A DNA stretch of 38,858 nucleotides from an uncultured Sphingomonadaceae bacterium (GTDB taxonomy: Bacteria; Pseudomonadota; Alphaproteobacteria; Sphingomonadales; Sphingomonadaceae), in the NCBI GenBank assembly GCA_947494305.1, contig CANLUL010000007.1:1-38858 (forward strand), given 5' to 3'. Numbering within the stretch: position 1 is the stretch's first letter; each line of letters starts with the position of its first letter. Shown piece after piece: positions 1 through 38,858 of this stretch. The notes beneath the pieces are model-generated. The model was not told where the DNA came from and did not search any database. It was given only the letters and a program-made list of their open reading frames with translations. Both the position numbers and the translations under genes were made by a program.

Positions 1-6
1 ATTAAG

Positions 7-282
7 CTATCGCTTCACCTTTCCGAACAGCTCCACAAGCTCATCAAACTTTTCTTTCTGCTCTGTCTCATCCCCAGACGAAATTGCCTCGGCAACACAA
101 CAGGCCGCGTGATCCTTGAGTATTTGATCTTCGACTTTCGACAGCGCCGATTTCACCGCCTGCATCTGGGTTAGGATGTCCATGCAATAGCGATCTTCCT
201 CAACCATGCTGGCTATACCGCGCACTTGCCCCTCGATACGTTTCAGTCGGTTAAGCTTATCCTTGTGGGTTACCGATGGCAT
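7..282 (-). CDS. csoR: CsoR-type copper-sensing repressor
   Basis: This 91-aa all-helical protein belongs to the CsoR/RcnR/FrmR (DUF156) repressor family. Such proteins release DNA when they bind metal or another ligand. The N-terminal KLNRLKRIEGQVRGI segment (residues 9-23) is the family signature. Cys33, His58 and Cys62 have the same 25- and 4-residue spacing as the Cu(I) ligands of Mycobacterium tuberculosis CsoR, and Tyr32 precedes the first Cys. I therefore favour copper over nickel or formaldehyde sensing. The ATG at 282 has a GAAAGGTG ribosome site just upstream. It is divergent from copA, and the 69-bp gap holds a matching operator, so it probably controls itself and the copper operon. 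Confidence 0.93.
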   Translation of the reverse strand: MPSVTHKDKLNRLKRIEGQVRGIASMVEEDRYCMDILTQMQAVKSALSKVEDQILKDHAACCVAEAISSGDETEQKEKFDELVELFGKVKR

Positions 283-300
283 AAATCACCTTTCTATTGA

Positions 301-319
301 TATACCCTATAGGGGTATA
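301..319. promoter_or_regulatory. CsoR operator between csoR and copA
   Basis: TATACCC (301-307) and GGGTATA (313-319) form perfect 7-bp inverted arms around TATAG. The TACCC/GGGTA half-sites are typical of CsoR operators. It lies 33 bp before the copA start and 19 bp before the csoR start, where it could block both promoters. Its function is inferred from position and pattern. Confidence 0.8.
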
Positions 320-351
320 TATACTCCCTTATCACAGGAGTATCAATATCG

Positions 352-2217
352 ATGACCAAAGCGTTCAACAATAGCCTTGCTGACCCAAGCCGCCGGACAT
401 TTGTTCGAAGTCTGGCAAGTTTGGCAGCACTTGCCTCTTTGCCAATGCCTGCATGGGCATCTGGAAAAATGGGGCACAAAATGGGTGGCGCGCTGCGCAA
501 TGGCATGGATGAAGTAGCTGGTCCCAATGTCCATCTCCATATTGCTGATGGCATGTTCCGCACTGACAATCGTTCGGGTCATGGCATTGGATTAAACGGC
601 ACTATTCCCGGACCGCTTATTCGGTTGCGCGAAGGCACACGCGCGAACCTCATGGTGCATAACATGTTGGGTGAAGATAGTAGCGTGCATTGGCATGGGC
701 TGCTGCTGCCATTCCAGTTTGACGGTGTTCCGGGCCTCAGCTTCCCCGGCATCAAACCAGGTGGGAATTTCACAGCTAAATTCGATGTGCGGCAATCGGG
801 CACATATTGGTATCACAGCCATTCGGGTTTGCAGGAACAGATGGGGCATTATGGTCCAATCATCATCGATCCCGAAGGCAAAGACCCGGTGGAGTATGAC
901 CGCGAGCATGTGATCCTTCTCTCAGAATTTGCCGACATGCATCCGCACCAGATCATGAAAAAACTCAAAGTCGCCGAAGGCTATTTCAGCCAGCAAAAGA
1001 CCGCGACGTTTGATGATTATAATATGAACGCAGAAGAACGGCTGATGTGGGGCCGTATGCGGATGATGCCGACCGACATTGCCGATGTGTCCGCTCCCAC
1101 TTATACCTATATGATCAACGGTCACGGCCCGGCAGATGGTTTGGAGCTACCTTTTGAGCCGGGCGAGCGGGTGCGGCTGCGTTTCATTAACGGAAGCGCA
1201 ATGACATTCTTCAATATCCGCATTCCCGGCCTGCCTATGATGGTTGTGCAGGCCGATGGCCAAAATGTGCAGCCTACCGAAGTGGACGAGTTCCAAATTG
1301 GTATAGCTGAAACTTATGATGTGATTGTCACGCCAAAGGCAGGCACATTTGCGCTGGCAGCGGAAAGCATGGACCGTTCCGGCATGGCGCAGGCTGCGCT
1401 CACCTCTCAGCCTGGGAAGAGTGCAATTTTCCCTGAGCTGCGCGATCCGCCGCTACTCTCTATGGTTGATATGGGGCATGGCGGTATGGCCGAGGGCGGA
1501 CATGATGGGCATGGCGGCAGCGGTCATTCGGGACATGGCAGCATGGCCCAGGGGAAAATGGATCACAGCCAGATGGATCATTCTAAAATGAACCATGGTG
1601 CTGCTGACAAGCCTGAACCCGCAATGGATCACTCAGCACATGAAGTAGGCGGCATGCGAATGCGCGATACATCACTGTTGCCCGCGAGTGTGGACGTGAA
1701 TGCGGGTGTCGATATGGTGGCAATGAACCCGCAGGATCGGATGGGTTATCCGGGATTGGGTTTAGACAATGTCCCCCATCGGGTTTTGAACTATGAAATG
1801 CTCCGGGCACTCAAGCCCGACCATAACACCCGTGAACCAGACCGTGAGATGGAGCTTCATCTGACGGGCAATATGGAACGCTATATGTGGTCGTTCGACG
1901 GCAAGAAATATAGTGCCGTGAAAGATAGCCCACTGCGCTTTTCCTATGACGAAAAGGTCAGGGTGAAACTTGTAAACGATACAATGATGGCGCACCCCAT
2001 CCATCTGCATGGTATCTTCTTTGAACTGGTCAATGGAGCTGGTCATGCGCAGCCCAAAAAACATACGGTCATCGTGCAACCGGGCAGCAGCGCAACCTTT
2101 GACGCCACGTTCAACGAGCCGGGTGACTGGGCGTTCCATTGCCATCTGCTTTATCACATGCATGCGGGCATGATGCAGACGGTGAGCGTCGCCTTTCCCG
2201 AAAAGGCAGGCCAATGA
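352..2217 (+). CDS. copA: CopA/PcoA-type multicopper oxidase, Tat-exported
   Basis: This 621-aa periplasmic multicopper oxidase probably oxidises Cu(I) to the less toxic Cu(II) and sequesters copper. A twin-arginine signal is visible (SRRTFVRS, residues 13-20, then a hydrophobic stretch ending PAWA). Cupredoxin copper motifs occur in order: HWHG at 113-116, YHSH at 154-157, HPIHLHG near the C-terminus, and HCHLLYHMHAGM at 596-607, where C597, H602 and M607 fit a type-1 copper site. A Met/His/Gly-rich linker (about residues 375-430), with MDHSQMDHSKM, is typical of the PcoA branch. AGGAG lies 11 bp before the ATG, a rather long spacing. Its stop overlaps copB by four bases, implying translational coupling. 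It is likely derepressed by copper through CsoR. Confidence 0.95.
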   Translation: MTKAFNNSLADPSRRTFVRSLASLAALASLPMPAWASGKMGHKMGGALRNGMDEVAGPNVHLHIADGMFRTDNRSGHGIGLNGTIPGPLIRLREGTRANLMVHNMLGEDSSVHWHGLLLPFQFDGVPGLSFPGIKPGGNFTAKFDVRQSGTYWYHSHSGLQEQMGHYGPIIIDPEGKDPVEYDREHVILLSEFADMHPHQIMKKLKVAEGYFSQQKTATFDDYNMNAEERLMWGRMRMMPTDIADVSAPTYTYMINGHGPADGLELPFEPGERVRLRFINGSAMTFFNIRIPGLPMMVVQADGQNVQPTEVDEFQIGIAETYDVIVTPKAGTFALAAESMDRSGMAQAALTSQPGKSAIFPELRDPPLLSMVDMGHGGMAEGGHDGHGGSGHSGHGSMAQGKMDHSQMDHSKMNHGAADKPEPAMDHSAHEVGGMRMRDTSLLPASVDVNAGVDMVAMNPQDRMGYPGLGLDNVPHRVLNYEMLRALKPDHNTREPDREMELHLTGNMERYMWSFDGKKYSAVKDSPLRFSYDEKVRVKLVNDTMMAHPIHLHGIFFELVNGAGHAQPKKHTVIVQPGSSATFDATFNEPGDWAFHCHLLYHMHAGMMQTVSVAFPEKAGQ

Positions 2218-3122
2218 AAATGAGGCTTCTCGTAATAATGGCTTTGGCCGTGACCTACTCGCCTGCTTTGGCACAAGTGGATCATAGTCAGATGGACCAC
2301 AGCAAAATGGATCATGGCAAGACAGAGAAGACTGACGAAAAGGGGCATGGCGACCATTCAGGCCATGATATGAAGCCTAAGCCTGCGCCACAGCTTAAGC
2401 CAGTAAAATCCGGCCCTCCCAATGCTGCTGACGCGATTTGGGGTGAAGATGCTATGCGGGCATCGCGCAAAGCGCTCTATAATGAACATGGCAATATGTC
2501 GCTCTACTGGTTTCAGGGAGACCGCCTTGAATATCGCGCACGCGAAGGAGAGAATGGCTATCTGTGGGATGTTCAGGGCTATTATGGCAATGACACGGAC
2601 AAATTCTGGTTGAAGAGCGAAGGCGAAGGCAGCTTTGGCGAAGAGATAGAGCAAGCCGAAGTGCAAGCGCTATGGAGCCATGCCATTGGTCCGTTCTTCG
2701 ATTTGCAAGCTGGTGTCAGGCAAGATTTCCACGGACCCGAGCGAACCCATCTTGCGCTGGGTGTGCAAGGGGTCGCACCATATCATTTGGAAATCGATAT
2801 TGCGGGCTTTGTTTCAAACAAAGGTGATGTGACCGCACGTATTGAAGGCGAATATGATCACCGCTTGACGCAAAAAATTATCTTGCAACCACGTGCTGAA
2901 ATCAACCTTTCGGCACAAGATATTCCCGAACTGGAAATTGGTTCGGGTGTCGACAGTATCGAAGCCGGTTTGCGCCTGCGTTATGAAATCACGCCTGAAT
3001 TTGGCCCCTATTTGGGCATCGAGCAGGAATGGAAGCTAGGCGGCAGCCGTGACTTTGCCATAGCCGATGGACAAGACCCCAGCGTCACCAACTATGTCAT
3101 CGGTGTGCGTTTTTGGTTTTAG
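2214..3122 (+). CDS. copB: CopB outer-membrane copper-resistance protein
   Basis: This 302-aa protein matches the CopB/PcoB family (PF05275), an outer-membrane barrel paired with CopA. I start it at the ATG overlapping the copA stop (ATGA) because a typical Sec signal follows (MKMRLLVIMALAV, cleavage near ALA-Q). An upstream in-frame extension would have no signal. Residues 22-70 form a low-complexity Met/His/Lys segment with MDHSKMDHG units, resembling the CopA linker. A barrel domain follows, with alternating strands such as HLALGVQGVAPYHLEIDIAG, ending in Phe (VIGVRFWF), the usual last residue of an outer-membrane barrel. No copC or copD gene is adjacent. Confidence 0.93.
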   Translation: MKMRLLVIMALAVTYSPALAQVDHSQMDHSKMDHGKTEKTDEKGHGDHSGHDMKPKPAPQLKPVKSGPPNAADAIWGEDAMRASRKALYNEHGNMSLYWFQGDRLEYRAREGENGYLWDVQGYYGNDTDKFWLKSEGEGSFGEEIEQAEVQALWSHAIGPFFDLQAGVRQDFHGPERTHLALGVQGVAPYHLEIDIAGFVSNKGDVTARIEGEYDHRLTQKIILQPRAEINLSAQDIPELEIGSGVDSIEAGLRLRYEITPEFGPYLGIEQEWKLGGSRDFAIADGQDPSVTNYVIGVRFWF

Positions 3123-3132
3123 GAGAATTGAA

Positions 3133-3594
3133 ATGAGCGAACATACCGCATCCTGCCATGACCATAAAGACGCCAATCCCTTTGTGACCTCTGCAAAGGC
3201 GACACTCCATTGCCTCACAGGCTGCGTGATCGGCGAGGTATCGGGTTTGATTATAGCTATGGCGCTTGGACTTGGCGTTTGGCCGACAATCATATTGGCA
3301 ACTTCGCTGGCCTATCTATCCGGCTTCACGCTTGGCCTATTGCCTGTAATGCGTGATCAAGACAAAACTTTCATGCAAGCGCTCAAGCTTATCTGGATTG
3401 GCGAAGTCATCTCGATAGGTGTAATGGAGTTAGCCATGAACGCGACTGATTATTATATGGGCGGCATGACAGCAGGCAGCTTGCTAGCCCCGCAATTCTG
3501 GATTGCCATGTTCGCTGCCATTCCGGCTGGATTTATCGCCGCCTGGCCCGTAAATTGGTGGCTACTAAGCCGTGATCTGAAAGCTTGTCACTAA
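3133..3594 (+). CDS. DUF4396 membrane protein, copper operon
   Basis: This 153-aa membrane protein has about four hydrophobic helices and matches my memory of DUF4396 proteins, which often sit beside copper or heavy-metal genes in Proteobacteria. The N-terminus is rich in His and Cys (SEHTASCHDHKD). His/Cys plus GE motifs occur in the first helix (LHCLTGCVIGEVSG) and again near WIGEVISIG, which could line a metal path. AGGAG at 3121-3125 is eight bases before the ATG at 3133. The gene begins 10 nt after copB, so it is in the cop operon. The biochemical role is unknown; copper handling is inferred from context. Confidence 0.82.
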   Translation: MSEHTASCHDHKDANPFVTSAKATLHCLTGCVIGEVSGLIIAMALGLGVWPTIILATSLAYLSGFTLGLLPVMRDQDKTFMQALKLIWIGEVISIGVMELAMNATDYYMGGMTAGSLLAPQFWIAMFAAIPAGFIAAWPVNWWLLSRDLKACH

Positions 3595-3600
3595 AAAGCT

Positions 3601-3715
3601 AATGTCCGCTGTTGGGGCGCAAACCAGACACCAGTCGAGGTCGTTTCTTGCGACAGCAACTGGGCCGATAGCAGACTATCCGATACTAACCGCTATGGAC
3701 GCAAAAGCGGACATT
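3601..3715. repeat. Dispersed intergenic repeat, copy A
   Basis: This 115-bp element is bounded by inverted ends, AATGTCCGCT (3601-3610) and AGCGGACATT (3706-3715). Inside are TTGGGGCGCAA (3612-3622), GGTCGTTTCT (3639-3648) and a small hairpin, GATAG-CAGA-CTATC (3667-3680). The first, third and fourth blocks recur in copy C near 33.7 kb. The GC-rich 11-mer is the exact reverse complement of the one in copies B and C. It begins six bases after the DUF4396 stop, between the copper and kinase modules. Confidence 0.75.
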
Positions 3716-3778
3716 GGTATGTTGTGACGATTATCGTGCACATATTGCCCATCTGACACCTGCCAGAACTAGTCAGAA

Positions 3779-3795
3779 AAAAATGACCCATTTTT
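3779..3795. promoter_or_regulatory. 17-bp palindrome before the exported-protein cluster
   Basis: AAAAATG and CATTTTT are perfect 7-bp arms around ACC, 49 bp before the chosen start of the next gene. This could be an operator or a transcript hairpin. The AT-rich composition makes chance plausible, and no second copy was noticed. Confidence 0.3.
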
Positions 3796-3844
3796 CTCTG
3801 TTTATACGCCTTGGTTATTGGGCGCAGAAAAAATGGGGGATACA

Positions 3845-4771
3845 ATGCTTGGTAAACAGTCATTGGTAAAGGTAATTACTCGCCAAATAGTGGCTCGTAA
3901 ATCACTACCGCTGGTAATAGGTATCACGGTGCTTTCTACCAACGTCAACGCGCAGGGCCTGCGTGTATCGGATGGTTCGGCGACCGAATTAAGCGCGCTG
4001 AGTAGCGGCGAGCAGATTGTAATGGAAAGCCGTGATGGCGCAATCCAGTTTGCGGGCCACGAAATAAACTTATCGGGTTTCAGCGGGATTGCCGGTTACG
4101 CCAGCGATGTCGCCTATTTGGTGACGATCACTGGCACAGCGGAAACCGGCGGTACAAGCGCCAAACGCGGACGGATGTTTCTGATCCCTCCTTTTGGCGC
4201 CGAACCCACGGTGGAACGTTTTGATGCCGGCCGGTTGCGCAATGCATGGGATGATGATGTCAAAGCGACCGCGCCTCAAGTGTACGCATCGCTAGATGAT
4301 CTTGCGAAAGGTCAGGCTACAGGTGTTCTTGTCGGGCGGTTGGGAAGGACCGGCGTCAATGTGAACGCTTTGGGTTCAGCGAAAATGGAAACGGCGCGGC
4401 GCGAAACAATCGGCGGCGCAGCGGTGCAACAAATCCGGTTTTCTCCCGATCAGGCCAATGGCGACCTTGAACGGAACATCGTTACCCGTTTTGTCTCCGC
4501 TCTGGCTGCGGGTGACGAGGAAACAGCGGCACAACTCTTAGACCCGTTGCCATTTGGATATGATGGATTGGGCGACAATGGCGGCGCTGCACGTTTGTTA
4601 ACCGCGCGCGCCCTGATCAACGAGCGTGACTGGGAAAAATTCAGTAACATTGCTCCCAACAAAATCAATGAAACAAGATGGATTTTGGAAACCGACCGTG
4701 ACCAAGCGGTAATCGATTTGCGCCGAACGACGGACTTCGCATTCATTCAAGCTATAGAAGTGGGACAATAA
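3845..4771 (+). CDS. Unknown exported protein, first gene of kinase-linked cluster
   Basis: I do not recognise this 308-aa protein. Starts are possible at 3818 (TTG), 3833 (ATG) and 3845 (ATG). I choose 3845 because GGGGGA (3835-3840) lies four bases upstream and a plausible long Sec signal follows, with a basic start, hydrophobic LPLVIGITVLS, and cleavage near NVNA-Q. The mature part has beta-like stretches (VAYLVTITGT, GRMFLIPPF), then a helical C-terminal third (NIVTRFVSALAAGDEETAAQLLDPLPFGYDG) resembling a small helical repeat region. It ends two bases before the 1291-aa gene, so the two are almost certainly co-transcribed. It is probably periplasmic or surface-associated. Confidence 0.8.
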   Translation: MLGKQSLVKVITRQIVARKSLPLVIGITVLSTNVNAQGLRVSDGSATELSALSSGEQIVMESRDGAIQFAGHEINLSGFSGIAGYASDVAYLVTITGTAETGGTSAKRGRMFLIPPFGAEPTVERFDAGRLRNAWDDDVKATAPQVYASLDDLAKGQATGVLVGRLGRTGVNVNALGSAKMETARRETIGGAAVQQIRFSPDQANGDLERNIVTRFVSALAAGDEETAAQLLDPLPFGYDGLGDNGGAARLLTARALINERDWEKFSNIAPNKINETRWILETDRDQAVIDLRRTTDFAFIQAIEVGQ

Positions 4772-4773
4772 TC

Positions 4774-7700
4774 ATGAGCAATCAACGCACGGATTTTCGC
4801 CGCGTCCTTTACACAGGCGCAGCCATTGCCAGCTTGCTAGCGTCACCAGCCCTTGCGGAGAATGGTGATTCAGAAGCAGTAACCGCAGCTGCAATTTCGA
4901 ACCAAGCAATCAGCAGCCCCACAATCATAGAAGAAACCAACCGCTATGCACTGCGGCTCATGACCCAAATATATGATGGTGTTGAGGACTTCTCTCACAC
5001 CCAGCTGCTTGGCTTTGGCCGTATCCGAAAGGGCAATCGCAGCATCACGCAATTTGATTTCGGTGATGGCACAGTCGTCATCGATGGCGAAACCGGCCTT
5101 GCCGCCAGCCGGTTCATGAATGTGAGTTCGACGGAGAAAGCTGTCGTTTACAATTATGATACGAAGACCATCTCTGGCGAATCAGAAATCGCCAGTTTCC
5201 ATAACCGCTATGTCCGGCCATGGCTCGGGCGGGGTCCGGCATTGGATAGGAATGCAGAATGGACTACGGAGGTTCCGCTATCCGGATTTGGCGTGTTGGG
5301 TTTGACCGACACTGAAGTCAAGATCGCGTTGAGTCGGGAATATTTCGACCATAATGGCCAACAGATGGTGCTGATACATTATGTTATTCCAGCCTTTTCC
5401 TACAGAGCCACCGGAAAGAAAATAGTGCAATGGGGTCGCGGGATTTCGCTTACTGATCCCTCCTTTTCAAATATTTATCTGAATTCCATGCTCCACCGCG
5501 CCGTTGTCAGGGAAAACGGGTCTGCGGGAAGACCCTTACGCTATGCCCGGACGATGGTGGCTGCGAACCCCGATGGATCGGCGATGATCGATTATCGCGA
5601 TGTCCCGCAACTACAGCAATATGTTGATGAATTCTTCAGCCCAGAAGCGATGCGCGTCACGCCAATTGGAGGGGAAGCACGTCCGTCTGACCGACGGTCA
5701 TTGGCGCTCGCCAAGAATATGGATTTGCTGGCCTTGTCGATTGGTGAGGACGGCGCAAACGATGTACCCATTACCGCCGGAGCTCAGGGAAGCGGAGATC
5801 GCGGAACGGAAGTTTCGACGAGCTTGGGCGCAAGAGCGTTTACCGATCCCTCGTCTCCCGCGTTTACTCGGCCACAAAGCAACGATCTGGCTGCTGAAGA
5901 GGTGGTCGATATCCGTTCCGGGGGATCAAGCGATGCGCTGAGCAACACATTCCAAGGAAATGGCAATGGCGGGACTAATGAGACGACAGGGTTAGGCGCT
6001 CGTGATTTCACCAACCCGTCGTCCCCCGTCTTTACGCGGCCACAGGACAGTGATCTGGTTGCGGAGGAAGTCGTCGATACTCGATCCGGATCAAGCTCAG
6101 GCGACTTCGCTGTCTCGCCTGAAACTTTAAGAAGTCTTGACGAAAGCCGAAATGACGGCGGTGATCCAATCAGAGATGCGTTGAACCGGGTTCAAGGCGG
6201 CGGAAGCGATCTCACCTTCGGGAACCCAGAACCGCAGAATAGCAAGGACAAGCCGGCTTCCACGCTCGATACTGTAGAAGCCACCGGGAATGTGCTGAAC
6301 ACAGGGTTAGGTTACGCGGACAAAACCAATGCTATCAGCGGAGGGCTCCTTGCTACCGAAACGGTGCGCCTTGCGAACCTCGCGAAGGATTTGGGCGGAA
6401 AGATCAACACCGCTGCGGAAAGCTACCGGCAAGCATCGGCTAGATTGAAACAATCCGGCAAAGTTACTCTCAAATTGATGCCGCAGGCTCAAATAATATT
6501 GGACCGCTATGTCAATACAACCAATGAGCTGGGCTTATTAGAGAAACAACTCGATGCCTTCTCCTCCAATCTCGCCAATGTGGCCAAGCAAGGTGGTACT
6601 ATTACCCCGGAAAACATGGTCGATGCCAACAATTTGGTCAGCAAATACAATGATCTCCATGAAACTGCCGAGTCCCAGTTCAAGACTTTTCAGGGCATGG
6701 ACAACAAATATATCGCAACGTTTGATGACACCGACTCTTTCACCGCACGATTGCTGCAAAATGTGGAAGACCGCTCACGCGACCTCTATGACTTGGAAAA
6801 AACCGCAGCCAACTTGGAAAATGAAGCGACCGCGCTGCAAAAATTAGTTCGCCGGGTTCCGACGGAACAATTGCAGGAGGTTCTCGACAAATTCGGTGAC
6901 TCCCCTGCCGGAAAAGTCCTTGATGGGGTCAGTCATGGCATGAATGCCTATACCGTTGGCAAGTCGACCTACAATACCATTGATGCGGCGTATAATGACA
7001 AGAGTTCTGGACAACTGGACTTGGCACGTGACCACAGTTTCAGCGGCCTTGCGCTGGACCTTGCTGCGCTTGCCGGCAATGCCGTAAGCGGCAATGTTTC
7101 AGGTTTCTTAAGTGATGCAGCAGCCATAACCTTCGGTTCGGTTAGCGATATCTTTCTGTCTGGCAAAGCATTGAAAGATACGCATCAGCTCAATGCGCGT
7201 CTTTTGGAACAAACACGCGATATGGATCGCGCGTTAATGGTGAAGCGCCACAAAAAAGTGGTTAGCCTGGGCGAGGAACTTGCAGAAGCCGGTGTTGAAC
7301 TTGCTTCTCTTAAACAAGAAGTCGACGATTCGGTTAAACGGTCCCAAGATCTGCTAGATGAGCGACGGCGCAACCGGGAGGAACTGCGGCGACAGGAGGA
7401 AGAAGATCGTCGCCGTGCAGAAGTAGCAAAACAGGAGCGGGAAACGGAGAATGAACGGCGCAGAACTGCCAATGACCGTTTCAAGGAATCCATGGATCCG
7501 GAATACCCGACAGCCCCTCCGCGGGTTGTCCGCGTCAATGATACGGAAGGCGATGAAGAATATGACGGCCCTCCACCGACGATTTTAACCGACCAGCAAC
7601 TGGCCGTGATAGAACGCGAAAAACGGCGTCAGGAAGCACAAGAAGACCTTGATGCATATCAGAAGCAGAAGCTGGCTGATATGAAGGCGGAAGAGGCCGA

Positions 7701-8649
7701 GCGGGCGAAGAATCCCGGCACTAACGAGTTTCGAACAACAGCATTGGAAACCAGTGAGCTGATCGTCAGCAAATTTGACATGGAGCCTGTGGAATTCGAA
7801 CGTGTGGAATTTGATCCAGTCAGGTTCGACAAAGACGGTGATCTGTTCGATGAGGATGGGAACCTCCGCAAAGTAGGTCCGGATGACTTCAAAATGACAC
7901 CGTTTGATCCGCCAGATATCAGCAAGTTCCCGCCAACGGACCCGGATGACCTGGATGGCTATCCCGGAACCGGCGAATATCCATCCGCGAGCCTGGACAG
8001 CATTAGCGGATCTGCAACCGAACCAGATTTGGACCAATGGGCAGATTGGCTTGCCACACAGGATGTCCGAAAGCTTGAACAACTCGCCAGAGGAGCTGGT
8101 TATCCAAGCCTTGCCTTTGCTTTGGCCAATGCCGAGAGGATCATCAGACAATCCCTGGATTCCGGTTACCGTGCCTATGCCAATCGCGGACCAAATTGTG
8201 CCGGCTACACTGGCTGCACTGGTTCGGTTGGTCCCTGGAGGCTTGCTTACGCAACCATCAGGCTTGGTGATATTTTGGCACAGAGTCGGGGGATATTCTC
8301 GAGCGGAGGGTTTTCCGACATCGGCATTTCCGGTTTCAACCTGATGTATGCGCTGAGAGATTTTGGTATTCAGGACGGCGATTTGATCGACGTAGAAATC
8401 ACCCAGTTTGGTCGCAAAGTATTCACCTTGCGCAATCATTTTCTACTGACCGCCGGCACCAATTTCAGCACCAATCTGCGGCCGGGAGTATCGCAGATGG
8501 TGGTAACCGCACTCAACGAAGGGTCTGCTTCACCAAATACAGCGGCAGTAACCATCAACAATGTTGTGCGCGGGAATGGTGCACAAACCTACTCATTGGA
8601 AACCGGTCAGACTGCAACGTTGCGCATCGAATCAGGCGCGACGGAATAA
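4774..8649 (+). CDS. 1291-aa exported coiled-coil protein, function unknown
   Basis: I do not recognise the family. An N-terminal signal is visible (FRRVLYTGAAIASLLASPALA, residues 8-28). Residues 45-320 look globular. A Ser/Pro/Gly-rich linker follows with a duplicated 39-aa unit at 349-387 and 405-443. Residues 500-800 are mainly helical with a Gly/Ala-rich stretch. Charged coiled coil follows at about 829-910 (very Arg/Glu-rich) and 940-980. An acidic FD/FE-rich segment (about 998-1062) gives way to a C-terminal domain containing CAGYTGC (possible disulfide) and a beta-rich end. It lies between two other exported proteins. A stalk or scaffold in the envelope or at the surface would fit; this is inference from architecture only. 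Confidence 0.88.
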   Translation: MSNQRTDFRRVLYTGAAIASLLASPALAENGDSEAVTAAAISNQAISSPTIIEETNRYALRLMTQIYDGVEDFSHTQLLGFGRIRKGNRSITQFDFGDGTVVIDGETGLAASRFMNVSSTEKAVVYNYDTKTISGESEIASFHNRYVRPWLGRGPALDRNAEWTTEVPLSGFGVLGLTDTEVKIALSREYFDHNGQQMVLIHYVIPAFSYRATGKKIVQWGRGISLTDPSFSNIYLNSMLHRAVVRENGSAGRPLRYARTMVAANPDGSAMIDYRDVPQLQQYVDEFFSPEAMRVTPIGGEARPSDRRSLALAKNMDLLALSIGEDGANDVPITAGAQGSGDRGTEVSTSLGARAFTDPSSPAFTRPQSNDLAAEEVVDIRSGGSSDALSNTFQGNGNGGTNETTGLGARDFTNPSSPVFTRPQDSDLVAEEVVDTRSGSSSGDFAVSPETLRSLDESRNDGGDPIRDALNRVQGGGSDLTFGNPEPQNSKDKPASTLDTVEATGNVLNTGLGYADKTNAISGGLLATETVRLANLAKDLGGKINTAAESYRQASARLKQSGKVTLKLMPQAQIILDRYVNTTNELGLLEKQLDAFSSNLANVAKQGGTITPENMVDANNLVSKYNDLHETAESQFKTFQGMDNKYIATFDDTDSFTARLLQNVEDRSRDLYDLEKTAANLENEATALQKLVRRVPTEQLQEVLDKFGDSPAGKVLDGVSHGMNAYTVGKSTYNTIDAAYNDKSSGQLDLARDHSFSGLALDLAALAGNAVSGNVSGFLSDAAAITFGSVSDIFLSGKALKDTHQLNARLLEQTRDMDRALMVKRHKKVVSLGEELAEAGVELASLKQEVDDSVKRSQDLLDERRRNREELRRQEEEDRRRAEVAKQERETENERRRTANDRFKESMDPEYPTAPPRVVRVNDTEGDEEYDGPPPTILTDQQLAVIEREKRRQEAQEDLDAYQKQKLADMKAEEAERAKNPGTNEFRTTALETSELIVSKFDMEPVEFERVEFDPVRFDKDGDLFDEDGNLRKVGPDDFKMTPFDPPDISKFPPTDPDDLDGYPGTGEYPSASLDSISGSATEPDLDQWADWLATQDVRKLEQLARGAGYPSLAFALANAERIIRQSLDSGYRAYANRGPNCAGYTGCTGSVGPWRLAYATIRLGDILAQSRGIFSSGGFSDIGISGFNLMYALRDFGIQDGDLIDVEITQFGRKVFTLRNHFLLTAGTNFSTNLRPGVSQMVVTALNEGSASPNTAAVTINNVVRGNGAQTYSLETGQTATLRIESGATE
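5818..6102 (+). repeat. Duplicated 39-residue unit inside the 1291-aa protein
   Basis: Two copies start 168 bp (56 codons) apart. Both encode the pattern GLGAR-x-FT-(D/N)-PSSP-x-FTRPQ-x(2)-DL-x-AEEVVD-x-RSG. About three quarters of residues match, while many codons differ synonymously. The duplication is therefore old and the protein motif seems constrained. Glycine/serine-rich spacers follow each unit. Confidence 0.8.
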
Positions 8650-8661
8650 GGGGTTAATCAC

Positions 8662-9603
8662 ATGATAATTCACAAGAAAACCCTCGCAGTCATAGCCTGC
8701 GGAGCAACATGCCTGCCAACGATTGTACATGCGCAAGCTGTACCCGATATTCAGGATACCATTACGCAGGGCAGCCAAATCGATGATATAATCCGCGATC
8801 AGGACCGTATCGGCCCGCGCCTGGGCGGAGATGGTGACGAAATAGACGGAGAGGCCGGAATTTATGTGCTACGCGTCAACGAAATTTTCTACGTCGGCGG
8901 ATCCTATGGGGTTAACTACTCCGAAAACCCGCTGAGGACGGTTGATGATGTTGGCGGTGCATTTTCGGTCAATCTTGCAGCCACAGCAGGCATGCAGACA
9001 CGCTTTGCTGAAGCCATTGACTTGGGCGTTAGTGCGACCATTGGCGGCACCGAATATAACGAGCTATTCGCGCCGTCTTCGCGCAATATTAACGGCGCGA
9101 TCAACATCGGAACTCAGATTGGCCAATCGCCCATCTATATCGGAGCGACCGGTTTTGGCGGCTTTAACTATGACATGAGCTTTGAAAATGGCACGGGCTT
9201 CTATGGCGGATCAGCCTCACTGAGCGCGGCGTTACCCTTGGGACAGCGCACAGTTTTGCGTCCGGTGATTAGCGTCACCCGGCAATGGAGTGAAACAGAG
9301 GATAATAATAGTACGTCTGCCGTTGGAGCCGTCTCCATAACCCATGGAATCACGAACAACTTTATCGTTGGAGCTTCAGCCAGCGTCACGCACAGCTGGT
9401 TCGATGACTTTTTTGAAGATGTCACATTCGTAAAGCGCAAAGATTGGCAGTATAGCGGCGGCATCAACGCGACCTATCGATTGAACGAGAACATCTCGGT
9501 TGGGGCTGCGGCTGGTTATGAAAAACGCGACTCAACATTCTTCCTGTCTGAATATGATAGCTTCGATGCATCGCTGACCTTCTCGGCACGTATCCGGTTT
9601 TAA
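8662..9603 (+). CDS. Probable outer-membrane beta-barrel protein
   Basis: This 313-aa protein has a Sec signal (KKTLAVIACGATCLPTIVHA, cleavage before QAVPD). A short acidic region follows, then repeated amphipathic strands rich in Gly/aromatics (IFYVGGSYGVNYSE, IYIGATGFGGFNYDMSFENG, NISVGAAAGYEKRD). It ends in Phe (LTFSARIRF), as expected for recognition by the Bam machinery. AAGGGG lies eight bases before the ATG, and the gene is 12 nt after the 1291-aa gene. It could anchor or export that protein, but no secretion-family motif is recognisable. A family name cannot be assigned by eye. Confidence 0.82.
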   Translation: MIIHKKTLAVIACGATCLPTIVHAQAVPDIQDTITQGSQIDDIIRDQDRIGPRLGGDGDEIDGEAGIYVLRVNEIFYVGGSYGVNYSENPLRTVDDVGGAFSVNLAATAGMQTRFAEAIDLGVSATIGGTEYNELFAPSSRNINGAINIGTQIGQSPIYIGATGFGGFNYDMSFENGTGFYGGSASLSAALPLGQRTVLRPVISVTRQWSETEDNNSTSAVGAVSITHGITNNFIVGASASVTHSWFDDFFEDVTFVKRKDWQYSGGINATYRLNENISVGAAAGYEKRDSTFFLSEYDSFDASLTFSARIRF

Positions 9604-9627
9604 AGGTGCCCGATATTCAACGAGAGA

Positions 9628-9726
9628 GTCGTAAATATTTTGCATTCAGCGCTTTTTCCGGCATTTTAAGTGAACGTAATTTACCGAAAGCGATAAACGG
9701 CAATCTTGATACTCCATGTCGTAAAT
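9628..9726. promoter_or_regulatory. Direct repeats GTCGTAAAT before the sigma-factor gene
   Basis: GTCGTAAAT occurs at 9628-9636 and 9718-9726, exactly 90 bp apart, with a partial relative (CGTAATTTACCG, near 9675) between them. The 176-bp gap before the sigma gene is the largest in this cluster and could hold its own promoter. A binding role is speculative. Confidence 0.3.
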
Positions 9727-9779
9727 TCTGGAAAAGTGGAACAAAACATCCTACCACTACCCCATTCAGGGAGTATTAT

Positions 9780-10328
9780 TTGACCGGGGTTCTGGATCAC
9801 AAGGCGTTGATGGATGAATGGCAAGCGGGCGACCGCCATGCCGGGAATCAGCTGTTCACCGATCTTGAGCGCGAACTCCACCTGATCGCTGCAGCCAAGC
9901 TCGCCAGTGAAAGCAACTCTTCATTGTCGACCGGTGATTTGATCAATGAAGCCGTCATTCGGCTTTCCCGGCTCAAGGAAATTGATCTTCAAAGCAAGGC
10001 ACATATTCTGGCTCTGGCTTCGCGGATTATGCGGCAGGTTCTGATTGATCACGCTCGGCGACGCAACAGCGCCAAGCGCGAGCATGCAAAAGTGACGCTG
10101 GTTACCAATATTGGTGTCTGGGACCGTCCGATAGAGTTGCTCACGCTCGATCTCCTGCTCGATGAGCTCAAGGAAATGGATCAGCAGAGGGCAGATATTG
10201 TCGAAATGCGCTTTTTTGGTGGCATGTCGATATCGGACATTGCGGTCGTGTTGGATGTCTCCGAAGCAACCGTCAAGCGGCGCTGGATATCAACCCGGGC
10301 CTGGCTGCATGACAGGCTTAAGTCATAG
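9780..10328 (+). CDS. ECF-family sigma factor (kinase-linked type)
   Basis: A short sigma-70 factor of the Sigma70_ECF type (PF07638), 182 aa. It has region 2 (residues about 20-90, with HILALASRIMRQVLIDHARRR) and region 4 (about 133-178, with DIVEMRFFGGMSISDIAVVLDVSEATVKRRW). I use the TTG start at 9780 because AGGGAG (9768-9773) is six bases upstream and the protein then has normal length. The GTG at 9606 would add 58 residues unlike the family, and the ATG at 9810 lacks as good a site. The kinase gene begins three bases after its stop. Sigma factors of this group are often encoded beside, and controlled by, Ser/Thr kinases, as in the Xanthomonas EcfP-PknS pair. No anti-sigma gene is present. 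Confidence 0.9.
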   Translation: MTGVLDHKALMDEWQAGDRHAGNQLFTDLERELHLIAAAKLASESNSSLSTGDLINEAVIRLSRLKEIDLQSKAHILALASRIMRQVLIDHARRRNSAKREHAKVTLVTNIGVWDRPIELLTLDLLLDELKEMDQQRADIVEMRFFGGMSISDIAVVLDVSEATVKRRWISTRAWLHDRLKS

Positions 10329-10331
10329 TCC

Positions 10332-12683
10332 ATGGTGGATCCTGATCCGTCAATTGAACTCGCCGCCATGGAGCTTTTTGAACAGGCGATGGAACAGCCG
10401 GCTGAAGAACGGGAAAGCTACATATCTGACAATAGCAGCGCAGCCGAGGAAACACGACGTCGCGCATTGGAACTTTTGTCGGTCAATGCGGGTGCGCTTG
10501 CTTCGCTAAAAACCGGCGGAGCTACCGACCTGGATGAGGAAGAAGAAATACACCCTGAACAAATTGGGGCCTACCGCATATTACGGTTGTTGGGGAAAGG
10601 CGGAATGGGTGCAGTTTACATGGCTGAACGCATGTCCGATGATTTTGACCATGTGGCGGCCATCAAACTCGTGAAACCAGGACTGCTGTCTGCCTCGCTA
10701 GTAGAACGCTTTCGGCGAGAGCGCCAGCTCTTGGCACAGCTCAATCACAAGAATATTGCGCGGCTCTATGATGGTGGTGAGACGAAAGAGGGATCTCCAT
10801 ACATTGTTATGGAATATATTGATGGTGTTCCGCTTTCTGAATGGCTGGAAACCCTTAAACCGGACATAGCTGAACGCTTGTCGCTTTTCGCGCAAATATG
10901 CGAAGCGGTGGAATATGCCCATCAGAACCTTGTCATTCACCGTGATCTGACCCCAAGCAATGTTCTCATTGATGAGGCTGGACAGGTGAAGTTGATTGAT
11001 TTTGGCATTGCGAGAATAGCGGCGGAAGATGATGCAACAGATAATCAGGCGTCTACTTTTACAGGGTTGAGTCTTACCCCTGGCTATGCTGCTCCTGAAC
11101 GGTCAAAAGGTGCTGCGGCAAACACGTTGTCTGATGTTTTTTCACTGGGACGTTTACTGACCTTGCTGACAGGAGATTCAAGGAAGGACGAGCTAGTTGC
11201 CATCGCGGCCAAGGCATGTTCATCTGACCCAGATGAGCGATACGCCACAGCGGGTGCACTGAATGAAGACATTACTCGGTTTCGAACTGGACATGCCGTT
11301 CACGCGAAAAACGGTGGGCTAAGCTACCAAATCTCAAAGTTTGTTATGCGTCAGAAAATGGCCGTGACTTTGGGAGGCTTGATAGTAATCGCGCTTTGCG
11401 GTGGAATGATTGGAACCTATATCCAATATAGTAGAGCTGATCAGCGTTTTAATGACGTTAGGACGCTGGCGAACACCATGATGTTTGACATATATGACGA
11501 GATATCATCGGTACCCGGAGGATCAAGTGCCGAAATCAAACTGGCAGAGGCATCTCAAAAATATTTGGATGACCTTGCCGCCCAAACATCTGCTGATCCG
11601 GATCTGCAACTGGAGGCGGCACGCGGGTTTATTCGACTATCGAACATTCAAGGCAGTCCATCAAGTGGAGCAAGAAAACGTATCAAGGAAGCTAAGGCAA
11701 ACTTGCTTGCGGCAGAGAGACTTCTCGTACCTTTACTAATGGCTGATCCAGAAAATACAGACGCCCGATACGAACTCAATCGCGTTTACTATTTGACCGC
11801 TGATATGGCCATTTTCAATGACCTAAACGTAAAGGCTGCGTTCCCGGCAATACAAAAAGCTATCGACATACTGGAAGATGCGAAAGATATCGGGCCGTTG
11901 AACATCAAAATCAAAACGGCTCTTATTTCATCCAAATCCATGTTGTCACTGGCTTATGGGAAAAATGCACAACCTGATGAAGCTTTAAAGATTGCTCAAG
12001 AGGTCAAGCGGGACAACTTGAATCTAGCTCGCGAAGCTCCGCAAGATAAAGCAGTCCAGCGTCAAGTGGCCATAAGCTTGAACAATCTTGGGCGACAGTT
12101 TGTCAATATAGAAAAGTATTCAGCAGCTCGCGATTTATACTCTGAAGCGATTGCTGTAATGGAGGGGTTACTCGGGTCGGCGCCTGATAATGATCTGTAC
12201 CAAAGAGATATGGCTTATACTTTATGGCGCCGTGCAACAGCCTATAGCAGGATGAAGGAGGGACAGGCTTCGCTAAGTGATTTTAATGAGGCTGTGCGAA
12301 TAATGGCTAAGCTGGTCAGAAAAGACCCCAACGATAGTAATTATCTAAGCTTTCATAATGCCATAAAAGGCGAAAGTATGTTGGCCTACAAGCATCTCAA
12401 GCGATATGCAGTCGCAGAAAAAATTGGTCGTCAGCATATTGCAGACAGCGATAGTTTTTCTCGAAAATATCCAGACGACAAAATTGCCATTGAGGATAAA
12501 CTGGTCGCATACCAAAATCTGATTGGCCTCTTTGATGAATCGCGTCAGTATGAAAAAATGTGCCAAATGATCATTTCTGCAGATGCTCATTTGACCATAA
12601 TGGAAGAAGAAGGAATATTGACTAAGCTAGAAAAAAAGCAATCGCTGGCATTTGATAAGCAAAAGAAGCGCTGTGACGCTTAG
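10332..12683 (+). CDS. Membrane Ser/Thr protein kinase with TPR-like C-terminus
   Basis: This 783-aa protein has a short helical N-terminus (1-75), a Hanks-type kinase domain (about 80-320), one transmembrane helix (about 343-363) and a helical TPR-like region (about 370-780) expected on the far side of the membrane. Visible motifs are GKGGMG (88-93), AIK with Lys112, HRDLTPSN (203-210), DFG (223-225) and APE (254-256). The usual Lys of HRDLKPSN is Thr207, an uncommon change at a phosphate-contacting position. The remaining catalytic residues look intact. It follows the ECF sigma gene by three bases. The likely role is sensing an envelope signal and activating that sigma factor. The TPR half looks more AT-rich than the kinase half. 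Confidence 0.92.
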   Translation: MVDPDPSIELAAMELFEQAMEQPAEERESYISDNSSAAEETRRRALELLSVNAGALASLKTGGATDLDEEEEIHPEQIGAYRILRLLGKGGMGAVYMAERMSDDFDHVAAIKLVKPGLLSASLVERFRRERQLLAQLNHKNIARLYDGGETKEGSPYIVMEYIDGVPLSEWLETLKPDIAERLSLFAQICEAVEYAHQNLVIHRDLTPSNVLIDEAGQVKLIDFGIARIAAEDDATDNQASTFTGLSLTPGYAAPERSKGAAANTLSDVFSLGRLLTLLTGDSRKDELVAIAAKACSSDPDERYATAGALNEDITRFRTGHAVHAKNGGLSYQISKFVMRQKMAVTLGGLIVIALCGGMIGTYIQYSRADQRFNDVRTLANTMMFDIYDEISSVPGGSSAEIKLAEASQKYLDDLAAQTSADPDLQLEAARGFIRLSNIQGSPSSGARKRIKEAKANLLAAERLLVPLLMADPENTDARYELNRVYYLTADMAIFNDLNVKAAFPAIQKAIDILEDAKDIGPLNIKIKTALISSKSMLSLAYGKNAQPDEALKIAQEVKRDNLNLAREAPQDKAVQRQVAISLNNLGRQFVNIEKYSAARDLYSEAIAVMEGLLGSAPDNDLYQRDMAYTLWRRATAYSRMKEGQASLSDFNEAVRIMAKLVRKDPNDSNYLSFHNAIKGESMLAYKHLKRYAVAEKIGRQHIADSDSFSRKYPDDKIAIEDKLVAYQNLIGLFDESRQYEKMCQMIISADAHLTIMEEEGILTKLEKKQSLAFDKQKKRCDA

Positions 12684-12864
12684 TTAAGTCAGTTAAACTT
12701 GTTAATAGGCACGGTCTTCAAGTGCGGAGCCGTAAGAGCAACCAAAAATTTGTGTAATCCGATATCGTTCAACTAGGTAAAAGTAATCAATTTGAACCAT
12801 TGTCTTCATCTATAGAAACCTTTGCTTTTTGTGTATCTAATGTCGGCTTTCGCGACAAAGTGGA

Positions 12865-13116
12865 AGCCATCGGAAGGACCGAAGACTGGAGATCAACGAG
12901 AAAGGGGCCAAGACCGTTCGCGATATCTTCAAGCGCTATGCCAAACTCAAATCCGTTCCAAAACTGGCGGAGGAATTAGCAGCTCAGAAAATCCGAACCA
13001 AAGAACGTGTTTTCAAGGACGGGCGGAAGGCAGGCGACATAGCATTTGGCCGAGGCCCATTGACTGCCTTGTTACAAAACCCAATCTATGCAGGCAAAGT
13101 CCGGCACAAAACACCG
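12865..13116 (+). pseudogene. Remnant of a large serine recombinase
   Basis: Frame 1 of the + strand reads as the middle of a large serine recombinase: DRRLEINEKGAKTVRDIFKRY, then LAEELAAQKIRTK, then FGRGPLTALLQNPIYAGKVRHK. These match the Recombinase domain (PF07508) typical after the catalytic domain. There is no N-terminal catalytic domain and no start codon, and similarity stops near 13110, where sequence from the oppositely oriented TraG gene begins. It is a dead fragment. The 180 bp between it and the kinase gene holds nothing I recognise. Confidence 0.75.
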
Positions 13117-13906
13117 CCCCACTCATTATGGCCCATGGCAATCATGCTTTCTGCTGTACCAATGATGAAATCGCGAACATGCTCATTGATTGCTTCACTT
13201 GCGGCCATATGGCCCCATAGTCCGTCAAAGCTGTTCATTAGTCGCTCTCCACGCCAGAAGAATCTTCTTCTTCAGTCATCATCATGACATCGCGGAACAA
13301 GCTATCTCCTTGGGTTAGAAGCTGCCGTACCCGACCCAGATTGCGCGCTTCTTCCTCTTCGGTGTCACAGACATGCAGGATGAGACCAGTGATCAAGTCG
13401 CGAGCGCTTTCATCCCAGTGCATATCTTTCTGATTGGCTTTAACGATTAGACTGTCAGCAATCATGCCCGCGATATCAATGGCTTCATCGCTTTCGATAT
13501 CGATCATATCGAGCGGATTGAACGAGCCCAATAACTCTGGCGGCAGTTTCGCTTCACCGAAGGGATCAAGTGCAATGGCTTGATGACCCTTTAGCATAGC
13601 GCGATTGCGTGCCGTGATTGCTGCATTCTCACCCTTGGGATCAATGATGACCGCGCTGCCTGGCCAAAGACAGAGATTTGGAATGATAAGCCCCGTACCC
13701 TTACCGCTGCGGTTCTGGGCCGAATTCCAGAGATACCGGTCATCCCTTGTACCAACCGCATTGCCTGCTGCATCACGCCCCAACCAGATCATGCCGGGTT
13801 CATATGGTTCGATCTCATGCAGCCAACCCGCACTGGCAAGCAAGCGACCTCGATTGTCACCGACACCACGTGGAAATTGAAATATTTTAGATTTGTCGTC
13901 TGACAT
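13097..13906 (-). pseudogene. Truncated, frameshifted TraG/VirD4 coupling-protein gene
   Basis: The first 222 residues are open (13906 down to a TAA at 13238-13240). They resemble the ATPase of conjugative coupling proteins, with AQNRSGKGTGLIIPNL (63-78, P-loop) and IIDPKGEN (87-94). Immediately past the stop, another frame continues the protein: MNSFDGLWGHMAASEAINEH, then VRDFIIGTAESMIAMGHNEW. One missing base in a codon reading D-L-M-N would explain the TAA. Similarity ends near 13100 at the recombinase remnant, so most of the ATPase domain is lost. No membrane helices precede the P-loop. AAAGGAC is a ribosome site upstream. The short protein might still be made but should not support conjugation. 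Confidence 0.82.
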
Positions 13907-13912
13907 TTATTT

Positions 13913-13936
13913 GTCCTTTCAAATTTTTGAAAGGAC
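13913..13936. repeat. 24-bp inverted repeat at the TraG fragment's ribosome site
   Basis: GTCCTTTCAAA (13913-13923) and TTTGAAAGGAC (13926-13936) are perfect 11-bp arms separated by TT. The copy of AAAGGAC nearest the TraG start is its ribosome site on the minus strand. A hairpin in the leader would hide it, or a repressor could bind the DNA. The function is unknown. Confidence 0.5.
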
Positions 13937-14121
13937 CTGATCGCTGCTGCGTCCGAACAAACTCAATGCAATGAGCGGGCAATATCTTTCCCTTAGGCAG
14001 GAACGGGGTGATAAAAATGACCGGCAACAAATAGTTCAAATTTTATCTAATCTTTAGATGCGGTTAATCTTCTTGCATCAAAATTATCATATTCGCGCAA
14101 ACCATTGCAGAAAGGAGCAGC

Positions 14122-14931
14122 GTGGCCATTGATCTTCAAATTAGCTTTTCTGACGCTGCTCATGCAACTGAACCTGCGATGCCATCGACATGGTTTCAGG
14201 ACTTTAGTTTTGGAGGCACCATGTTTGAAGCTGCTGTTGGCAACGCCGAAGCGCTGAGCGGCATTGGCGAAGCCGTTGCCGATGTCGCTATCGATAGTCG
14301 GTTAAGATTGGAAGCCGAAGAGCGCAAAAAGAATGATCCTGCTTCTGATGCAAGCATCATTGCAGAACTAGGTGACAACCAGCGTGAAGCGGTACAGAAA
14401 ATGCTGGCGGCGGCTCAGGCACGCTCTGCGGAACTGGATCGCGAGATTGCGATCTGGGAAGGCAAGTTCGAGGCCCAATTTGGCGATGCATGGCGAGAAA
14501 CCATCGCCAACGAAATTCTTGAACCGGATCAAATCCCTCAGCGCCGTGATGGTGAAAGCATGACGGACTACCGAGCGCGATTGGAATCTGTCCTCATTGC
14601 CGAGATGATTGACCCGAACACTGGAGAGATCAGAGCCGAATATGCTGACAGCCCCTATGCTGAGTGGGCAAAGGCACAGTTTGAAAAACGCGAAATTGAT
14701 CAATTTGTCGCTGATATCGAAGATCCAAATGCGACAACAGAATATGTGGCGCAGCGTACCCAGGAATTTGGTCAAACAGCTACTGGTTCTCAAATTGCAT
14801 TGGCTGCTGGCAGATTGAAGGGCGGCTCCTTAGCACAGCAACAACTGGCAACGAATGTGGACAATAAGGTGGATAGTGAATCGACCAGCATGTCCGCAGA
14901 AGCAGGAGCTGGCGCGTTTCTACCAAGCTAA
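14122..14931 (+). CDS. Unknown helical protein in mobile-element remnant
   Basis: I do not recognise this 269-aa protein. It starts at GTG (14122) with AAAGGAG (14111-14117) four bases upstream. It has no signal peptide or membrane helix. The body is strongly helical and charged (residues about 50-200), including KMLAAAQARSAELDREIAIWEG, and the tail is Ser/Ala/Gln-rich. It is divergent from the TraG fragment, with 215 bp between them holding an ATCTAA-TCT-TTAGAT hairpin (14045-14059) near its promoter region. A plasmid- or ICE-encoded accessory protein is the simplest reading. Confidence 0.65.
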   Translation: MAIDLQISFSDAAHATEPAMPSTWFQDFSFGGTMFEAAVGNAEALSGIGEAVADVAIDSRLRLEAEERKKNDPASDASIIAELGDNQREAVQKMLAAAQARSAELDREIAIWEGKFEAQFGDAWRETIANEILEPDQIPQRRDGESMTDYRARLESVLIAEMIDPNTGEIRAEYADSPYAEWAKAQFEKREIDQFVADIEDPNATTEYVAQRTQEFGQTATGSQIALAAGRLKGGSLAQQQLATNVDNKVDSESTSMSAEAGAGAFLPS

Positions 14932-14934
14932 GTT

Positions 14935-15357
14935 CTAGTTAAGTTCTCGCTTCATCTCGAACTTGTGTTGCTTGGCCGCTTCGGTCACAAAATCCCTCGC
15001 TCTACCTAGCGCATATGGGCCCCACACATGGTTTCTGGTGACATATGCTACGGTAGTGTCGCCGCTACCGCCCTTCTCATAGAAAAAGCGGACATTGGTA
15101 ATGCCTTGAGCCTCGAAATCTTTGCGCAACACTTTGACCACAGTTTTGGTGGGAACTTTGGTATTCTGTCCAATGTGCACTGGAACGGCTAGCGTATTGG
15201 GATTGGCATCAACCCACTGAACGGCGGCCCGGTCAGCATCATTCAGTATTGTTGTAGTGGCAGTTGTGAATGAAGCTGGTTCGGCAAATACCACACTAGG
15301 TAACAGCAGCATCGCTGTCGCCAATATTCCAAATCTTGTTTTCAACGATATGGCCAT
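14935..15357 (-). CDS. Small exported protein of unknown function
   Basis: This 140-aa protein starts at the ATG at 15357, preceded by GGACAGGTA, because a typical Sec signal follows (SLKTRFGILATAMLLLPSVVFA). An in-frame ATG 33 nt further upstream would bury the signal. The mature part is about 115 aa, mixed alpha/beta, with no Cys (VPVHIGQNTKVPTKTVVKVL, then NVRFFYEKGGSGDTTVAYV). It converges on the 269-aa gene with three bases between the stops. I know no family. Exported partners of conjugation systems are one possibility, given the neighbours. Positions 15084-15100 match 17 bases of repeat copy A exactly. Confidence 0.65.
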   Translation of the reverse strand: MAISLKTRFGILATAMLLLPSVVFAEPASFTTATTTILNDADRAAVQWVDANPNTLAVPVHIGQNTKVPTKTVVKVLRKDFEAQGITNVRFFYEKGGSGDTTVAYVTRNHVWGPYALGRARDFVTEAAKQHKFEMKRELN

Positions 15358-15522
15358 TACCTGTCCGCCAATAACGACCATTTTTGTCAATAGTGGCGAA
15401 CATGCAAAGCGACCCAGTTGCTAAATGTCTTGGAAGAACCTTTTGATTGCAGTAATATGCTTCATGCGCAGTGCAGGAAAAACCTGCCTTAAGCTCACGA
15501 GATTTGGGCGCGATATTGACTG

Positions 15523-15551
15523 TGACAAAAACGGTCCTTTTTGACAAAAAC
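15523..15551. repeat. Direct repeats before the resolvase, possible res sites
   Basis: TGACAAAAAC occurs at 15523-15532 and 15542-15551, a 19-bp period. The first is followed by GGT and the second by CGTGACA. Small resolvases usually bind sites just upstream of their own gene, so this may be part of a res site. TTGACA (15541-15546) could also be a promoter -35 element. Neither role is proven. Confidence 0.35.
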
Positions 15552-15607
15552 CGTGACATCAAAAATCTCTGGCTCCAACTAACCGGACAACCTGCGCGAA
15601 TTTACAA

Positions 15608-16162
15608 ATGGCACGTATCGGATATGCGCGGGTATCAACTTCCGACCAATCTCTTGATCTGCAACTAGATGCTTTGAGAGAAGCTAGCTGCGATCAAGTT
15701 TTTACAGATGATGGGATTTCGGCCATCGCCAAAAAGCGTCCCGGATTTGGGAAGGCATTAAAGACCCTGAAGACCGGTGACACTTTGGTTCTCTATAAAA
15801 TGGACCGCGCATTTCGAAGTCTGCGTCATGCGCTCGATGTTTTAGAGCAATTTGAGAAAGGAGGTATCGACTTTCTCGTTTTGACCGAAGGGATTGATAC
15901 TTCAACTCCAATGGGAAGATGCTTTTATCAGATTCGAAATGCCTTTGCAGAATTGGAACGCAGCCTAATTTCTGAACGGACCAAGGCGGGATTGGAGGCT
16001 GCGCGCAAGCGAGGAAAAAGGATAGGCCGCCCGCCATCATTGTCGGCAAATCAGATTCTGGAGGCTCGTGCTCGAAAGTCTGCCGGAGAGGATGTGGTAG
16101 CCATTGCCAGTCAGTTGCGTGTTAAACCCAGGACTATTTATCGGGCGATCAATGGTCGGTAG
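15608..16162 (+). CDS. Small serine resolvase/invertase
   Basis: This 184-aa protein is a complete small serine recombinase. The catalytic domain begins MARIGYARVSTSDQSLDLQ, with nucleophile Ser10 and Arg8. The second active-site cluster is KMDRAFRS (64-71). The long E-helix is FAELERSLISERTKAGLEAARKRGKRIGRPP (about 122-152). A C-terminal helix-turn-helix follows (ILEARARKSAGEDVVAIASQLRVKPRTIYRAI). It matches Tn3-type resolvases and plasmid site-specific recombinases. The ATG has only a weak ribosome site. No transposase is adjacent, so it is probably a relic of the plasmid or transposon that brought in 12.9-16.1 kb. Dispersed repeat copy B starts two bases after its stop. Confidence 0.92.
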   Translation: MARIGYARVSTSDQSLDLQLDALREASCDQVFTDDGISAIAKKRPGFGKALKTLKTGDTLVLYKMDRAFRSLRHALDVLEQFEKGGIDFLVLTEGIDTSTPMGRCFYQIRNAFAELERSLISERTKAGLEAARKRGKRIGRPPSLSANQILEARARKSAGEDVVAIASQLRVKPRTIYRAINGR

Positions 16163-16164
16163 CT

Positions 16165-16198
16165 AATGACTGCATTGCGCCCCAACATTGGTCGTTCC
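16165..16198. repeat. Dispersed intergenic repeat, copy B (partial)
   Basis: It contains AATGACTGC (a variant of AATGTCCGC), TTGCGCCCCAA (16175-16185, identical to copy C) and GGTCGTTCC (16190-16198). It is the shortest of the three and lacks the hairpin. It sits exactly at the seam between the resolvase and the catabolic island. Confidence 0.65.
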
Positions 16199-16322
16199 GA
16201 TGGAGTTTACAATATCCCGTATGCGGACACTGAATAGAAGCCCGTTGCTCCGTATAAACATTGTTCGTGCGGCACCATTTTGTAGGTTGTGAAACTGCTG
16301 ATCGGTGCTGCTTTTGCTGAAC

Positions 16323-16341
16323 AAAATCGACCGTCGATTTT
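16323..16341. promoter_or_regulatory. 19-bp perfect palindrome upstream of the hyu operon
   Basis: AAAATCGACCGTCGATTTT has 9-bp arms around one central C, a shape expected for a dimeric regulator rather than a terminator. It lies 155 bp before the first hyuA start. The LuxR-type regulator encoded at the end of this operon is a candidate ligand; this is inference. Confidence 0.5.
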
Positions 16342-16495
16342 TCGCGGTCCACTCCTTTGGGTAGGTATACCTGAAACCAGAAAAGCCTATTTCTCTATAT
16401 CGCTGCCAGTCGACCTTCCAGCTAGGTGTTTGAATGGATTTGGTCGGAAGGGACTGTGGTTTGAGATTGAACAGTAACCTGACGTGGAGTTCTGA

Positions 16496-18571
16496 GTGCC
16501 CAAAATTCGTCTAGCAACAGATGTCGGTGGAACATTTACTGACCTGGTTTTTTATGAAGTCGATGCAGGGCAGGCTGTTGTTAACGGGGTGCAGGCGGTC
16601 AAGTCGCACACGACGCCGCCAAATTTTGAAAAAGGCGTTCTGGCCGCTGTGGAAAAAGCCGAGATTGATGAGCCATCTATCGAGTTTTTTGCGCACGGAA
16701 CAACGGTTGTTATCAATGCGCTGACCGAACGCAAGGGCGTCAAGACTGCGTTAATTACGACCAAGGGATTCCGCGATATTTTGGAAATTGCGCGCGGCAA
16801 TCGCCCCGACTTTTTTAACCTGCTTTACGAAAAACCAGAACCCTTTATTCCCCGTTATCTAAGGCAGGAGGTGTCAGAGCGGTTAACCTACAAAGGAAAA
16901 GTTCTGGAGCCTCTTTCAACCGATGGACTGTCGAATATTCTTGATAGTTTCAAAGCAGAGGGCGTCGAGGCTATCGCAATCTGCTTGCTCCATTCCTATG
17001 CAAATCCCGCCCACGAGATCGCACTTGAGCAAGCCATTCAAGACCATTGGCCAGAAGTTTCCACGGTCTGTTCCCATCAAATCACGCGTGAATGGCGAGA
17101 GTATGAGCGTTCCAATACCACGGCATTATGTGCCTATGTCCGCCCCATTGCTGTTGATTACCTGACCCGCATGGAAAACGAATTGCACGCAAACGGATTT
17201 GATGGGTCTTTTTACGTGATGCAGTCAAACGGCGGGATTGATACGCTTTCCTCAGCGAAAGCGACACCGATCACGATGGTGGAATCAGGGCCGGCAAGCG
17301 GAGTATTGGGCGCTGCAGCGCTTGGGGAGTTAATCGGCGAGAAGAATATTATTGCACTGGACATTGGCGGCACCACTGCGAAATGTTCGCTGATCGACAA
17401 TGGCAATGTTGAGGTGACCAGCCAGTACATGATTGAAAAAAGCCAGCTTTCAGCAGGCTATCCGATCATGACTCCGGTGGTGGATATCGTCGAAATAGGC
17501 AATGGCGGTGGTTCAATCGCCTGGGTTGATGAAGACGACAAAATGCATGTTGGCCCCAAAAGCGCTGGTGCCAAGCCGGGCCCGGTCGCTTACGGAAAAG
17601 GCGGCACAGAGCCGACAACCACGGACGCGAATTTGATGCTTGCGCGGATAAATCCAGAATATTTTATCGGTGGTGAAATAGCAGCGGACATGAGCGCCGT
17701 AGCATCATCATTTGATACGATCGGAAAAAAACTTGGTCTTACGGCAACAGAGGCCGCTCGCGGAGTGGTTAGAATTGCCAATCACAATATGATCAGCACG
17801 CTTAAATTGGTGTCTATTAATCGGGGCTATGATCCGAGAGACTTTACCATGGTCGCTTTTGGGGGGGGCGGTGCAATGCATGCTACCGCTTTGGCCAAAG
17901 AACTGTCCATTCCCAAAGTGATTATCCCTGCGCATTCGGCCGTATTCTCGGCCTGGGGCATGCTGATGTCTGATTTGCGCCGGGACTATGTCAGAACCCA
18001 CCCAATTCCGATTACAAATTCAAGCGCCGCTGAGCTCAATGGCATATTTCAAGAGATGGAGAGCGAGGCAGAAGAAGCGTATCGGGCCGATGATATCGAT
18101 GCATCAGCTGTCCGTTTTGAGCGCTTTGTGGATTTACGATATGACGGCCAGGAACATTCGGTTCGCGTGCCCATACCCAATAGCGAAATTGATTCCGCCG
18201 AAATAGCGGCAACGCTGGATCGGTTCCAGGATGCGTATGAAAAAGAATATACCTATAGATTGGAGGCGGGGATCAATCTGGTGTCCTTTCATTTAGTCGC
18301 ATATGCCGAGGTTGAGAGGCCTGAAATGGCTAAGATCCGGCCGCTGGATTCATTGCAGGATGCAGTAAAAGAAGAGCGGGAAGTTGATTTTGATGAGGAT
18401 GGCATTCACATGGCCAAGATCTATAATCGCGACCTGCTTGGCAGTGGCGCCGCATTTAGCGGCCCGGCGATAGTTGAAGAATCCGGTAGCAGCACGGTCA
18501 TATTCCCCGATCAAACGGCCACCGTCGATGATTACGGGAATATCCATATTCACTTGTCGGCCCATGATTGA
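16496..18571 (+). CDS. Hydantoinase/oxoprolinase A subunit (HyuA1)
   Basis: This 691-aa protein has the three parts of the HyuA/oxoprolinase A family, whose members activate cyclic amides (hydantoins, 5-oxoproline, caprolactam) or ketones with ATP. The Hydant_A_N phosphate loop is ATDVGGTFTD (7-16). The second actin-like loop is DIGGTT (289-294). GNGGGSIAW and GPKSAGAKPGPVAYGKGGTEPTTTDAN are typical of the family. The GTG start has GGAG seven bases upstream. hyuB1 follows within 12 bases. An eight-G run (17861-17868) encodes part of FGGGGAMHA in the intact frame. The exact substrate cannot be read from sequence. Confidence 0.92.
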   Translation: MPKIRLATDVGGTFTDLVFYEVDAGQAVVNGVQAVKSHTTPPNFEKGVLAAVEKAEIDEPSIEFFAHGTTVVINALTERKGVKTALITTKGFRDILEIARGNRPDFFNLLYEKPEPFIPRYLRQEVSERLTYKGKVLEPLSTDGLSNILDSFKAEGVEAIAICLLHSYANPAHEIALEQAIQDHWPEVSTVCSHQITREWREYERSNTTALCAYVRPIAVDYLTRMENELHANGFDGSFYVMQSNGGIDTLSSAKATPITMVESGPASGVLGAAALGELIGEKNIIALDIGGTTAKCSLIDNGNVEVTSQYMIEKSQLSAGYPIMTPVVDIVEIGNGGGSIAWVDEDDKMHVGPKSAGAKPGPVAYGKGGTEPTTTDANLMLARINPEYFIGGEIAADMSAVASSFDTIGKKLGLTATEAARGVVRIANHNMISTLKLVSINRGYDPRDFTMVAFGGGGAMHATALAKELSIPKVIIPAHSAVFSAWGMLMSDLRRDYVRTHPIPITNSSAAELNGIFQEMESEAEEAYRADDIDASAVRFERFVDLRYDGQEHSVRVPIPNSEIDSAEIAATLDRFQDAYEKEYTYRLEAGINLVSFHLVAYAEVERPEMAKIRPLDSLQDAVKEEREVDFDEDGIHMAKIYNRDLLGSGAAFSGPAIVEESGSSTVIFPDQTATVDDYGNIHIHLSAHD

Positions 18572-18582
18572 AGAAAGGTAAT

Positions 18583-20268
18583 ATGATGAACGCTATCCAG
18601 GCAAAGCCCGAGAGCCCTGACTATGATCCTATCACCATTGAGATCATACAATCTTCGCTCACGGCGATAACCGATGAAATGTTTGCGACGATGCGCAAGA
18701 CTGCGATGAGTTCCATTATTTACGAAGTTCTGGATTTCGGCGTTGCCATGTTTGATGCCGACGGCAATCTGGCGAGTTCTGGCTCTGGGATACCCGGTTT
18801 CATTGGAATGCTGGAGCCCGGTGTAAAAGCCATCATGAAGAAGTTTGGCAAAGCAGATATAAGTGAAGGTGATATTTACATGACCAACATGCCGCATTTT
18901 GGCGGTGTCAGTCATTTGAACGATGTTGTCCTGATCATGCCGGTTTTCGTGGAGAACCGGATTGTTTCCTGGCTTGCCAACAAAGCGCACTGGGCGGATG
19001 TTGGTGGAGCCTTTCCCGGCAGCATCAGTCCGGATGCAGTGGATATATATCAGGAAGGATTGCAGCTTCCCGAAATCCGTATCGTCGACAAAGGTTCCGT
19101 AAATCAGGCAGTGCTTGATGTCATACTGATGAACAGCCGGATCCCGGAAACAACCAAGGGTGATTTTTGGGCTGGCATCGCATCAATGCGCGCTGGCGAA
19201 CGGCGGCTACAAACGATCATCGAGAAATATGGGGAGCCGTCGGTCACCTATGCCATTGCAGATTATATAGCTCTGGGAGAATCCCAATCTCGTCGTGCGC
19301 TTCAGCAATTGCCCTATGGAGAATATGCGGCGATCGAAACTATTGAGGATGGTCAGCAACTGAAAGTCAAAATTACGATTTCGGCCGACGAGTTTCTGGT
19401 GGACCTTAGAGGCAATCCCAAACAAAATAACAATGCCATGAATTCATCCTATGATGCGACTTATGTCGATGCACAGATGATGTTTAAAGCCATTGCCAGT
19501 CCACAGACTTTCGCCAATGCGGGGACATTCAAGCCGCTCAAACTGATTACCGATAAGGGATCCATGTTCGACGCTGAATATCCGGCGGCAATGAGTGTTT
19601 ATTACGAAGTCAGTATGTTGATTTTCGACTTGATGTGGAAGGCATTGGCGCCGGCTCTAAAAGACATGCTGCCCGCTGGACATTATTCCTCGATCTGCGG
19701 CACATTCTTGGGCGGCCCGCACCCGGAAACCGGCGAAGCACAGAGCATTGTTGAGCCTCAGCTTGGAGGCTGGGGTGCCTGTCAAAACCGCGACGGCCTC
19801 AATGCGCTTTACACGGGATATCATGGCGACACTTTCAATTGTCCGGTTGAAGTCACCGAACAACGCAACGGCCTGATGGTCGATCGGTTGGCATTGACCG
19901 ATGAAGAAGGCGGTGAAGGGGAGTTTCTGGGCGGTAAGGGAATTAATCTGGACTACCGCGTCATGAAGGATGATTGGTGGCTAACCATGGCCTATGTCCG
20001 GTCGGAAAAAGGGCCATGGGGTCTCGATGGCGGTCTGGATGGTACAACTAACTATGTTGTTGTCGAGAAGGCGGATGGTTCAACGCAGAGATACAGCTCC
20101 TGCACAGCTTTGCCGTTGCAGAAAGATGATGTCGTTAAAGTCGTTACAGCCTCCGGCGGAGGATATGGCGATCCGGCCGACCGTCCCGCCGCACAAGTCA
20201 AAGAGGATGTCAAAAACGGCTATATCTCGGCTGAACGCGCGCTCGAAATTTATGGAGTTGAAGCCTAA
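18583..20268 (+). CDS. Hydantoinase/oxoprolinase B subunit (HyuB1)
   Basis: This 561-aa protein is the usual partner of HyuA. Family features in order are DPITIEIIQSSLTAITDEMF (N-terminus), YEVLDFGVAMFDADGNL, NMPHFGGVSHLNDVVLIMPVF, a middle stretch ending LRGNPKQNNNAMNSSYDATYVDAQMMFKA, and a Gly-rich end, GGEGEFLGGKGINLDYRV then VTASGGGYGDPADR. ATGs at 18583 and 18586 are both possible; AAAGG lies just upstream. A TTG at 18568 would overlap the hyuA1 stop without a good ribosome site. It has no signal peptide, so the A-B enzyme is cytoplasmic. Its stop overlaps the next start by one base. Confidence 0.92.
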   Translation: MMNAIQAKPESPDYDPITIEIIQSSLTAITDEMFATMRKTAMSSIIYEVLDFGVAMFDADGNLASSGSGIPGFIGMLEPGVKAIMKKFGKADISEGDIYMTNMPHFGGVSHLNDVVLIMPVFVENRIVSWLANKAHWADVGGAFPGSISPDAVDIYQEGLQLPEIRIVDKGSVNQAVLDVILMNSRIPETTKGDFWAGIASMRAGERRLQTIIEKYGEPSVTYAIADYIALGESQSRRALQQLPYGEYAAIETIEDGQQLKVKITISADEFLVDLRGNPKQNNNAMNSSYDATYVDAQMMFKAIASPQTFANAGTFKPLKLITDKGSMFDAEYPAAMSVYYEVSMLIFDLMWKALAPALKDMLPAGHYSSICGTFLGGPHPETGEAQSIVEPQLGGWGACQNRDGLNALYTGYHGDTFNCPVEVTEQRNGLMVDRLALTDEEGGEGEFLGGKGINLDYRVMKDDWWLTMAYVRSEKGPWGLDGGLDGTTNYVVVEKADGSTQRYSSCTALPLQKDDVVKVVTASGGGYGDPADRPAAQVKEDVKNGYISAERALEIYGVEA

Positions 20269-21524
20269 TGGTCGGCGCTTCCGAAAGCAGCAACGCTCCG
20301 CTGCTGTTGCGGTCTGCCAGGATAGTGGAAACGGCGTCTTCAACCGTATCGGATCCTGTTGATATCAGGATTGTGGGCGGCCGAATTGCAGAAATATCCT
20401 CGCAGCTCACAGGTGAGGATGAGACGGTTGTCGAATTGGGCGGGGCGTATATCTTGCCGGGCCTGATCGATTGTCATGCCCACCCCTTTTTGGCCGATAC
20501 AAATCTATCGCGCCTTAATGCCATACCACCGACTTTGATGGCCGCCAGAGCCAGCAATATCCTGGAGCGGATGCTGATGCGCGGGTTTACTTCAATTCGC
20601 GATGCGGCTGGAGGAGACTGGGGAATCAAGCAAGCCGTGGAAGATGGTTTGATCGACGGTCCGCGCATGTTCATTGCTGGGCGCGCTTTAACCCAGACGG
20701 GCGGGCATGGCGATATGCGGATGCGCACCGAGGACAGGGAGCCGTGCGGTTGCGGCGATGCGCTCGCGTATACCGGGCGGATAGCCGATGGCGTTGATGC
20801 CGTGCGCAAGGCCGTTCGCGATGAATTGCGCAAAGGCGCGGATCAGATCAAAATTATGGTTTCAGGAGGCGTATCCTCGCCCCATGATCCGTTGGAACGA
20901 AACCAGTATAGCCCGGATGAAATTAGAGTCATTGTCGAAGAGGCCGAACGCCGCGGAACATATGTGATGGCGCATGCCTATGGCGCCGATGCGATCCGGG
21001 TTGCACTCGAGTGCGGTGTGCGGACGATTGAGCATGGCAATTTGATTGATCAGGAAACAGCCGAGCTGGCCGCACAAAAATCCGCATATCTGGTCCCTAC
21101 CTTGGTCACCTATCAGGTGCTTGCAGAAACCGCCCCTGCCAGCGGTTGGAGCGATGACATGCTTGCCAAGCTTGATGTGGTGAAGAGCAGAGGCTTGGAT
21201 GCCATTAAAATCTGCCGGGATGCAGGCGTCAAAATCGGTTTCGGCACGGATCTACTCGGAGATAGTTTTGATGCCCAATCAGACGAATTCCTGGTCAGAA
21301 GCGCTGTCGAGCAACCGACCGCAATTCTGCACAGTGCCACTGCGATCAATGCGGAAATATTAAACATGCAAGGCGAGCTGGGGACGATTTCCGAAAACGC
21401 ACTTGCCGACATCATTGCCGTGGAGCGCAACCCGCTTGAGGACATTGCATTACTGACCGGGCAAGGTGAACATATTGTACTGATCATGAAACAGGGCGTT
21501 ATCTACAAAAACAATTTTAACTGA
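20268..21524 (+). CDS. Metal-dependent amidohydrolase, Xaa-Pro dipeptidase-like
   Basis: This 418-aa protein belongs to the amidohydrolase superfamily, in the branch annotated imidazolonepropionase-like or Xaa-Pro dipeptidase. The metal ligands are visible: H70-A-H72, Lys195 in IKIMVSGGVSSP, His236 (MAHAYG), His256 (IEHGN) and Asp328 (FGTDLL). These suggest a binuclear site with carboxylated lysine. The start ATG shares its A with the hyuB1 TAA stop, so translation is coupled. No signal peptide is present. In this operon it probably cleaves the linear product of the Hyu enzyme. N-acyl amino acids and Xaa-Pro dipeptides are both known substrates in the branch, so specificity is open. Confidence 0.9.
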   Translation: MVGASESSNAPLLLRSARIVETASSTVSDPVDIRIVGGRIAEISSQLTGEDETVVELGGAYILPGLIDCHAHPFLADTNLSRLNAIPPTLMAARASNILERMLMRGFTSIRDAAGGDWGIKQAVEDGLIDGPRMFIAGRALTQTGGHGDMRMRTEDREPCGCGDALAYTGRIADGVDAVRKAVRDELRKGADQIKIMVSGGVSSPHDPLERNQYSPDEIRVIVEEAERRGTYVMAHAYGADAIRVALECGVRTIEHGNLIDQETAELAAQKSAYLVPTLVTYQVLAETAPASGWSDDMLAKLDVVKSRGLDAIKICRDAGVKIGFGTDLLGDSFDAQSDEFLVRSAVEQPTAILHSATAINAEILNMQGELGTISENALADIIAVERNPLEDIALLTGQGEHIVLIMKQGVIYKNNFN

Positions 21525-21537
21525 AGGGATATTGGCA

Positions 21538-22827
21538 ATGGCATCAAGTGCAGAAGTGAAGCCGGTCGCCGACTTCGCGCGGTCCGCCGTCCCGGAAGGA
21601 CAAGGTTCAAGCGGCCTGCATATCGCATTGATTATAATCGGCGGTACAATCGGGTTCTCGATATTCATTGTAGCCGCGCAAATTGGCGGCGCGTTGGGGT
21701 TTTCAGGAGCCGCCGCGGCCTTTGCACTGGGCAGCCTGATTCTGGGAACAATGGGTGCGATCACCAGCTATGTTGGCGCCAAATCCCGGCTGTCGACTTA
21801 CTTGCTCACCGAATTTGCTTTTGGCTCAACCGGAGCGAAAATTGCCAATTTGGCGGTCGCGCTCTCCTTGATCGGCTGGTTTGGTGTGATCAGCAATATA
21901 TTGGGTCAGGCCACGCACAGCATGATATTGGAGTCTATCGGGATTTCCATCCCTGTCTATCTGTGCATTTTAATCGCCAGTGTTCTCATGATTGGCGTGA
22001 CGGTCATGGGTTTCACGGGGATTGATCGCCTGGCGCTCATTTTGGTGCCCATCATGATCGTGTTCATAGGCTGGGCGGCCTATCTGGCCTGGCAGCAATC
22101 GGGAGACACGACAACCGCGCTTCAAACATCAGATTTTACCTTTCGCACGGCGGTTTCAGCCGTTGTCGGTAGTTATATATCCGGTGTAATTATCCAGCCT
22201 GACTACAGTCGATTTGCCAGAAATATCCGCAGCGCCGTCATCGCAGTATTCATCGCGCTTGGTGTGGTTTTTCCTTTGATTCAGTTTTTCTCTGCCGTTC
22301 CAAGCATGATGATGGGTATCCCGGACATAATTCAGGTGATGATAGGATTGGGTATTATTGTCCCGGCCTTTTTCCTGCTGCTGCTCGGCGCGTGGTCGAG
22401 CAATGTTCTGTGTCTCTATTCTTCCGGTCTGTCGATTGCGACGATCATTCAGAAGGTAAAACTGGCCTCGATCATATTGGGAATTGGTATCGTCGGAACG
22501 GTATTGGCATTTCTGCCAGCACAGGATTATCTGATCGGTTTTCTGGTGCTACTGGGCATCACCATCCCACCAATTGGCGCTATCTATATTATCGAAGCGA
22601 TTTTTATTCGGAAATTTGACCTGTCCATCGAAAGGCTCGAACGGGAGCCTTCGATAAATTGGAATGCGTTCGTCGCGTGGACCCTGGCCATTGTGGTGGG
22701 ATATCTATCCACAAATGACATATTTGGCATCGTCAATATCGGTTCACTGGACTCTCTCATAGTCTCAAGCTTTGTATACGCTGGTTTGAGTTGGATCAGA
22801 ATGAGCAAGCCACAAGCGGTCACCTAG
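21538..22827 (+). CDS. NCS1-family permease (cytosine/hydantoin-type)
   Basis: This 429-aa protein has about 12 hydrophobic helices and the CodB-like signature QPDYSRFARN (220-229) of the nucleobase-cation-symport-1 family. The family imports cytosine, allantoin, hydantoins and related small cyclic amides with Na+ or H+. I use the ATG at 21538, with AAGGG nine bases upstream, rather than a TTG at 21532 too close to that site. It follows the amidohydrolase by 13 bases, so the carrier is made with the ring-opening enzymes. Its substrate is probably the cyclic compound or a small product. Among described NCS1 proteins, Mhp1 (hydantoin) suits the context best. Confidence 0.9.
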   Translation: MASSAEVKPVADFARSAVPEGQGSSGLHIALIIIGGTIGFSIFIVAAQIGGALGFSGAAAAFALGSLILGTMGAITSYVGAKSRLSTYLLTEFAFGSTGAKIANLAVALSLIGWFGVISNILGQATHSMILESIGISIPVYLCILIASVLMIGVTVMGFTGIDRLALILVPIMIVFIGWAAYLAWQQSGDTTTALQTSDFTFRTAVSAVVGSYISGVIIQPDYSRFARNIRSAVIAVFIALGVVFPLIQFFSAVPSMMMGIPDIIQVMIGLGIIVPAFFLLLLGAWSSNVLCLYSSGLSIATIIQKVKLASIILGIGIVGTVLAFLPAQDYLIGFLVLLGITIPPIGAIYIIEAIFIRKFDLSIERLEREPSINWNAFVAWTLAIVVGYLSTNDIFGIVNIGSLDSLIVSSFVYAGLSWIRMSKPQAVT

Positions 22828-22830
22828 GGA

Positions 22831-25578
22831 ATGGCTGCCGGCTCGAATGCGTTTGAACCAACAGGAACGATATGTCATGATATGAACTTAATGGCTGAAG
22901 TTGATGAGCTCCCCGATAGCGATAGTAGTTGGATCGTTGAGAACAAGTTTGTTCCGAGCAGACCAAATATTGATTTGGTTGATCGAGGTCGACTGATCTC
23001 GGTATTGGATAGTGCGGTTAAGCGCAAATTGGCTCTGGTTGTTGCCCCCGCTGGTTTTGGCAAATCTACTGTGCTCTATCAGTGGTTTGAGGATCTTGCC
23101 TCAAATGATGTCAAAGTGTCCTGGCTTTCGCTTGATGAAGCCGATTCTGAAGTCCGGCAGTTTTTGGCCTATTGCACCATTGCCCTGGCCAATGTGGGTG
23201 TTGATATGGCGGCACTGGAAATTGCCGCGCGCAATGGTTTCGCCGAATCCCAACCGTCCCGACTGGTGTCCAGCATTTTGCGTCAGATACAGAGTTCCAA
23301 AGAAAATCAGATTTTGATTCTGGATGACTATCATCGGGCATCATCTCCCGAAGTCGATGCCATTGTTCAGCAGATGATCCGGGAGATGCCCAAAAATCTG
23401 ACGCTCTGCATCAATTCCAGATTTGCACCCGATCTGGATTTGCCAATGCTGGTAGCGTCCGGAGAGGCGGTGGAAATAGGACCGGATCAATTGCGCCTTA
23501 CCCCATCTGAAGTGGCTGCCGCACTGGGAGATAATATTGCTTTTCAGGATACAAAAGAAATAATTGAGCAAACCGAAGGTTGGCCGGTGGCAGTCCAGCT
23601 GGCCAAAGTCCAGAAACAGGCTCAACCACTCATATCTTTGAAAAATATGGGGCCATCCGGTCTGGTTGCGTCCTATTTGACCGATCAGGTGCTGGCGTCT
23701 GTGGATGAAGACGTCAGCAACTTTCTATTGACTGTATCGGTGTTGGAACAGTTTAATCCAAGTCTAGCCAATGCAGTGGGTGCAGCAGCAAACAGTATCG
23801 AAATTCTACAGCGACTGGAGCCATTGAATGCGCTGCTCATTCCAACAGACACATCCAACGACTGGAGAAGGCTGCATCACCTCTTTGCCGAATATCTTCT
23901 GGAAACGCTCCGCAAGACAGATTCCGATCGCATCGTTGAAATCCAGAAATCCGCCAGCGACTGGTTTGAAAAGAAGGGATATCTGATTGAGTCTGTCCGC
24001 TATGCGAGCATAGCGGGTGATGATGCCAGATGCGAAAGACTGATACTCGATGCGGGTGGTTGGAAAATTATTCTGACCGAAGGCATCGGGGTTATGCGAA
24101 CGCTTTTGCGCCTTGCTCCGGATCATGTCATTTCCGGAAGTGGCAGATTGATGATCGCTCGCGCCTATCTTTGTTGCAAAGAAGGGCAATATCACGAAGC
24201 GCGCGGATTGATGGATGCATCCGAAGCCTTGCGGCAGGAGGCAGACGGAGCGGCCTATGACAAGGATCATCGTGTCGTCGAAGCGATGATCCTGGGTTAT
24301 GAAGATCAGGAAGACTGGGCGCTCAATCTGGCCAATCAGGATTTTTGCCCCGATCCGGCCGAATGGTCAAATCTTGAGGCGGGTACATTGTTGTGTGAAT
24401 CCGTCATGGCTCTTTTTTCCATCGGTGACCTTTCGGCTGTGCATAGAAAATTGGATTTGGCCTTTTCAGAGATGCGAAGCAGTGGTTCCGTGCTTGGATT
24501 GAACTATTGTTACATCCACGCTGGCAATGTTGCGCTTTATTCGGGCAGTTTTGATTTGGCGAGCGCGAACATCTCTCAGGCTGTAGAACTGGCAGACAAC
24601 AATTTTGGTTCTGACAGCGGCCTAAAGCACCTTTCCGAGGTAGCAGCTTATGCCATCAAAATCTGGAAAGGTTTGGCTTCTGAAGAAGATATCGAACCAT
24701 TTTCCCAAACACTTCTGCAGGTAGAGGAGTCTGATGGCTGGGCGGAAATTTATCTGTTGGGATTGGATGCCGCCTTTCAACTATGTGAGCAAGTCGGTAA
24801 CTACAGTTTTGCTTCTGAGTTTGTTCGGCGCTTTTCGTACCTCGCGAAAAACAGGAATTTGGAGAGATTACAGAACCTGTGTCGCATATTGGAAATGCGA
24901 TTGGCGCATCTGCGGGGAAATACGGCCTCTGCGGAATTGATTGCGAAAGAAATTCAAGACGAGATGCTGCCGTTAAACTTCGAACAAAACCTCCGCGGAT
25001 GGCAGGGTTACTATCACGCATCGATTGCTTTGTGTACTTCCCGTCTTATGTCTGGTGGCATCGGCATAAACTCGCTGCATCAGTGTCAATTAGATGCACA
25101 AGCAAAGGGAACCTATTTGTACGACATTCGCCTGCGCGTTGCTGAAGCAATTCTGATCAGACAATCGGGCAGGAAGAATGACAGTGCGGAAATCCTGATC
25201 GGTGCCATCAAAATTGCTGCCCCCCAAAAAATAATGGGGCCATTTTTGGGCGATGACAGTCTGAAAAAGATATTGAAAGACGCCAGAGTGTTGCTTCGGG
25301 GGGAAGAAAATCAGTTGATATTGGTAAACTTCATTTCTGAAATCCTGTCGCGGTTGGAGAAATTGAAACCACAGACAGGAAGCGAGATAATGAGCGCTAG
25401 AGAGCAAGAAATTCTGGAACAGCTAGCCCAAGGACAATCGAACAAGGAAATTGCGCGCCGTTTTGAGCTAACTGAAAATACCGTAAAATTTCACTTGAAG
25501 AACATCTATGCGAAGCTTGCCGTGAACCGGCGGACCCAGGCCATAGCCGCCGCTCACAAGCTCAAATTGCTAGAATAG
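22831..25578 (+). CDS. MalT-type LuxR-family ATP-dependent regulator
   Basis: This 915-aa protein has a signal-transduction NTPase domain (Walker A APAGFGKST, 72-80; ILILDDYHRA as Walker B), long helical repeats resembling the MalT SUPR/TPR region (about 380-800), and a C-terminal LuxR helix-turn-helix (855-915, SAREQEILEQLAQGQSNKEI). Such regulators bind an inducer and ATP, oligomerise and activate transcription. The start is uncertain: the ATG at 22831 is three bases after the permease stop with a poor ribosome site, and an in-frame ATG at 22882 is an alternative. Its place at the end of the first operon and just before the TonB receptor points to control of this island. Confidence 0.9.
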   Translation: MAAGSNAFEPTGTICHDMNLMAEVDELPDSDSSWIVENKFVPSRPNIDLVDRGRLISVLDSAVKRKLALVVAPAGFGKSTVLYQWFEDLASNDVKVSWLSLDEADSEVRQFLAYCTIALANVGVDMAALEIAARNGFAESQPSRLVSSILRQIQSSKENQILILDDYHRASSPEVDAIVQQMIREMPKNLTLCINSRFAPDLDLPMLVASGEAVEIGPDQLRLTPSEVAAALGDNIAFQDTKEIIEQTEGWPVAVQLAKVQKQAQPLISLKNMGPSGLVASYLTDQVLASVDEDVSNFLLTVSVLEQFNPSLANAVGAAANSIEILQRLEPLNALLIPTDTSNDWRRLHHLFAEYLLETLRKTDSDRIVEIQKSASDWFEKKGYLIESVRYASIAGDDARCERLILDAGGWKIILTEGIGVMRTLLRLAPDHVISGSGRLMIARAYLCCKEGQYHEARGLMDASEALRQEADGAAYDKDHRVVEAMILGYEDQEDWALNLANQDFCPDPAEWSNLEAGTLLCESVMALFSIGDLSAVHRKLDLAFSEMRSSGSVLGLNYCYIHAGNVALYSGSFDLASANISQAVELADNNFGSDSGLKHLSEVAAYAIKIWKGLASEEDIEPFSQTLLQVEESDGWAEIYLLGLDAAFQLCEQVGNYSFASEFVRRFSYLAKNRNLERLQNLCRILEMRLAHLRGNTASAELIAKEIQDEMLPLNFEQNLRGWQGYYHASIALCTSRLMSGGIGINSLHQCQLDAQAKGTYLYDIRLRVAEAILIRQSGRKNDSAEILIGAIKIAAPQKIMGPFLGDDSLKKILKDARVLLRGEENQLILVNFISEILSRLEKLKPQTGSEIMSAREQEILEQLAQGQSNKEIARRFELTENTVKFHLKNIYAKLAVNRRTQAIAAAHKLKLLE

Positions 25579-25631
25579 AGGCAAATTTCAACACCAGCTT
25601 CAGGCCGTGATAATTTTGTCACAAATTTAGC

Positions 25632-25682
25632 CACCCAAACGAGTGGGTATAGAGTAACTACCTACCCCAATTTCACCCAAAC
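25632..25682. promoter_or_regulatory. Candidate activator sites upstream of the TonB receptor
   Basis: CACCCAAAC occurs at 25632-25640 and 25674-25682, 42 bp apart (about four helical turns). ACCCA/TGGGT form a small inverted repeat at 25633-25648. TACCTACCC between them also occurs, reversed, at 16360-16368 upstream of the first hyu operon. The 208-bp gap is therefore a candidate target of the neighbouring regulator; unproven. Confidence 0.35.
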
Positions 25683-25786
25683 CCACCCATTAATTGTTTT
25701 GCCTTTTTGCGGCGTGCACCGGAAAAATGGCACAACGAAGCAGGGAGGCTTCAGCGTTAAAGGCGTCAAAATAAAGAGGGAAACTC

Positions 25787-28045
25787 ATGACAATGAATCG
25801 CAAACTGGGAATACTCGCAACGGCATCTGTTCTGGCCAGTGCCTCGGTCTTTGGCAGTGCTGCGCAAGCGCAAACGGATGGTGCTGAGGGCAACGACGAC
25901 AATGTGATTATTGTGACAGCCCGTGGTCGCGACGAACTGGTCTTAGATGTTCCATTATCGGAAACGGTATTCGATGCGGAAGCCATATCGGACGCCAATA
26001 TTCAACGTGTTGATGACTTTATCGGCCTCACGCCCGGCATCACAATATCAAACTCACAGGATGCTGGAACGAACTTTATCTCGGTTCGTGGATTGTCACA
26101 GACTCGCAATGGCGAACCACCTGTTGCTGTCTTGATTGATGGCGTTCTTCAAACCAATTCACGCTCGTTTGACCAGCCACTGTTCGATGTGGATAGCATC
26201 GAGGTTCTCAGAGGGCCGCAGGGTGCACTCTATGGACGGAATGCGACCGGCGGTGCGATCATAATCAACACCAAGGCGCCGACCAACGATTTCGAAGGAT
26301 ATGTGCAAGCCACCATTGGCACGGGTGAAGAATATGGTTTCGAAGGCTCTGTTTCCGGGCCACTAGTTGAAGACAAAGTCTTTTTCAGGCTCTCTGGAAA
26401 ATATACCAACCGTGATGGCTATCTGGATAATGTCATATTAGGCGAAAAAGTCGATTACCTCGAAGATATTGCCTTGCGCGGCCATTTAAGGTTTGAGCCA
26501 TCAGACACTGTAACCATCGATCTCAGAGGTTCGTTAGTGCGGACCGAGGCCGGCTCGCTCAACTTCAGCTATCAACCTGCGGTCATTGATACGGCAACCG
26601 GTCTTCCAAGCGCATTTGATTTTTCTATCAACGATTCTGATATCGTTGCACGAGACTTTTTCGCCAACAATCTGGGGTTAGATGATCGGGACGTCGATCA
26701 GTTGTCGCTACGGGTCAACTTCGATCTGGATTTTGCTGATCTGTCCTTTGTTTCGGCCTATGACAAAATCACCCAGAGTACAGGCAGTGACCAATTTCCT
26801 TACACGGCGGCCAGCCAGGTGACCCCTGCTCCGCCATTCCCGTTCTTTGATGGTATTCAATCACAGTTTATTGATGTTGAAACTTTCAGTCAGGAAGTGC
26901 GGCTGACCTCCAAGAACGACACCGCATTCCGGTGGATGATTGGTGGTTACTATCTCGACACCAGTCGGTTTATTTCCTCATCGATCATGAATGATCTCGA
27001 GCAGGGTATAGTCAGAATCAGGCGTACTCCGGACTTCAATCCGACCAATCCGCTCACCAGTTTCATTGCTGATGACAATGACAACACAGCGTGGGCACTG
27101 TTTTTCAACGCTGCCTATGACCTTACCGATCAGCTCGAGCTGTCGGTAGCCGGTCGATATGATAAGGATAAGCGCCGGCAAAATGTCGATCCAGCTCAAG
27201 GGCTTTATGATGGCGCCGGAAACCTTACCGCCCCGGTTGGTACGCCAGGTGCAATAAACCGAGCTACTTTTGACTTGTTCCAACCGAAGGTCACGCTCCG
27301 GTACAAACCGGCAGACAATGCGACGCTTTATGCTTCCTGGGGTAAGGGGTTCCGGAGCGGTCAATTTAATCAAAATGGCGTAGGTGTTCTAGCGGCGGGT
27401 GCAGGCGTCAACGGTGTCGGCGATCTGCTTCCGCAAGAAGAGACCGAAACATTTGAAGCAGGCTTCAAAACCAGTCTTATGGGTGGTGCGCTCAACTTCA
27501 GCGGTGCGGCTTACAAGACAAACCTGCAGAACGCTCCTTACTTCGTGTTTATTGGTGCGGTCAGTGCGCAGGTTTTGGTTCCCATCGATGATATCGATAT
27601 TTTTGGTGTTGAATTTGAAGCATCGGCAGGGTTGGCAGATGGTCTGGATGCATATTTTGGATTGAGCATAACCGACAGCGATATCAAATCCTATGCTGTT
27701 GACCCAACGCTGGTCGGTAACGAGGCACCTTATATTGCCAAGAACACAGTTAATGCCGGGATACAATATCGAACCGATATCAATGATTGGCTGGGTGTTT
27801 TTGCACGGTTCGATCTGGAGCATCGCGGACGTCAGTTCTGGACTCCGGAAAACACTGCTCCGCGTTCCGGTATCAATTTGGCAAATTTCAGATTTGGATT
27901 TGAGGATCCGGACGGTAGATGGAGCCTCACAGTTTCAGGCACCAATATTTTTGACGAGGTTTACAATTCGGAATTTGTTACCGGCGGTTTTGCACATGCC
28001 GGGCAACCCGATGTTTGGAAGGCTGACCTCAGAATTAATTTCTGA
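25787..28045 (+). CDS. TonB-dependent outer-membrane receptor, island-linked
   Basis: This 752-aa receptor has a Sec signal (LGILATASVLASASVFGSAAQA-Q, cleavage near 28), a TonB-box-like VIIVTARG (40-47), a plug with VRGLSQTRNGEPPVAVLIDGV and LRGPQGALYGRNATGGAI (141-158), and a long barrel ending in Phe (ADLRINF). GAGGGAA precedes the ATG. Receptors of this iron-complex/FecA-like type import siderophores, vitamins or organic nutrients using TonB energy. Genes on both sides are catabolic, and there are no siderophore genes or FecR/sigma pair, so an organic substrate is more likely than iron. It lies 208 bp after the regulator gene, with its own probable promoter. Confidence 0.93.
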   Translation: MTMNRKLGILATASVLASASVFGSAAQAQTDGAEGNDDNVIIVTARGRDELVLDVPLSETVFDAEAISDANIQRVDDFIGLTPGITISNSQDAGTNFISVRGLSQTRNGEPPVAVLIDGVLQTNSRSFDQPLFDVDSIEVLRGPQGALYGRNATGGAIIINTKAPTNDFEGYVQATIGTGEEYGFEGSVSGPLVEDKVFFRLSGKYTNRDGYLDNVILGEKVDYLEDIALRGHLRFEPSDTVTIDLRGSLVRTEAGSLNFSYQPAVIDTATGLPSAFDFSINDSDIVARDFFANNLGLDDRDVDQLSLRVNFDLDFADLSFVSAYDKITQSTGSDQFPYTAASQVTPAPPFPFFDGIQSQFIDVETFSQEVRLTSKNDTAFRWMIGGYYLDTSRFISSSIMNDLEQGIVRIRRTPDFNPTNPLTSFIADDNDNTAWALFFNAAYDLTDQLELSVAGRYDKDKRRQNVDPAQGLYDGAGNLTAPVGTPGAINRATFDLFQPKVTLRYKPADNATLYASWGKGFRSGQFNQNGVGVLAAGAGVNGVGDLLPQEETETFEAGFKTSLMGGALNFSGAAYKTNLQNAPYFVFIGAVSAQVLVPIDDIDIFGVEFEASAGLADGLDAYFGLSITDSDIKSYAVDPTLVGNEAPYIAKNTVNAGIQYRTDINDWLGVFARFDLEHRGRQFWTPENTAPRSGINLANFRFGFEDPDGRWSLTVSGTNIFDEVYNSEFVTGGFAHAGQPDVWKADLRINF

Positions 28046-28137
28046 ACTTGAGTGGATCTTTGTGGCCTCCGTGCCATGAAGATCAGCTTGCAACAAAACT
28101 AACTGTTTTCATTCCGAGATCGCAAAAGGGGATTCCG

Positions 28138-28656
28138 GTGACGGGTGAGCATTACCTGATTGATACTGAACTGGGGAATTTCTCCATCTGGTTGGATGTA
28201 AAAAACGCACCGGAAACCTGCGGCTATTTCTCCCAGCTGTTTAAACAGGGAGAATTTGACGGGAGCTCTATTTTCCGGATTGTGAACGCAGAGAATGCGG
28301 AAATGCGGACAACGACACCAATAGAGGTGGTTCAGCTTGGGTCGCCGGATATGTCGGCCATCGCAGATCCAAAATTTGCACATGAGCATAGTGGCGTAAC
28401 CGGGCTTCGGCACAAGCAATGGACGATATCGGCAGCACGAGGCGAAGTGGGAGAAAACTACCCAAGCCTGTTCATTTGTATGCGCGACGAACCAGAGCTC
28501 GACCATGGTGGTGGCAGGCACCCGGATGGGCAAGGGTTCGCAGCATTTGGTGAAGTTGAAAGCGGTTTGGAGATTGTGCAGGCCATCTATGCAAAAGCAG
28601 AAGATGGCGAGTTTTTGGCGAGCCCAATAGCTATTGCATCGGTTGTCACATGCTGA
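28138..28656 (+). CDS. Cyclophilin-like protein with degenerate active site
   Basis: This 172-aa protein follows the cyclophilin prolyl-isomerase fold: YLIDTELGNFSIWLDVKNAPET, then FDGSSIFRIV, then ISAARGEVGENYPSLFICMRD, then DGQGFAAFGEVESGLEIVQAI. I use the GTG at 28138, with AAAAGGGGA five bases upstream, over a longer reading from 28048 that starts near the receptor stop. It has no signal peptide. Compared with human CypA, the catalytic Arg of FHR is kept (IFRIV). The FMxQGG segment is replaced, Gln111 aligns with Ser, and the His126 position is not His. It may bind rather than isomerise prolyl substrates, or be a weak enzyme. Alignment is by eye. Confidence 0.82.
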   Translation: MTGEHYLIDTELGNFSIWLDVKNAPETCGYFSQLFKQGEFDGSSIFRIVNAENAEMRTTTPIEVVQLGSPDMSAIADPKFAHEHSGVTGLRHKQWTISAARGEVGENYPSLFICMRDEPELDHGGGRHPDGQGFAAFGEVESGLEIVQAIYAKAEDGEFLASPIAIASVVTC

Positions 28657-28779
28657 CCAAGGGGCATCTTTTTCCAACAACCATGAGCAGCCCGGGTCGA
28701 GCTGATGCAGCTCTCTGGTGGTCGTCTTGTAACGACGAGGTTCTGGGTTTTGGGATGCAATCAAACAGAGGAGATGAGC

Positions 28780-29796
28780 ATGTCGCGTGAGTGGGTGATT
28801 AATAGTTATTCGGGATATCAGGGTCTGGTTCTGCAGGATTGTGAACGTGCCGATGCGGGACCTGGCGAAGTTCGCCTGGCCATTGAAGCTTTTGCTCTGA
28901 ACTGGGGTGATGCGGACCTGATGCTGGACAACTACTCGTTTAGCTTTGACCACTTTCCCGCCCGCATAGGAATGGAAGCGGCCGGTATTGTCGACCAGAT
29001 TGGGGAAGGTGTTACCGGAATTGAGCTTGGTGAACGCTATTGTACGCTGCCCCATTTCTATTTCAACAAGGGCGCGAGTGCAGAATCGGTGGTTGTGGAT
29101 GCACGCTATGTGACCAAAGCACCCGCTTCACTTTCCGCCGTCGAAGCGTCGTCAATCTGGATGCAATATCTGACGGCCTACTATCCTATTGTGGAAATCT
29201 CCAAAGCGGGACCGGACAAGACAATTCTCGTTCCTGCCGCCACAAGCACCGCCGGATATGCCGCTTTGCAACTGGGGAAGTTAATGGGCGCAACAATGGT
29301 GGGCACGACACGCTCCGCTGACAATAGCGACTGTCTTCTGCAAGGCGGCGCCAGCCATGTTTTCGTTGACCGGGGCGAAGAGGATCTTGCCGATGCGTTG
29401 ATGGAATATTCTAACGGCAATGGCGTCAATGCGGCATTTGATCCGATCGGTGCCGGTATGATGAACCGGTATAGCAAAGCACTCGCGCAGGATGCCAGAA
29501 TCTACCTTTACGGCTGGCTGGATGGCGAAGTACCAAGCATCCCTACTTTAGATATGATCAAAGTGAACGCGATCTATCATCCCTATTCCGTATTTCATTA
29601 CATCGAGGATCCAGAATCCTGTCAACGCGGCATTTCCTTTGTCAACAATGCCATTGAAGCCGGGGATTTGTCTCCACTGATCGACAGGGTTTTCCCGATG
29701 GAGGGATATCGCGATGCCTGGGACTATCTCAGGCAGCCCCGCAAGGACCACGGCAAAGTTGTGGTCGCGGTCACGGACGATGCCAATTCAAAATAG
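28780..29796 (+). CDS. MDR-family zinc-free oxidoreductase (quinone reductase-like)
   Basis: This 338-aa protein is a medium-chain dehydrogenase/reductase: a GroES-like N-terminus (VRLAIEAFALNWGDADLMLDNY, GMEAAGIVDQIGEGVTGIELGERY) and a Rossmann domain with VPAATSTAGYAALQLGKLMGA (151-171), resembling the NADPH loop of quinone oxidoreductases. The structural-zinc Cys cluster of alcohol dehydrogenases is absent. The ATG at 28780 is six bases after AGAGGAG; the ATG at 28774 touches that site and is unlikely. It probably reduces a double bond, quinone or carbonyl in a pathway intermediate. The HyuA2 gene starts 54 bases downstream, likely in the same transcript. Confidence 0.88.
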   Translation: MSREWVINSYSGYQGLVLQDCERADAGPGEVRLAIEAFALNWGDADLMLDNYSFSFDHFPARIGMEAAGIVDQIGEGVTGIELGERYCTLPHFYFNKGASAESVVVDARYVTKAPASLSAVEASSIWMQYLTAYYPIVEISKAGPDKTILVPAATSTAGYAALQLGKLMGATMVGTTRSADNSDCLLQGGASHVFVDRGEEDLADALMEYSNGNGVNAAFDPIGAGMMNRYSKALAQDARIYLYGWLDGEVPSIPTLDMIKVNAIYHPYSVFHYIEDPESCQRGISFVNNAIEAGDLSPLIDRVFPMEGYRDAWDYLRQPRKDHGKVVVAVTDDANSK

Positions 29797-29850
29797 CGAA
29801 ACCGATAACGAAAACTGATCGGGTGAGTGGAACATGAGAGAGATGAGCAC

Positions 29851-31872
29851 ATGACAAAAACAAGAGTTTCGGCGGATATTGGTGGTACGTTCACCGATTT
29901 TGTTGTGCAGAAAGAAACAGGCGAAATTTCCATCGGAAAGGTTCCCACAACCACCGATAATCCCGCATTGGGTGTATTGGACGGTATCAGATCGCTGGTT
30001 GATGATCCTGGATCGATAGACTTTTTTGTTCATGGAACGACCGTTGGTCTCAATGCTTTTCTGCAACGCCGTGGCGCCCGTACTTTGTTGATCATGACGG
30101 GCGGCGTTGGGGATACATATACGATCGCTCGTGGCCACCGGGAGGAATTGTATAAGCTTCGGTATAGAAAACCCAAACAGCTACTCGATCGCGAATCTGT
30201 CCATGAGGTCACCGAAAGACTGTCCTGGGATGGCTCGGTTATCACGGACCTAGTGGAAAGTGATTTTGCACCGATTATCGAAAAAGCCAAAGCGCAGAAT
30301 ATTGAGGCAATAGCGATTTGTTTCCTGCATGCCTACACCAACCCTGCGCATGAGCTGCGTGCTCGTGAAATATTGCAGGAGGCGTTACCCGAGATATCGG
30401 TGTCCCTGTCCCACGAAGTCGCGCCTGAGTGGCGAGAAGTCGAACGCGCATCTTCGACCGTGATGGATGCTTATGTCGCACCGGTGGTGGAGCTGTATCT
30501 CAAGACATTAAAAAGTGAGCTGCTGGCGGAAGGGATGGAAGAAACCATCCATGTGATGCGATCCAATGGCGGCGTGATGACCGATATTTCCGCTTCTAAG
30601 CATCCCATATCAACCTTGTTGTCGGGACCTGTTGGCGGCAGCATTGGCGGCATGCAATTGTCTGCTGCTACGGGGTTAAAGAACCTGCTTTGTGTAGACA
30701 TGGGCGGCACATCATTTGACCTTAGTTTGGTGGTAGATGGTCAACCTCAATTGACCTCTGAAACGGTGCTCGAAGGGCTTCCGCTCTTGATGTCGATCAT
30801 CAACATCGAAACCGTTGGTGCCGGCGGCGGGTCGATGGCCTGGATTGAAAATGGCGGGTTACGGGTCGGACCGCAAAGTGCCGGATCACTACCCGGACCG
30901 GTTTGTTATGGGCGCGGCGGCACACAGCCAACTGTAACCGATGCCAATTTGTTTCTGAGGCGTCTTGGCGATGGGTCTTTACTCGATGGAAAAATGACTC
31001 TCGATTCTGAAGCCAACAATGCTGCCATGCAAAAGCTGGCTGAGGATCTTGGGTTGTCAGATGTTGAGCTTGCCGAGGGTATCCTGGCCATAAGCAACGC
31101 AAAAATGGCGGATGCCATGCGGACTATCACGGTGGGACAGGGTATTGATCCCCGAGACTATACGCTGGTAGCCTTTGGCGGAGCAGGGCCCATGCACGCG
31201 GTTGAACTGGCCCGCGAGCTAGATATTGCTAAGATAATCATTCCCCAGTTTCCCGGGACATTCTCTGCATGGGGTATGTTGCAGAGTGATATTCGCCATG
31301 ACTTGAGCAAGAGTTTCTTTCGCATTGCAACGGAACTTGAATCAAAAGACTTAGAGCCGGTTTTTGACGAAATGCGGCAATCTGGTGTTTCGATATTGAC
31401 CGAGGAAAATGTGCCGACGGAGAGCATGGCATTCGAACAGGCCGCTGATCTTAGATATTCTGGTCAAGAATATACCATTTCCGTTCCGATAAAAGAAGGA
31501 GCAGCGATTGCGGAGGTGATCGCCGAATTCCACAAGCTGTACGAGGTTCGATATGGCCATGCCTTACCCGAGGCTCCGGTAGAGATAATCAACCTGCGTT
31601 TGGCTGCGTTTGGCAAGCTGGAAAAGATACCGGCTCAAAAGCTCCCCGAACGGGAAAACTCCGACGCTGTTTCCGGACAACGCGACGTGATTTTCAATGG
31701 ACAGCAGCATGCTACTCCAATCTACAAGCGCTACAATTTGGCCGTTGGTCAATCGATTCACAGTCCAGCAGTGATTGAGGAAGAAAGCGCCACGACCATT
31801 ATTCCTCCTGGATATCATTTCAGCTTGGACACGTTTGGGAATATTATGATTGAAGCGCAGGAGCAAAACTGA
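29851..31872 (+). CDS. Hydantoinase/oxoprolinase A subunit (HyuA2)
   Basis: This 673-aa protein is a second HyuA, clearly diverged from HyuA1. The phosphate loops are SADIGGTFTD (7-16) and DMGGTS (283-288), with GAGGGSMAW and GPQSAGSLPGPVCYGRGGTQPTVTDAN. I start at the ATG at 29851, with GAGAGAGA seven bases upstream, not at the in-frame GTG at 29827. Its stop shares a base with the hyuB2 start. The divergence from HyuA1 (clearly different residues through most of the chain) suggests another substrate or stereoisomer rather than a recent duplication. The enzyme is expected to use ATP in the cytoplasm. Confidence 0.92.
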   Translation: MTKTRVSADIGGTFTDFVVQKETGEISIGKVPTTTDNPALGVLDGIRSLVDDPGSIDFFVHGTTVGLNAFLQRRGARTLLIMTGGVGDTYTIARGHREELYKLRYRKPKQLLDRESVHEVTERLSWDGSVITDLVESDFAPIIEKAKAQNIEAIAICFLHAYTNPAHELRAREILQEALPEISVSLSHEVAPEWREVERASSTVMDAYVAPVVELYLKTLKSELLAEGMEETIHVMRSNGGVMTDISASKHPISTLLSGPVGGSIGGMQLSAATGLKNLLCVDMGGTSFDLSLVVDGQPQLTSETVLEGLPLLMSIINIETVGAGGGSMAWIENGGLRVGPQSAGSLPGPVCYGRGGTQPTVTDANLFLRRLGDGSLLDGKMTLDSEANNAAMQKLAEDLGLSDVELAEGILAISNAKMADAMRTITVGQGIDPRDYTLVAFGGAGPMHAVELARELDIAKIIIPQFPGTFSAWGMLQSDIRHDLSKSFFRIATELESKDLEPVFDEMRQSGVSILTEENVPTESMAFEQAADLRYSGQEYTISVPIKEGAAIAEVIAEFHKLYEVRYGHALPEAPVEIINLRLAAFGKLEKIPAQKLPERENSDAVSGQRDVIFNGQQHATPIYKRYNLAVGQSIHSPAVIEEESATTIIPPGYHFSLDTFGNIMIEAQEQN

Positions 31873-33470
31873 TGACATCACCACAATCTGCCAACCCCAT
31901 CACCACAGAGATTATTCGCAATGCCTTTAATGCCATTGCCGAAGATATGAATGCATCTCTTATTCGAAGCGCTTACACTCCGATCATCTATGAAGGCAAA
32001 GACTGCGCAGTCGGCTTGCTCGATGAGAATGGTGATGTCCTGGGCCAGTCACTAGGGCTTCCGCTATTTCTGGGAAACCTGTCTCTGTGTGTGCAGATCA
32101 TCGCCGATACAAACGGATGGGACTATTTTGAGGAAGGAGATGTTGTTCTTCTCAATGACTCCTACATCGCCGGCACCCATCTGAATGACATTACCATTAT
32201 CATGCCGATATTCTGGCAAGGAGAAAGAGTGGGTTTCGCGACCTCACGCGCCCACTGGCTGGATGTGGGGGCAAAAGACCCCGGGTCGCCAACCGATGCT
32301 TCCGAAATCTATCAGGAAGGCATGCGCTGGGCGCCAACCAAGGTGTACCGCAATGGGGTCGCGCAGGAAGATATCCTGAATTTCATGAAGAATAACAGCC
32401 GTTTTGGCGATGCCTTGCTTGGTGATCTCCACGCGCAGATAGCGGCAGGCCATACGGGAACTGCCCGCTATGGTGCGCTGCTTGATCGCTTTGGTCATGA
32501 TGTGGTGACGGCTGCACGGGATGATATTTTCCGGCAATCCGAAGAAATGGAGAGGATCTCCATCCAGCAAATTCCAGACGGAGATTACGAGGCCGAAGGC
32601 AGTCTGGACAATGACGGACTGTCGGATGATCCAGTCGCCGTTCAATTAAAAATCACCGTCCAGGGTGACAAAATGACGATGGATCTTGCTGGATCTTCCG
32701 ATCAAACCGTCGGCGGTGTCAATTGCGGGTTTACGCAGACAATCTCGGCCGCCCGGGTCGCATTCAAATTACTGATTAACCCGGAACGATCCGTCGATGG
32801 CGGCACGTTCAAAACGCTGGATGTCAAAGCGCCCGTAGGTTCGATATTCTATGCCCAGGAACCAGCAGCTTGCTCATGGTATTTCTCGTCTTTGGGGCTG
32901 CTAATCGACCTTGTCGTAAAGGCGCTTGCACCCGTGATGCCTGAACGAGCTGCCGCAGCGCATTATGGCGATTCCATGGTCGTTATTTTTAGCGGTCAAG
33001 ACAGTCGCAACGACGATGAATTCTATGTTTCGATTGAAGCCAATACAGGCGGATGGGGCGCATGGAATGGTTCCGATGGACAAGATTGCCTGATCAACAA
33101 TGTCAACGGAAGCTTCCGGGATTATCCGATCGAGGTGTATGAGCATCGCTATCCCATCAGGATCATGCGTTATGGGATAAGAGATGATAGCGGCGGTAAA
33201 GGCCAGTTTAACGGCGGAAACGGCAGTATCCGGGAATATCATTTAACCGAAGAGGCAAATCTTTCGCTTTGGTTTGAAAGATCAAAAACCCCTGCGTGGG
33301 GATTGAATGGCGGCCTGCCGGGTCAGGCTCCGCAAATCGAAATTGAACAGCCCGGTCAACCATCGGAGTCAATGTTCAAAGTAAACGCCAAATCTCTGGC
33401 AGAAAATACCATTGTGAGAGTAGCAACTGGCGGCGGCGGGGGATTTGGTAAGCCTGTTGGAGCTAATTAG
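31872..33470 (+). CDS. Hydantoinase/oxoprolinase B subunit (HyuB2)
   Basis: This 532-aa protein is the partner of HyuA2. Family landmarks are NPITTEIIRNAFNAIAEDMNASLIRSAYTPIIYEGKDCAVGLLDENG at the N-terminus, NDSYIAGTHLNDITIIMPIF, the ARAHWxD-like TSRAHWLDVGAKDPGS, and a C-terminal GGKGQFNGGNGSIREYHL with RVATGGGGGFGKP. RAHWLDVG matches the HyuB consensus more closely than NKAHWADVG of HyuB1. Translation is coupled to hyuA2 through the TGATG overlap. No intrinsic terminator is visible in the next 340 bp. Confidence 0.92.
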   Translation: MTSPQSANPITTEIIRNAFNAIAEDMNASLIRSAYTPIIYEGKDCAVGLLDENGDVLGQSLGLPLFLGNLSLCVQIIADTNGWDYFEEGDVVLLNDSYIAGTHLNDITIIMPIFWQGERVGFATSRAHWLDVGAKDPGSPTDASEIYQEGMRWAPTKVYRNGVAQEDILNFMKNNSRFGDALLGDLHAQIAAGHTGTARYGALLDRFGHDVVTAARDDIFRQSEEMERISIQQIPDGDYEAEGSLDNDGLSDDPVAVQLKITVQGDKMTMDLAGSSDQTVGGVNCGFTQTISAARVAFKLLINPERSVDGGTFKTLDVKAPVGSIFYAQEPAACSWYFSSLGLLIDLVVKALAPVMPERAAAAHYGDSMVVIFSGQDSRNDDEFYVSIEANTGGWGAWNGSDGQDCLINNVNGSFRDYPIEVYEHRYPIRIMRYGIRDDSGGKGQFNGGNGSIREYHLTEEANLSLWFERSKTPAWGLNGGLPGQAPQIEIEQPGQPSESMFKVNAKSLAENTIVRVATGGGGGFGKPVGAN

Positions 33471-33813
33471 ACCAACTGTTGAAACGCAACGGAGCTTCCA
33501 AAATATGCAATTGGCTTAGGCAGTCAATTCCGCTCTTAACTATGATAGAGGATGCAGAATACCCAAACAGCCGCTTTACGACGATAGCGGTCACCGAGAT
33601 ATCCGAGATGAAATACTCCATTTCCGCTCCAAACGGATCGTCTGCTTCCTTGCATAAACTAACTGACAGCAGACTGTCGGCAATCGACCCATTCTCAGCC
33701 GTTCACAAAAGTGTGATCCAATGTCCGCTTTGCGCCCCAATATCGGTCGTTTCTAGGGAGACCACAAACTCACGTTAGCAGACGTTAGAATTTCAGAGAT
33801 ATACCTCCAGAAG
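33471..33813. other. 343-bp intergenic stretch between hyuB2 and the TetR gene
   Basis: The stretch separates two convergent genes. It holds repeat copy C (33665-33754) and no gene I can support. There are short open frames but no ribosome site or codon pattern. No GC-rich hairpin followed by a T-run was seen. Confidence 0.55.
33665..33754. repeat. Dispersed intergenic repeat, copy C
   Basis: In order: hairpin GACAG-CAGA-CTGTC (33665-33678), AATGTCCGCT (33720-33729), TTGCGCCCCAA (33730-33740) and GGTCGTTTCT (33745-33754). The hairpin corresponds to GATAG-CAGA-CTATC of copy A, a compensatory C-G to T-A change that keeps the stem. Block order differs from copy A, where the hairpin follows the other blocks. 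Confidence 0.75.
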
Positions 33814-34452
33814 CTAATCTCGAGTACCAAGCAATGCTTTGACTGATTCAATGATTGGACTCATGTCATCGAGCGAGGGGTGATAGAAGGATACCCTGTT
33901 CATCGTACTTGCAGTTAAGGCCATCAATAAATCGCCTGTTATGGCTATATCAATATCTTTAGGTAGGTCTCCGCAATCTACTCCTTCAATCACCAGCCCG
34001 CGAAATATTATTGCAGATTCGTCACGTAATTCCCGAATTTCTTGAAATTTTTCGGGCTGTTGCTGCAATCGATTTATTACAACGCTACCGATCATTTGAA
34101 AGCCTGAGGCTTTTCCATGTAGAGGTGTGACCGCGTCTAGCAGTCTGTTGAACTTTTCTTTCCAGGAACCGGAACCGGCAATTGCTTCGTTTATTGTTCG
34201 ATTGTAGATACGAATTCGATTGGTAACGGTTGCCTCAAACAGATCATCTTTCGACTCAAAATAATTATAGATAGCCGCACCGGTCATGCCAGCAGATTTG
34301 GCAACCTTCGCCATACTGACATCGGCATAGGCATTATCATTAAACTGTTTCTCAGCTGCCTCGAGCAAGCGCTTGCGGGTGTTTTCGGCATTGCTACCAA
34401 AGGGGCGGCCTCTTTTGACGGCAGGCTTCGAACGATTCTGACTGATACTCAT
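33814..34452 (-). CDS. TetR/AcrR-family regulator
   Basis: This 212-aa protein has a basic N-terminus (KPAVKRGRPFGSN) and a TetR DNA-binding domain: NTRKRLLEAAEKQF (24-37), VSMAKVAKSAGMTGAAIYNYFESKDDLFEA (45-74). The C-terminal ligand domain is all-helical and not assignable. The gene ends convergently with hyuB2 and lies 68 bp downstream of the DUF3604 gene on the same strand. It probably controls the DUF3604/TonB-receptor pair. A palindrome between those genes is the natural operator candidate, and AAATGAAC from it also occurs before this gene (34505-34512). Most TetR proteins repress until a ligand binds. Confidence 0.92.
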   Translation of the reverse strand: MSISQNRSKPAVKRGRPFGSNAENTRKRLLEAAEKQFNDNAYADVSMAKVAKSAGMTGAAIYNYFESKDDLFEATVTNRIRIYNRTINEAIAGSGSWKEKFNRLLDAVTPLHGKASGFQMIGSVVINRLQQQPEKFQEIRELRDESAIIFRGLVIEGVDCGDLPKDIDIAITGDLLMALTASTMNRVSFYHPSLDDMSPIIESVKALLGTRD

Positions 34453-34520
34453 TGGCTACCGTTCGCAATTCCGGGCGGATTGGTCAACAAAGACTATTCC
34501 TTCCAAATGAACGAAGACCT

Positions 34521-36404
34521 CTATACTGGATTATACCAGATTGGTGAACTGTAAGCGCGCTCCTGCGTGATCAAGGGAGCACCTTTAGGCGGCTTCACAT
34601 TAAACCGCACGGCATCATACAACGTCCAGCGCGGCGTTGGAATTTCCAAGACACGCACATAGTAGAATGCCGATACTTTGGGATCAAAATCGGGATCGAT
34701 CCATAATGTCGAAAGTGTCGGTTCGCCAATATCATTGGTGTAAGTTGCATCCTCGAAATTCACCGAGTTTCCGACAGCTGCAATTTTTCCCGTTGCAGGA
34801 TCCACTTTGCGATCACCGGAAAAAGCTACCTCATAAATTTTCTCGTGCAACTCTCCATCGTCGCTGCGCCAGCCCTTGATCACCTGAACCCGGTCCAGAT
34901 TGGCTCCGTTCGGATCCTTCATCGCGGCGACCATGAAACGCGGCGCTTCGCCACTTCCGCTTAGCAAGCCGCCCATCGGTATGCCCTTGGCATAACCAAT
35001 GCCTGCATAATCGGATTTTTCCATATCCGAAGCCTGATAGTCCCAGCCGCCAAAGAACCGCACAGCCATGCGTGGGCCGGTGGTTGCGTATACTTCTTTG
35101 CGTTTGAATGCGGCGAATATTTCCTCGCGGGTATTGGCGCGCGCCCAGGCACCGACATAGCCCGAACCTGTCAGTCTCCAGTTGTCCCACAGGCGTCCGC
35201 CCATTTTACTATTGATGCGTTCCTTGCTGGGTTCGGATTCAACAAATTTACCCCAGAAATTGTCGTCATCGGCAGTCGCCAATCCGGTATGCGAGTCCGT
35301 GCTACCGATCAAACCATATTGATAGGGATTGACGCCGAAACGTTCTTTCAAATCCAGTCCCTGCTTCAATCCTTCGCGGGCATATTCACCGCCAAGCCAT
35401 TTTTTTAGGGTCGCAGGATCAGTTGGCTTGGGCACCATCGAGATGTTGTTTTCATCCCAGTTTTCGAAATCGGCAAATTCATCTTCTGGTGAGAGCAAGG
35501 GATGGGCCTCGCCGTCACCCTTTACCTGTGTAGTTTCATACAGCGGCTCCCAGCGGGCGCGTAGATCAACATATTCCTGATTGAACGGTGTGCCATCGCT
35601 TTGCACATCGCCGAACATGTTTCCGTTGGAAATATTGCCATTATGCGCAATCGCCAGCACCTCGCCGCCGGTGGTTTCTTCGTAGTTCGCCAGATAGCGC
35701 CACAGATCGAGCGGGTTGTTACTATCCGCTGCAGAGAACGGGATAGTCTGCAGGGTTTTGTCCTTGTCATCCTTGAACACTACCACGCGGTGCTGATTGC
35801 CGCCTCCTGGCATGGAGGTCCATTCATAGCCAGCAAAGGTTGTGAACTTACCGGGGTCATTATGCCGTTCCGCCGCTTCTACCAGTTCGGACCAGATGGT
35901 CTTACGGAACTTATTTGGTGGCTGTCCGTCACCGCGACCATGAGTGATGGACTCTACTACTTGATTCATCGGCCCAACCGTATCGCCAGCCTCGTTCATG
36001 GCGGCCCAGGCCCTTCCAAGTGGTGTATCTATAATATCCGGATTGCCATTTTCCATGCCTAAGAAAACACCAGTATATTCGGCATGGTCAGACACCATCA
36101 GGAAATCGAGAGGCTCTTTCAGCTTTGCTTTCTTACCGGCATGGGCATCGACTTCCCCACCCTTGGCAAAGCGATATGCTTCATCCGGCCCCAATGTCTT
36201 GTTGCCGAAATTATAGCTGTCGAACGAGTATAGTGTGTGGAGATGCAGATCGCCCCAATAAACCTGCTCCGGATATTCGGTAAGTTCGACTGCAGTGACG
36301 GATGGGCCTGTATCATCAGATATTTTAGAACACCCTGAGATAGTGAGGGCGGCAAATCCGATACCCAATAACAAGGGATTTCTCTTCAATTTATGAACAA
36401 ACAT
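34521..36404 (-). CDS. DUF3604 lipoprotein, probable metal-dependent hydrolase
   Basis: This 627-aa protein matches the DUF3604 family, whose N-terminus resembles PHP-type metallohydrolases. GDLHLHT (51-57), VSDHAEY (104-110) and GSTDSHTG (about 370) would supply metal-binding His and Asp. The lipobox LTISGC places the lipid-anchored Cys at 25, so the protein is probably tethered in the periplasm. I start at the ATG at 36404, five bases after AAGGGG; a GTG at 36410 overlaps that site. It is divergent from a TonB receptor, a pairing I recall from sphingomonads. The substrate is unknown. It may process what the receptor imports. Confidence 0.88.
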   Translation of the reverse strand: MFVHKLKRNPLLLGIGFAALTISGCSKISDDTGPSVTAVELTEYPEQVYWGDLHLHTLYSFDSYNFGNKTLGPDEAYRFAKGGEVDAHAGKKAKLKEPLDFLMVSDHAEYTGVFLGMENGNPDIIDTPLGRAWAAMNEAGDTVGPMNQVVESITHGRGDGQPPNKFRKTIWSELVEAAERHNDPGKFTTFAGYEWTSMPGGGNQHRVVVFKDDKDKTLQTIPFSAADSNNPLDLWRYLANYEETTGGEVLAIAHNGNISNGNMFGDVQSDGTPFNQEYVDLRARWEPLYETTQVKGDGEAHPLLSPEDEFADFENWDENNISMVPKPTDPATLKKWLGGEYAREGLKQGLDLKERFGVNPYQYGLIGSTDSHTGLATADDDNFWGKFVESEPSKERINSKMGGRLWDNWRLTGSGYVGAWARANTREEIFAAFKRKEVYATTGPRMAVRFFGGWDYQASDMEKSDYAGIGYAKGIPMGGLLSGSGEAPRFMVAAMKDPNGANLDRVQVIKGWRSDDGELHEKIYEVAFSGDRKVDPATGKIAAVGNSVNFEDATYTNDIGEPTLSTLWIDPDFDPKVSAFYYVRVLEIPTPRWTLYDAVRFNVKPPKGAPLITQERAYSSPIWYNPV

Positions 36405-36481
36405 TCTCACCCCTTTTTATTGCCATACCGGACCTTGTGACGGCTCCGCTAGCCCCTGTCAGTTTTGATCATGGGACTCCA

Positions 36482-36509
36482 TATTAAATAAATATATGTT
36501 CATTTAATA
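36482..36509. promoter_or_regulatory. 28-bp palindrome between DUF3604 and TonB-receptor genes
   Basis: The outer arms TATTAAAT (36482-36489) and ATTTAATA (36502-36509) are perfect. Of the 14 paired positions in the full 28 bp, 12 match. It lies 77 bp from the DUF3604 start and 49 bp from the receptor start. This size and position suit a TetR-family operator controlling both genes; inferred. Confidence 0.55.
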
Positions 36510-36558
36510 AATAAGACACCGCCAAAAGCAATAGGCGTATCACGGGGAGGAAGAAACG

Positions 36559-38793
36559 ATGACAACACATAAGGCACTAAAGCGACAACTGGGATATGGG
36601 ACTGCGTTAAGCCTAATGATTGGTTTTGCAGCACCAGCAATGGCGCAAGATGGCGAAGAAACTTCAAAGATTAGCAAAGGCAATGAAATAATCACCGTGA
36701 CGGCTCGTAAGAAAACCGAACGTCTTCAGGAAGCACCAGTTGCGGTTACCGCAATTGGTGCAGACAGGTTGGACCGGATTGGTGCCACCGACATTTCTGA
36801 CCTGAGCGGTAGAGCGCCGAACGTAACCATCAACACTATTGGTAACTTCGGTAGTTCCGTCGCGGTATTTATTCGCGGTATCGGTAATGGTGATCCCGAT
36901 TCTACCGTCGATCCATCAGTCGGCATTTATGTCGACGGTGTCTATATTCCCCGTACCGCGAACAGCTCGCTTGATCTATTCGATGTTGAGCAAGTCGAAA
37001 TATTGCGTGGTCCGCAAGGTACCTTGTTCGGCCGCAATACAACTGGCGGTGCGGTCAACTATCGAACGAAACGCCCAACTGGTAATTTGGACATTCGCGG
37101 TGCTGTGACGCTGGGCGACTTTGGGCAGCGGGACATTAAGTTTGCAGCCGAAACACCGCTTATCGATGATGTTCTTTCGGTAAAAGTCGCAGCTTTTTCT
37201 CAGCACTTGGATGGATATTATCTGAACACCTTTACTGGCATTCCCGGGAGGCGCGGGCCAACATCCGCTGGTAAGAGCAACACCTTTACCTTCCGTCCTT
37301 CGATACTTTTCACTCCAACCGATAATTTCGAGTTGACGGTTATCGGCGAGTATAGCCGCGAACGCAGTGAAAACCTGCCATCGATCAATGTGACGCCGCC
37401 AAACAAGCTTTTGCAGATTTTTTATAATGTGCCATCGTTCGCTCGGACCGACAATGTCAGAGCATTCGCATTCAATGTTCCTGGACGAAGCGATATTGAT
37501 GTGTGGGGCGTAACAGCAGAAGCAAACTGGGAAATTGGTCCTGGCACTTTGACTTCAATCTCCAACTATCGTGAGACGACAAAGGATATCAACAACAACG
37601 ATACGGATGGGACGACCGCACCGTTTTTTGAAACGCTACGCGATCAACCGCATGAGCAATATTCGAGCGAGCTACGATATAATGCCAATGTGACCGATGA
37701 TCTGAATATCATTGCTGGCCTCTATTATTTCCATCAGAAGTATTTCTTGCGTAGGGATACATTTTTGAATGTTCTCAACGGTCCCGTCACAGCGCGCAAC
37801 AATGCCATCACCGGACAAACGCACGAGAATTACGCAATCTTTGCACAGGCTGAATATAATATCACGCCTGAATTGCGCGTGTCATTGGGTGGTCGTTATA
37901 CCAAAGAGAAGAAAGATTTCTTCGCTACATTCTTTACACCATTCCCGAACCTTGGTCCGATAACCCGTTTGGACAATTCATGGTCAAACTTTGGCCCATC
38001 CGTCGGTATTGACTATCAGGCAAGCGATGACATTTTAATGTATGCCAAATATTCCAAAGGCTTCAAAAGCGGCGGCTTTAACGGTCGTGGTGGCACACCG
38101 GGTGCGCTTGGTCCGTTCAACGAAGAAAGCGTCAATGCTTTTGAGGGCGGTATCAAGGCAGATTGGCTCGACAACCGCCTTCGGACGAACGTTGCCGTCT
38201 ACTATAACAAATATAAGGATCTGCAGCGCACCGTTATCAGAACCCTTGCCGGTCAAATCGGTGGCAACAATCAGGAAACCGTTACCGACAACGCCGCAAG
38301 CGCTTCGGTCAAAGGCTTTGAACTTGAGGTGTCTGCTGTTCCGGTTGATGGACTCAACATCGATTTCTCGGCTGGTTATAACAATGCTAGTTATGATGAG
38401 TATTTGGCTGACTTGAACGGCGATACAATCGCTACCGACAATTCCAATCTTGAGATATCAAGAGCACCCAAATGGACCCTGGGCGGTGGTATCAGCTACG
38501 CTGCTGATCTGGGCGGAGCGGGAATTCTAACGTTCCGCGGTGACTGGACACATGTTGGCAAGCAAAATCTTCTTGTTACCGGTGCCCTAGATGGTCGCAT
38601 ACCTGCCTATGACGTGATTGACGCTAGCATCAGATGGGACCTGCCGGGCGATCAAGCCTATGTGAATATATTCGTGAAGAACCTGAACAACGAACTGTAT
38701 GAAGTATCTTACACGCCGGTTGGCGGCTTGTTCGATTTTCACAACATCAGCCCGCCACGTCGGTGGGGTGTTACATTGGGCTTCGATTTGTAG
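36559..38793 (+). CDS. TonB-dependent outer-membrane receptor, DUF3604-linked
   Basis: This 744-aa receptor has a Sec signal (TALSLMIGFAAPAMA-Q, cleavage near 29), a TonB-box-like EIITVTAR (43-50), a plug with VFIRGIGNGDPDSTVDPSVGIYVDGVYI and LRGPQGTLFGRNTTGGAVNY (149-168), and a barrel with AKYSKGFKSGGFNGRG typical of sphingomonad nutrient receptors. It ends GVTLGFDL rather than in an aromatic, which is a little unusual. GGGAGG lies about nine bases before the ATG. Divergent transcription from the DUF3604 lipoprotein suggests a shared substrate. An intrinsic terminator follows 22 bp after the stop. Confidence 0.94.
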   Translation: MTTHKALKRQLGYGTALSLMIGFAAPAMAQDGEETSKISKGNEIITVTARKKTERLQEAPVAVTAIGADRLDRIGATDISDLSGRAPNVTINTIGNFGSSVAVFIRGIGNGDPDSTVDPSVGIYVDGVYIPRTANSSLDLFDVEQVEILRGPQGTLFGRNTTGGAVNYRTKRPTGNLDIRGAVTLGDFGQRDIKFAAETPLIDDVLSVKVAAFSQHLDGYYLNTFTGIPGRRGPTSAGKSNTFTFRPSILFTPTDNFELTVIGEYSRERSENLPSINVTPPNKLLQIFYNVPSFARTDNVRAFAFNVPGRSDIDVWGVTAEANWEIGPGTLTSISNYRETTKDINNNDTDGTTAPFFETLRDQPHEQYSSELRYNANVTDDLNIIAGLYYFHQKYFLRRDTFLNVLNGPVTARNNAITGQTHENYAIFAQAEYNITPELRVSLGGRYTKEKKDFFATFFTPFPNLGPITRLDNSWSNFGPSVGIDYQASDDILMYAKYSKGFKSGGFNGRGGTPGALGPFNEESVNAFEGGIKADWLDNRLRTNVAVYYNKYKDLQRTVIRTLAGQIGGNNQETVTDNAASASVKGFELEVSAVPVDGLNIDFSAGYNNASYDEYLADLNGDTIATDNSNLEISRAPKWTLGGGISYAADLGGAGILTFRGDWTHVGKQNLLVTGALDGRIPAYDVIDASIRWDLPGDQAYVNIFVKNLNNELYEVSYTPVGGLFDFHNISPPRRWGVTLGFDL

Positions 38794-38814
38794 ATCAACT
38801 ATCTTCGCGAAGAG

Positions 38815-38845
38815 AAGGGGCGCACTCCCAGCGCCCCTTTTTTTT
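38815..38845 (+). terminator. Rho-independent terminator after TonB receptor
   Basis: AAGGGGCGC (38815-38823) pairs with GCGCCCCTT (38831-38839) around a seven-base loop and runs into eight T residues (38838-38845). This is the clearest intrinsic terminator in the window. Confidence 0.93.
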
Positions 38846-38858
38846 AGCACAAACAAAC

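Follow-up and report, generated by a model that had tools for sequence, protein, structure and literature searches.

A bacterial gene island with two HyuAB pairs and a probable role in the breakdown of proline-containing cyclic dipeptides

The window analyzed here, a stretch of 38,858 bases that represents an entire contig of an uncultured Sphingomonadaceae bacterium, carries a ten-gene island that most likely enables the cell to import and degrade cyclic dipeptides that contain proline, cyclo(Xaa-Pro). Such cyclodipeptides are stable, occur in abundance and have biological activity. The enzymes that hydrolyze diketopiperazines are described as unclear in a passage of a 2013 study (PMC3852281). 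If true, the reading presented here would answer which enzymes bacteria use on the very stable proline cyclic dipeptides, and the gene clusters described below give exact candidate enzymes.

Gene content of the island

The ten named genes are full-length open reading frames between positions 16496 and 33470, all located on the plus strand, and Pfam matches were obtained for HyuA1, HyuB1, Amidohydro_1, Transp_cyt_pur, a LuxR regulator, a TonB receptor, a cyclophilin, ADH_zinc_N, HyuA2 and HyuB2. The original prediction for this DNA had listed the same genes on one strand and this list was verified, while the start of the cyclophilin reading frame had to be corrected. Successive genes are separated by -4, -1, 7, 3, 208, 92, 48, 30 and -1 bases, and because of this spacing the island probably consists of two transcription units, HyuA1-HyuB1-AmdH-NCS1-MalT and TBDR-Cyp-MDR-HyuA2-HyuB2. 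Rfam and tRNA scans of the window returned nothing. The contig showed no exact end overlap of at least 15 bases and is thus not shown to be circular. The G+C content of the island (0.508) lies within the range of four other stretches of the same genome (0.489-0.515), so that composition says nothing on recent foreign DNA. A recent foreign origin was set aside; a resolvase and a short reading frame for a T4SS coupling protein near the island are hints only.

Two putative cyclic-amide hydrolases were identified. Their ATP-binding subunits are HyuA1 (16496..18571, plus strand; Pfam Hydantoinase_A, 8.5e-91) and HyuA2 (29827..31872, plus strand; 3.4e-89), and their metal subunits are HyuB1 (18568..20268, plus strand; Pfam Hydantoinase_B, 1.2e-150) and HyuB2 (31872..33470, plus strand; 1.2e-160), which belong to the HyuB1 and HyuB2 clades, respectively, in the case of HyuB1 as judged from trees. 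For the ATP-dependent lactamase family, part of a published account lists the HyuA phosphate motifs DxGGTxTD and DxGGT and the adenosine motif GxxPGP (PMC8453981). All three are found in HyuA1 (DVGGTFTD at 9, DIGGT at 289, GAKPGP at 358) and in HyuA2 (DIGGTFTD at 17, DMGGT at 291, GSLPGP at 353). Both metal subunits contain the Asp/Glu-His-Asp-His ligand set, with H116, D119 and H141 in HyuB1, complemented by D56 as read off the printed sequence, and D44, H103, D106 and H128 in HyuB2, which align with the CapB metal ligands. These motifs place both pairs in the ATP-dependent lactamase/hydantoinase-oxoprolinase family, and both are predicted to open a cyclic amide with ATP. The NCBIfam equivalog models for CapA and CapB (NF050156 and NF050157) were matched with 508.8 and 544.6 and with 251.4 and 225.5, respectively, below the cut-offs of 1000. 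A passage of the caprolactamase paper guesses that some 'oxoprolinases' might be cyclic-dipeptide hydrolases (PMC6061476). A plasmid search yielded 140 records with a HyuB2 relative, every one below 60% identity.

The amidohydrolase AmdH (20268..21524, plus strand) resembles Xaa-Pro dipeptidases of the cog1228 type. The first of its 23 PDB matches is 3mkv, named 'putative amidohydrolase' (402.7 bits), and the second is 3feq/3n2c, named 'prolidase' (382.3 bits); we take 3mkv and 3feq to be Sgx9260b/c. AmdH also contains HAH at 70, QIKI at 193, AHA at 235, EHG at 255 and GTD at 326, presumably the amidohydrolase metal-ligand motifs, so that a nearest solved relative named prolidase and the metal-ligand motifs occur together. 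The Xaa-Pro dipeptidase equivalog NF051886 is by far its best model, with 260 bits against a cut-off of 500. All four AmdH relatives that were scanned likewise matched NF051886, under the cut-off, and it was their sole model match at E 1e-30.

The cyclophilin (28138..28656, plus strand, in a reading frame that opens at 28048; PF00160, 1.1e-16) has 172 amino acids and is probably cytosolic. Its start is probably GTG 28138 and not TTG 28048, because AAAAGGGG is located upstream of this GTG and most near relatives align from about this position. The structural model (pLDDT 89.1) has the cyclophilin fold and its top Foldseek matches are PPIases. The active site of human CypA is presumably formed by Arg55, Phe60, Met61, Gln63, Phe113 and Leu122, with F60 and M61 as the hydrophobic pocket. 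R, Q, F and L are invariant over 13 cyclophilin rows, and the Phe60/Met61 pocket is altered around a loop insert, its hydrophobic residues not being retained.

Predicted inner-membrane uptake is represented by an NCS1 permease (21532..22827, plus strand; PF02133, 5.9e-24), whose sole PDB match is the cytosine permease 7qoa. The TonB-dependent receptor (25787..28045, plus strand; Pfam match) is 58-79% identical in Sphingomonadales and Kordiimonas clusters. A MalT-type LuxR regulator (22831..25578, plus strand; GerE, 3.4e-19) scored 276.6 bits with the MalT model NF003420, below the cut-off of 537. The MDR-family NAD(P)H reductase (28705..29796, plus strand; ADH_zinc_N, 9.3e-14) remained below the cut-off of TIGR02824, and a 62% identical copy adjoins HyuA1B1 in Woeseia.

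Conservation and proline-linked neighbors

The original prediction counted on these genes being conserved together, and the set does recur, with shuffled order, in other Sphingomonadales, in Kordiimonas and in Hellea. In other families of the order, homologs with 34-75% identity are again clustered, as they are further away, and the grouping is therefore not due to chance. Relatives of HyuAB adjoin PRODH/PutA, a cyclophilin, or an Xaa-Pro dipeptidase from either of two unrelated families. One or more of the markers PRODH, prolidase and cyclophilin was found at 33 of 53 HyuB2-clade loci, at five of eight HyuB1-type loci and at none of 19 distant-HyuB controls, in a count whose queries came partly from the counted loci, in which related genomes appear several times and which includes one AmdH (L081) at only 29% identity. 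Within the HyuB2 clade, PRODH was present at 14, prolidase at 26 and cyclophilin at 16 loci. The 20 loci without any of the three markers include some short contigs as well as two loci that adjoin ABC transporter genes (L073 and L080), the latter with a Peripla_BP_4 binding protein and both HyuAB pairs.

A Pfam survey of 107 neighboring reading frames at 34 loci yielded Pro_dh, M24, Amidohydro_1 and NCS1 (six each), SBP_bac_5 (four), cyclophilin and Asp/Glu racemase (three each) and Pro_racemase (two). None of these families was among the 25 listed of 56 families from 68 control reading frames at 18 loci, only 13 families there having more than one member. The six M24 neighbors all matched PepQ best, each under the cut-off, and an M24 prolidase stands in place of the unrelated amidohydrolase prolidase in Bacillota and on two archaeal contigs. 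A cluster PRODH is present at 15 loci, and of the 14 genomes searched for them 11 contain two or three PRODH copies; all nine cluster genomes without PRODH in the stretch carry one elsewhere. In the genome studied here PutA is located at C1:708817, and the window's own contig contains no PRODH. On this comparative-genomic evidence, both HyuAB pairs are tied to proline.

The cyclophilin alone was rejected as a marker. At E 0.001, generic relatives are common (201 of 296 genomes), and at 25 further loci AmdH was near in one, PRODH in two and HyuAB in none, so that the family in general lacks specificity. In two of the three loci where AmdH or PRODH was near (L173 and L177), the scanned neighbors mostly had no clear proline role, with a serine carboxypeptidase in L177. 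In Microvirga the cyclophilin has no HyuAB nearby. A Ketogulonicigenium cyclophilin lies near HyuBA, and since this HyuB falls outside both clades the locus was not counted as the same system.

Cyclodipeptide oxidase (CDO) genes were found near members of both HyuB clades. In an Acidiferrobacteraceae MAG, a CDO is in line with HyuA2B2-PutA; its CDOA is closest to AlbA (8uc3 best, E 2.1e-22) and the directly neighboring PF19585 partner scored 48.9 bits against a cut-off of 28.7. Candidatus Formimonas carries an Opp-like transporter-racemase-CDO-prolidase-HyuA1B1 run, CDO and M24 prolidase adjoin HyuA1B1 at two loci (L182 and L194), and at L187/L195 roughly 3 kb separate a CDO from an Opp-like transporter-HyuA1B1-racemase unit, with the L195 HyuB joining the window HyuB1 (SH-aLRT 100, 8-row set). 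The window's own genome yielded no CDO match, a CDO was found in only four of 50 genomes of the HyuAB set, with a single case in which it shares a run with HyuAB, and at nine of 12 CDO places in one phylum the stretch examined showed no HyuA-HyuB pair. For CDO gene clusters without CDPS, one paper suggests purine metabolism or secondary metabolites (PMC11055893).

The original prediction of cyclic-dipeptide degradation thereby gains support from comparative genomics: extra PRODH copies in clusters, M24 prolidase replacing the amidohydrolase prolidase, a proline racemase neighbor and the CDO genes.

Proposed pathway and alternatives

In the pathway that we infer, the TonB receptor and the NCS1 permease would import cyclo(Xaa-Pro), whose ring amide would be activated with ATP in HyuA and hydrolyzed at the HyuB metal site. 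If the lactim form were needed for activation, ring opening would be restricted to the secondary amide Pro-CO-NH-Xaa, and the product would consequently be linear Xaa-Pro with the prolyl bond still in cis. The cyclophilin would convert this dipeptide to the trans form, AmdH would then cleave it, and proline would be oxidized by PutA, which is encoded elsewhere in this genome and, in some relatives, next to the cluster. A possible role of the MDR enzyme is the reduction of dehydro-cyclodipeptides, and the two HyuAB pairs perhaps differ in the side chains or stereochemistry that they accept. Weighing against this pathway are the HyuB2-clade loci that carry none of the markers, the lack of PRODH on this contig and of a CDO match in its genome, the small number of CDO genes near HyuAB, the poor specificity of the cyclophilin family and the altered cyclophilin pocket.

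Breakdown of cyclodipeptides in general, with proline merely the commonest residue, overlaps with this pathway and appears possible though not probable. Such a range would fit the 20 HyuB2-clade loci without proline markers and the CDO, racemase and Opp-like transporter neighbors in Bacillota; the recurrence of PRODH, prolidase and proline racemase in Alpha- and Gammaproteobacteria, Bacillota, Bacteroidota and an archaeon argues for proline. Far less can be said for hydantoin utilization, in which HyuAB would open hydantoins such as proline hydantoin and the amidohydrolase would remove the carbamoyl group from N-carbamoyl-proline. Hydantoin-racemase-family and DUF917 genes do accompany HyuAB in Bacillota, NCS1 permeases occur at six of 53 HyuB2-clade and five of eight HyuB1-type loci, and N-acyl-prolines are substrates of Sgx9260-type prolidases. 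However, Peptidase_M20, which we take to be the HyuC-type N-carbamoyl amidohydrolase, is absent among the 29 scanned reading frames of the window and the 25 commonest neighbor families, the PepQ-like M24 neighbors and the cytosine permease match of NCS1 do not speak for hydantoins, and cyclophilin and CDO would be left without a role.

It is similarly improbable that proline-rich linear peptides or N-acyl-prolines are used and that HyuAB acts on a different lactam, with pyroglutamate and caprolactam as examples. AmdH-cyclophilin-TonB modules without HyuAB (L042-L045) would agree with this, as would a cyclophilin match within a DUF885 gene whose run also includes genes for DPP IV, aminopeptidase P and leucyl aminopeptidase. 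Yet two HyuAB pairs are retained with prolidase and PRODH across phyla, which suggests a cyclic substrate, the CapA/CapB scores are below the cut-offs of 1000, and an aminotransferase is absent among the 29 scanned window reading frames. On this evidence the hydantoin, caprolactam and pyroglutamate readings were set aside.

Beyond the island, we give slightly less than an even chance to a broader proposal, in which the degradation of proline cyclodipeptides is a pathway of bacteria and archaea. In it, two deep HyuAB clades would open the ring, the cyclophilin would be a metabolic cis-to-trans enzyme for prolidase, and many CDOs outside biosynthetic clusters would have catabolic functions in this pathway or in related ones. 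The clusters suggest that a cyclophilin acts on small molecules instead of in protein folding and that CDOs, now guessed to be biosynthetic or purine-related (PMC11055893), serve in catabolism. The enzyme families are already known; searches of an open-access full-text library found neither the pathway, nor its occurrence across phyla, nor the link between HyuAB and CDO.

Comparison with known systems

The caprolactamase CapAB shares with the island HyuAB the two-subunit build and the phosphate, adenosine and metal motifs. It differs in that the island proteins score below the CapA/CapB cut-offs, that CapB lies on a long branch outside the HyuB1 and HyuB2 group, and that the island-type neighbors are prolidase and PRODH with no lactam pathway. 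Hydantoin hyuABC(E) systems have HyuAB in common with the island and racemase-family genes with its Bacillota version, whereas the window has no M20 carbamoylase among the 29 scanned reading frames and the clusters contain prolidases, cyclophilin, PRODH and, in some relatives, CDO. Among solved structures, the amidohydrolase prolidases Sgx9260b/c (PDB 3mkv, 3feq) match AmdH best, with a clear lead over all others, while AmdH as a putative dipeptidase is clustered with HyuAB and cyclophilin. CDO clusters without CDPS (PMC11055893) resemble the CDO-containing relatives, since both combine the oxidase with genes for a racemase, DUF917, a dipeptide transporter and peptidases; a CDO is absent from the window, and in these relatives HyuAB, M24 prolidase and PutA are added neighbors of the CDO, which points to catabolism.

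Genomic context of the island

All ten genes assigned to the island in the original prediction are full-length and lie on the forward strand, and the predicted tight spacing was likewise found, with intergenic gaps of -4 to 208 bases. The window is the entire contig C7 of a source genome of 11 contigs and 3.35 Mb, whose completeness is reported as 100%. This genome carries a single proline dehydrogenase (PRODH) gene, on a different contig, one further, distant HyuB and, besides AmdH, two distant AmdH-like proteins and two weak partial matches. A short ORF for a T4SS coupling protein and a resolvase adjoin the island (13238-13906 and 15608-16162), a hint that it may be mobile. Copper-resistance genes (multicopper oxidase, CopB and DUF4396) occupy positions 352-3594. 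The next stretch, 3818-12683, is a row made up of two ORFs that match no Pfam family (317 and 1291 aa) and genes for a porin-like protein, ECF sigma factor and Ser/Thr kinase. Downstream of the island (33814-38793) are a TetR regulator, a DUF3604 protein and another TonB receptor, none of which was seen as a conserved member of the clusters of relatives.

Conservation of the gene set and of the HyuAB enzymes

The nearest cyclophilins within Sphingomonadales adjoin MalT, TonB receptor or HyuAB genes. The expected recurrence of the gene set in this order was confirmed at eight loci (L034-L041), each with HyuA2B2, HyuA1B1 or both; MalT, cyclophilin and TonB receptor are consecutive in seven of them. 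Within the fetched stretches, some of which are cut, AmdH was detected at four loci (44-48% identity), MDR at six (36-52%) and NCS1 at one, with none of the three at L041; longer stretches of L038 and L039 (L058 and L059) add AmdH and NCS1. Carriers of the cluster include Citromicrobium, an Erythrobacter, Kordiimonas aquimaris and a Hellea MAG, and a Woeseia MAG has part of it.

The phosphate and adenosine motifs are conserved in both HyuA proteins, and the caprolactamase metal site in both HyuB proteins, with motif definitions taken from PMC8453981. Because both pairs score far below the caprolactamase model cut-offs, they are probably family members with a substrate other than caprolactam. 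In a quick tree with flagged long branches, HyuB1 (29 rows, SH-aLRT 99) and HyuB2 (57 rows, SH-aLRT 100) form clades nested in one 88-row group (SH-aLRT 98), the remaining two rows being distant HyuB of L069 and L082. The controls (distant-HyuB loci), the source-genome paralogue, CapB and 7hk5 fall outside. Both types occur together in the window, at L056 (with HyuB1 truncated at the end), L058, L059, L065 (Woeseia), L080 and L081 (MAGs from two other phyla), and at nine Bacillota loci (L082, L085, L087, L088, L091, L097 and L102-L104). The HyuB2 relatives of L101 and L102 appeared as two pieces in tblastn, possibly through a frameshift or sequencing error.

Proline-related neighbours

Marker genes were counted at 80 loci, with queries drawn partly from those loci and related genomes counted repeatedly. 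At least one of PRODH (14 loci), prolidase (26, including an AmdH of only 29% identity at L081) and cyclophilin (16) accompanies 33 of the 53 HyuB2-clade loci. The eight HyuB1-type loci include five with PRODH and two with an M24 prolidase, and none with cyclophilin or AmdH; no PRODH, prolidase or cyclophilin was found at the 19 distant-HyuB loci. A Pfam survey independent of the marker queries agrees, with 25 of 56 families listed for the control, whose neighbours may still include single proline-family members. Of the 14 genomes searched that have PRODH in the cluster, 11 contain two or three copies of this gene; each of the nine cluster genomes without PRODH in the stretch has one copy.

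Individual loci illustrate this association. PutA comes after HyuB2 and MDR at L053, and Subsaximicrobium (L105) shows the order TonB receptor, MDR, HyuA1B1, NCS1 and PRODH. The run in Cytobacillus oceanisediminis (L097) comprises PRODH, a cupin regulator, HyuA1B1, a cupin, an M24 prolidase, HyuA2B2, a small unscanned ORF, a racemase, an MFS gene, a HyuA-like gene, DUF917, a second M24 prolidase and DUF917. A proline racemase is present in Natribacillus (L086), and on an Ensifer plasmid a permease and proC come directly after HyuAB (HyuB 48.6%, inside the HyuB2 clade). L106, a contig from a Thaumarchaeota MAG, carries HyuA1B1 and then PRODH (above the Pfam cut-off) and an M24 gene.

The best structural matches of AmdH are 3mkv (402.7 bits) and 3feq (382.3 bits), which we take to be Sgx9260 prolidases acting on Xaa-Pro and N-acyl-Pro, as against 149.4 bits for the arginine carboxypeptidase Cc2672; the molecule name of 3feq/3n2c contains 'prolidase'. 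All four tested AmdH relatives match NF051886 (Xaa-Pro dipeptidase) and no other model at E 1e-30, and PepQ is the best match of all six M24 neighbours, each of these scores lying below its cut-off. The exchange of AmdH for an unrelated M24 enzyme of the same predicted reaction supports Xaa-Pro cleavage.

Cyclophilin and the proposed mechanism

The cyclophilin model (pLDDT 89.1, 13-row alignment) matches solved PPIases. The active-site Arg, Gln, Phe and Leu are invariant in the alignment. As the Phe60/Met61 pocket (human numbering) is altered, the protein is probably, though not certainly, an active isomerase. Judged by eye, the window protein and its HyuAB-linked relatives have no signal-like N-terminus; the AmdH-linked cyclophilins of L042-L045 do. 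These four loci combine an AmdH-type prolidase, the signal-peptide cyclophilin and a TonB receptor, with no HyuAB in the stretch, and are a second prolidase-cyclophilin pairing. A match to the cyclophilin was also seen at L150 (Novosphingobium resinovorum pHR1a, 8950-11187), within the N-terminal portion of a DUF885-annotated gene; the run there includes genes for a TonB receptor, DPP IV, aminopeptidase P and leucyl aminopeptidase.

To be activated as a lactim phosphate, an amide would require an N-H, which cyclo(Xaa-Pro) offers only at the Pro-CO-NH-Xaa bond; opening there would thus yield Xaa-Pro, a prolidase substrate, with a cis prolyl bond. Prolidases usually favour the trans form. The cyclophilin would therefore increase flux and be dispensable, which fits the Bacillota clusters, where the queries used found none. 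Comparative genomics supports the cyclic-dipeptide degradation originally proposed. From gene content, the island very probably releases proline from a cyclic amide, and a cyclodipeptide is the probable substrate; action of the cyclophilin on the ring-opened product is a tentative suggestion, with the chances slightly against it.

Comparison with cyclodipeptide oxidase and published systems

PF19585, the B subunit of cyclodipeptide oxidase (CDO) according to PMC11055893, has a match in four of the 50 genomes of the HyuAB set. One contig (L069) encodes, in order, HyuA2, HyuB2, PutA, an unassigned protein, CDOB and CDOA, the last with AlbA as its nearest relative. The unassigned 345-aa protein (14948-15985) has no other relative in the fetched loci. 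In Candidatus Formimonas, L182 (on one 6441270-base chromosome with L094) shows an Opp-like transporter, racemase, CDO and M24 prolidase-HyuA1-HyuB1. At the remaining two of the four, L181 and L183 (on a 4088-base contig), no HyuAB was seen next to CDO. Across the Formimonas phylum, 12 CDO places were found in 11 of 398 genomes, with a HyuA1B1 pair near three (L182, L194 and L187/L195), whose HyuB place in the HyuB1 clade (32 rows, SH-aLRT 100), and an M24 gene near two. The other nine have no HyuA-HyuB pair in the fetched stretch, some stretches stopping at contig ends. An Opp-like ABC transporter, so termed because the genes at L182 are 59-63% identical to oligopeptide transporter genes at L096 that were scanned with Pfam, lies near eight of the 12 (L182, L184, L187-L191 and, weakest, L194), which suggests uptake of cyclodipeptides or dipeptides. 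PMC11055893 ascribes CDO clusters that lack a CDPS to either purine metabolism or secondary metabolism.

No paper naming HyuAB as cyclodipeptide hydrolases was found in the full text of open-access articles, bioRxiv preprints aside, so an earlier report is possible. The enzymes responsible for diketopiperazine hydrolysis are called unclear in PMC3852281, and one sentence of PMC6061476 raises the possibility that some 'oxoprolinases' hydrolyse cyclic dipeptides.
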